Source of the DNA: Tubiluchus corallicola
Taxonomy: Eukaryota; Priapulida; Priapulimorpha; Priapulimorphida; Tubiluchidae
NCBI GenBank assembly: GCA_030141605.1
Contig: JAQGDQ010000945.1
Coordinates: 1-64,000, forward strand
DNA length: 64,000 nt
Reading direction: 5' to 3'
A program made the translations under genes and the position numbers. The notes beneath the pieces are model-generated. The model had not been told where the DNA came from and made no database searches. It worked only from the letters and a program-made list of their open reading frames with translations. Numbering within the stretch: position 1 is the first letter of the stretch; each line of letters begins with the position of its first letter. Positions 1 through 64,000 of the stretch are shown here, piece by piece.

Positions 1-80
1 GAGAGTGAGAGAGAGAGAGAGAGTGAGTGAGAGTGAGAGTGAGGTGAGAGGGAGAAAGAGAGGAGAGAGAGGAGATGAGA

Positions 81-152
<72 letters not shown>
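1..152. repeat. (GA)n microsatellite
   Basis: Almost pure GA dinucleotides with scattered GTGA variants, running from the window edge to about 152. It lies upstream of the first COASY exon visible here, so it is probably intronic. The open frame across it encodes only Arg-Glu repeats and is not a gene. From 153 to 565 I see only AT-rich intron sequence. Confidence 0.95.
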
Positions 153-154
<2 letters not shown>

Positions 155-565
155 TTACACATTACATGTCGAGACCCCAGGAAAAATACATTTCCAAAAA
201 ATACGAGTTTTGTAACTTTTTTTGTAAAATTTTCATTCCTTTGTTTGGAGCATTGTTCCTGCATTGTAGACTATGTATTATAGGTTCAATTTTATCTGTA
301 CAGTATGCTATAGACATTTGTAGTAACATTTCTATATTGTGTGCCAAAGATAATGCCTGGGAAAGCACAAGGTGGAGATGCTAAAATGTCTTATTTGGCC
401 ATTTGTTCTGTTTACTGTTATTAGGAGTGATGGATGAAGTGAGAATTTTATATAGAAAATCTTTGCATGATGGTTTAATGATAGGGGGAAAATGAGTAAG
501 ATTCAAAATGATAGTTTTTGGCCATTTGTTGATGTTTTTTATAATAGCCATGTATTTGTTTTCAG

Positions 566-3500
566 AAAAAGTTTTGCGTGAACTGATACAGCCATATGAT
601 TTGAGAGTGAAGGAGTTGAGGTCGTTTTTACAAGATGTCGATCCAACACTTCATTATAACTTGGAACGTCTGACAGATCCATTTGGTCCATCCACAATCA
701 TGCCAGAACTTGAGTGTATTGTAACAAGTGAGGAAACATCTAAGGGTGGTGCAAGAGTTAACGAAGTCAGAAGGTCAAAAGTAATTCAGTTTTGCTGAAA
801 GTTTATTGATCACAGAAACTTTTTCCTAATCTTCTTCGTACTGCTGCACTTTTAGCAAGATACTTGGAGTTGAGGAAGGGTTGCCAAAATAAATGTAAAA
901 AAGAAATTATCTATATATAAAGGTGTTGATAAAAACAGGTGTAGTGATTAATGCCTGGTAATAGAGTCAGAATCGTTCTTTCGGTATCTGTTAATTAATT
1001 GTGAAATGCAGAAATAGCCATGACAGATTATAAAAGTATCAAATAGTTTTAAGATTGTCACCAGTCTTGAGCCTGGGTTTCACAGAGGTTTGCAATTTTC
1101 TTAAAATTTCTGAAAGTCCAACAGCTTCCAAATATATTTGAGAAGTTCCCCAAAATGTTCGAAAAACATTCGCGGGTTGTTGCCAAGATGTTGCTGGCTT
1201 CGGCAAAAAGTTTTCGAGTGTTTAATGTTTGTCGCTGGCTTTGCAAAACTCCCCACTTTATCAAAACTTCTCTAAACTGTAACAGTTGTAAAGTTGTCTG
1301 CACATGCGCCAGACCACTCAAATATGTCATCAATTATTCGTCAAGAATTTCAAAATACGCAATTACTTGAGAACATCTTGAGATGCTTTTGACAACTTTG
1401 TGGCTATTTGACATTTTGGAGAATCTTAGTTGTTCCACACATTTTTCTGTAAAAATTCTGTCCGGTGGTTGCAAAACTAAATTCTATAGTTTGACACTCG
1501 CGTGAATATCATGCAACATTCGCCTTGCCGCATAAGTGTCGCACAAGTTGCTAAACACAGGCAAACGTGTCATATTACATTCTTGTCTGAGAAAAAAGCT
1601 CAAAATTTGCAAAAATTTGGTGAAAAATATGCATGATAAATTTATACTGGGCTACCATGCTTTAAGTTTTTCTGCTGCTGGTCTGTGTCAGCTTGTTAAC
1701 TGTACCAATTTTGTTTTACAGGGCCTTTCAGAGTTAGCACACCATAGTATTAGCATGGTTAGTAAAGATGGGCCCGTGGAGGATTCTGCACTGAGTTCAT
1801 CCGTTCAGCGTAAACATTTATTAGGAACTTTGATCAGTTCACCCAAGGTAGGTCTGATAAAAATTACTGAGAAGAGTACTTTTTATAATATGTACTTTTG
1901 CCAGTAATGATACAGGGAGAAAAACTGTTTGCTTAATGCTTAACACGTATCTACGTTGTTTGTAAATGATATACTGCTATAATTATTTTGCAGTGACATT
2001 GCAATATTATGGAATGTCTACCACAAAAATTTGCATTTCTTAATCAATAAATATTTGTTTTCTTTTGTAGTCACAGTCACTCATACCTGATATCTGAGCA
2101 AGTCTTCCTTAACCCACAGTCACAAAATTTTTACTAAACTCCATTTTTGAGATATGTTGTGTAGGATGAAGCACGAGTGTTTACGCAATTTTTAAATTAT
2201 TTACTAATTTTTGATTTAGGCTGTTATATATAAACCATTCATTGATGGTTGCTCTACATGTGTATGCATAAATTAATGTAATGTTAAGACAAAATGGAGC
2301 CTTGATGATTTGTTTCTTCCAAATGTAAAGGTATACTGCCAGCTTCAAGTGTTATTAAATTTTCTAGACTTGCACCAATATAGATGATGTTAATTAAATA
2401 TATAGTTATTATTGTTTGCCATTTTAGAATAATTCCGAAATACGAAAAACACCATATGTGATTGGACTTACTGGGGGAATTGCAAGTGGAAAATCAGAAA
2501 TAGGAAAGCGCATGATGAATTTAGGTGCTGCATTTATAAACTGTGATAAACTTGGACACGAGTCTTACCAGCAAAATCAGCCGGCTTACAACAAAATCTT
2601 AGAGCATTTTGGTCTTGACGTCATGACCAGCAGTGGAGACATAGACAGAGGTCGTTTAGCAGCAAAAGTTTTCGGCAATAAGGTTTGAAAATTGCACATT
2701 CGTTATCATTTTAGCCAGGAATGCAGTTTGCCATGACAGTAAATAGAGTATTTTGTGTTTACTGTGTTTTTTGACAAGTTGAATGGAATTTAATGCTCAC
2801 TACCATGTTAAAAGATTATTTAGTTATGCTTCTTCTGCTTGAATGAGTGCACCAACATATTTTTTTTTAAAATATTTATTGAATTCATGGGTCCGAATTA
2901 TTCTTCTGTTACGTGAACTTGGAAACAAAATTTCCACCTCATAATTTACTGAATCTTTTTGCAATTCTTTTTAGGCAGAAATGGATAAACTAAATTCTAT
3001 AGTTTGGCCTGAGATAGAGAAGTTGGCAAAGCAGGAGATTGCTAAATTGGACACTTCCGGGTATGACATCATTGTGTTAGACGCTGCACTGCTCATTGAG
3101 GCTGGATGGACAAGTTTTACTCATGAAGTTTGGGTAACTTTTGTGCCAAAATATGAGGTACAATGAGTCTCACAACAAAATTTTAACCAAAACTTAAAGA
3201 TCAATGTTTTACTTTGCGTAATGATTTTGTGAGGTCGTTTAGTTATATCACAATATCATACGTCACATAATATCATAAGTCACACAACACAATGCATGTT
3301 GCAAGTTAACTTGTAAGATCTATTGCTATGTTAATAAAGCACTTCATACAATACACCTTTTTTATAACTTTAATTAGTAGTTAAGTAAATGAATTATACT
3401 TGCATTACAAAATGTTTATGATTTTTCATCAATTCAAAATCCGACATGACTCAAAATACCAGCCAACTAATTTTTCACCAAAGAACTGTATGCCCTGATG

Positions 3501-4195
3501 CTAAATTTTTCTTTATTGTAGGCCGTAAGACGAGTAATGGAAAGAGATGGACTGAGTGAAGAAGAGGCTGAATTGCGTCTTAATGCCCAAATGTCAAATG
3601 AAGACAGAATAAAAGTGGCTAATGTGGTTTTCTGTTCTCTGTGGGAGTATGAAACCACCACTAGACAGGTAACATTGCAAAGATTTTTGATGAAGTATAA
3701 CCATATGCTGCATTCTTTAGAAACGCCGTTTGTACATATTTCTTAGCACTGAAGTTTTTCATATAGTGCAAGTTATAAAGTGTAGAATTGTAGTAAAAAA
3801 TTACACAGTAAATATTCTCCTGGCAAATTTCTCTTTTAATATGCAAATTATGGAAAATACTGCATTATGGAAAATTGTAGTGTGATACTACCAAAAATAT
3901 GCAGTATGAGAAATGTTATTTATTATATGTAATATTTGCCAAAATTTCTCATGCTGTTGTAGCATTTGTAATACACACTTGTAAAAGTGTTCAGTACTTG
4001 ATTTTGGTTTTGCGAGATAGATGAAATATTTTTTCTGTCAAAATTATTTGTTTACTGTAGATGTCACGCAGAAGTAGGCTATTGTTTTGTTAAAACCTTG
4101 ACCTGTACATGTTTGATTAATTCTGTCATGATTTGAAATTTTTTCTCTAGGTGGAAAAGGCTTGGGAAAGCTTAAGAGAGCGAATGTCCAGTTAA
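566..4195 (+). CDS. COASY: Bifunctional coenzyme A synthase (PPAT + dephospho-CoA kinase), 3' part
   Basis: COASY carries out the last two steps of CoA synthesis: adenylation of 4'-phosphopantetheine (PPAT), then phosphorylation of dephospho-CoA (DPCK). Six exons are visible: 566-780, 1722-1847, 2428-2682, 2975-3157, 3522-3668 and 4151-4195 (TAA). Each has AG/GT borders and continuous phase, giving about 322 residues. The first encodes the end of the PPAT domain (DPFGPS, then SEETSKGG). The second matches the linker. The third opens the DPCK domain with the P-loop GGIASGKS and a CDKLGHE segment. The fourth holds LDAALLIEAGW and HEVW. The fifth holds RRVMERDGLS and the LRLNAQMS lid. The start codon and most of the PPAT domain lie left of the window, so the gene is partial here because of the window edge, not because it is damaged. 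It converges with UBE2G2. Confidence 0.95.
781..1721 (+). other. COASY intron, no supported content
   Basis: A 941-bp intron between the first two visible COASY exons. It is AT-rich with many stops in all frames. The short open frames around 1058-1370 and 1536-1700 show no protein similarity I recognise. The remaining COASY introns (1848-2427, 2683-2974, 3158-3521, 3669-4150) are likewise featureless. Confidence 0.7.
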
Positions 4196-4409
4196 CTTGT
4201 AGGAGCAATTTTTTGTGTAGAACAGATATGAGATGTTTATGCTTCTGATTTGAAAAGAGATGCTTTAAGACAAAAGTAAATAAGTTTGGATACTTAAGTA
4301 AATAATAATTATCTGGGTGCAATTAGTAAGACATTGTTTCCTTTTTTATAGATTTTCATAGACTTAAAACATTAATATACAGCAGGATTGAAAAATGGGT
4401 TATTATGAG

Positions 4410-4415
4410 AATAAA
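4410..4415 (+). terminator. COASY polyadenylation signal (AATAAA)
   Basis: A canonical AATAAA about 215 bp after the COASY stop codon, followed by GT-rich sequence. It is the first good signal downstream of the gene, so the transcript probably ends near 4430-4440. Confidence 0.6.
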
Positions 4416-5423
4416 GATGTGTGGAACACAACATTTTATCAACTTCTTTATTATTTGCTTCATAACTATGCCAGGTCCTTTGTTTTGTTTTGTTAATTAA
4501 TTAGTTTAAACATTTTTAAATGTGATCTAGTTCACTTTTATGTGATAATGTGCAGGTAAGCTGTACAAGTCTTATTGTATGGATAATTTGTGGCTTGTCA
4601 ACTCCTTTTGAAGGAGTCTAAACAATGATGTAATGTTATAGGAAAGAAAATTGTCAGTTTTTAAATTATGTTGCAGATTTACTTGATGTAATTATTTAAT
4701 AGAGAACATGTCCAAATAGTATTTAGATAAGTTCAGTTTTAGAACTTTTTAACTATCATTTCTGTAATTATTAGATCTTTTCCATACTTTTAATTTATAA
4801 AGTTTTTAGTGGAATGTCTAAAAAAGATGACATCATTCATTTTTGTTTCTGTATTAATACTGGGTTGATGTTCTTTGTGTATGGTCTCTAAAGATGGTAA
4901 CTGCGGGCCAACTAATAGATATACATGAAACGTTGCTGTCATCATCTACTGCTGTGTGAAATTTGCTAGTGACTAGGCTTATAGCATGCTACTTTGAAAA
5001 ATTGAAACACCAGACGGCAAAATACGCTATCTTTTTTGAGAGACTACTTATCAATATCGTTTCTAGATTTCCTGGTTAAGCTAATCAGATCAGTACAAAA
5101 GTGGCAATGCCAATGCTATACTGCCAAAATGCTTAAAACTGGCTTCCATGAACATGAGTATTAGGAAGTATTTTTCAGATTAATATTTGCTGTATCAGCT
5201 ATGACACGAAATTTGCTCAGAAGTTGACCAGTCACGTGATGTATGTGAAAACTTTCATATTTCTAATGGTGGCAGTATTTGTGAATATTAGTTGTCTCAT
5301 TAACTACAGTCAACCTCAGATATAAGGGACACGTCCGGACCGGAAAAAATCATCCCTTATAGCCGAAGTTGAGTCAGACCGAGGGTGTATCTAAACCTGT
5401 ACTTTTCTGTACTTTTACCCATA

Positions 5424-6529
5424 CAGTCTAGTCTCGTTATCTCGCCACTGTCCGTCTAGGGCAAATTTTTGGCGAGAGGCGAATATGGCGAGATAACGGG
5501 AATATAACGAAGTTAGTCTATATGTATATACATAATAGTTGATTAACATAGTGTTCCTCTATGTACATATAAAATATATTTCGCATTATGATACTAAACA
5601 ACATTAAATCAGAAATGAAAAAATGTCAAAAATAATCTTAGAATGTTACTTTTTTATTTAAAAAACCTTTTTCGAGTATACACTTAAATGCAATAAACTT
5701 AGCAAAAGATTTAGAAATGTTCACAAATGAGTTACGGATGACTGAAATAATTCAGAAGAGACGACTGTTTCATTGATGATACACGCAAGCAGTCAACGCG
5801 ACGTTTAATCAAACACAATCCTTGAATATCGTCGCTTGTGACTCTGTCAGACTGTTCAAAGTATCGCATCAGTGTGTCGATAGCTGCTGCTGCCTGGTCA
5901 TTCGATACATGAAATGCGTCATCGTCTTCATCGCAACTGCTCGTGTCATCTTCATCGCTTCTGCCCGCGGCCTAATTCCGCACTAAATACAGTAGCAATT
6001 TCCTGTTGTGTCTTTGAAGAATTATTCGTATGATAAATACAAATTTCCTTTTTTTGTTCAGGATTAAGAGAAAACAGTTTTCGCTTCAGAGACATCATGT
6101 AAAGTTGCTCACACTTTGTGGAAACTCAAACTTAAACGCAGCTTTGGTGTTATAGAGTAAGGATATCAGTGACGCTTTAGTTTCTCTGCGCATTAACCAA
6201 CCACAGCACTCCTAATCTAATCCTGGTGAGACACACACTAGATTAATTATGTTTGTCTATCGAGTACAGCAGCATTGTCTACATACCGCAGTTATATTGA
6301 TCGACATGCGGTATATGTATTGATCGATTCACCTCTGAGTTTGTCTGTTTGGCGACATAATGAATATAGTTTACATAAGCACTCATTCTAGCATGACGTG
6401 GCAAGGGCGAGAAGCGAGGGTGGCGACTTAACGAGGTAAATATCAAAGCAGGAAATCCGTCCTGGTACTTTCTATGGCGAGAGACGAGTTTGGCGGCATA
6501 ACGAGGGGCGAGATAACGAGGCTAGACTG
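5424..6529 (-). mobile_element. Inner pogo/Tigger element, internally deleted
   Basis: The terminal inverted repeats are nearly identical. The left end is CAGTCTAGTCTCGTTATCTC and the right end, reverse complemented, is CAGTCTAGCCTCGTTATCTC. TA lies outside each end (5422-5423, 6530-6531). The element sits inside the element at 5307-6872, so it inserted later. Its minus strand keeps the two ends of a Tigger-type transposase with the catalytic middle missing. Confidence 0.88.
5732..6095 (-). pseudogene. Remnant Tigger/pogo transposase with the DDE core deleted
   Basis: Reading leftward from the ATG at 6095, the first fragment (47 codons to the stop at 5952) starts MSLKRKLFSL and continues with a KTQQEIATVF segment. 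This is the shape of the CENP-B/pogo N-terminal helix-turn-helix. From about 5974 another frame continues to a stop at 5732. It holds an acidic SDEDD stretch, an AIDTLMRYFEQ helix and a C-terminal KQSSLLNYF motif, the usual tail of Tigger transposases, where KQ-x-x-x-x-x-F/YF is common. The roughly 300-residue DDE catalytic core expected between them is absent and the frame shifts at the junction. The locus cannot encode an active transposase. Confidence 0.82.
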
Positions 6530-7399
6530 TATTTTTATGCATTATTGCTACACATTCAGTGCAAACGGTATGTAGGAAGCTCCCAGATGCGAGATGTATG
6601 TGACCGCAGAAACTGAGCTGTTCGAAGGTCGAGTTTGCAAAAAAATTGAGGTTAAAAATCGATCAATTTCGCTTTGATCATAGGCTCCCTTATATGCGAG
6701 GTAATTTACCTGGGTTTCTATTACTCGGGACCTGAAAATATCGTCCCTTGTAACCGAAAGTCCCTTATATGCGAAGATTTCTATAAGGAAAAACGTTACG
6801 AAAAATTGCGACCGGTGTTGACCATAAGCGAGTGTCCCTTATAAGTGAGTACCTTATACCCGAGGTTGAATGTATATGCTAACAGAACTGGCAAATTATA
6901 ACTGTAATAAAACAAGGCTGTAATACCAAGACCATAATTTACAGTGCTACGGTCTTACTAGAGCAAAATAAACGATTTTAGTTTATTGTAATTATTAGAA
7001 TTTTCCTTTTGTTTGTCGTTTGTAACTTTGAAAAGATTTACCAAAAATAAAAAAAACAAGAAATAATTCAGAATTTTAAACACAAATTACATATTTATAA
7101 ATTTTATTTTGAAAACCATAATTGATCAAAATTATACCATTACTTTTTTATCATATTTTGTGACCATTCACTTTTTTCGTTTTTTGCAAATCTACACACA
7201 GTCAGACAGTGAACAAACAGCAATTGCAATTTCTTAAGCTTTGTAGAATTATTTAATATGTACTTTGCTATGACTGCAGTCTGGCAAAGTTAGTCACTTT
7301 CTATATAATTTTTTTCTTAGATAGCATATAAGTTTGACTTGAACTATTGGTCGAAAGATTTGCTGATTTAAAGATTGTGGATTAGTAGTGATTTCGGTG

Positions 7400-8010
7400 C
7401 CCCTATTTTGAATTTAAGACGGCAAATCAAAACTATTCCTGTAAAGTTTCATGACGGTCTCTTATAAATTGGCACAGTTTTAGACTTTCTTGAAAGTGAC
7501 GTTATTGCCGCCATCTAGAATTCAAGATAGCAGATAAAAAAAATTCGACTCTTTTAATCAATGTGGACTTTGGTTTAACATATTTTTGCAAGTTTTATGA
7601 CAAATTGGCTGAGCCTATGCTTTTTTCAAATGTGATGTTATCACTGCCACCTTGAATTCAAAATAGCAGATCGAGACTTTGCCTCCATCAGTTGATGTGG
7701 AATTCACTCTAGTATGTTTCTATAATGTTTCACGATGATCCATTGCGAAGTGGCACAGTCTTATGATTTTTTTGAATTCAAAATGGCAGATGGAAAATTT
7801 GACTGTCATTCTGTGCAAAATTCCTTCAAGTACATTCCTATAAAGCTTCATGACAGTCTATTCCCGTACTGGCAGAGCCTTAAGCTTTTTTTCAAAAATA
7901 TTGTTTCATCGCCACCGTGATTTCAAAGTGATGGATCGAAAATCCGACTCCATCAGTCAACGTAGCATTCATTCTAGTATAAAGTTTCTTGACGATTCGT
8001 TGAAAATTCA
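7400..8010. repeat. Degenerate tandem repeat, unit about 110-145 bp
   Basis: A TTGAATTCAAAATGGCAGAT-like core recurs at about 7410, 7516, 7653, 7773 and 7918. Each copy has similar flanks, including variants of TTTCATGACRGTC and GGCACAGYCTTA. There are about five diverged copies. The open frame 7735-7920 inside it is a by-product of the repeat. Confidence 0.7.
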
Positions 8011-8308
8011 TGGAGCCTAGAACTTTTTTCCATAAACTCGCATTCCAAAACAAGAAGAAAAACAGCATTCCTTGACCAAAAACTATTCAGTTTATGCTAA
8101 GAACCATATAATTAGTTGTTTAAATGTAATTCTTGAAATGAAGTAATACGAATCTTAACGTTTTGGTAGTAAATTATCTTGCTCAATGCAACTAAGATGG
8201 TATTTTTATAATACCATAATTCTACAGTCGTACACAAGCATAATAGAAATCTTGAGTAATGCTGCTGAGCACTTCGCATTTGTACAAAACAAAAGAAAAT
8301 GACAATGG

Positions 8309-11300
8309 TCACGTTAAGAGCCCCAGAGATTTTTTAACTAATTTTTCGGATATTTTCTTAAATTGTTCTCGGTCATCTCTCCAGATTTTTGCGGCATCAA
8401 CATTAGCAGCACTTTCATCATTCGGTTCTGAAAGTAAATGGTTTACATGCTTATATAGATGAATGAAAACTACCCCCGAAAACTAGAAAAATATCATAAT
8501 GCAATAATACATTGCCTAGAATAGTCACTCTATTGCAGTGGAAATTTGTATACAAAGAATATCATGACAAAATTATATTTGAATTTTATTTCATGCAGTG
8601 AAATAATACATAATCACATGCATATTGTGCTATCCCATTAGAAATATTATGAGTCACTATGAGCAGGAGGAAGGATCATTATGCCATTGGGTTACCTTCC
8701 AAGAAGTGCCGGAATTGACAATTAATTACGTACAATCAATTACATACGTATTACTACCTTCTACTAGTAAATTAATATCAGGATGAGTTCAGATTACTGT
8801 GATTAATTATACTAGTGTAGTGAATATTGTTTGATGCATTTTTAAATTGAAAAGGGCTAAGACTTTCATTCTTTTTATCAGGAGGAATTAATAACCGTAT
8901 TTTAATACCATCATATCATTTTGATGACTCTTTCATTATATTTGTTTCTAGCTAGTACATAGTTTTCAGCTGAACATCTTTCGTAAACTAGTGATCTGTT
9001 GTTTTGAAACTGGACAAAATAAGGATTGAAAAGCTGAAGCAAGAAGAGAATAATGATATTGCTACATGAAATGGAGACAATACATATCATATATTTCTTT
9101 CATCTAAGAGTGTAAGAAGACAAGTAGATTATATATGTAGGACAATCATATCTTACATGATATATTAGTTTATGTTTTGAGTTATTTGTAAACCTTCCAG
9201 ATTACTTTTATATACACGACCTCAAGACATGATACTATATATTAGATACTCTGATAGATTAGTGACAATTATAACAATTTTATAAGCAACTAAATGTGTT
9301 ACACAAGCACAGTTCTCCAATGTAGTACAGCTGTAGTAAATTTTATATGTTACTTTTAATATTAGCAATTTAGCTGAAGGAGAACAGAGTTACCTGCCAA
9401 CATGCTGACAACAGATAAAAGTATTTTTTCAACGCTTTGAACTGGACTCCACCGTTCTGCACTAGATTCATATCCCATTGGGTCATCTCCTGGTGCATGC
9501 AGTATAGATATACACACTCTGCCATCTGGGTATACTGTAATAAATAATGCAATCTGAAAGTGTATCACAATGCTCTCTTGATCACACAGAAACGTCAATT
9601 TTGTTCAATGCTGTTCAACGAGTTATGTTTGCTTGGCACCGGAGTACTGTGGATCAGTAATATTATGGCTACCAATTAATTAGCTACCTAGCTATTGCAG
9701 GTATTATTGGTAGCAGCTATTTTCAGTTGCTCCAGCCTTCAAAAGCTATACTGTGCTATCTGAAAGCACAAGTTAAATATGGACTTTCTCAAACGATTTG
9801 TGGAGTTTCCGTGCATCGGATTCAAAGTGTGAGGCTTAACTAAAAATGAAATATTTTTGCTATAGCAGCACAGTAATGAAGAGGTGACTTCATTTAATAA
9901 TTGTCTTTTAACGTTGAATGATAACTTATTTGGCAACAACAGTCAGGTATGGATTTCGAAGTATATTCTCTCACTTCATAAAAGTGTATGACTTCGATTC
10001 GAACCTTGCACTAATTTAAAAAGCTACCGTTATGCTATTGCTAATAAAAACTGCAGCACTTGGTGTAGTGCAGAAATTTCTTTATCTATTTAGCTGCTTC
10101 AATCCGTTCGTGTAGTTCAGAAAATTCCTTATAGCTGCTTCAACTTGTTTGTGCAGTTCAGGAACTAATCCTGCCCTATAAACTTTAAGTAAAATTTGAC
10201 AGAATGCCTGATGCCGCGTGGCTGATTGTCTGTTATGGCGTGTTCAGATTAGGGAGTTTTCTCGCTAAGAAGACTCCCCAAAATAACTCGCAAGCATGTT
10301 CAGACTACAGAGCAAAACAGCAGCAAGTCATTCTTCGACAGTAAGTGCAAGCTGACACTCACTTCTCTATTCGCTGGGAGAAACGTCAAGAGAAACTTGC
10401 CGAGGTGCTCTTACTAGAGAGTAAATCATCTTGCAGTGACTGTCTGAAAGTTAGCAATTTCTTGCCAACAGTAACTCGCAAAGCAGTTCGCACTTATAAG
10501 AGAAAACTCGCAATAGAATACTCACTAGTCTGAACGTGTCATCAGAGATACCAAAAATAAATATTTGTTAAGAGAAGTCTCTAATAGAAAGTGAGTCATT
10601 TTACAGTATTAGATGGGAATTAGGCAATTTCCTAATATAAGCAGTGAAGAAGTGAGCTGTTTCCTTATAATTATTGGTGTGGCGTCGTTGGGATTGCTGT
10701 CAACCATGCAATGGAGCTCACACTGTATCATACAAAATCTTTTAGTAGTATCTTATGTACTTAGCTAGCACTTGCTACAGGGCGATTAGAAGAAACGTCA
10801 TCTAGACAACATCATTTTGTTTTCCATCCTACTGAGTTAAAGTGCTAAGAACATGTTAGTACACTGACAATGTTTATTTTAAAGTAAAACTTAATTTTTT
10901 ATATGACTTAGTTACACAAAGAAGCAATCATATGAAAATACACTACTTAGTTGAAATATCAAAAGAAACTGGCATTAAAACACAAACAATTCTGTATTTA
11001 CTAATTATATGTCAACAATCAGAAGTTTCCTTTCCTGAACTTTAGCATTGCGAACTTGGCAATTACTTTATCAAAACCAATTACTTTTGCCAAGTCATGT
11101 TCAACTGATTAAACTGTAAGATCAGATAACCCTAACTGTAATATTGTGGACCTCAAGTAGTTTCTGATTAGTTTAATATTTGAAAAGCTTCTTTTACATG
11201 CCACAGAAACATAGATCGTGAGAAATAATTCTAAGCTGAGTGCAAGGTTTGGGAGAGATTCACAGTGAAGTCCCACTCAGCTATGAAGGTCAGAACGTCC

Positions 11301-13661
11301 ACTGCTGGCCATTTCTTTGCTTCTTCAGATTCAATATTTGCTGTTTTTAGGTGCCTTCATGATACACTTATATTTACTGTGTCACCCCCCAGGATGGTGT
11401 TACCCGGTGCGGACCGCACCCCCCCCAATAGACGCCATTGATTATTGGGATTTGGAGATTGCATCTAGGAGTATTTCGCTAGTTGTGGAGAGGTTAAGAA
11501 CTAATGACTCAAATGCATTTTGCACCACGAGTGCAATACATGTATATTTTACATGTTCTGTTGCAAATGATTGTATAAAAATGCAGAGCTACCACTATGC
11601 ACCCGACATCAGAAAACAAAAAATATATACTCAACTGTTTGGGTGGAACATTTCACAAGAAAACTTCATCTTAGGGGGACTAAGAGGGTAATCATGTGGA
11701 AATGTCAGAGTGGCTGGAAACACTCCGCCTTCAAAAAATGTCCGATCCGGCCCACTGCAAACACACGATACACAAAGTAAAATCAGCATTTTCAATTTAG
11801 CTTTCAAGAATATACACAGATTAAATACTTTCACAGCCCACAGTTAAATAAAGATTGGGCAACAGCTTTAGCCTCATGGTAGTCTATGAAATGAAATTAT
11901 CTGTGCCATTCTTCTTCCTTTAACGCTAGTCTTCCCTTCAAACTCTGGCTGGTTGCACAGACCATAAATAAGCACACAAGTTTTACTTATATGAATGGCT
12001 TAGATAAGCGAAAAAGAATATGCGTACATTTCTAAATACACTTACGTTATTAGAGCTTCCCATTCAAAAAAGTTTTCTTCGTCTACAGGTCCTGCAATAA
12101 TGCCATCTGGTGGATTCAATGTAAGCTCTAAAATTGAAAGTTTCAGTAAAAATGGGATAATTATAAACATAGTTACAACTAGGTGCAAATCACGTATGTG
12201 CTAATATTTAAAAAAAGTTGTTACAGATCTGTCAACTCTCACGGTTTTGGGGTGAGTTTCACAATTGTAACTCATTTCTTATGGTCACACAGTATAACTT
12301 TGCTTTCTCAAGGGAAATACAAAAATCAGTAAATTTTGATAATACTGAATAAAACAAAAAAAACATGAAATTTTTCTTTAGTTCATTTTGCGCCTTTTGT
12401 TGACTTTTATTTACTTCTTGAATTATCAGCTGCCCTTCTCCTTCCTGTACTCTTAGGTACCTTTTTTCGTCATCATTACAAAAATGTCTATATCTGCACC
12501 TGTTAACATATTTGCAATCACCATCATATTTACAATTCCAACACAAGTTTGTTTTTTCCTTATCTTCCACAGGTTTCAAGTAATGTCTATATATACACTT
12601 GCTTTTAAATTTGCAATACCTACTCCTTCTAAAAAAGAAACACAATTTTTGTTCATGTTCTCCTTGTTTGTCTCTATATTCACTTTCATTGAGCTCTTGG
12701 CACTCCTCATTTGTTTTGTAGTGCCTATGTTTGCATCTACTTTCAAACTTACAACACACACATTTTTGGCCACACACCCGCACAGTGGCTTATCAGTTCT
12801 GCTTCCTCATTTTGAGCCTGTTGTTCTTTTCCAGCTTCATCTTCTTCTCCCTGGTTCCTTTATGTTCTTTTTTCTGTGCATTTTTCCCCATATCTATTTT
12901 ACTCACCAGCAACTCTTCATGTGTGTCTGTTTAAGCCATTTACTGTAATTCGGCATTCTGCTGCTTCACTTATCAATTTTACTAGTTGTAGTCTAAGTTG
13001 TGCTGCAGCTTCTTTCAATTTCTGTATTACACTTTCATATTTTTTCCTCTATAAGTCATATTGAGCTAACTGATCAGTTTTCTTATTCACTTCTTGACAT
13101 ACTTTCTCTAAGTCGTTTTTTTAATTTCTCTACTTCTCTTTCTTTGCTTTTCACTTCTTTTTTAATGTTTTCTAATTGTAATGCATTCAACAGAGCTCTG
13201 TGTATTTTTTTAATTCATACATCTTCCTTTAACTCCTCCATTTCTTCTTCACACTTATTTATAACTAATGCACTTGCTGTGCACTGTCTGTGTAACTATT
13301 TCTCGCACCAGAAATAGTACATTCCATCTTCGCCGCTCTTCACTATTTTTAAACATTTACTGCACACTTCATCTACACATATTTTCCTTTCTTTTCTTAA
13401 TGATGATATTACCGCATTTTCATACAGCATTAGTTGAACGGCTGTGACAGTAGTTCCTATAATTCGCCCTTATTACAAATTCATCTATATGCTATTTTGT
13501 TCCCTATTTACCCAAAACCACAGAATTATGAAACAGGCCATAATGGATATCAGTGATGCCAAGATTAGTTTCGAGACATAAAAGTTAGAAACAAAATAAT
13601 GATATTATAGGAAATTACGTTTGTACTCAGCCATTAAACGTTTCAGTGCTGAGCCGGCCAT
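8309..13661 (-). CDS. UBE2G2: Ubiquitin-conjugating enzyme E2 G2
   Basis: E2 of ER-associated degradation; it builds Lys48-linked ubiquitin chains with ER ligases such as gp78/AMFR and HRD1. Five exons on the minus strand: 13661-13619, 12127-12046, 11754-11636, 9534-9394 and 8427-8309 (TGA), total 504 nt, 167 aa (human 165). All junctions keep phase. The start is [14 protein letters not shown], matching the family N-terminus, followed by LTLNPPDGI. The HPN motif is at residues 79-81 and the active-site cysteine is C89 in DGRVCIS. The extended acidic loop typical of the G2/CDC34 type follows ([13 protein letters not shown]), then [15 protein letters not shown] and the C-terminal WRDDREQF segment. 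The only oddity is a short LLT tail. It converges with COASY and diverges from the Rab-binding/Ig gene. Confidence 0.97.
8428..9393 (-). other. UBE2G2 intron 4, no supported content
   Basis: AT-rich intron between UBE2G2 exons 5 and 4. I see no repeat, RNA gene or coding similarity in it. Confidence 0.7.
9535..11635 (-). other. UBE2G2 intron 3
   Basis: A 2.1-kb intron. It contains the inverted-repeat element at about 10238-10538 and, at 11385-11435, a C-rich patch (CACCCCCCAGG and GGACCGCACCCCCC) that looks like an element end but has no partner I could find. The remainder is AT-rich and featureless. Confidence 0.65.
10238..10538. mobile_element. Possible MITE: 300-bp inverted-repeat element
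   Basis: The left end (GTGTTCAGATTAGGGAGT) and the reverse complement of the right end (ACGTTCAGACTAGTGAGT) are similar over about 24 bp. GTTCAGACTA and ACTCGCAA words recur inside. There is no clear target duplication, so the superfamily is unassigned. The open frame 10345-10533 is inside this repeat and is not a gene. Confidence 0.5.
12259..13440 (-). pseudogene. Decayed PHD-like / coiled-coil / triple CCCH zinc-finger ORF (retroelement ORF1-like)
   Basis: It lies on the minus strand inside UBE2G2 intron 1. Reading leftward from about 13395, a PHD/RING-like start is visible: [13 protein letters not shown], then WCEK, then a TAG exactly where a conserved Trp would stand, then LHRQC. About 600 bp of Glu/Lys-rich coiled-coil coding follows, broken by stops and frameshifts. 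From 12783 to 12259 an intact 174-codon frame holds three CCCH fingers, each ending in a C-x5-C-x3-H type RH core ([33 protein letters not shown]). I recall PHD or CCCH fingers plus coiled coil from the first ORF of some animal LINEs, but no endonuclease or reverse transcriptase is visible here. A dead host gene is the alternative. Confidence 0.6.
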
Positions 13662-16600
13662 AACATGTCAATGCCTAGAAGAAGTATAACAACAACAATG
13701 ATAAGCCACGGAGGCTGAACAAACTTAAATTTGTTATAAATTCTAAAACCGCTATAAGAAATCAACAACCATGTTTTCTTAGTATATATTTTTCTTTGAT
13801 AGAAGGCGCCACTTGAGCTGTGAAATAAAGGCAGTGAAATCCCCGTCGGTTCTCAAGCCACCTGTAGAGTTAGCCGACAGCTTTTGGTGTCTTACACCTG
13901 TAAAGTTTTTGAGGTGAAGTCTTGTAGTTGTTTTATGTCTTCTGTAATAAGCAAAAATCAAAATTTTTCGGATAACCTGATATGGAATTGATGGATTACT
14001 GAGTGTAAGTGTGTTTTACTCTATCAAAGTTAATCTATTGGGAAATTTTGAATGGTAAACCTTAATGCTGATACTTTTCATTGGTGAATTTTATTATTTA
14101 ACTGTGATATCAGCATAATAAGTCTTAATATTTATTTGTAAAAATAACTTTGCATAAAGTCTATTATGATTTTTTTCGGTTTATGAAGTATACTATAATA
14201 TACTGCTTTGCCAATGTACATTGTATGTATTTGTGCTAGTAAAATTGAATTGCAATTGCTAAATACCTACAGTACAGTTTGATTTAATGACGTTTTGGAC
14301 CTAGCTTTATTAAGTTTATCAGAGAAAGAGAAGTGAAACTTTAGTATTGTTGGCCTTGAGTTATTTTGCTTCGTTGATTACTGCAGGTTATTTTCTGTGT
14401 AATATGTACTTTTGTTTTCTGTATGAAATTGCTAATTTGGCCTATAAGTACTGGGGGGGGGGGGGGTGGCTCTACGTAGATTGATGCCATAGCAAAAATA
14501 TTTTTATTGCCCTCTTCTCATCAGTCAATCCCTCACCCTGCAGCCCCACGAAACTCGCAAAATTGAATTTTTCCTGTGTAATATTATAATAAAGTAAAAT
14601 GGTATCTGCAAATAGTTGAGGAGAGACCGTCAATAACCGTGTTATGGCTAGGTCTCTTAGACTTCGCAAGCAAGTTTCGTGTACATTAGGTTTAAACATG
14701 TATTACAGTACACTGAACTATTTACTATCAACCACGTGTGTTGATTGAACTTGAAATTTGGTTTACGGCCCCTTTGAACGTATGGGTCTTTAGAAGCAAT
14801 CAAATTTCTGCAATTTCTACTACTATGGTTTAGATTTACCCTAAGCCCTTTCGTCAGAAATTTTTGAAACTCTAACTCCTCTCTTTCACGTATACACCCA
14901 TTTCACTAGCTTCACCATCTTCACAATCACAACTCTGGTCTGTTTGCATATACTTCTTTTAGCGAATCTTTTTGATGTGCAACATTGCCAATTGCCAAGT
15001 TTTTTACCTTTCGTTTTCTGTATTTAGCTCATGAAAACTTCGATTCTTATAGGTTTATCTGCCATAATTACGTAAATTGTATGTAAACTTTAGCCCTTTT
15101 TTATTAAGGGAGGGATCATTACTATAACCACTTACATAGCTCTGCTGCTCTGGCTCTATAGTAGAAAATTCAGGCATAAGCAGTGTAATGTATGCCTGAA
15201 ATGACATAATCTTAGGAAACCAGATAAAGCAAAAGTAAGGTGTTTTGCTGCGTGAAGACATTTGCCAGCATCAATAAATCATTCATTTGACAGGAAAATA
15301 ACGCAATTAGTTCGTTTCGTTTAATTAAAGTGTTGTGCACTTAAACATACTTGATGTTATTACTTTAAATTTACTTATGCTGAACTTAAAAATTAAAGAA
15401 TTAGCTTTAGAATTTGACACCCTAGGCAACTGCCTAATTTGCCTAGTGGTATACCCGGTCCTATAATAGCAGAGTTTGCAATGTACAAAATTGTGTTACC
15501 ATTACCACTCCCTCGTACGTAGACTGTCACTGTTTTACAACATTGGCATTTGCGTATTGTTGCTGATCTTTATTAACTGTATTTTTTAGTGGTGATAAGT
15601 AACGTTTACTTGTACTTCCTTTTCAGTTTTATGAACTTTTAAGTAATAAATTTGCAGAGCTTTTTACCCTGTAGCTTTGCTTAAGTGTGTGTACCATTGG
15701 GCTTTGAAGAACTGAATAAGTAAACATTGTAATTTAAAAATTAACTCTATTGCTTATAATAAAGTTTGTAAAGGTTACACTCACATGTGCAGTTCTTTAC
15801 CTTAAGTTATCTAGGCTAGATTGCTCATAATAAACCAATGATGCTGTGGCTTGCAAAACTAGAACTTTGGGTCTTGTTACTTATATTTTTTCTTATATTT
15901 ATAGGTCATAGTACTTCGGCACTTAATACAATTTTGTATGGGCCTAATAGTGAAATGTCTCGCAGATGTTAATAACTGTTACATAACCCATTTTAGCTTT
16001 AAACGCTCATAGTTAGTCTCACAGTCTATGAGTCACAGAATTTTATTAATGAGAAACCAATACCACTGAGTTGCTTGTGGTGGTACTGGATTATTATTGC
16101 ATGTATGTCCATTTTATGTACTACCTGTGGTGCATACAGGTAATGTACAACAATTTCTTCTTGTACCAATGATTTTGTTTCAACTGCTGGTAAGATAGTG
16201 AAAATTTGTCATGCTAATCGTTCATATCTATTATTTAATCGAAGCAGGAGCGTTTAGAATTTTTTAGAGAAATGTTGATATTCGTCGGTACAAACACCTC
16301 AGGTATTGATACACTGTAAAACTTTTGTGTTTTATATTGTACCTTCTAGTCTGGCTTTTCTACTCAGAGAGTCTTGACATTTGATGAGTGAATGTTTACT
16401 GCTGACTCAATTTTAGCTTTTGTGTTCTTTCTCAGGTAGCTACACATTAATTCTATAATGCTGACCATATCATATTGTAAAATGCCAAATCACGTTGTTG
16501 CATATTTCTTGCCAAGAAAATTTCTAGTATTTTATGTGACGTTTTCATGATTTTCTTGATATATATATATATATATGTTACTAGAATGCGTATAAAAGGA

Positions 16601-19087
16601 CAAAATGAGCTAGAATGACAAGAAGTAACATCTTCACAGACTAAATGGTCTTAGTGGAAAAATGCTTGACTAAGCAAACTTTTCTGTTTGTTTCATCAAA
16701 TAAATTGCATATATGTGTGTTTGTGTGTGTGTGTGTGCGCGCGTGTGACCTAAAATCTAGAGCAAAATTCCACGAGTTTAAATATTTCGTAAATTTCTTT
16801 AAGGCAGTAATCTCTTGTCTGTTAAAATAGTTCCATATAGAATATAGAGTGGTTCCATATAGGTCCAAGCCTGGATAATGCATATTTCGATCATAAATTT
16901 ATATTGAATTTCTCCATTCAGTTATCATCACTAGTTAGTGTGCTTCATTGAATTCAGTGCTTTTCTGAAGGGAGTGGAGTTTCTGCATTGTACTTTAACA
17001 GTCATGATGGTAGTTGGTTGTTTCTTTAAAATATAAGGATGTTCTAGTAGAGCTTTAGAAAAGCAGGCAGCCAATTCACGGCTATAATTATTGGGGTTGG
17101 GGTACCATTATAGCAAAACATCCAACTGCTATCTTGGCTGTTGCAATTCCAAGTGAACAGTCCGATTAAGCCCAGAATCCTTGGTGATCGCTGCAGGGAT
17201 CATTAGGGTTCATTACATTAGTTTTTCACTTGAATTCACTTTCACTTCTTAGATTTCAAAATTCTGTGAGGTTTGGTCAAGCACACTCACTTTGAATTTA
17301 TTGGATTCTAAATGTCTTGGATCTACTCTCTGTGTGTGTAACACAGCTTAAGTTATAGTCAATTTCGTTTTATGCCGCGTACTAGATAACTCTATTCTTG
17401 CTTATTAGCCTATGCTAATACTCCCACTTCTCTTATCATATTTAGCAAAAGCTTAAGTTTCATCAAAAACCTTTTTCTTGCACGAATCATTCAGCTTAAC
17501 ATTTTCTGCAATAACACGCAAATGTTTTGGGGTTAACCCTTGGTTCTCATTGCTACAGAAAGTACATTGACTTGTTTGCTTTAAACACATAGCTTCATGC
17601 TCTATGCTACTTCTTACTGTTCAAACGCCAAACAGTTTTCCTTGCAGCCTGAGTAAATTTCGCACATGTACATTTCTCGAACAAGTGCATTCTGAACCAT
17701 TTGTGGAGTATATGGCTAGAAGCAAAATGAACAGCTGAATGATCACGATATAAAATAAGTTATACATGGTTAAAAAGTTAAGCAGCATCACGACCAGTTA
17801 TCAAAGGGTGAGTGACCATTGGGAAAACAGTTTCTCTGCAGTTCTGGTGGGTCAAAAAGTTAAGCAGCACCACGGCCAGTTATCAAAGGGTGTTTCGCTC
17901 GTTAGGGAAGGAAGTGTACACCCCTGGAGTTGCCCAAGACACCTTAATCTGTGCAGTGTCCTATCTTAGAGGATTATTGTTGATGTTGAGATATGTTCCG
18001 GTCTTCTCACTGACCACAACCATTCAGCAGCAACAGGCCTGTTACTCAGTACTAGATTCAGGCTAGCAGGAGAGCCAAGGATGCGGTGATCTATGGATAT
18101 TTGTGGGTCTTTCACGATTTTCCTTTAATAAAAAAAATGAAATGGTGTGCAAGTTTTACGCCTAATTAAAGCTCCATCCGTCTTGCTAAACGTCAGAAAA
18201 GCTCTGAACTTACTATTGATGAGAATTAAGAAATGCGCGTAGTGATTGTAGCAAGGTTAATGCGGTATTAAAATCATGATCAGAATGCAATCTGTTCAAA
18301 TGTCATGTAATAGAATACCCAGGTAAGCCATTTTTTATGTCGAATTTCAATTTATTTTGCTATCGTAAGAAAATTTCTTCGGCGGCTTTAGAAGACTCAG
18401 TCATACTTATAGTGTATTGTACGCTCTAATTATAGAAATATACAGCCAGAATGTTATCAGAAAAAATCCCAATTGCATACATAAACAGAAATTTTGATAT
18501 TGTAGTAACTCTTAGCTGTTTTTGCCTTTTACACATGCAACTTAAATGTGAGGTATTTCAGATCAGGAAGTACTGTACAAAACGGACTAAGGCTCCGTAA
18601 ATAGGCGATGAATTGTCATGAATCGGATTTTTGATTTAAGATCTTAAATTCAAGATGCAGCATTTCTTAATCCACGAGCTGGTCCCTTGACCAGTAGCCG
18701 AACTTGTTCAAAAAGAATAGTTGTTGCAGAAACGGAATTGGTAGTGAATTGTCTCTTTTTGCATAATCGTTAGGCAGCAGAATCTACGTAAAAACACGTT
18801 GTGGACCGAGCCCAAAGTTTTCTATCTGTGATATGTTTGGTTATATCCTACTAAATGCACCTCCCATGTCGCTAACGAATAGCTTATTTGATGTTCCGGG
18901 CCCAACTTTTCTTTAGACACAATTTTAATTGGGCTTTTTATGTGAGGTGTCAGAAAGCTTTTTTGTGGAAAAAAAGTGCTCTGTAAAGAATTTAAAATGC
19001 TGTCTCAAGGTCAAGGATTTGTTTATTTATTTTATGGAGCTGTAACCGTGGTAACTTTTTGCAGGTTTTTGAAGTGTCTAGTTGGAA
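13662..19087. other. Divergent intergenic region UBE2G2 / Rab-binding-Ig gene
   Basis: 5.4 kb between two start codons on opposite strands; the promoters of both genes should lie here, but I can see no TATA box or other element that stands out. It contains a G14 run (14453-14466), a possible hAT-type end (GGACCGGGTATACCACTAGG on the minus strand near 15463) without a detectable partner, short TA (16559-16577) and TG (16711-16747) repeats, and the 5S-like repeat at 17769-17907. Open frames up to 84 aa have no recognisable similarity. Confidence 0.6.
17769..17907 (+). repeat. Two tandem 5S rRNA-like fragments
   Basis: Two copies about 82 bp apart contain AAAAGTTAAGCAGCAYCACG followed by RCCAGTTATCAAAGGGTG. 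The first goes on to GAGTGACCATTGGGAA. This order matches the 3' half of 5S rRNA (GTTAAGCA...GGGCC...GGTTAGTACTTGG...GGTGACC...GGGAA). The match is partial and mutated, so these are pseudogene or 5S-derived SINE fragments rather than working genes. Confidence 0.5.
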
Positions 19088-22000
19088 ATGGGGCGCAAGG
19101 TCAACCTTGCGTATCTTAGGCCAGATGAGTGCGAGAAAATTCTCTCCGTCGTTCAGAAGGATTTAGATCTTCGAGAGAAGGAGACACAACGTCTTCGGTA
19201 GGTTTCGGTTCTATTCTGACAAAGTTATCATGTACGTCCATCTAGTTTTTGTATAGCGCCTCGTACTTACTCATGCAGTTAAATGTGTTTTACACAAATT
19301 TTCCCTTTCTTAGAATCAGTAAAATTATTCTTTTTATGACAGTTCTATAGCAGTGCTTTGAGTTAAAGTCATACTAATGTATTAACCTTAAACAAATTTC
19401 TGCATCAGTTGATTCTAGTCATGGCTGTTGACTTGTTGTGTATCAAATGACCCCATACTTGTACGCTGAGGCTTATATTAATGGTACTTGCGTCGTAAAT
19501 GCTGGTATTGTAGACATATAGCCTCATAACTTGATGAAGGTACCACTATATTCACTGTTTATTAATGATACTAGCAAACAAGCTTATTGATATGAACGAT
19601 TGCGTTTAAATGTGGCAGCTCATACAACACATATCATGTAGTTGTATGCTGAAAGAAAAACTGGTGCTTTGCATAGGCCACATTTAATAATGGAATGTAA
19701 ATATTCAATGTATCGGAATTAAATTGCATAAATCAGACACGAGTACAACTTATAAATTACATAAATTAGTTCCAGCTATTGCCGTTGCCGTATTACATAT
19801 GTGAACTCACCTTATTGAATTTGAATCACTCCCCAACTTTTTAGGTAACTTTTGCGTTGACCCACTTTGGCTTGTTCAGCTTTTGTTACGATTTCATAAT
19901 GAAACTTCTGCTGTCTGACTCGGTCTCAAATCGCCCAACCCTTTATTGTTATCATCATGTCACATTATGTTCATAATTGAATTACTTTAAATTTACTTGC
20001 CGATTAGGAAGCTAATTAAGCCTTTATTTTGAATGATAATTGATCAAAATTAAACCAAAAACTCTAAAAAAGCAAGATCAAGTCAAAGCATGTTTCCACC
20101 CGCGGAGGGCATTTATATCTGCTCTTTAGTAAAGAATAAATTATTTTTCTCTAAGTTATGCATGTGCACACACCGACTTATTTGGGGTGTGTTATGTTTG
20201 TGCACCGTTGTAATAATTATTGCGTTGTTTTGTGTGACCCAGTATTCGACACAATGGCTTAGTAAAACGAAGCATAGTGTCGAGTGCTTGTGCTGTATGT
20301 TTAAAAGGATTTTGCTACAAGCTTCTCTGTTCCCCCACTCACTGGTTTGTCCTTAATCTCAACACCTCTAGGCAAATACCTTGTGTACAGTAGCTGGCGT
20401 GGCTTGTGTTGAGAAGGAATGTATGTACCCCCTAGCGTAGGCTGTGTGAGCGATGACTAGGTTAGTCAAGTATTTAAGTTTTTATTCTGAACAGTAGCTC
20501 AGCCGGTTGAAGTAATTAAGCACTTTAACTGAAGTATTTTTACCAGTTTGCGTGTTAGTGAACAAATTTTTTTGTGAGATGCAAACACAATTTCATTTTC
20601 AAACAACAATTTTCTTGCTAGAGTAAGCGTCAAATAGTAATGAAAAAAGCAAACATATGCTTTACAAAGTAATGATAGTACAGATATTGTTATGTGCAGT
20701 AAGCATGCTAAACTCGAATTATTCAAAATCCTGACTTAGCTTTTTCGCTTTACTGTTATGATCCAAGCGTGATTACTCCAGTAAACAATTATAAGTCACT
20801 GGGTGTTTAAGGGATTTATCTGGAAATCATTTATTCGAAAGACGTTAAGCAGGAAGTCACTTATTTAAAATTGAAAGCAATTGTATCTAACTTCCCCTTA
20901 CAAGCCACTACCCGCAAGATTGACGCTCATGCTCATGATATTTTGACATTCTTAACGAACGTCATTTTAAAACTAATAAATTTAAAACTTGAGAAAGGCG
21001 AAAAAGCTGCATGTTTATTCACCTTGATAATGACCGACAACCTCCCGACTTTAAACCTTTCGTTTATGTAGTATTATATTGTTTTTCCGCCATTTCTTTT
21101 CTTATCATTATACATACAAATGTCAATCTTCGTGTTAAACATATAAATATGATTTTAACAGGCTGTAACAGCTCAAAAGTAGAGGTTTGTTGTTATTTTT
21201 TTAAACAAACAAATAATTTCAGTTTCAAATTGTTTCTTCAATTATCTTATATTTTTTACCCTCCAGTTGTCCTCTTTGAGGCTGTTTGTCTAACAGGCGT
21301 TGCTCAATGTTAGACGCTGAATTTTACCAGTTTGTCAACACCTCAGGGCTCTGTTCTTTCACAATCCTATGTTTGACATTGAATGGAGGCTGTAAATTGA
21401 TACTGGCGTGGTTTTTAAGTGCAAGTATTGATAAAGAATGTTAAATCGCTTTTTAAAAGTAAAGTTTTCAATCCCTCAAAAATTTCTCTCTCAAAAATTT
21501 TCTCTCTTTGTTAATCGAACTCGCGTCTTCTGCATTTCGAGTTTCTTTACACTACAGAAAAATTTGATCTTTCTAACACAGAACTTGACTAAGCCAGCTA
21601 CAAAAGGCATTTATAATCTTGATTTTAATAAAAGTTTATACACATTGTGCAGTAGTCAGATTAATAATATGGACTCTAGGTGTATTGCGAAGATGAACAA
21701 AATGCGTTTGACAGCTTTTACTTAAAGAAAATATTAAAGGGAACGATTTGCTAACGTTAATTTATTTTCATAGTATTCTTTAAAGGTGACTGGCTGTTTA
21801 ACAGTTTATGCTTTGGTGCTAGTCTTTTTGAATTTGTTTTCCGTGAAACGCTGAATCATTTATTTATAGATTATGATATTAATCGAATTAAAGATAATAT
21901 ACACTATGTTAGTGTCTGTATCTAATAACTAATTCCAGAGGGCGATACCAATGTTGTAAACACTGTATTGTGGTATACTGTGTTATTAGTGATTGGAAAG

Positions 22001-22515
22001 AAAAAGGGAGTTTATGCTGGCGCTTTCAAAAAACAGAGTTTTCTAAATTTTCAAAAGTCACAGTCAGTTGTGAGCCTTGTGAGTAAAAAAACACTTTAAC
22101 CTACAGGCTATAGCGAAGATCTCTTATTTGGTCTTGTACCAAATACCTGGGTTATCAATGCTAATTTCATTGAGGCCTAATAAGCTCTGTTTATTTACAT
22201 AGTAGTTGCTAGTTTGTGTATGGCAAACATACTAAACAAGATTAGGTAGCACTGTTGTCATTTACTAAATAATAGATATCTCACTGAAAATGTATGCTCT
22301 AAAAGTTATTATTACTATATGAAATGTTGGATGCCAGTAGCTGTGTGTAAATAAGGCACGGTATTCTACTGCTTGTTTGTTGGGTCACAGTGCACATTCT
22401 AACACGAGAATCATACGAAATGGTTCAAGTCACTTGATGAGTCATTGGTGGCTATTATAAATTTCATCTGTGACCGTTACAACCTCGTAGAATTTCCTGG
22501 TGGTGAATTATTAGA

Positions 22516-22554
<39 letters not shown>

Positions 22555-25500
22555 TATATATATATAATGCTATTCGTTGTTTTAATGTAATGCAATGCAA
22601 TGTAGCAATTTTTCATTAATTTTATCGAGATGTGATGTGAGATCACATAATGCAATTGCTGCACTTCAAGCTGCTGCAGATTAATAACGGGATGTGATAT
22701 GAAATGATATAATGCAATGCAATGCAATGTAACTTCATCTAATTTCAACATAATAGAATGCAGTATAACATAATTTATTGTAATTTAGTGTGAGTGGCCG
22801 TGTATTCACAAGAAAAGCGAAGTCACACTTAATTCACCGAGTGTAATGCAGTGCGTATGTTACGTAATTCAGTGACAATGCAATGCAGTTTTCATTGTGT
22901 CCTGTAATGCGTCCTGTAAATTAGTGTATATAACCTGACATGTAGTATTGACATGATGCAGTTATAAGGAAATGTACCAAATATAGCTTTGTTTTTGTAC
23001 TACAACTTTGTATAGTTATTTTAACATGCATTATTCAATAATTATGCTGCATATGTAAGGATGTATGTAACTTAGTATGCGGGGAAATTCTGGCTTGGAA
23101 TAAACAATATTACTTCTTATCACTATTACTACAATAGATAGGTAATGCATTGCAGCATGATAAATGCAGTGCAGTGTTATCTTGATATACCTTCACATCT
23201 CAGTTCAAACACCACCTCACATTTAGCTAGTTGTAAATGTTTTAAGATGTTTTTGCTTTATTTTTGCAGTGTGATCTCAAGGGATGTATCGCAGAAGCAA
23301 GCTGAAATGGGAGTCTTGAGTAAGAAAGAGCATTTTAATGAGAAACATTGCATGCGATGCTGTGCCACTTTTTCGTTCTTTTTCTGGAAGAAACAGCTCT
23401 GTGTAGAATGCAAGTATTTTGTGTGCAAGGAATGCGCCGCATGGGATAAACTGTGCAGTGTCTGGGTATGCAACGTGTGTGAAAAACAAAGGTACATTCG
23501 TTTTTATTAACTAGCCCAGCTAATTAATGATAATGGTTTTTCAGTTTAAAATTAAGGCAGATAAGTTTTCTGAAGTTTTTTTCTATATTCGTAATGTCGT
23601 CCAAAACACTGTTTTTTTCAATGTGCTAGCTGCTAGTAGCAAGTGTGCTTAGTCAATAAGACCTGCTATTACAAGTGTAGAAGTGTAGCAGATTTTTTTT
23701 GTTTTTCTGTTTCGTGCATTGTGAAACACATAATTCAGATTATTCATGCTTCAAGTGCTTTACATTTTGCACGGGATTTAATTTTATACACTTTGTATAA
23801 AGCTATAATTAAGTAAATTGCAGCACGGTAGTATACTTGTATATGTAAGATACACATACATATGCTGTATATGTAAGATGGGTCTTTTAAATGAAACCAA
23901 ATCATTTGTTTTTATCCCAATAAAAATATGTAGAAGATAAGTATAAATTAATTAACCAAACGAATGGGAAGGATGGCGAAAAAAAATCAATTATCGGATC
24001 AGCCACTCCAGCTTGCAACTTGTATTTAAATAAGACCCTGTAACTTTGATTTACAAATTTTTTTATTGTCGCACGCTTTTGTCAAGTTAAGTACACATGT
24101 ATCTGCACATTTTTTGTTTGATAGCAGAGTGGAATAAATAACAGAGCATCCCACATGTTAATCAGATAAGTCACTTTTCAGGTGGATATGTGGCAAATGC
24201 CGTTATCGTGAGGAAGCAGTTGGACCTCAAATCTCTATTCTTTTGAGTTGCAGTTAGTCGTTGCTTATAAAACTCAAGAATAATCTTGCTATATCTAAAA
24301 AAATGTTTAATTATTTTGTGCAGAGATCTGACATTGGCTGCCTGCGATTGGTTCTACTTCAATGTGCGGCAGAAGTTTCGACATTTTGGCAGTTCTAAGG
24401 TCATACGGAGTCTGTATAAACATGGAATTACGGGAAAAACTCGTAAGTTATCAATAGTTTTCCAGCACTATTCAGTCATAAACTGCTTGTATGTTATAAT
24501 TAGTTGTTTTTTAACAATTTTTCTTAAATCTAGAATTATACTAATTTGCACTAAATGTAATGCATTCTGTAGTGCTGATGTTTTCTAGTGTTGCTGCCGT
24601 CAATGTTGCATGCAGTGACCTTGTTTTGGAATTGGACATTGTGCAGAAATCTTGTTATATTTTCTCACAGTCTTTGCTTCCACCGCCTCCACCCCACCCT
24701 GCCCCATTATTATGAACAATAAGCTTGCTTGCCTTTCTATTGTATAAACTGTATGAACCGGAAACGTTTGAACCATTTTTGGTCTCTAATGGGTTTAAGT
24801 AAGTAATAAATTATTTACAAAAACGACTGGATACTAGCTCAGTCTAACTCTAACACATATATTTTGTAAATTTTTTATAAATGTCATCATTGTCAGTATT
24901 TGTCCCTGATTTACAGGTAATGCTAAACAAACTTAAACTAATCAGCTCACCTGAGCTAGCCATGATTTTCATCTGTATTACTCTCAGATAAAATAGTTGA
25001 TAATCTGTTCCCCATGTATTCGGTTGAATTTTTTATCGGAGATTAGTGGTTATGTCTTGGATGTGAAATTCGCATGTGTGAAAGCAGTACCACAATTTTT
25101 TTCTATTCTTGTAATTATACACCAATAGTTGTTGCAGTTTCTAAAATTCTCAAACTGCTTAATCACCTGCACTTTGTTTTATGTTAGGACCCGCAATAGA
25201 AGCCAATGAGACATCAGATTCTCACCGAGAACAACTTAGTGAAGAAGAGATTGAAGTATGGGAGCACATCGAGCAATTAGTAGAACATACGATAGGTGAA
25301 GGACTACGTTACAGTCAAACCAGCACGATGTTTAATCATGCAGATTGTAAGTTTTGAAGATTTCTTTGATTAGAAGCGTTTTTGTCTGAAAGTATGGTTA
25401 CTTTTTTAAACGGTTGAAGCCCGACCTGAGCATAAGATAGTGAAGTTGGTGTGTCGACCAAATTGACTTTTTGAAGGGAAATTTCTGTTTTCAATGAGAG

Positions 25501-28500
25501 CTTGGAATAGACTCTTCAGAAGCTTATTGTTATAGCACACTGTTAATCAGCACCGCGTTTTCAGAAGGTGAACAAATATAGATTACCGAATTAATTTTTG
25601 CTTTTTCTTAGGTTTTCTTAATTCTTTTGTTTTAGTTTTTAACAAATAACCATTGATCATTGTTTCATAGAGAACAACAAATTTTACAAAATGTCATTCA
25701 ACATGGTTAAGATGCATCCAAGTAAAACCATAATGGCAGCTACAGATTAAATAATTATAATTCTTTTACTTGCTAATTAAAATTGTTCAATTATCAGCCA
25801 CACCTCAAGGTGCACAGAGATTGTTACTAGGGTATAATTATGAACGTCAAACCTGAAACGTTTCAAATACGTAGTTTCAGGTATGAAGAGGCAATTTTGT
25901 TGATTTTAACTTTTTATGTAGACAGTAGTTTACGTGCTGCTTTAAAGTAATTGGTTTTTTGGAGATGGCTTTGGTGATTTTACCCTTTTTGGCATGTCTA
26001 AATGTTGTGTGTGTCCAAAGCATCTTAGTTTGAGATGTGGGTCTGCTGATTTTTCTGTGTTGGCTATATGGAGTGTTCATTAATGTTATTTTTGCTGGTT
26101 TGCTGGGAATTTTTTGTGGAGCATCGAGAAACTCTGAAAGTCTGAGCATAATCTGTTTTTACTTTGAACATGTTAAATGGTCTTTGTTGGCTTGAGTGCA
26201 GCGTGCAAAGCCGACATGTTTGTATTTCATATCTACTCAACCCGAAATGATTTGTCATCAGAATTTGGCATATATCAGAAAAGCACTGTAGTTCCTTCAC
26301 CTAGGCTCATAACTTATGAATCCCATTGTAATTTATACACAGTATACACCAGTAGTGTACCACTAGTGCACTATGAGAAAGTTTGCTGGAATTCACCTGG
26401 CCTGCTTTAACATCACCACTTATATGACATCCAGTATCTAATGTATCCATGGCAAAGTGTGATGCCTATCTGGTTTTAAATAAGCTACACATCAGTTTGC
26501 TTGCTTAGTCCGTTTGGCAGAGACAGCAAACATTTGTAGATTGGATCGCTGTAATGGTTTGCATCTCAGTAATGGATAAACATTTGTAAATTCATTCAGT
26601 ATTTCTTTTATCTAAAAATTTAAATAGTTCCCAGTAACAACAATTTTTATGACTGCTAGAGGCTTTGGTGAGCGCTCAAGCCAAAAATCTGAAATGTGGG
26701 TAAGACTTCTTTTCCTTTTTTGTTTTCTGATATTTTTGGCTGCTTTATTTACTGCAGTAAGGAATGGAATTGCCACATGTTATGCATTTGATAAGAATTC
26801 TTGCTTTCTGAGTTCATGGAGGTGGATTTTTGCCTTTTTTCTTGCACTTTAGTTGTCATTGAAAATTCTCGGTTTTGGCATGGTTTTCTTTCACTTGACA
26901 GCTTCTTCTCAATGCTTAGCTGCTTGATACACTTCATTTGTTTATTATGTCAATTCCATCGTAATTTGATCGATCCAATGCAAGGTTGACTCGTTCCCGG
27001 TTAAAACCTCTTTCAGATCGGTACTTTGTGGAAACTAACCATAGCTGTTTAAAAGAAGTTTTATTACAGCTTTCACAATCTCTACTGTCTTCTATGGCAA
27101 GTAAGTCAAGCTGCACTGCGTTTGCAGATGTATACTTTCCTTTTCTTTTGAATCTTGAGGATATAGAAGTTTTTCAGTAAAAGTGAATGTGCATGCCAAA
27201 ATTGTTTTTCTGAAACTTTTTAAAATAAACTGCATTTAACTAAATAGTGTAAAGAGTTTTGAATTCCTAGAGTTTTACTAAATACTACTAAAGAAAAAAG
27301 CATTAATAGTTGTTGAATCTTTTTTTCTTACAAATTGGATAAACGGCTTGGTTTCATAAGCAAGCCTCAACTGTGAGAAAGAGAAAAAAGTTTCTCATCA
27401 TTCATTCTTTAAAATATAAACATATTTTTTAAAGTTCAAATTAGCATTTAACTTAGAAGTAGAAAGGTTCTGAAAATTGCAAATTGGCTAAGATTGGAAT
27501 CCAGAGCCTTGTGATATTAGGCCATATGATGTAGTCATTTGAGCTATCAATCTTCGTGGCTAAAGCACACTTTTGGAAACAAATGATTTTTAGAATTTTT
27601 AGTGTGCTAGCTGAGAGTCAAATGTCTCACTAAATTTTTATGGCTGCTACAATGTTGCATGGTGGCGTTGATCATAAAATAGATGCCGTAAAGCAACTAG
27701 AATACTTAATAATTTTTTAAACTTATGTTTCTTAAATTTCATTGGCTTTAAAGTGTTTATGAATTGCTTTAGGAGTGTCAGGATACAGGAGTTGTCACAA
27801 ACCCCTTAATTGTATGCACATTGTACACAATTCTGTTTTTGTAGAAATTTGGTATATAAAAATTCATTTGCATCTAACATAGACATAGACATAGACATGG
27901 ACATAGACATTTTATTTATCTCCTCATTTACACCAGAATACAAATAGATTATTATTGCATTAGTTATTAATTAAACAGGATAAATTATGCTTAAAGGAAA
28001 GAGTTAGAGGGTGCAGGAGAATGGGAGACCAATTGATCATCAAGTCAGCTACCCAACCTAACGTGCTACTTAGTTGCCAAAAGTTGTCAATGATTATGAA
28101 AAATAAGGGTTGTAATAAAAAATCGCTCCTTGAGCAGTCATTTAGGAAACCAACGATTCAGTATGATGCTGTTAAAAACTTTTTTGGTTTCCATAATAAT
28201 GCTCAAAAAAGCATTAATAATTGGAAAATTTAAAATAAGAAGTGAAATGAAAATTGTAATATATATTGCTACTGTATACTTAGTTTAAATGTAGTGGATA
28301 TTACATTCTCTGATAGTACTAAAATCATGCAACACGCCATACAAATATGCAAGTTTGCTTGCAACTAAGGCCTTAAACTGCATTTATACCTAATGAAATT
28401 AATATTAGCTGTTCATTGTGTGTTAACGAAATTGAAAGAAACTGTTTATGTGTGTTTTTTCTTATTAACCTGTTGCTTGTAGCTATTTTCTTTTGAGATG

Positions 28501-31500
28501 AAGCTTGAAATTTGTTATAAATGATGGTGCATGAGTAACTTTCAACCATGCATATCATTAAGAAGTTTTTTAACACTTTATTTTGTGTATATCTCTGGAA
28601 TCCCTATTTTTCTACTTTTTCTAGTTTAGCGCTAGTTACTACTGCACAGAATTTCAGAATTGAAATGTGACTTTAAGTTTTTTAAAAATTGGCTACTACC
28701 TAGAAGAACCATCTGCGTCAATTGACAACAACACATATTGCACATTTTAAATTATCACAAAATACTGACATCATAATGGTAAACGCAAATGTAAATCTGT
28801 GAACATATATCAGTGATTGTAAGTCAGCAACCTCTTTTGACGTCTTATTGCAGCTAGAAACTTGGTGATCTGAACTTTCTTGACAGTCAACTCTCAGGTG
28901 CCAGATGGCTTGACTCAGTGCAGGTCGCAAAACTGCGAAATCTGCCATTAGATGAATCATTATACTTGTTCTGTATAAACTGCTTCAATTTTATATGGAT
29001 TCAGTTAACTTTTTCAGGTATCATTGAATTTCAGCAATATCTGGCTGATAACTACCAGTTTTACTTTTGTATAGGAATGAAAACTGTGACTGCGTCAGTT
29101 GACGCATTCTGGTCTTTCTGAGAAGTAAACTTTTTCTGTCTTTCTAGTGTTAAGACTACTGTGTACCTAGGGACAATTGTGTACCTAAAATGAACTTGTG
29201 GATATTGTTTTAAAACCACGTTTGGAATTTTCTAGATGATGGTGTCGATGGAGTAGCTACACCTATGGAGAGGCATGCTATGGTGAAAGAGTTACTTCAA
29301 CAAATGATGAAGGATGTTGACAGATTACCTTTGATGAAGGTAACCCACATTCACGTTTCATGTAGCAGATGAGAGAATGGACTTTTGCACATTGTAGTAG
29401 GACTTTACTTATCCAAACTAACAACTACCCGAGCGTATTTGGATAATTGATTTTTGGCATAAATAATCACAATTAGAAAGCAGAAGCAGTGTAGTTTATG
29501 GAAACTGCTTGTTTCTGCATTGCATGCAAGATGTAACATATCATATTGGTCTCTTTCCAGAGATTGGGTATAAAGGTCATGGTACCTGATTTGCAAATTA
29601 TGTATCTTTTCATCATGTAGACCAAAATTCATAGGGTCATTGGATATTGATATTTATTTTAGTTTTTATTATGTGACTGGACAGTTAATGTTGTCACTTA
29701 CTTTTTTATTTTTAGCTAGTGGCTTTTATTTTAAGATCCTAATGAAAATTTGACAGAAATTTATTTCATTTAATCTCGTTTGGTCACCTCACATTTTTTG
29801 AGTGCAGTATTCATTGCTTAGAGAATAAGAAATAACACATACTGTTTGCATGCATTCTTTAAGGATGGAGAAATAATTGACGAAGATAAAGAAGAACTTG
29901 CTCAAACATATGAAGATGTTCTTGCTTCTGCTATTATTAATAAGGTAGATATTTGGTGTGTCATTTTTCTGCCTTGTTTAGAATGTTTTTAAAGCATGCC
30001 CACAAGGGTAAGTGAAAGAAATAGCAGTGTTAAATGCCGTTTTTTTGGTTTTTTTGGCAATTTCAGAACGAATGTTTCGGCTTTCTTGTCACATCTTTTC
30101 ATCTTTTTGGGTCTGATAAACAAGTAATTTAACAAAATTGGCTATATTTATTGTTACTTTTGGAAATTTTAAAGTAATATGACTAGGATAAGCGGTTGAA
30201 AAATTTCAACGGTCAGAATAGTGGCATTGCCATGCCCAAGCTTGTGAAAATTTTTTGACATTTTTGTTAACTTTTTTTAATGTTTACGTTGGCTCATGCC
30301 TTGATATGTTATGTATTCAAATTCGTTTTTGTTGTAAAGCCAGTAAGCAATGCTGTCCTAATACCAAATTTAAAAAAGTGGCTGTAGTGTTAATTTTAGA
30401 CATTTAGAGAAATGCAAAAACTCATAATAAGTTGTTAACTGGTGCATTATTTACTTTTAGATTGTTTATGATCATCAGTGTCGTGTAGCTAATTCAATGC
30501 ATCAAAATATAGAAGACGAGCAGCGACTGAACAAATGTTTAGAAATTTGTTGGCCACTTGGCGAAGTATGTGCTTAGCTGTTTTATATCATCTTCTCTTT
30601 ATAGATTAATAATGTGTGCAATTGGGAAAAAGGTATTGGAACATCTATTGTATAGTCATAATACTTTATCAAAACTCTAATTTATATAGTAGAGTTTATT
30701 CGAGAATGTGGTTTAGCTTGACAGTAAAAATACTATCATTTTCTCAGATATTTCTGTAACTTTCAATTTTCTTACATGATTAAATGATGTTTTGTGTTTT
30801 ACATGTGCTGTATGCTTGTTGAAGCACTTATTGTCACATATTGCAGCACCAATAGCAATTTTTTAAACCCAGTACTAAGGTGAATAAATTGTTGTGGCAA
30901 GACGGTAACCTAATTAATTATGAAGGATACTCATTTAGGACGAGATCTTGAATTCAACGACCACCCATCTGTTGGCTGACTAGACTTGGTATTGCTTAAC
31001 TTCGGTCACTAAGGAACACTGAACTTGATCAGTGAATCAGATTTAGTAGTCTTTTTGGCCAATTTTATTTGCCCTATGTGTAAAAATCATTAAGCCAATT
31101 TCACACATTTGTTCCATGATCTAGCAATTGGCAGAGGTGAAATAGTAGTGTATTTTCATTACATCGTTTTTGACTGTCAGTTAGGATTTGCAATTTTCTC
31201 ATGATATTGTTACTGCAAAATGCCAAAAAATGGTGTACTTAAATTACTTAAATTGTCTAATGTGGACTTTTGGTGACAAATGTTTTGTTACTGGTGGTAT
31301 ATTTTAGGCTGATGTCTCTGGTATGAGTAATGAAGATGGGATGGTTAGCTCACCCGTAGATGGTGGTATGGTTCTTGCACTTGATAGTGACGAGGAAGTA
31401 GATGCTCACTGGGAGGGACTCGATCATCTACAGTATCACACGGTAAATTTGCTGTTCTTCGTGTTATCACATCTTTAAGTTGGTTATTATATATGCAAAT

Positions 31501-34500
31501 CAATGATTTTCCAAAACCCTGAATAAATGATAGGCAACAGTGGCCTTCTTTTTGGGGCTGCAAACAACTGTTTACTCAATTTTTTAACTTTTTTGCACTT
31601 CAGCTGTGTTCTGGAGTACTAATAATGATTTATTTTATGATTAGCCATTATTTGCTACATTATGATTAAACAACAATACAGAATTTTGTTTTGCTGTGTC
31701 AGGTGGCTTACAGTGATAAGAAACTATAACAAGTAGAGAAATGGAAAAGTCTTTCTATAGAAAAATTACCTTGTTTTCTAAATGAATCTTGTGTCCATGC
31801 AGAGAATACCGTTGGCAACTTTTGCAGAATCTTCATTTTCTTAATTAATGTAGCTCGTTACTGTGAGTGGCTAATGGTCTTGTTCGGGGTGATATATATA
31901 TATATATATATATATACATACATATATATATAAACAGAACGGTCCTTTGAACATAGTCTCAGCTGTAAGTTTATAATGCCTCATATCTGCATTTTAAGAA
32001 GACCAATATGCTGGCACATTGTTTCAATTTGTTTGTGCGAATTCTATTATTTATATTCTTCTACTTGATTTATGCTCTGTTATAAAACAGGTCAGGCATT
32101 TTCATACCCTCCTATACCCTTTGCACTAGGTGGCATAGTCTGGGCGGTCGTGAGTTCAATACTGTGGCTGGGTTATATCAAATACTTTAAACTTTATACA
32201 CTAAGTCACTGCCTGGTGCGTGGTATTTAAGGTAAAAGCAGAGTAATTATAGTCTCTGTTATGTAAGTGTAGATTTGTTATTTAGAGTCGGCAAAAAAGT
32301 TCTTTGAGCTTATGTTGATTGTTAATCCAAAAGCCGATTTTGAATAAAGGTTATTATTATTATTATGATGATGATGATGATTATTCTAATTATTATTATT
32401 GTTATTATTACTATTATTATTATTAATGCAATTTAATTACAGGTGAAATTACCTGAGATACTGTGTAGTGATACTGAAGATACAGTTGGTGATAATTGGT
32501 ATTTTAAAAATGAAGACATTCTGCAAGCTTATAATCGACTTTCGGAGAGCAAGATTGCTGTTTCTCTTGATGAGTCAGTTTTTATGACCACTCCGTACGA
32601 GAGAGATGCCATCAAGCCAAAAATAGGTGAAAGGTACGACATGACATATACATAGATCTGTGCAGCTATGTGTTTACCTGCTTGAATTGGGTTTAGTGCT
32701 TGCTTTCACCTTTATGAAGTTAATATCAATGTGGAAAAATGGCAAAAATCAAAATTGTTGACTTTGATCAGAAGAAACTTACTTAATAGATTGGCTTAAT
32801 AAATTCCTTTGCTGTCTGCCTTTTGCTGGGGAAACTTACAAATTTAGAAACAGCCAAGTAAGCCATATTGGGTAGCACAGTATTCTAATTATTTAGCTAG
32901 TAAGCTAAATATAACTGACTTTATTTGCCTGGGACTTTTGATGATGTGCAGTTTTGTTGCAGAGATGTAGATGAGCTCTCTGAATTGTCTGAAGAAAGCC
33001 TCACCATTTTTGATATGGATCACAAAGTTGATGTTAAGTCTGCACGGGAATTTCGTGAGAACAACCTTGTCAACTATGGACGCTACAGGCAGGAAGTGGC
33101 AATGAGAAAAGATCTACAGCTGGAACTCGACCCGGCATACAGGTAATAAAGATTGTGATGTTGAAATGCATTTACAATAGAGGCTAATGTGTTATTATAC
33201 TTTGAGTAATAATTAAGGTGTTCAAGCTTTTTAAAAAAGCTTTTTACTAACAACAAAAAGGAGAATTACAAAGTTTTAAAAGAGACATGTGTAATATTAA
33301 CTTGGGGTTTTATTCATATTTCTGAGTTGCCCACATTGCCAAATCGTAGTTTGATACTTTTCACAGTGATTTTGAAAATAACTTCCAGTCATTTGATTAA
33401 AATTGCATGGATTACAAACAATTGAAATTCTGGTTAAATTAAATTTATTGATATTTTACACAATTTGATTTGGTGAATGGAGATTTGCCATCGGGTAATC
33501 GTCTAATTGGTCTCTTATGAGTCACCTGGTTTTTGGATTTTTAAAGTCATATAATCAACCGTATTGGAATATAGATTGTTGGTATCTGTTTAATTTGTAA
33601 TCTTATCTGTACAGTTTTTAGTTTTTGTGTATTAATTTTTTTAACTATGTTTTTGTGTTTTTACTTATGCATTTTTACTCTTTTATAAGATTGCCTAATA
33701 AATGAAATGAAATAACCAGTGGCGGCTCGTGTATAGGCACTGTGGAATTGCAGCACCCCCTATTTATACTTGTACATACTTGTAAATCCTTGTATGGAGC
33801 CAGAGCACGGAAGGAAATTTACTTTATATGTTTGTTTCGTTTTACACGGCACTAAAACAATGGTAAAAATTTTCTGAAGCAGCACCCCGACTGATCTTAG
33901 CTACGAACCTCCACTGGAAATAACTACATCATGTAAATATTACAAGCACACTTAGACCCAAAGTCTTTAAGATATTGATCTGTGTTCCGATTTTGGCATT
34001 TTTCGTTGTCGTTATACTTCCTGCGTCAAAACAAATTTCTGCGGTGATTATTGAATTTCTCCCATTAGACATTTGTTGACTTTTATAATGTGCACAAATC
34101 AATGGAAGCATGTTTGTATGTGTAATGCTGATTTTCATTAAAATTTCTCTCATACTCATTTATGTTTAGTGTCCTAAGTTTAGCAGAGCTGTGATCTAAT
34201 TTAAAGTTTTTTTGTTTCTGTTTTAATAAATTTTCTGGCTTTTTAGTGGTTATGATGATTATTTCATGGATGTTGCGTATCGTAAAGCAGAATTTGATGC
34301 TTTGCGAGCCGAACTCAGCGAAAGGGACAAGTTAACGTCGTTGGATACATCTTTAGATACACATCTCTCGGATGCTGATCGTCTAGAATCAAGTACCATG
34401 AGATCGGATGATTCTAAGAGGTTGTCGATCAGTTCTTCTGTGTTCGATGAAAGCTTGTTGGAGGATGCTAGCTTCACAAGAAAGGTAATGCATCTGCATA

Positions 34501-37500
34501 CTTATAATAGCCATCGCCACATACGCTATTTTTAATTTGAAATAATTTTGAACTGAATTCAAAATTGATGTTTGTGATAAGACAAATTTGTATTATTAAC
34601 CAAATAGTAGCATTAAGAGCAAAATTGTCCCAAAAATTTATTTATTTAAACAGTGAAAATGCTTAGTACATTGTACAGTCCTTTGGCACCCAAAGAAATA
34701 AGCAAAGCATCTTCTAGAAAAATGATGATTGTTAAGTGTAAATTTCAACTTTATGACATTTAAATAAATTCTGATGACTCTGAAGGAATATTTTTACTAA
34801 ATAATAAATATACTTGTTTTATTGCAGTCAGTTATTTGATAATAAGTTTGTAATTAATTACTATTTAAGTAAACCAGATATAGAGTTTAGCTGTATGGTT
34901 TAAATTTTTGATGCTAGTTGAATGAAATGAGCTTTCTTAAAGTTACAATAAAGGCTAGCTTCCTTCCTAAGTTAGTGACAAAAGCACTCATTTTATGAAC
35001 TTTATGATTTTTTCACTAATCTGTCATAATTATAATTGACTGTTATATGTATTTTGTTGTATTTTTCAGCCGCATACTGATCCCTCATTCAGGTTGAAGC
35101 CTAAAGATTGCATCATCAAAGCTGGTGATCCAGTCAGATTCAGGTCGAGACCCAAAGGAACTAAACCCATTGGTTTGTCTTTATTGCAGTTTTTAGAAGT
35201 AATTTAGGAAATTTCTAGCCCAGCTCTTTTCAGTGATATTGCTTCAGATATACTGTTAAATAAAACTAAAGTAAAACAATAGCAAGTTTCTTGGAGGACT
35301 TCAGAATAAAACAAATTACTTGACTATTTTTGAGCTTGATTTGTCTACTCTGTACTCGTCCACTCCTTAGTTGTCATGTTTTAGTCTTTTGCTACATAAT
35401 TATGGTGAATATGATGATTTTAGAGTGCCTGTTGTTGTTTTCACGCAGATGTATTTTGGTACAAAGATACGACTGAGCTGATGGGGGAACGCTATCATGC
35501 ATACTATGATGAAGGCGTACATTATCTTGAAATCTACGACACAAGCATCGATGATGCGGGTGAATATTTATGCGTAGCTGTCAACGAAGTTGGAGAGTGC
35601 AGCACTTATTTTGCTCTCAGTGTAAAAGGTAATGTCTTAGTTAAGCACTATGTATAGCACTTGGTGGAATAAGTGTTTAAAAGCGAATTTTGCATATCTT
35701 TATCTGCATGTATGTGCATATATTTGTGCACATTTTGTCAAGAATAAACTGGTTATAAACATAAAATTGCTCGATGCTAGGGATTTTATGAGTATGCAAA
35801 ATACTTGCAAGTCAGTGTTTGCTAAGTATGAATATTAAACACAAGGCTAAAAATGCAAGAATTTCACACAACTTCTTACATTTACTTCATGCTCATATGC
35901 TTTGCTGTTCAACACTTTGGCAAGCAGGTGTGGAAAAGTTTGGACAATTAAGAAATACTTGACCAAATAGATACTTTACGTTTCTCACATGAATGTTAGC
36001 ATAAACACTGACGTAGATATCTTTATTGGTATTATGTACTACATGTGGCTTACATGACATTTTTCTTTTATGTTTTGCACAAATTGCTAGTTACGCTGGT
36101 GTTTGTTATGTTTTGTAAACACACTGTTTACATTTGTTATTAATTTTTAGTGGTATGACCTATCTAGTGCTAAATGGTCCAGAAACGTTTTTTTTGTTTT
36201 AAGAAACCACCAGATTAAATTAAGAAACAGAATTGGTAATTTTCAAAGTTTTTTTTTTCAGAATCAGGCGAACAAGATCGACCGCCCATTTTCAAAGTTA
36301 AAATACGCAATCAAAAGGTTACTGAAGGTGGACCAGCAGAGTTCATGTGTATTGTTGATGGTTTTCCGATTCCTTCTCTGACGTTTTTCCGAAATGGACG
36401 CAGGATTGCAAACAGTGATCGTTACAGCATAGGTAAAAACAAACTTCTAGCAAAACAACATGTACAGTGTTGGTTATTGTGTATAATTTATCACAGAACA
36501 TAGAATAACGTAAGAATTTTGATGATACTATATGATCTGCCTTAAGCTAGGTTGCTCTGCTGTTATGGGACATCTTGAATAAAATTGAAGAGTTTTATTT
36601 AATCAGCAAGTGGTAGGCTTTTGTGAGGTTATTAAATTTTGGGAACCAGCATTAAAGTTAAATGAAACATAATTATAAATTGATGACAGATCCATTGTAA
36701 TTATGTTTCATTTAACTTTAGCGCTGGTTGGAGAAGCAGAAATGAACTATTTGGAACATTCTCAAAAAATTAATGGTCACATGCAAAATGGTGTTTGTTA
36801 TACTTCTTTTGTCACTAATTCAGAAATTGATTCTGTCTGTGTTGTATTTATATTGTATTTTTTTACTATTTCTTGTTTACTATGATAAATTCCACATATG
36901 TCCATTCGTGTAAATTGTTTCTCCAATTTTTTTATTTTATGTGCTCGAAACAATGTTAAACAAACAATAAAATAAACCAAAGACTAAGATCATTCAGTGG
37001 ATGACTACATATAAAAAAAGCGACAATTCGGGTAATATTCAAAGTCATGGTCTCTTTTCAGTGCGCAATTTAAGATTCAGTAATGGTGTTATTTGTCCTT
37101 TAAATGCACTTCTTCCATTGTTTAGAGAGCCTTGGTGGAGGAGAATGGACTTTGGTCATTCATCCTACAACGATTATTGACCATGTAGAATTCAAAGCTG
37201 TGGTCAAGAACAAGCTCGGTACAGCAGAGTGTAGTGCCACTTTGACGGTTGTTTCTAAAGGTAAATGTTGTAATACATAAAAGCATTGAGTTTAGTAAAC
37301 TGAACTCTTAGCAAACTAACTGATTGTTTTGGTGCAGTATTGTCAGCAGTCTTCCTGTTAGATGATTTTGTATTGGTTGCTCTTTTAGTTACTAAACAAG
37401 ACGGTATACCAATTCACCTGATGTACCCCTAATTTTAAACTTATTAATAGAGTATTAGTATGCCGAGTATTTCTCTAAAATGTGTATCCAAACCACGTTG

Positions 37501-40500
37501 TCAAAATTATCTTATTGATTAATTTGTTAACATCTAATAGCAAATTAGGCAGAACTTTAAGTGTTTTTGGTTTCACACTAAAAACCATGTTCTTTAAATT
37601 ATTGCATGATAAATTAGGTAAGATAGTCGACAAAGTAACTTTATTCTTAATAAGAAGGTACCTTATGGAAACAAAAAATTAATGAATTTCATGATTCCCT
37701 TCATAATGAATGGAGATTATGAATTTATTATAAAGATTTATCACACTAGTCTTTTGCTAAATGCAGTTGTTGTGCACTGTACATACATAATCTTCCATTT
37801 CTTGTTAAAGAAATTAAAAGTAAACTTTTGGATGACAAATAATGATGGTGGTTATTATGATTATAATGTTTACATATGTTGTCTATAGGTAGAAGAAGTG
37901 CATCTTTAATGGATCTGTCATCTAAGTTATATGACATGGAAAACAAAATGTTACGCAGCACGGAATCATTATTGTCTCTGTCTTCTGACAAGGTGAGACT
38001 TTGTAACTTTTGAAAGTTTTAACCTTTTAAGTATCAGCCGCGAAACTAAGGTTGCTTAATCGATGATGTTCTGCCTATTTCTGTTATGGTTATAGTTGTA
38101 GTTAATTAAACTGTTAATGATAATTATTTAGTATACAGAGTTACTCAGCTCCTCATTTGACAAAAATAATTTGCTTTGCTGTCAGGTAGTTGTAGGCATG
38201 ACCTATAACTATTGACCTATTGAAAATTTGTTGCTGTGATGCATTTATGATATCGGGATATTGCTAAGAGTCATACTGTACCTTGCATGTAGGAAAACCA
38301 CTATTAATGTGATGATAGTGATTCTTGTTTAATAATGTAGTCGTTCATAAGTCAGTATACTGCTTTTTGTCAGTACTAAAGTTTTGTGTTGGGGTTATCA
38401 AAAGAGCAACAGAATGCTATTTAACATGACTGGCATTACTTTTACCCATAGACCTCAGAAAAGTTCTAGTCGCTAGCCGTTTTGAGTTTTTGGTAGTTAG
38501 CTTTTTGACATTTCAAATAATACTTGTGACAGTCATTATTGTACTTCAAAAAAGTGAGCTGTCTCTACCATGTTCGGAAGTAACACTTCATTTGCAAGTT
38601 GACTAGCTATCCTTGTTTGGTGTATTGCACTGTATAGGGTTTGGTGCCTGTCTACCGACTGGATGGATTACAAAATCGTATTGTCAACGTAGTAGAGTCT
38701 GTCATGCAGCTTTGGCTTATCGAAAGGCTATTGCTACATTAAACTTCGCATATTGTTACTTTATTTTGTGGAAAATGTTAATAAGCCCTTTCTTCATTGG
38801 TTCCTAAACTCTGACAGTTTGCTCAAAGTACTCGGTTTGTTGCCACTTTTCAATATTTTATCCCAGACATTTCTAGATCTTCTTCAACATCTTGTAAAGG
38901 CAACCCTAGGCTGCTTTTCTGAAAAATCTTATCGAAAATTTCTCAGTTTGATACCATTTTGCATCAAGCAGAATGCTAATAAATACATCCTGTCATTTAT
39001 AAATTTGGAAGAATTCTATTCCTCTGAGTCCTGTATTTGTTCCTCATTTTCTAACTGTGGAATATGGATCTTTATCTTGAAGGCTACTGGGCTTGTTTAA
39101 GGCAATCTGCATAAAAAAATTAAAAAAATATTTCACAATTTTAGAGCCTTTTCAGCTATTTGTATCTCTAGAGCCTATATTTATTTTAGAACAAAATAGT
39201 CTGCCCAAAATAAATTAAAAATTTAAAAGTTTATTCTAGAATTTTCTTCATAGCCATTACTTTTTTGTTTGATTCCAGGGTGATTCACCAAGAGCACCAC
39301 CTAGGCGTAAGAAGAAACCCATTTCTGTGACTGACATACCAGTTTGCAAAGAGCTGCAAAGCTACTATGACGAGGTTTGATTTGTTAAATTTTACTGAAC
39401 CTTGTAGGGCATTTTTGATTTCACAATTGCATTTCTATGATTTGTTTTTTATTTTTCAGTTAAAAGCAGCTAAACAACAAGAACCTATTCAACAAGCAGC
39501 ATTAGAAGATTTCTATACAAAAGCTGATGCAGTGTAAGTGTTTTCACGGTATAGTTCCTTTGTCACTAATATGGATAATTTTCATGCAAAGTTGTTGCAT
39601 TTGCACTATGACATGCAGCTTTTGGACAATTCTGACTTTAACATGTAGATGTTAGAATTTATGAATAATTAATATTTGTTTTAGTATAGTCCTACTTGTC
39701 ATCTAATACTTGTTAGCTAATTAGAGTAATTTGTTTATATAATAATGATAACTGTAGTAGTAGAAGAATGTGAAAGATCTAGCCCATATTACAAACAAAT
39801 TCTCCTGTCCACTGTCAATGTGCACTATTTATTCACCAATATTTACAGACTTGTTTTTAGTTTTGGGTTAATGCTTTGCTTATTTATTATCATTACAAAA
39901 TTTTCAAGGTTTCTTCACTAAATTCGTCTCCTATCATTTCTAACTGATTTTCATGGGTATATGCAAATTAAAAAACAAATTAACCATTTAATCAATACTA
40001 GCACTAACACTAATACTAATAAAATTGCCACATTGTTTTCAAGTATTATTTCTAGAGCTTACTTAATTGCAAAACCTTTTTTGATGCTGAAACTTTATAA
40101 TTGTTTGTAAGTGGAGGTATTGCCTCCGTAGAATGTAAGTGCCTTATTTTTCTCAGCGACACTTATCTAGTAGCTTGTGTGACAAGCTTCTCAGACTGAG
40201 AATGTGTCTTAATCATTGTCATAACTCTCTGGAATGCAAGAGACCGCCTTTCATTTTCTCATTCGAAATGAAGGCAAGAAGTCGTTCATATTGATTTTAC
40301 TCATATGCAGTGATATGCTGAAGGAAGAGCTAGTTGCCAAAATAGAGCATTGAATTTCAGTTTGGCAACAGCCACTTTCATGACAACTTTTGTTCTGTTG
40401 CCTTTTCAGTACGATTGACTCGCCGAAGAAAGCAAAGGCTTTGCACTTGCCACCTGCTAAATCTGAACCTAGCAAACCAGAGCCAGTTTTAAAGCCACCT

Positions 40501-43500
40501 CAGTTGTCACCGATTGAGAAGTTGAAGCCAAGAGCAGATATGTCAAAAATTAGGCCACCTTTGAGAAGCAGAACAGCAGATGATGAGCAGATACCTTATC
40601 AGGTGCAGTACATCTCAATGTATCCATAACTGATTCATTTCTGATAAGGAAAATTTTTGCACTTAAGCTGTATGATATTTTCTGAAGCTTTAAAATGCCC
40701 TTTTGTTTTAGGATGCAAAACCTAGTCATTTTTAGAAGTGCTTGTATGCCTCTTTACTTCTGAGCAATTGGATCAAAGTTTTGAGTAGAAATTGTATTCT
40801 TTAGAGTGAGGATATTAGAGTGAAGGTTAAAACTCAAAATTACGATAACATCGAAGTGTATTATACTGTTATATAAGTATTAGGAAATAGTCATATAATA
40901 CCTTGATTCGGGTATCTAAATGATATGCCAATTTTACCACTTGAACCAATTACTAATTGAACCACTTTTGTTTCAAAATCCTGTCAATTTTTTATAGTAC
41001 ATGTTCCTTTTAAATAGTCATGAACACTTATTTAAAAAAATTCTTTCTCATTTAAATAACGATGTGAAGGTTATTTTGGTCTTTTAGTAACTTTCGTGTG
41101 GAATTCACACTGGTATAAACAATATTCTTGTTTTGTATAAATGCGGTTTTAATGTTAAGTGCAATAATTGTGAATATCACATGAGTTTGAAAATATTCAA
41201 TATGTAAAAATTGTTTCCCTGACTGTACTTTACCTTTTAATTACCTGTAATTTTAACTTTCTGTGAAGGTGTAAATGCTGTCTTGCTTATTTTATAGGAA
41301 TTTGAAAAGCAGTTTTATGGCGGAGAGAGCAACATACCTAAGCCGATTGTCGGTGCTGGTCTCAGACACGTCTTTGATGACGATGATCACATTCTTATTC
41401 AGCCAGAGGGTGACAGTAGAATAGACTGCGGGCTGAAGATTATCGACCCAGCGCAATACAAACGAGACTTCTATGTGAACAAAGTGCCCCAAACAGATCA
41501 AGATGTACTAAAGTCACCCCAAAAGAAGCAGGTGAAATAGTTTTGCATATTTACAAGGGCCATCCTCGGTACAATAATTAATGATGTTAGAAGACATTTA
41601 CATGTGTTTCACTTACAGGAAATCAAGAATCATAGATACATAATGCTAGCAGTGTTTATATAATTTGATCTGAAAACTGTGGGAATATTTTTTCCTCGAG
41701 AAATTTTTACTACTTATACCTACTCAATTGTGTTGAATATGAAAGCTATCATATTGCCAGGGTCACATTTTGTCAAAAGTTAAACAGCATGTGCATTTGA
41801 TGCTCTTATTGTTTCTGGAAAAAAATTCGTATCTACAATCATATGATAGTCATCATCATCATCTAGAAAGATTTTTGACAGTTTTTGCACAGACTGAAGG
41901 AAGTTTTACGACAGCTGTTTACTGTTTCAGTGAATAGTCATTGCATCATGAAAAGTACCATTTTTTATTTTTTAGGTGGAAAGCTCTATTAAACTGAAAG
42001 GTCAGGTAGCCGAAGAGGCTCCCTATACTCCCATTGCTTCAGTTACCCCACCAGCTGGTGCTACAGTTACATTGTCACCACAAATGTCTCCTCAAGTTCA
42101 GCAGATCTCTCTGTCACCTCAAATTAAGCAGAAGCCACATACCGGCAAGGTTATCGTTTCTCCACTTATCTCACCTGTACGCAAACCTCCACCTGACAAT
42201 GTTACTATTACTGCACCTGTGTCTAAAGTGCATAAGCCACCACCCATTGATGTGACAGTTTCTGCTCCAGTGGTGAAGGACTATCAGCCTGCACCAACTG
42301 ACATCACAGTCTCTGCACCATTATCCAAAAAACCAGATATTCCATCCCCATCTGATGATGTCATCGTTTCTGCACCGTTGTCTAAGAAACAGGGACCTGT
42401 GCCATCTGACGTTACTGTCTCTGCACCAGTGGCTAAGAAGCAAGAACCTGTGCAATCTGACATCAGTGTTTTTGTACCGGCATCTAAGAAGCGAGAACCC
42501 ACACAATCCGATGTTACTGTGTCTGCACCAGTGTCTAAGAAACGCGAACCAGCACCATCTGATGTTACTGTTTCCGCACCAGTGTCCAAGAAACATGCAC
42601 CAGTGTCTAAGAAACATGAACCAGTACCATCTGATGTTACTGTTTCTGCACCAGTGTCCAAGAAGCATGTGCCTCCAGAAGAAGGAGTTACTGTCACTGC
42701 ACCTATAATAAAGAAACCTCAGCAACCCGAAGTCACCATTTCAGCTCCACTAAAGCAGCCCAGAGAACATGCCATTCTCACAAATGGCTCTATGGGGTAA
42801 AACTTTTTTGCTATTATTTTTCTTTTTTAGTACTAATATTTACTTGGTTTACTACGTTTAATTGGTAGATGCTGAAAATTAGGGTTTCTTTTTGTATTTG
42901 GTGGCTGCTTCTGGGCTCAAAAAATTGCCTCTAAAAGTTTTTTGCAGTAACAAACATTAAAATACTTGTCAGAGTGAGCCTGATCCAGATCTCAGGATTT
43001 TCATGGAGTTTGAGAGAACTAGACTTTGATCCTGAGCAAGCTATACCTTGAAATTACTGTGCTTGTTATTAAATTAATAATGTATTCGTATTAATAACAT
43101 AGTCCTATTAAACAGTTGTTCCTGAACAACCTGCAGCTATGATTAACTCTTTATTTCAGGTTTAGGTAAATTTAAGAACAGAGAAAGCCTATGATTGCAT
43201 TGACATTTGTGTACTGAAAGTGCTTGCTTATGCTTACTTTGTGAAGATTAACATTAGCTTATCAGCGTTGTTTGTCACCATATGCTTTTATTGTCAGTAG
43301 TAGACTATCTTTCTTTTACTTTTGTGTCACTAGCTAAACTGATGTAAACTAACCTGTATTAATGAGTGGATGATCTCATAAACAGTTATGCGTAATTCAG
43401 AAAAAAATTATTGTCTGTATTTCATGTTTGTGCATTTAGAGGGGATTGAGTTAATTTCTTGTATATTTTGTGGAATAACCAGCTCATTAAACATCCAAGT

Positions 43501-45082
43501 CAGCAGCCATTAATATGTTTGAGCTTCGAAATTGATTCCAACTAGTTTTTTTAGTTTGCATTCGGTTCAAACCCAAAATTATAAATTCGAGTAATTCAGC
43601 ACTTCAACTGCATCAGCTCTTTATCATTAAAATGTTTTAAACGTCATATCATTAGCACTTCTGTGCTCAATTTTTAAACAAATTATTAGTGTTTTTACTG
43701 CAGAATGAAATCAAGTAATATGCATGATCTTTGTGAGAAACTTTTTATTAGTGATTCAAAAATTCGTTCAAAAATCTTTAAAATTGAATTCGAGTTCGAT
43801 TCAGATTCAGAAATACTGAAATTTGGTTTGATTCAAGTCACATATTCGATTCAAATTGAATTCACTTACTGGTAGAGAATGTTCACCCCTATCCATTAAC
43901 CATTTTTCTTAAGCTACCAATTTCACTTTCAACCATTCATTAACTAATCACTGATCCATTTGGTCCAGTACTATGTGAAAAACTTGTCTCCCTATTTGAA
44001 AGACTAATTGGTTCTCAATTTCTACAGAGAAGAGTCTATCAATGTTCAAACACCTTTTAAAGACAAAAATAATGTTAGACGAGAGAAGTCTGTGGATAAA
44101 TCACCCTTGCATCAACCTGAATCAGGCATTATAGTCAACACTGTTGTAAAAGGTAATTATTATATTTATTAGAATATATTTCACACAATGTAATTGGATA
44201 GGTGCCTACTAAGACCATAAATTTCAGGCTTGTATTTAGTTAATTGATGATAATTATTTGCCTTTTGAATGGCTGGAGCGTGAAGTATGAAAATCTATTA
44301 CTATTTTGTTTGTTGTAAAATGTTTTCCATACTTTTGTTTACAATATTATTAACAGCACATTTGCAGAAGTCATAATTTGATATATCATGTTTTTTTAGA
44401 TAAACTTCCCACTAATAAGTTTGAGACGACAAGTGACACTGATTTCAAAGTGAAATTGGCTCAGAAAAAGAAGTAAGTATATCTTGCATTCTGATGTAAA
44501 TACTCTGTTTTTTTCAAGGTCTGATTATTTTTGAATAACAAAAAACCTCTGAATTGTATGTGCAATTTTTACTACAATTTTTGCCCATTAAATACGTTTT
44601 TACATAATATTTGTAAAAATAAGTAACCATTGCTTACCTAAAAACAGCTTTTATTAATAAGATTGTATAATATATAATTATTTAAGACTGTTTTTATTTG
44701 TTCTGCAGTGATTTCAAGGAAAAACTAATCCTTGAACAACATTCATTATATTTTAACGCATACTTAGAAACTTTGAATTACCACGTAATATATGCACATA
44801 AAATGCCTTGCTTAAAAAGGCAAACGAAAGTTTAAATCATTCTTATCTCCCACCAAACACCTTGCTGCGGGATATCTAAAAAAATGATGTAAGCTGGTGG
44901 ACAGCACGAAGCCATGCATAACAAAACTTCAGCAATTCATCCACAAATTCTGCTATTCTACCTGATGAATTCTTTGTTTTAATCACTGGATCAATTATCA
45001 ATGCCTATGCCTTTAAAGCTTCCCAAGGGACTTGGCTTTTCCTTTAAAAAAGTTAGTAATGTTCAAAGATCTTTTCAAGCAT

Positions 45083-45131
<49 letters not shown>

Positions 45132-47318
45132 GCAATAAATGCAATTCAAATTTAAAATTGTATAGCAAACAGCCAAAATTATGTAGCAAATAAAATTTTC
45201 AGTAGCATTAGAATGCATTTGATAAGGTTACATGTTTTTGTATCTTCTGTAGGAATGATGAACTTGCCAATTTGCCCTCAGTCAAACAACTGAAATCAAA
45301 ATTTACAGAGCAGGATCAGCCAGTGCTAAAGGTACCAGTATTTCTTGTTGTAGATAGTATAGATGTGTATTGTTTAATAAAATAACCATTGGTTAAGATT
45401 TCATGTTTCCGTAGAATGCTAGTATTCAGTTTTAGTAGCAAATTAACCTGATTACCTATCAAACTTAAAAAGATTCTGGCATTTTTAAGAGTAAATAGAT
45501 AATAATCTTTTATTTTTCTACTAATGATAATAATTGTTTTTGTTTATGCAGTTGCACAGCATAACTGCGAGGGACCTATCTCGGGGCAACTTTGAGAGAT
45601 TAAGGCACCAGCGTTCTCCCATGAGCCCTGATCATCCTGCTGACATTACTGTAAATACTAGCAATCTCCAACAGATGCAGGGCAATGATTTGATGTTTAG
45701 TGCCCCTAATCTCACTCACAGCACTCCGGTGAAGAAAGAATCATCTAAATCTTATAAATTTGTAAAGACAAATCGTTTCTATCAGGACGACAAAGACAAA
45801 ACCGTGAGTCAGCCGGACTTGTCGTCTGTTGGCTTGCATGTACCAAAAAATAAGGACTTTCATCTCACTGCTAATAATAGTTTTTATTATATGGCTAATG
45901 ATCTGTCTCCACCAGTAACAGTGCCTTACCGTAGTGGTCAAGTAAACCTAAACACTTCGAGTCCTATTCTTTATGGTAGCCCCACTGAACAAGTAAAATC
46001 ATCTTCAATCAATGTGCAAAATCAACCTTTTGTCTCTCCTAATCGTCCTAATGATGTTCCAGTAATGACATCATCGACACCGGGTCTGATGTCAACTAGT
46101 CCAAACCGACGCGAGGTAAAGAGGACGTTCAGTAGCAGCCGTAAAACTGAGACAAAAACAAGGTCAAATAAGCATGGTGATCCTTCACTTCCTGTGCACA
46201 GCATGCCGGATTTGGTGCATGACTTTAGGGAGCCTAATGAACCAGGAAACTTATTGAATTCTCGAAAGAAATTTGACAGAGAAGATGACTTACCACACGC
46301 CATACTCGATAAACCTACAACAAGCTTGAAAACGACTAAAACGGAAATACATCGCAGTCCTGATGGAAAGAGGAAAACAGAAAAAGTTACTAAAGTGACG
46401 CGGACGACGACGACTACGACAAAGACAGTGAAGAAGCTTCTGAATGACAAAGGAGAAGTTGTGGATGCTGATGAACCAGTAGCAGATAGAGCAAAGCAAA
46501 CACATGACACATCACCGAAAGAAAACGTCAAGAATAATGTTGAACCACCACCAGATTACAATATCAGGGAAGTTGCTCGCACTCCTTCACCGGATTACGA
46601 AACTAAGAATCTCAAATCTCCTGATATCGATTATCCAGGGACGGAACATTTTTGGGACAGACAGGGCTCTACGAACTTGTATGCAGAACCTCAGTTTCGG
46701 CCAATTTCTCCTGAATATTTTGAGTCTATGGAAGAGTCTTCTCGATCCAAAGTTCACCGAAGTCAGTCAGCACGTGAGCCACGCCACGTGCGACCCGAAA
46801 AAATGCGATTGCGAGAATCATATACACCTGCTGCTAATCACCCAAGAGTGAACCAGCTGAAAGCTGCCAGCTTTCAGGACGTTACACATTCCAAAAATCA
46901 ACATCTCACTAGAAGTCATGGTGAAGAGGTTGACCGTAGCAGACCCAGGCCGGGGACAAATGAAATTTCCACCATCAAAGAAAACTACGAGATGGGAAAT
47001 GAAAGCAGGCCTTTTGCACAAGGCAATCACATAGCAGCAAGCAACCCGAATGTGACTCGGAGTGATTACCAGAATACCCCCCTTCACACAAACTCGATAT
47101 ATTCTAACCTATCTTCCAGTCAGCCGGATCTAAGCAATGTCCATTCCGTCAGACGTAGCCGAGAGGAACCTCTTCACTTGCAGCGAGTGAAGAAACGCAA
47201 GCAACCAAGCGCTGTACTTGCTAGAGCAAGCTTCTGGGATCAGAGAGTCGAACAGAAGAAAGTCTCCGATCAGGAAGCAGGCTTAGAGTACTATCCTCGA
47301 ATGGACCCAATAAATTAA
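19088..47318 (+). CDS. Rab-binding-domain protein with two I-set Ig domains (Slac2/MyRIP-like N-terminus)
   Basis: Coding exons: 19088-19197, 23270-23491, 24324-24442, 25188-25346, 27017-27100 (optional), 29236-29339, 29864-29944, 30461-30565, 31308-31442, 32443-32633, 32963-33142, 34247-34484, 35070-35172, 35449-35628, 36262-36432, 37126-37260, 37889-37992, 39279-39374, 39460-39533, 40410-40602, 41298-41531, 41976-42796, 44028-44152, 44400-44472, 45253-45331, 45552-47318. The sum is 5,883 nt, 1,960 aa, with phase kept at every junction. Domains: Rab-binding helix and zinc finger (1-about 150), acidic linker, Ig1 (about 577-670), Ig2 (about 671-772), Pro-rich repeats (about 1007-1280), disordered basic tail (1373-1960). 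No signal peptide or transmembrane segment is seen. The Rab-binding domain predicts binding of Rab27 or a relative on secretory organelles. Intracellular I-set domains usually bind cytoskeletal or muscle proteins, so an organelle-to-cytoskeleton adaptor role is inferred. There is no C2 domain, so it is not a synaptotagmin-like protein. Confidence 0.88.
19198..23269 (+). other. Intron 1 of the Rab-binding/Ig gene
   Basis: A 4.07-kb intron. It contains a (TA)n run at 22518-22566 and, from about 22580 to 22900, many TAATGCAATGCAATG words. Open frames up to 100 aa (for example 20090-20356 and 21011-21313) are unsupported by similarity or splice sites. Confidence 0.65.
22518..22900. repeat. (TA)n microsatellite followed by degenerate TAATGCAATG repeats
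   Basis: About 48 bp of alternating TA leads into about 330 bp in which TAATGCAATGCAATG, GATGTGATRTGA and related words recur with spacing of roughly 60-110 bp. This is low-complexity sequence with no coding sense. Confidence 0.75.
24182..24257 (+). other. Possible alternative terminal exon repeating the end of the zinc finger
   Basis: A good acceptor (CACTTTTCAG) lies at 24181. Spliced from exon 2 (phase 2), the frame reads RWICGKCRYREEAVG and runs to TAG at 24255-24257. It resembles the W-x-C-x-x-C...R end of exon 2 (WVCNVCEKQR). Use of this exon would give a truncated protein of about 136 aa with only the Rab-binding part. It could equally be chance. Confidence 0.3.
27017..27100 (+). CDS. 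Candidate symmetrical (phase 1-1) exon of the Rab-binding/Ig gene
   Basis: Acceptor AACCTCTTTCAG and donor GTAAGT enclose 84 nt that open in exactly the phase left by exon 4 and close in the phase needed by the exon at 29236. The 28 codons can therefore be included or skipped without a frameshift. The peptide contains HSCLKEVLLQLSQSLLSSM, predicted helical and Leu-rich. It weakly echoes the next exon (HAMVKELLQQMMKDV). It may be an alternative exon, possibly duplicated from its neighbour. Confidence 0.55.
27878..27910. repeat. (ACATAG)n microsatellite
   Basis: Five hexamer copies with one variant, followed by ATTTTATTTATCTCC. The layout (hexamer run against a T-rich flank) resembles the tail of a retroposed element on the minus strand, but no body is recognisable. 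Confidence 0.7.
28705..29120. mobile_element. Possible MITE bounded by inverted GTCARTTGACGCA motifs
   Basis: AAGAACCATCTGCGTCAATT near 28705 is repeated in inverted form near 29095-29120 (GTCAGTTGACGCATTCTGG, then TCTTTCT). Both contain the palindrome-like TGCGTCARTTGACGCA. The 415-bp span has no coding sense. No target duplication is evident. Confidence 0.35.
30957..31020 (-). repeat. 5S rRNA-like fragment, minus strand
   Basis: The plus strand reads CGACCACCCATC, then GACTAGACTTGGTATTGCTT, then AACTTCGGTCAC. This is the reverse complement of the 5S rRNA region GTGA-CCGAAGTTAAGCA...GGCC...GGATGGGTGACC with several changes. It lies in an intron of the Rab-binding/Ig gene. It is degenerate and lacks a complete 120-nt gene. 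Confidence 0.5.
31891..31933. repeat. (TA)n microsatellite
   Basis: An alternating TA run interrupted by ATACATACATA, in the intron between 31442 and 32443. The rest of that 1-kb intron holds the SINE at 32115-32430. Confidence 0.9.
32115..32430 (+). mobile_element. tRNA-derived SINE, copy A, with (ATT)n tail
   Basis: A pol-III-like head with a B-box-like GGTCGTGAGTTCAATACTG is followed by a shared body (GTGGTATTTAAGGTAAAA, then TAGTCTCTGTTATGTAAGTG, then TAGATTTGTTATTTA) and the end CCAAAAGCCGATTTTGAATA, AAGG and a TTATTATT tail. The minus-strand sequence at 59536-59772 shares head, body and tail in the same order. The insertion ends just before the exon at 32443. Confidence 0.8.
33717..33916. 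mobile_element. hAT-type MITE with perfect 8-bp target duplication
   Basis: A 200-bp element with ends CAGTGGCGGCTCGT and, reverse complemented, CAGTGGAGGTTCGT. It is flanked on both sides by an identical GAAATAAC (33709-33716 and 33917-33924). An 8-bp duplication and CAGTGGCGG-like ends are typical of the hAT superfamily. It is non-coding and lies in the intron between 33142 and 34247. Confidence 0.9.
35070..37260 (+). other. Tandem I-set immunoglobulin domains (four exons)
   Basis: Each domain is split over two exons. Ig1 (35070-35172, 35449-35628) begins PSFRLKPKDC and has FWYKD and DDAGEYLCVAVNEVGEC, the typical F-strand. Ig2 (36262-36432, 37126-37260) begins RPPIFKVKIRN and has EFMCIVDGFPIPSLTFFRNG, then EFKAVVKNKLGTAEC. 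Ig1 keeps the F-strand cysteine but has Arg/Ser where the B-strand cysteine belongs. Ig2 keeps the B-strand cysteine but has Ala at the F-strand position. Neither can form the canonical disulfide, which fits intracellular Ig domains of the titin/palladin kind. Confidence 0.88.
36644..36729. repeat. Intronic hairpin, about 36-bp arms with a 13-nt loop
   Basis: The left arm, 36644-36680 (AACCAGC, then TAAAGTTAAATGAAACATAA), is matched by the inverted right arm 36694-36729 with about three mismatches. It lies in the intron that splits Ig2 (36433-37125). The size is that of a pre-miRNA stem-loop or a very short palindromic MITE. I cannot tell which from sequence alone. Confidence 0.75.
37993..39278 (+). 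other. Introns downstream of the Ig block, no supported content
   Basis: The 1.3-kb intron before the exon at 39279 has open frames up to 115 aa (38753-39100) without similarity or usable splice sites. The introns 39534-40409, 40603-41297 and 41532-41975 are AT-rich and I see nothing further in them. Confidence 0.6.
41976..42796 (+). other. Exon with 11 tandem DVTVSAPVSKK repeats
   Basis: After a Pro-rich lead (TPPAGATVTLSPQMSPQ), about eleven units of roughly 17 residues follow: [D]-V-T-V-S-A-P-V-S-K-K plus a variable Pro/Glu/Ser hexamer. One unit is partly duplicated (KKHAPVSKKHEPVPSD). The nucleotide sequence is repetitive too, which is why long spurious frames appear in every other frame, including on the minus strand. 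It is probably disordered, with many Ser and Thr phosphorylation candidates. Its function is unknown. Confidence 0.85.
42797..44027 (+). other. Intron with AT-rich palindromic repeat at about 43550-43890
   Basis: Within this 1.2-kb intron, 43550-43890 is filled with GAATTCGA, GATTCAAATTGAATTC and similar words and ends in TGTTCACCCCTA. That resembles the AATTCGAA-rich MITE type often ending in TAGGGGTG. No clear left end or target duplication is seen. Confidence 0.4.
44473..45252 (+). other. Intron with (TA)n at 45088-45130
   Basis: A 780-bp intron. Apart from the TA microsatellite at 45088-45130 I see nothing in it. Confidence 0.7.
45552..47318 (+). other. Terminal exon: long disordered C-terminal region
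   Basis: A single 1,767-nt exon encodes 588 residues rich in Ser, Pro, Arg and Asn, without a recognisable fold. Short S-x-P-[DN]-[LV] motifs recur at 45699, 45807, 46200, 47040 and 47118 (SAPNL, SQPDL, SMPDL, SNPNV, SQPDL). A basic, Thr-rich run (VTRTTTTTTKTVKK) lies at about 46390-46430 and a conserved-looking ASFWDQRVEQ near the end. The stop is TAA at 47316-47318. Confidence 0.85.
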
Positions 47319-50300
47319 GAAGTCATTACATTGTTCCTGTAATGTTTTAAAGGAAGCTTCTTGGTAATGTGTTTCTTTTGGCTGGCTAATTGGCTGTTTT
47401 CCAGAAAAGGAAATTGGATAAAAGAAAAAAAAGAGACAGTGTAAAATAGCTTTTTAAATGCCTGGTGGCTTGTCGTTTATTCCAAGGGAAGAATTGTAAA
47501 AAATATAGCATATTAATGCTAAAAATAGACATTTTCTATGGTAATACGTTCCTTTGTAATGATGTTTGCATTGATTTAACATGTGTTCTAATGAAATTGA
47601 TGTAATAATTGTAAATTATTTAATCTTGAAATTAATATTGTTTTCTTCTGTTTAATGTAAAACTACTGGTCTATAGTTATTAATTATGTGGTGCTAATAT
47701 ATAAATTAATTTTTCTGCAAGTAATATTAAAGTTTGTTTGGAGTACCGCAAGTCTGAATACAACCTAAATACACTATAATTTGTCAAATACACTTGTATT
47801 TACTTGTACGTGTTAATTGTGTTAATTCTACTGGTATATGTCTGCATTAACAGCCGCATGTCTATGTCTGAAAGTCCAGCATGTTTTATCATTTTTGGTC
47901 ATTTGTATATCAAATAAAAAATTCTGATCTAGTGTTTTTTCACTTAAGTGAAACCCTAACGTTTTGGATATTCAGGTCCATTTTTTTGTAAAAAAATTGT
48001 ACTGGTCAATGTAATTTTAGAACATGATCTGATTAGGTAGACCTTTTATATTTTGGCATTTTCCCAAAAAAACGTGACTAGCATCTGCCCAATTTTTGCC
48101 AAGTTTTGACAAACCATGCATCATGAAGGTTTTGAAAGAAGTTCTTTAGCTCTCTGAAAGAGGAGGAAATAGGTGACAATGCACTCACTGTTGGTTGTTT
48201 TTAAAAAGAGCTCACCTGTGTAAATTAGAACAATGCAGTTTTAAATTCCAGTTTGAGGATTTTTCTTTAGGAGAACTTATAAGATGCATGGCCATAGTCA
48301 TCACGCCATCATTGACAATGCCCAATGATCATAGCCCTTTATATTTTGCTATTTTATTTAAATTTGTATGACTACAACAGTGTACAAGTACACTCATCTT
48401 AGTTTGGTACACCTTGCATTATATGTAAAATGCATTCTATTATAGTTATGTATATTTTATTAATAGTTTAAGCAATTCTTGTGTGAGTAATTGTTTAATA
48501 ATGTTACTAAGTACTAATGATGACAGTAAGTCTGATAAGGTGGTTGTGTCAGTACATATTAATATTATTATTGTAACCTTTTTATGTTTACCTTTTTACA
48601 TCTTTTATTTCTTGGTTGTTTTATTCCTCCATTAACGTTTGAGCATAGTTTTATAAAGCGCATATTTGTTTATAGTGGTTATTAACCTACTATTTTGTTA
48701 CTGTGTGTAGCCGTTGTTATTGTTACATGCCTATTTTCACTAGTTTCTCTCATTTTAGCATAATAGTTTTTAATTTTGCTATTCAGTGCATAATATTCAA
48801 GAGAATCATGCGTTGTGTAAACGAGTAAAAGTGTTTTTGCATAGTTTTTACATTTATACATGCACTGTGTGTAGGCTTATACACACAATAATTAGGGTAA
48901 AGTGGGGAATATGAACTCCTTAAGCAAAAATTGGGTTTTGATCTACTCTCATTAGGCTTCAACCCTTGCAAGAGTGTTGTGCAGATGGCTGGGGCTGCCA
49001 GTTTATTATGTATTTCAACATTTATCGACTAATTATACAAATATTTGTAAGAGATCGAATTCAAAATTAACCAATCAATCAAATTACCTCAATCAGTCTT
49101 TTTTTGTATTTCGGCAATTTTGAAACTGTCACAAGTAGGATATCCTAATAACAACGGGCGGCTCGTGCGTCATGAAACTAAAGATTTGTTCTAGATGTTC
49201 TGTGAATCTCTTTTGATTACGGTTTTTGCATGAAACTAGCACGTTTTTTTTAAAACTGGTGATGCATGATACATACCTTGACCTTGTCACATTTCATTCA
49301 ATACTTTCTTCTTGGACAAAAATGTCAGTTCACTCTCTGATTTACTGTTCCATTGTGCCATGTTTTGCTTCCGCGCATATGTGTAGGTGATATCTTTTGC
49401 CGTAGCCTGCTGTCGACTTTTATGGGCTATGAAAGTGTAATGCTTGAAGTTGGTAAAATTAAATGTCTTTTAAGCTGGGAAAATTTAACACACCTGAGAA
49501 CCTTGACTTTTACGCGGAAATTCATCGTCTGTAATTCGGTTGCTCTATTAAGCTAGACTTAGTTATAATTGATTGATTTTACAGTCTAAAAATTAAAGTT
49601 TATGATGCACCAAAGCGTTCAGTGTCTGGAAGTGAGAATTGAAGAAAACGAATGTTGTCAGTGGTTCATGAAACCAAAGATTTTGTCGGGCCAAGCTGGG
49701 TGTTCCTGTTTTTTAAGCGTCTAGCGTGCAGCGTCTGTTCCTCAACCAGCTATTCCTCTGGGAATTATTATACGAATAAATAACATAAAAAAGAGAAAGC
49801 ACTGCAGAAATTTGATGTCACCCATTTTGTTTTTTCTAAGAAGAACAGACGCATTGATGTTGACATACCACTCAGTGAGCACTAGATGCTGGAGAACCTG
49901 GTGCATTAAAAGCAATGAATTGGCCCTTGACCTAATAATTTGGGGTTATCAGATGACCATCAAAGTAGACTGTTCCACAATTGCATGGTTATAACAGCAA
50001 CAGTGCAGTATTTACTTTGAGTTTGCTTATAATCAGCAAAAGTAACAATATCAAAAGCAAATATAAAAGTATGTTACTATTTACATTACATAATTATGAA
50101 TAAATTTTGATATTTACAGTGGTGTTTTGTTTTCGTTAAATTAAGATTTCCGAATGATAGAAATCGTAGAACCTTGTATATGTTATGATAATTATATAAT
50201 ATGCCACGTAAACTATCATTACAGATGGAGAACAGAAGCATCGAGTATAAAAGATGGCATTGGCAGCCGTGAGATTCAAAGTTTCAAATGTGAGCTTAAT

Positions 50301-51567
50301 TCAGAGTACATACTATAGCATGTTTTTAGGTTGGTACACAATGACACAAAAGCAGAAGCTCAGTAGGCCTAACGTGGCGTTAACCTGGCATTATCTACCC
50401 GCAGAATAGCTGCGAAATAAAAATCAATAGGAAATATCTGCAGAAAAAATAACGCATAATTAATTAATGTCTGATTAACGAGTGCATTGAAAACAATATA
50501 AACCAATTTTGTCTATTCCGCATCCCATAACGCATACGCATTCCGGATATCAGGTAAACGCCACTCAAGACACGTCGTTGCCCCACCACTAACACTACCG
50601 CCCACAACAAGAATAGCAAATTATTCGGACCCTCATAAATGTTTGATTTCTCTCCCTCTTCAGCAGGCAATAATTTGTCTAAATCAGATCCCAATAGATA
50701 AATCACGAAAATTTGCCGCGTGTTGATTCCTTTTAGAGCCATAAGTAATCAGGTTAATTACTAATTACTTTGCATACACGCTTAATTAACAAGATTCCAT
50801 GTAAGTTTTATGACCCTGTGATTCTGAGAGCTCTGTTTTATTAATGTTCGGCAACGCGAAGGATTGCATGATGATAGTAACAGTTCATGAGAAATTACGG
50901 CAGTGGTACCAAAGTGAATCAATGGCGGATATATTCGCCCGCAATTGGTTTGTTTTAGTTCGCGTAACGGGAAGGATATCTTTTCATTTTGAAAATTCTC
51001 TGGAATATTTAGCATCTAATGTTACCTGGAAAATATGGGCACAAAAAGGATGGTAAATGACAATGTGACTACCTTAAGGTGATTACTTTTCATGTGTTAT
51101 TTCTAGTGCTTCGACTAACGAAGTTATTATTAAAATAGAATCCGTAGAAGAAGGCATTATAAACAGTGCGCTAACTAAGCTTATGCAAAAAAGAATGAAT
51201 ATTGAAAGGCTATGAAAAAGTGAAACACTGTGGTTGTATATATAACACGTATTGCGAAACGAATTCTGTCTGGATGGAAGATGACGTAAACATCGAAGTA
51301 TTGTCATTAACACAGATTGACAAGTGATACGTATATGGTTTGTCTGCAAATAGTTGACTATTATGAAACGTACTACTTTTTCCATTTTCAGGCTATGGCA
51401 TATGCAGGAAAAATCGTAAAGAGCTTCAAGAGGAACAAGTCACACTAGGATGCCGTTTTTGTATCTAACACGTAAAGTTCTAAGTCTAAGCACAAGTCCT
51501 GAATAGTTCCTCATTACACGTAACAAAAAAAATTCAGGCGAGTTTTAACTGCACCTATAAGGTGATT
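47319..51567. other. 3'UTR and intergenic region before the galactosyltransferase
   Basis: The first 600 bp are probably the 3'UTR of the Rab-binding/Ig gene. The remainder is AT-rich. A minus-strand ATG frame at 50464-50742 (92 aa, with a hydrophobic LLFLLWAVVLVVG stretch) is the longest frame here but has no recognisable similarity. Confidence 0.6.
47913..47918 (+). terminator. Candidate polyadenylation signal (AATAAA)
   Basis: The first canonical AATAAA after the stop of the Rab-binding/Ig gene, about 600 bp downstream. An ATTAAA-type variant at about 47726 is an alternative. Confidence 0.5.
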
Positions 51568-54500
51568 ATGCAGTCAACAACGGGTCACAACGGCAAACTT
51601 ATTGATTTCTTCATTGTTGTTACTGTTTTGTCATTAACATGTTTTATTTTTATGTACGGTTTCACGGAAAATGATGTTTTCATTAAGGCTTCATCACAGT
51701 TAAAACATTCGGGGAAAAAACCGCGTGTGACATTATTCATAGCAGTAGCAAGTGCTTACAGAGATAGATTACATAGGAGAAACATCTTAAGAAGCACGTG
51801 GCTGAACGTCTCTAAAGCCCAAGATGTCAGTTACATGTTCTTTACGGATCACATCAACAACAAAGGCGAAGAAATTAATGAGTTCTACACTCGCGAACTA
51901 AAAGAAGAACAGTCTCTCTACGGAGATCTGGTGTTTACAGATGTGCCATCAGGTCTGAACAATGCCCGGAGATTATTATGGATTATGGATTGGGCTCTAA
52001 TGCGATATGATTTTTCTTACTTTTTAAAGGCCGACGATGATGTATTCATTTGTATGGAGAGACTTCTGTCTGAGCTTCCATTCAGACCTAAGCAACTTCT
52101 TTATTGGGGTTTTGCAAACTGCCGACGAAGGACAGGTAACTAATTCAAGAATAGCATGTAATTCTCCAAAGCACACATTGTTTATGACTTTTTGGTTAGA
52201 TAGTTCAGCGCAGTTGTAAGACACCATGCGTAGGTGATTAATTTTTGTTATTATTCGCCATGATTAATTACGTACACTTAGAGTAGGCGAGCCGTCAATA
52301 GTGTTGTTTTCCTGGTTACTTCTTCTCGAGAGTCGGTTACTGCTAATTCTTTCAGGCCAGAAATCCGACTCATATGCAAAGTCGAGTCGGTCGAGCGGCA
52401 CAGTTATATGGTAGGTCTTCTTACTGTTCTGAATTCTTTCAATGGACGCATCACACGCACATTCTGCATTTCAATGTCAGTTTTAATATCCTATTCAGCG
52501 TAGTTTTCATGGGCGGATTTAGGTTTCTCGGTAATATTTATACGAGGTTTGATCGATGGCTTCATAGAGTTGATCACATTTTTATCAGTAGCAGCAGCAG
52601 AATGTTTATTATCCTCAGTCATACTTGCTGATGGAGGGAAACTGTAACCGTCGCACTGTAAGTGAGGAATGTGCGCATTGAATAATTCTCCACTCTTGCA
52701 GTTTGACCTTGAGCTGACCTTTTCATGCTAGCTATACCAGTTGCAATTGTAACGCTGTTTTTCATGCAGTTTTGTACAAACATTTCGATTTTATTCAATC
52801 GATCTAATATAGAAATTTACTCCAGGTGAGACTGCTGGCACTCTGTCAAAGTCAGTTGCGAAAAATAGTAGCATACGCTATTCCTGATCAGCTTTCTGCA
52901 ATGCGGTAAACACGTCCCCGACATTTAGCCTTTTTTGCGGATTTTAGGAAAGTCCCCTTTCTGGTGATTGTTGTGCGCGATGATATTGCATTTATGTTGT
53001 AGTTGTAGCTACATTTATGTTGTCATCTTTGTAAAAGTTGCAGACAGTGGTTTTAGTGTCCTCGATTGTGTATTTATTCGTGTAATGAATGCTGCAGGAC
53101 ATAATGCACAGGGTTACCACTGGTTTCATCCTCGTCGTCTGACATGTTTCATCAATGGCTCTACACAATAGCCATTCAATCACCTGGCATCCTCGTTGAT
53201 TACCTGCAGTGAATTATCTGCACCAGTACTCTACATGGATACAGATTATAATCGTAATGGTTTTTTCTATTTCTTAAATTTAGGTCACACATTTGAATGA
53301 TAAACGTGCAGTGTCACTAGGCCTTGCTTCAAAATGCTTACACTCATACAAGTTGTATTTATCAACTCACGTTTAAGTTCTACATTTTTAGTAAATCAAC
53401 TGAAAGAAAAACAATAGTACGTTAATCGCCATGTTTTCTCACTGTCTGAGCATATTTTTCTGTCAGCTGATATCACATTAATGCAATCACCAATGTTTAC
53501 TAATGAATTGATTTTGACTTTAAAGCTCTGTTAGCAAGTATTTTGCTTGATCTTGACCTTGAATGATCTTGAAACATTATTTTCTGATAGACCATATGCA
53601 TTTATATCAGCCGGTAACACGTTTATGCCATTTTAAATGTAACCTAGTTGAGTTGTTTTGAGCAGCGTTTGGTGGCCACTTTGAATGTAAAGCCTTATAA
53701 CTTTTTCCTCAAAAATGAATTCCAGGGAATTTTGAATATGTTTTTTGGACTACTTTCTGGGGATTTTGAATACGTTCTTCTGGACGCTTTCTGGATGTCT
53801 GTGCAAAAATTCAGCTTCACATTATTTTTGTCCAGGTCATATGTTTTTTTTTTGGGGGGGGGGGAGAGTAATTTGACTGTACTATAAGTAAAGGTCACAT
53901 CTGCTAGGCATAGTTCGCAGGAAATGGTGCGACTAATTCTTTATTTATTTGATAGCCATTCATTTGTTTTAGCCAAAACAAAATAACAAAAAAGATACGG
54001 CACTATAAACTGACCAGGGAGGCCTTTACAAGGTGAGAAGACCACCGCATGACGTACAAGCCGCCCAAAGTAAAGTGCAGAGTTACATGGTGAATATAGA
54101 TAATAATGAAATGTGACCATAGCACTCTTTTACATGCATTATCACAAAAAGAAAAAACATGTCACTCCAATAGTCATGTCTGTTGCATAACTAACCGAAA
54201 AGAAAATCACAGTCACATTTATAATGTTTTAAAAGTATAGTTCACTCACACAACAATTGGTAATATTACAAGAGAAAGAATATGTGTACAAAAAGAAATT
54301 TTTAATGTATTTTTTAATCCTTGATAAGAATGGGTGAAAACATTATCAATAATTAACTGCGGAGTATTGGACACTAGTGCGTAAATAATATAATCATTTG
54401 AGTTTTCTTTCGGCGAAAACATGTACATGTTCATAAACATGTCGACGTACTGTATTATCTTTATAATGAATATTATACGAGTGAAAACCTGAACCGCTAA

Positions 54501-55732
54501 AAACAGGTATAGCGTAAAAATAGACGGACAGTAAATAATTATATAAATCAGAATAAAAATTTTAATTGTCTCATATTTACAGTATGCTGCTGTTTAAGTA
54601 TAGACATAGGTTTTTAGAAATGGTTCAGCATGCAGGCCAAAGCCTCACGCCAAAGCTGCTCGTTGCTTCGCAACAGGCGCTATATGCAGAGTATGGCCTT
54701 TTTCTGTAATTTAGTTAACCGATTATCATCCCAGTTATCACTCTATCCCTAATTCAATAAATGATAGTTTATTTTTGATATTATTTAAATTAGGATACAA
54801 AATATTAAACAAGCTCATTTACGGGTAGCGTGCGTTTATACCTGTTCGCTATTCCTTTAACTCGAAAATTTGACGGGCAAAAGCATTAATCCAAGTGAGC
54901 TGCTCATTTAGAAGAAGTCTAAGAAATGAAAATGTTTTTACTTGTTCCAGCGCAATACATTCAATAGACAAATTCAATGATAATTCGGGGTGAAAACCAT
55001 AAATCTGCTCAGCCACATTTAGAGACAATAAGTTCAACATTTCACTTGAGTTGAGATAATTTCTGAATTGCTATCAAATTGATCCAAATCAGGTAATAAA
55101 GATATCATCTGCAAACGTGAGCGTGTTAAAAGTAGAAATAGTCCAGTGTAAATCATTAAAATATATGATGAACACACCAACAACTTTTTGTACTGAGGTC
55201 CGTTTGTGACTTTCTAGAGCATATTCTCATTACTTTTGCAGGTGGTACTTTCATAGACGAACATTTTTTGTTACTGAGCGTAGATCTTGTGAAGGTTTTA
55301 TTAGCCCAACATCAGAGAAACGAATTACAGTGCACGGATTACGCCGGGTTTTCCTTGGGGTCGTGGCTAAGTTCCTGGGAACGAAAGACGCACAAGAAAA
55401 TTAATTTTTTTGCTGACAACTCTCGCCATTACTCGAACACTAAAACACATTTTTCCATAAGTGGTAGGAATATACAAACATATGCTGATCTGTGTGCTAA
55501 ATACGTAAGTGTTCATCGATGGTCTTTGAAAGAAGAGATAGGTCTAATATGGAGTACTAGAAGGAATACGGCGCATAGTTATGCTGTGCCTCGGTTAAGT
55601 GAAAAAGTGTGCAGTTGGAAAAAGAGAGGTAACTTTATCCTTGATCGAGAACAGCAGCGACAACCCTGTCAAACTGCTGTCTTTGAAAGTAAATCAGACA
55701 TATGGTTAGGATGGAATCCCGTCTGGACATAA
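51568..55732 (+). CDS. Beta-1,3-galactosyltransferase (GT31), B3GALT6-like
   Basis: Predicted Golgi type II membrane enzyme transferring galactose; B3GALT6 builds the glycosaminoglycan linker tetrasaccharide. Two exons, 51568-52135 and 55242-55732, join in phase 1 to give 352 aa (human B3GALT6 329). A short cytosolic tail and a membrane anchor lie at residues 14-30. GT31 motifs follow: RNILRSTWL, then FLKADDDVFI with the metal-binding DDD at 156-158, then LLYWGF as in B3GALT6. Exon 2 begins GGTFIDEHFLLLSVDLVK and contains SLGSWL. Odd points: the usual W...C.YYLPYALG segment is missing at the junction, and the residues aligning with the EDV motif before SLGSWL are AGF (224-226). Either a small exon was missed in the 3.1-kb intron, or this is a divergent or inactive paralogue. 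Confidence 0.78.
52136..55241 (+). other. Intron of the B3GALT6-like gene
   Basis: 3.1 kb. A stretch bounded by a good acceptor and donor (52356-52410, encoding QKSDSYAKSSRSSG) does not keep phase with the next exon, so it is not included. I searched by eye for a small phase 1-1 exon encoding the missing GT31 segment and did not find one. A T/G homopolymer pair lies at about 53846-53866. Confidence 0.55.
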
Positions 55733-57696
55733 TGGAATAGAAGCATCACTTGACTCTAGTTGAGCAAGACAGAGCGTGGCAAAATGGCAGCAAATCATAT
55801 GCGGCATGGGATGGAAATTTAGGCTAGCATAGGGCCCTCAAGATTGGGGGCACTCAAGGTTTGGAAACATTTGTTGAAAAATCTGTTTTTTTCACCAAGG
55901 TTGTGTTGAAATATGTGCTAATTTGGTTTGCGATAAATAATAAAAGTAATATTTCTGACAAACAAAAGACAGCTATTCTAGTTCATGTCAGGAATTTGCA
56001 ATAAGTTTCCTTCAAGCTATGTAAATGTAGCTAAAATATATCACCAATGAAAAATATTCAAGACATTTGCAGGCGAGTTAGAGGATGCCTCTGTCTGATG
56101 AGCTCCATAATTTCATTAGCAAAGGTACCCCGAAAAGTCACAATCCGACCCTGGAAATACCACTTGGAAACAGATGAGAGGTGATCGTGTTTTGCATGGA
56201 AATACTGTTTGGAAGCAATTTCATGTATTGCTCGAATAACTAACGCACCATTGAAAGTAAGTCAGACACGACTTAAGACTTACGATGGAAATACCTACTT
56301 AGTAGCAAATATGGCTCTGCTGAGATGGTATTACCACATGGAAAGCAGTCACAATTTTGTTATAAGACGAAAACAACACACGAAAAAAAATCAAAGCTCT
56401 AAAAGATTTGGCAAAATACAAATACGACTGACGGATTAAGGCGTGAAAGTTCAGCTTTTCTTTATGCAAACTTAAAAGTTGCAGAATTAAACTATTAAAT
56501 CATGGTACAATAATTCTAAAACAAAAAACAAAATAGCCCGCTCTACACACATTAAAAATATTAGAAATATTTGTAATATTCTCGATATATTGCAGAATTA
56601 CTCTAGATATAATGCTGATCAAAATAAAAGTTAATCAGGATTTGTGAAGACCACAAATGGTAAAGGAAAGAAAAGGAAACAATCACACCAGGAATTTCGT
56701 TAGAATGGAACTCTCGCTATGAAAGTCAGCATCATCATCACCACTCGGAAACTGAAAAACAGCGATTTGAGAACGTCCTGGTTTTCAATTTGCAAACTCA
56801 CTTTGTAACGATTTAGCACAAACAAGGAAAAGTGAACCATCAAAGAAGAGATAAGCTAGTAAAATAAAAAGTATAAACACATGTTTCTGCGTGCTTAACG
56901 CTTCTATTAAAGCTCAGATATACAAGAAATAATTTGGCTTTCATCATTAGTGAGAAAAACTAATACGTAAGTTCTGTAATAATACAATTTTAAGAAGTGC
57001 AATTTAACTGTCTTAACACATCGCTAATATATGAGAAACTCAAAATAATAAATAAAAGTTATAACGACTTTGCAATTTTAGCTTTGGTTAAAACTGCAAT
57101 CATCATGTGCTAAGTGCGACAATGTGTAAAGCTACAAGTAAAAAAATGCAGATAAAAGTTAACGTACTGAAAATGCGCTTGAAGAGGCAAATTGTCCACA
57201 GAAGATGATATGAAATTTTAAAGAATTTTTTTTTACAGTTTAAACTTGTCAGTGTATGTATTATAATTATGTAATTGTTTTGTTGACGCACTTTGTGTGC
57301 AACGTGTCGTCGAGCTGGAAATACAGAAAAAACTTAATACCACAAACAAAAAAATTCACAAACAAAACTGTAACATTCGGTCCTATAAAAAAACATTACG
57401 TCATAACGTAGGTTAATTACACTTGAAAAATTGAAAAAGTTTTTACGAAAAATGATGGGACTAATATTTTGTCTGGGAGCTATTATCAATCGGACTGACA
57501 ATATTAAAAATTCTGTGAAATGTTGCTATTTGGAATCTTGAAATTGAAGTTGGCAGTGCTCTTCATAAGGGTCATCTCTGCTTCTCTTTTAACACCATTA
57601 CGCATGGTGTTAATGTGTAACAACACAATTTTCTGTAGCTCAAAATCTACGCAACATGATCTTATCTGGTTTTAAAGTGCAGTAGCATAACACTTG
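55733..57696. other. Convergent intergenic spacer
   Basis: AT-rich sequence between the stop of the galactosyltransferase (+) and the 3' end of the small secreted-peptide gene (-). AATAAT/AATAAA-type words at about 55935-55945 could end the galactosyltransferase transcript. I see no gene; the open frame 56209-56439 is unsupported. Confidence 0.6.
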
Positions 57697-57702
57697 TTTA
57701 TT
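57697..57702 (-). terminator. Polyadenylation signal of the small secreted-peptide gene
   Basis: TTTATT on the plus strand, which is AATAAA on the minus strand, 30 bp past the stop codon at 57733. The short distance supports 57733-57939 being a real terminal exon. Confidence 0.65.
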
Positions 57703-57732
57703 AAAAAATCAATAGCAACGCAGAATTCTTCG

Positions 57733-58600
57733 TTATCTCCGTCTATAGTATCTTCTCGTGTAGTGATCGTAACGCGGTGGATACGGATACAGCAATTCTG
57801 GATAGAATGGTTTGTGTACTCTGTCCAGAACATCCTTTATATAACCCCAAGGCGTCTTGATTTTGCCAATGTCAAACCGTTCTCCGTGCATGTATGGTTG
57901 TCCATTATCGTCGTAACTGCCTCTGCAGAGCACTATCATCTGAAAACGCGCGGAGAATTCAAATTTTTACTTGCAAATTACAATGAAGTGAATACATGAA
58001 CGTTTTTTCTTGTTCTGCTAACAATCACCACCTTTCCGTCATCATCAACACAACCACCGCCACTGCCATCTTCATTATCATGATGGCCAACATCAACATC
58101 ATCATTAAGATGATAAAATGTCCACCGTGTCTACTTCGAAGTTAGCATAATTTATTATAACCCTTTATTAGGCCTTCCAATAAGTAATGAAAAAGAAAAA
58201 ACGCAATAGGAGAAAAGGAAAAAAAATCAAGTGTTCTACAGAACAATAGAATTCAGCTCCGTTCGTCTATTGTAGCTGCACGAAGTTAGAATATAGTTAC
58301 ATGTAATCACTTAGAAAATCTAAAATCTAAAATCTAAAATATAAAAATAAAAAATATAAATAAAATAAAATATATAAATATAAAATTTAAAAATATTCGT
58401 TCAAATTAATAACGTATAACATGTTTAGCCTTGATTATAAATAGCAGTTAATCGACTAATAATAAGCAAAAAACTATGCCATCATCTCACTTACGTAAAA
58501 AATAAGCATTTTAAACTAATAGCAGTTACTTTTTCGAGTACCAGAGTATAGTGACCAAACTTACTCCCAAAAGGATTAGGCAAATTATCTTCAAGTTCAT
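57733..58600 (-). CDS. Small secreted Tyr/Arg/Pro-rich peptide, 80 aa
   Basis: Two exons on the minus strand: 58600-58565 (12 codons, donor GTAAGT) and 57939-57733 (acceptor GCGCGTTTTCAG). They join in phase 0. Exon 1 reads MNLKIICLILLG and exon 2 begins MIVLCRGSYDDNGQ, so splicing itself assembles one continuous signal peptide: charged start, hydrophobic core, and a C-R-G cleavage site before S20. The predicted mature peptide has 61 residues, no cysteine, 10 Tyr, 8 Arg and 7 Pro. A central WGYIKDVLDRVHKPF segment may be helical, and a C-terminal YPYPPRYDHYTRRYYRRR tail carries dibasic sites. I recognise no family. A peptide hormone, antimicrobial or matrix peptide would all fit; none is shown. 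Confidence 0.68.
58318..58400. repeat. AT low-complexity tract (ATCTAAA / ATAAAAT)
   Basis: Repeated ATCTAAA and ATATAAA words, about 80 bp, in the intron of the small secreted-peptide gene (57940-58564). The CATCAT-rich stretch at 58020-58115 is similar low-complexity DNA. Confidence 0.8.
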
Positions 58601-59314
58601 CTCGGATTATCGTTCTTGTATCAGCCGGCTTAGTACAGGCACTGCTTTAGCTCACAAACTCATAGCATCTGCAAAATTCTCCTGTACCTGAATAATTTCT
58701 CATTCACACTCCATTGCATGACCTAGTCCCGATGACATTTAAACTCTTCTACCATTCAAACTTACGAAGGTGTGAGGCTATAATTAGAGAAAATGAACAA
58801 TAGTCTGAGTTCAACCTATAGAGTAGTGCCTAATTGTAAAGGAGAGAAATATAGTAAAGTAATGCATGAACGAACAAGTGTACCATAACGATCACTCACA
58901 TCTTTAATAATTAGATATTCGGCAAATTGTATACCACTAATTTCAAATTCAAACTGCATATAAATTTAATAAGCAAAAGATTAATTTTAAATTAAAACTT
59001 AGCAAAAAAAAACTTAAAACTTGAAAACTAAGGATACACGGATAGGCACTTCAAGCGTAAATTAGACAAAATTATTTATTTACGAAAACATTTAAAACGA
59101 GAGTAACGCCATGACCGTTTTTGCACGTGATTATACCTGGTTGAGTGTAGTCCCAGTTCTACCAGTGTCTCAGCCCCTACCCCAAATGTCTTCCCTGCAG
59201 TTTCTGATTGTACAAAAAGCTATTCAGTGTTATGTATTGTGGCTCCTATGCCCATACGCTCCTTGAAGAATACCGGCTTTAAGAGGATAGGTGCACATCT
59301 ACCCCACATTGCCT
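58601..59314. other. Upstream region of the small secreted-peptide gene
   Basis: This should hold the promoter and 5'UTR of the minus-strand peptide gene. No TATA box at a convincing distance is visible. No other feature is supported. Confidence 0.5.
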
Positions 59315-59535
<221 letters not shown>

Positions 59536-59772
59536 CTTTATTTAAAGTCGATTTTCGGATTAACTTAATGAGCTTTTTTCGTCAATTATAAATAACAAAT
59601 CTACACCTACACAACAGAGACTATTATTTCCTCAGTTTTACCTAAATACTACGTGCCAGACAGGGCAACAGCAGGAACCATTTTTAAATTATTTGATATG
59701 ACGCGGCCGCTGTATCGAACTCACGACCTCCCAGACGGAAAGCGAACGCGTTACCACTGATCAAACTAACAG
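59536..59772 (-). mobile_element. tRNA-derived SINE, copy C, minus strand
   Basis: On the minus strand, an A-box-like GATCAGTGGTAACGCG and a B-box-like GGTCGTGAGTTCGATAC come first. Then come the same body as in the SINE at 32115 (GTAGTATTTAGGTAAAA, TAGTCTCTGTTGTGTAGGTG, TAGATTTGTTATTTA) and the end CCGAAAATCGACTTTAAATA plus AAG, running into the ATT tail. This is the best preserved copy in the window. The 300-400 bp on either side hold nothing else. Confidence 0.88.
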
Positions 59773-61127
59773 GTCTAAACACATAATACTTACAAAGGAA
59801 ATTGACTTTAATTCAAAGGAGGAGTTGAATGACACTAGAAAAACTGGCCAATATACAGTGTAATTGACCCTTTGACCGAGGTCACTGTTAACATCACCGT
59901 TTTCAAGGCCCCTTCCCGGAGTATCAACGGGAAATATCGCAATATCGCAAAGTAGAATAAAATTGCTTATATAATACTTTAGATTTTCACTCGTTTTGTT
60001 GCATGTCCTCGCAAAAGAACTGGAAATTGGTCACAGTCAAGTTGAGCACTCCGATCATTTGTTCTAAAATTCATTTTGACTATTTAATAAAAAATAATGC
60101 TAAAAATTTCCATTTACATACATACTTACAATCCTAGTTTAATCAGTAAGAAACAAAGCTAATCAATTAATCAATTTTGTATAAAAAGGACCGTAATCAG
60201 ACGAGGAAAATAATTAACACTCATTACGAGCATGTCAAAAATTTTAGTTTAATTTTGTCTAGATTATACTGCATATAATCTGCACGACAAGAACATTTTT
60301 AGCTTCACATAATTTTTGGACAAATTTCCTTATTTCCTTATACAGAGAAAAAGAATAGTAAATAAATGAATAAATAATGACTGTCTTTTTATTGCAGATT
60401 TAAACAAAGTTATCTGGTTATCGCCTTCTTTGTTAGTTTAGTTTAAACTTTATTTATTTTAAGTGAATTTACAAAACAGACTACGCGTAATACAAGTATC
60501 TTCACGATACCAGTGCTAAGTGCAAGGTGCTAATAAAACAATAATGGGCGTTACAACCAATCTAACACTTCTTTAGATCAAATAAGCGGCTCACATACAA
60601 TTTGGAGAAAATGCTTTAAGCTTCTATACTGAACTGAAGCTAAACAGTTTACATGTTAATTCGTAAAAACAACATTTAAATAACAGCAGTAATAATAAGA
60701 TACATTTGCAAAGTAAGTCGCTCAGTGAACATCTTATAGTGCGTTCTATTGCGACAGGTCAATTTAATAAACTGCTGTAATAATTTGTGTAGAATATAGC
60801 AAGATTCGTCACCAGTTTTGAATTTTTCAAATACTTTTGTGTATAGAACTGCGAGATTATAATTTTGTTTAGGCTTTACGCGTTACAATCTCTTTCTTTT
60901 TGTCTTATTATAATTATTGGTCCTGATTTTCGATGATTTACAAAACGTAATTGCATGCAGACGCTGGGCGCTTTGGTGTATCATCTTAGGCTTTATACTA
61001 TAATAGCTTTTCTATAAAAATGAGACATGCCACACGCCAGAAGCACTACAACAGGTTCCTGAGACATTATTATACGCAACACGTATTTTGTTTAAGACTT
61101 GTTTATAGTCTTAAACTATCAGTCTTA
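59773..61127. other. Intergenic, nothing supported
   Basis: 1.35 kb of AT-rich sequence between two SINE copies, with no frame, RNA or repeat I can support. Confidence 0.6.
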
Positions 61128-61320
61128 TACTAGTATAGCCTAGTGGTAATACGTCCGGTTTCCGTCTGAGAGGTCGTGAGTTGAATACTGCGGCCGGGGA
61201 ATACCAAAGACTTTAAAAGTGCTACCTGCTGTTACCTTGCTTGTCGCATGATATTTAGGGTAAAGCATATACAGTCGGCAGTTAATTGTTCAGCCACAAA
61301 CCGACTTTATAATTATAAGA
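61128..61320 (+). mobile_element. tRNA-derived SINE, copy B
   Basis: A-box-like CCTAGTGGTAATACGTC and B-box-like GGTCGTGAGTTGAATACTGC are followed by GCGGCCGGGGAATA and a shortened body ending ACAAACCGACTTTATAATTA. The head is the most tRNA-like of the three copies. The middle of the body is deleted compared with the minus-strand copy at 59536. Confidence 0.8.
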
Positions 61321-64000
61321 CAATATTATCAAATTTCGTCGTTAACATGGACGGGTTTTTCGATTAATGAGTTAATGCGTGCGTAGAATAGGTGCGTATC
61401 ATTTTTGTCGTCCGCATAGTCAGCCAAATCAGAACAAATTACATAACCTAAATATTTTTTCTTATGAACTAACACGCAATGTATGTGAAACCAAGGGGAC
61501 AGTTCGCTGTTTCCAACAGTAACAACATTATTTAGTCCACGTGAAAGAAATTTCAAGAATTTACTTATGTTATGTAATTAAATTAGATATTATGTCTGGT
61601 AGCAAAATTATTACAACAGTCTAAGACAATTATTGCAACAATTATTACAATAGAGAAGATTTCCATACAAATCTCTTAACGTAAAGTGTGTAAAAATACC
61701 TCCAGTTAAATGTAGTCGTGGAAAAAGTAATAAAATGTGCTTAATGATTATTTTAAGATTCATTATTAATTTACTTTCTCCCAGGCTTATTTAATCGTTC
61801 TTTACAAACAGTGAAAGACGAATAGATTACACTTGAAGGCTTTTAATAAAATCCAGGGAAATTAACACGTGAGATGAACCGTAAAGACAAATGAAATGCG
61901 AGCAAATGTTTGATATTAAAACCGACTGTAGTGATTTGCAGTAATCTGTAATAGCCTGCTGTGAAATTTGGGGTAGACCTATAAATGTATTTCAATGATT
62001 GCAGTAATAATTTGTGGTGTGAGGCAACAAAGGTTGTACATAATGTGTCAGAAACACCGTTTCCGCGTCACAAACACCAAATGCTCTACCAGTCACGGAG
62101 TTTTTAGATCTGTATCTAATACAAATAGTCACACACAGCCAGAAAGACCACAGCGGATACTGGACTTTACGTGACTGCTTTTCGCACGTGGTCCCAGAAA
62201 ATCTGCATTGCCAGGATCCTGATTTATTATGCAATGTAAGCATAATATGTAACCGCCTTGTATCTATCTTTCGTTACCGTCTGCTAGCACATCAAAGCCC
62301 CGACTAAGCTCCTTTTGTTGTGTACATAGGCCCTAATTATGTGTTTCTAGTGACATTGAAGTCCCTATATGTTTTGTTGTGTCCATGTGTAGATATTGTG
62401 TAGATATCTAGATGTTGTGCAAAGGAGGCACAAGTGGACAAAGTCATTAAAGGGGAAGGAAAAGTTATTTTAAAGTACATCCCAGAGACTTTCCATACAA
62501 GGTTATATTATTACGAGGCAGTACGCTTACCTGATAGAAAGACTGTGTAACGGGAAAAAATCTTAATACTTTCTTAATACGTGAGGTAAAACGGCAGTGT
62601 ATCGCCTACACAGTGGCAACACTGACTCAGCAAAGAGAATTATTGATTTTACTGACAATATAAAGTAATTAAACCTTTGCTTAGCTAGCGAAGATTCCGC
62701 CTATTGTGGGAATTTTGTACGCCAGAGTCGCCAATATATGGTGTCCCCACCTAATGAGAGATATCGACATTATTGAAAACGTGCATAGGTTATTTCACTA
62801 GAAGATTGTCATAGGAGAGTCGTGAATTTCTTGCTATGTCTTACTATAACAGACTTTTAGCTTTGCATATGTTGTCAATAGATGAGAGAAAAATTCATTA
62901 TGATCTAAAATGAGCTACAATATTATTCATAGGAAAGATGACTTAGATGTAAATGAATCTTTTACTCGTGCTCTCAGAATTTCTAGGCGTCATTGCCAGA
63001 ACTTTATGTGAATGGATCTGTATTGTCTTAGTAACTCAACATTCGTTTACCAATAGAGTAGTCAAGTACTGTACTCTTTCTGAACATGTAAATGGGTCTC
63101 CTCTGGAAAATGCTGCTTCCAGTAAACTATTTAGTCAAACATTAATGATATTGACTTTTCACCACATTTATATTTTTGCAGGCGCATGTAAATAGTTATT
63201 TTACTCTTATTATCTCTTCCTTACCGTTTTAAGCTTATCTCGCTTATTATTGTATATCTTTTATTGTTTTGTGCAGTTAATTACATACCATTATTACACA
63301 GTTTATTACATAGTTTAATAAAAAAATAAATAAAAAAGAAGAGTGTGTTAGGAATGCTCTGATTATTTTTTACTTTACTCAAAATCATCTAACTTGTTTC
63401 AAACGATTTACCGTTAAAATGGCTGCGCCTAACAGTCACCATAGAGTTTAAATTTTCAAATTTTATGCAGCGTTACTGTTAACTCAAGCCGTATATGTAA
63501 GAAGACTGCATGTAAGTCTAATGCAATTTCAAAGTTAAACTTTATTTATGAAGAGTGTTTTTGTGTTTTAAAAGCGAAAAGCGAGAAGCGCTGTCTCGTA
63601 TCTTTTCCACAGAGTAAACAAAGCTGCTATAGGTATAATCATTATGCAAGTACGTAACTACATCTTGTAAGTCACCAAATAGATAAAATGCTAACGTACA
63701 ATGTTTGCCCTTTAACTTTATCACGATATTTTTAAAAGTTCCCAGGTTTCTGCCAAGGCCCTATTTTTCAGCATCCTTTTTAATTGCTATCTTATTATTA
63801 TTGCTAACTTTCACTATGAAAAATTGTATAAATTCAATTGTGCTACTGTCACGGATGTACAAGTGTAGAGCAGGATATGGCTGGCATCAGCTGTCTGTAT
63901 TGGCAGACAAGCTCACGAACTAAAAATGTGAAAGTCACCAGCATTATTATCTATTTGTACATAAATTGCATTTATTTTTATTTAATTGTGATTTTTAATA
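61321..64000. other. Right end, no supported gene
   Basis: Three minus-strand frames stand out slightly: 61329-61570 (about 80 codons, no ATG near the start), 61992-62243 (83 codons with ATG, Cys-containing) and 63542-63750 (about 70 codons, with AATAAA overlapping its stop). None has a good acceptor or a similarity I recognise, so I leave them unannotated. Confidence 0.5.

Follow-up and report, generated by a model that had tools for sequence, protein, structure and literature searches.

A predicted Tubiluchus corallicola gene that probably joins a Slac2-type Rab-binding domain to a pair of I-set immunoglobulin domains

Gene model and coding evidence

The window, that is the whole stretch of DNA analysed, covers bases 1 to 64,000 of a contig 78,402 bases long (genome of 343.5 Mb in 2,344 contigs) and has a G+C content of about 0.34. 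On its plus strand, 24 exons joined by hand splicing give a single frame of 1880 residues, which extends from an ATG at 19088 to a stop codon at 47318 and contains 0 internal stops (Table 1). The encoded protein would run from a Rab-binding domain through an acidic linker to an I-set pair, a repeat rich in proline and lysine, and an extended basic tail that is probably disordered. Each exon border was inspected individually, and the resulting model replaced the automatic exon chains (30 and 33 exons), which were dropped because the zinc-finger exon was missing or truncated in them and because, at low penalty, they included short exons of doubtful status. A first-pass annotation had proposed about 26 exons in one continuous phase; the continuous phase holds from start to stop, and the exon number was close in magnitude, with 24 in our model.

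Table 1. Exons of the predicted gene, with encoded features and the basis of each assignment.
Exon	Position	Strand	Encoded feature	Basis
1	19088..19197	+	start codon and SHD1 helix (MGRKVNLAYLRPDECEKILSVVQ...)	melanophilin 2zet_C alignment from Met1; donor rank 1/2
2	23270..23491	+	FYVE-type zinc finger, eight Cys ligands	FYVE_2 55.7 bits alone; 8/8 Cys as in melanophilin
3	24324..24442	+	SHD2 of Rab-binding domain (WFYFNVRQKFRHFGSSKVIRSL)	melanophilin alignment continues ungapped
4	25188..25295 (alternative end 25346)	+	start of acidic linker	acceptor and donor both rank 1
5	29236..29339	+	acidic linker	open frame; splice borders rank 1, 1
6	29864..29944	+	acidic linker	open frame; acceptor rank 2/8, donor rank 1
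7	31308..31442	+	acidic linker	gene model, splice borders
8	32443..32633	+	acidic linker	gene model, splice borders
9	32963..33142	+	acidic linker	gene model, splice borders
10	34247..34484	+	acidic linker up to just before Ig1	gene model, splice borders
11	35070..35172	+	Ig1, first half	I-set; donor weak (rank 4/6)
12	35449..35628	+	Ig1, second half	I-set best stretch residues 501-589; PDB matches
13	36262..36432	+	Ig2, first half	Ig_3 best stretch residues 598-676; PDB matches
14	37126..37260	+	Ig2, second half	Pfam and PDB matches
15	37889..37992	+	post-Ig linker	gene model, splice borders
16	39279..39374	+	basic/proline stretch with PRAPPR	gene model, motif inspection
17	39460..39533	+		gene model, splice borders
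18	40410..40602	+	proline/lysine-rich	gene model, splice borders
19	41298..41531	+		gene model, splice borders
20	41976..42796	+	repeat exon, 12 units of type VTVSAPVSKKxEPxPSD	tandem repeats, unit list
21	44028..44152	+		gene model, splice borders
22	44400..44472	+		gene model, splice borders
23	45253..45331	+		gene model, splice borders
24	45552..47318	+	588-residue low-hydrophobicity basic tail and stop codon	open frame 45534-47318; composition

When borders were picked by splice score within open frames, the phases were concordant at 22 of the 23 junctions (expected, 1/3), in a test that is not fully independent, since the model supplied both the frames and the range within which each border was sought. 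The best exon chain on the plus strand (30 exons, and thus different from the 24-exon model) scored 808, as compared to 122 for the reverse complement, 74 for the plus strand between 2 and 19 kb, and 42, 52 and 31 for three block shuffles; some of the same exons had served to train the codon scores, which makes this comparison partly circular. Within Ig1 the donor at 35172 ranks fourth of six by splice score and was retained on the basis of Ig homology and frame. The acceptor of exon 6 ranks second of eight, and the two possible ends of exon 4 are equal in phase.

The exons between 25 and 35 kb carry no family match above cut-off, and the join of the Rab-binding domain to the Ig pair therefore rests on the open frame, the splice phase and an oyster entry described below. 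We consider it very unlikely that two neighbours have been read as one, namely a short effector similar to Slac2 or Noc2, with its end somewhere between 24.4 and 35 kb, and an independent gene for an Ig protein downstream of it. The phases are concordant across the linker, the linker stretch alone (24.9-35.06 kb) has a coding score of 138 vs 28 on the reverse strand, and a single oyster entry carries both the UNC89 and the MyRIP name in the excerpted table; all of this speaks against two genes, for which one could invoke the unmatched linker exons, the 3.9-kb intron between exons 4 and 5 and the 13 AATAAA sites between 24443 and 35069, a number unsurprising at 34% G+C. A single gene with alternative promoters or 3′ ends, which would produce one short form with the Rab-binding domain and another with the Ig pair and tail, leaving the full fusion as a minor product, is also unlikely. 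The internal introns are long enough to house promoters and large modular genes often give rise to alternative products, but the oyster entry, as excerpted, points to one or more transcripts that contain both parts.

We compared residues 1-727 with the genome and obtained 33 matches at E ≤ 0.001. Fifteen of these are exons 1-15 of the gene, in order and on its own contig, while the other 18 cover the Ig part only, the best lying on contig C1968, where an open frame of 1,057 residues contains a row of I-set domains. Evidence from Pfam, the PDB, the splice phases and the genome itself, together with the oyster entry, supports the presence of a Slac2/MyRIP-type Rab-binding domain and an I-set pair in one frame, and the fusion is probably real.

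Domains and low-complexity regions of the protein

Residues 10-125 match the Pfam family FYVE_2 (PF02318) with 91.2 bits (E 7.1e-26, cut-off 27.2). The best of 12 PDB matches at E ≤ 1 is melanophilin (Slac2-a) in 2zet, with 108.8 bits and an E value of 2.6e-30; residues 1-141 align with it without a gap, 51 of the 141 positions are identical, and all eight aligned melanophilin cysteines are kept. The Slac2/MyRIP-type Rab-binding domain and the eight zinc ligands of the first-pass annotation are borne out by these matches. Rabphilin (1zbd) reaches 20.7 bits against the 108.8 of melanophilin, which places the domain closer to the latter, and the Slp4 PDB chains (26.8 and 20.8 bits) are short, with 76 and 53 residues, and represent the zinc-finger part only. 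According to the excerpted text of PMC11231147, 2ZET is the RAB27B:MLPH complex, in which the SHD1 helix provides a major contact. The designation E14A does not occur in the main text of PMC9988257.

The protein shares with MyRIP (Slac2-c, exophilin-8) the start MGRK, the order of SHD1, zinc finger and SHD2, and the lack of C2 domains, none of which was found in a Pfam scan of the protein up to E 1. An approximate human MyRIP sequence aligns ungapped over residues 1-143. Past residue 145 no similarity to this approximate sequence was detected in 500 shuffles per part, with z values of 0.05 for exons 4-6 (231/500 shuffles as high), 0.44 for exons 7-10 (159), 0.43 for the Ig part (167/500), 1.98 for the post-Ig part (25/500), -1.4 for the repeats (483/500) and -1.34 for the tail (483/500); in this only partly verified query residue 751 agrees with the paper and an arginine cluster lies three positions off, so that these values serve as a lead only. 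The C-terminal domain of MyRIP and melanophilin, Rab_eff_C (PF04698), gave no match when Pfam was run on the entire protein and on three parts of it, and in contrast to MyRIP the protein carries instead two Ig domains, a repeat exon and the 588-residue tail. The myosin Va- and actin-binding parts of melanophilin, as far as the excerpted sources delimit them, were likewise not recognised in this Ig-bearing protein. We call the protein Slac2-type rather than MyRIP, since its Rab-binding domain groups with Slac2 and Rab_eff_C was not encountered; judged by sequence, it appears to be a Slac2-type effector with a different C-terminus.

The Pfam family I-set matches with 107.5 bits (E 3.8e-31) over two stretches, in agreement with the two I-set domains proposed earlier. 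Compared singly with the PDB, Ig1 finds titin 3b43 first (217.6 bits, whole-chain) and Ig2 titin 6fwx (94.1 bits, whole-chain), a first rank that is partly due to whole-chain scores summing several Ig copies in arrays. For the pair, the best single stretch is that of Robo2, with 55.7 bits across both domains, and the best titin stretch among the matches listed has 49.0 bits (2rik). Of the short single-Ig chains listed for Ig2, those of palladin score best (2lqr, 43.9 bits; 2dm2, 43.4 bits), followed by titin M5 (37.8 bits), and the extracellular Robo, DSCAM and receptor phosphatases lie in a similar range to the muscle Ig chains. Because titin is first by whole chain and Robo2 by single stretch, the PDB rank does not settle whether the Ig class is muscle or extracellular.

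In Ig1 a serine replaces the B-strand cysteine and in Ig2 an alanine replaces the F-strand cysteine. The maximum 19-residue hydropathy is 1.12, with no stretch resembling a membrane helix or a signal peptide. We read the Ig pair as cytosolic because one disulfide cysteine is lost per domain, because signal peptide and membrane helix are lacking and because the Rab-binding domain demands it; this reading would fit the lost cysteines and the Rab-binding domain and does not draw on the PDB rank. An I-set pair without the canonical disulfide is a likeness to UNC-89/obscurin, titin and palladin, to which the first whole-chain rank of titin and the presence of palladin among the Ig2 matches may be added. 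Unlike these proteins, the present one has two Ig domains only and a Rab-binding N-terminus, and kinase, GEF and FN3 domains were not found in the Pfam scan of the protein.

Outside the Rab-binding and Ig domains there is no family match above cut-off in Pfam, and NCBIfam gave no match for three stretches. LUC7 (E 0.0034, 17.6 bits vs a cut-off of 33), DUF7571 and Dicty_REP fell below cut-off and were dropped. The linker (residues 146-498) is acidic, with a net charge of -48 over 353 residues, and has weak PDB matches only, the best being colicin D at E 0.52. Within exon 16 the motif PRAPPR is, we assume, SH3-ligand-like. The repeat, first described as having 11 copies, is indeed present, and a split by hand-chosen motifs resolves it into 12 units of 10-24 residues. 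The last exon agrees with the 588 residues given before, with 588 codons and a stop; its product has a net charge of +16 and few hydrophobic residues. The motif FWD occurs twice in the tail, at residue 1659 (~46650, +) and within SFWDQRV at residue 1852 (~47229, +), and is possibly a short conserved motif.

Oyster entry and proposed function

We take the oyster identifier CHOYP_UNC89.1.19|m.7848 to come from a transcript that takes its name from the muscle Ig protein UNC89, and we regard the annotation attached to it as a protein match. In the excerpt of a mass-spectrometry table, this Crassostrea gigas entry is annotated as “Rab effector MyRIP” with an E value of 1.02e-38; it is one of 69 proteins of interest tabled from 2,808 detected and shows a log2 fold change of 2.06 towards 29 °C (PMC9575672). 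Both names on one oyster polypeptide are what an architecture of Rab-binding and Ig domains predicts, the likeness being one of names alone as they stand in the excerpt, and the double naming would be accounted for by a Slac2-type effector that carries an Ig pair. The fusion is perhaps common to a mollusc. An Ig-bearing Slac2 or FYVE_2 protein is not described in the open-licence literature among the matches listed, and the only one of these papers to mention FYVE_2 as well as I-set treats them separately in its excerpted text (PMC6959277). The first-pass annotation had called the protein undescribed, which stands insofar as no paper on the fusion was among the matches listed but has to be qualified, since a likely oyster counterpart appears in the excerpt of a published proteome table (PMC9575672).

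Concerning function, the N-terminus would bind a GTP-loaded secretory Rab, most likely Rab27, that sits on secretory granules or lysosome-related organelles. The Ig pair and the tail may then attach the organelle to a network of filaments, either actin-based or muscle-type, and so substitute for the myosin- and actin-binding parts of vertebrate MyRIP and melanophilin. We give a probability of roughly one half to the reading that one gene encodes a cytosolic Slac2/MyRIP-type effector which binds a secretory Rab and tethers the organelle to filaments by its Ig pair and tail; within it, we infer Rab27 as the partner, the cytoskeletal target and the tethering itself. The adaptor between Rab-coated organelles and the sarcomeric or cortical cytoskeleton that was proposed from the start is a reasonable suggestion. 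Only the titin- and palladin-like similarity and the UNC89 name point to a sarcomeric target.

It is possible, if somewhat doubtful, that the Ig pair is instead a scaffold or dimerisation module for other proteins (e.g. a myosin, a kinase or a membrane protein) and provides no filament anchor, which would make the effector a signalling or docking scaffold. The PDB ranking singles out no one Ig class and Ig pairs bind varied partners, as exemplified by obscurin Ig58/59, which according to the excerpt of PMC10251194 binds titin, novex-3 and phospholamban; palladin Ig domains (2lqr, 2dm2) are nevertheless among the Ig2 matches, and MyRIP-type effectors act with actin in the sources excerpted here. 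According to the excerpts of PMC4760305 and PMC10511049, MyRIP appears to retain granules within the cortical actin, for the most part by means of its actin-binding region. In human stem-cell cardiomyocytes, knockdown of MYRIP lowers ACTA1, ACTC1, NPPA and NPPB (excerpt of PMC7933688), an effect that is suggestive at most.

With regard to the tethering reading, an invertebrate gene that unites the Rab27-organelle grip of melanophilin and MyRIP with an Ig pair suggests that secretory organelles may be tethered to the cytoskeleton in a different way. From a Slac2-type effector of this kind it would seem that evolution replaced the half that links the organelle to the cytoskeleton, whereas the Rab half remained recognisable without gaps. 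The prediction is that in such animals Rab27 organelles are attached to actin or sarcomeric filaments in the absence of the C-terminus of MyRIP and melanophilin. The excerpted review of Rab27 effectors lists twelve, including C2-domain proteins, melanophilin and exophilin-8, which are both linked to myosin and actin, as well as Munc13-4 and SPIRE, and the phrase “immunoglobulin domains” has zero occurrences in it (PMC10511049). We suggest only tentatively, and consider it rather doubtful, that molluscs and perhaps invertebrates more widely possess a class of Rab27 effectors outside this vertebrate list, which would use an Ig pair, and not myosin, to anchor secretory or lysosome-related organelles directly to titin/obscurin-type filaments of muscle or cortex.

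Related sequences and neighbouring features

A search of the genome with the FYVE_2 profile gave nine matches at E ≤ 1, of which one, exon 2 of the present gene, exceeds the cut-off and another is exon 1. By their motifs, we take locus L002 to be Slp-type-like and loci L003 and L008 to be RIM-type-like pieces. Three weak matches to model positions 1-32 (L003, L004 and L006, at G000:C1594:178369-178718) lie 127 bases apart and look as if they were a tandemly repeated SHD1-like exon. An exon-by-exon search of the genome, which may miss split or distant copies, found no further close copy of the Rab-binding region.

Neither Rfam, applied at gathering scores, nor a tRNA scan gave a match in the window, and among six neighbouring stretches scanned, one has a Pfam match above cut-off. 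Downstream of the gene, an open frame at 51490-52140 (+) belongs to the Galactosyltransferase family (PF01762, 44.5 bits, cut-off 23). On the minus strand, an open frame at 12259-12786 contains repeats rich in Cys and His that on visual inspection resemble CCCH fingers, and it has neither Pfam nor NCBIfam matches. Finally, a long (ATA)n array occupies positions 59315-59535, with 73.7 copies and 97% matches, and reads as poly-Asn when taken as a frame.
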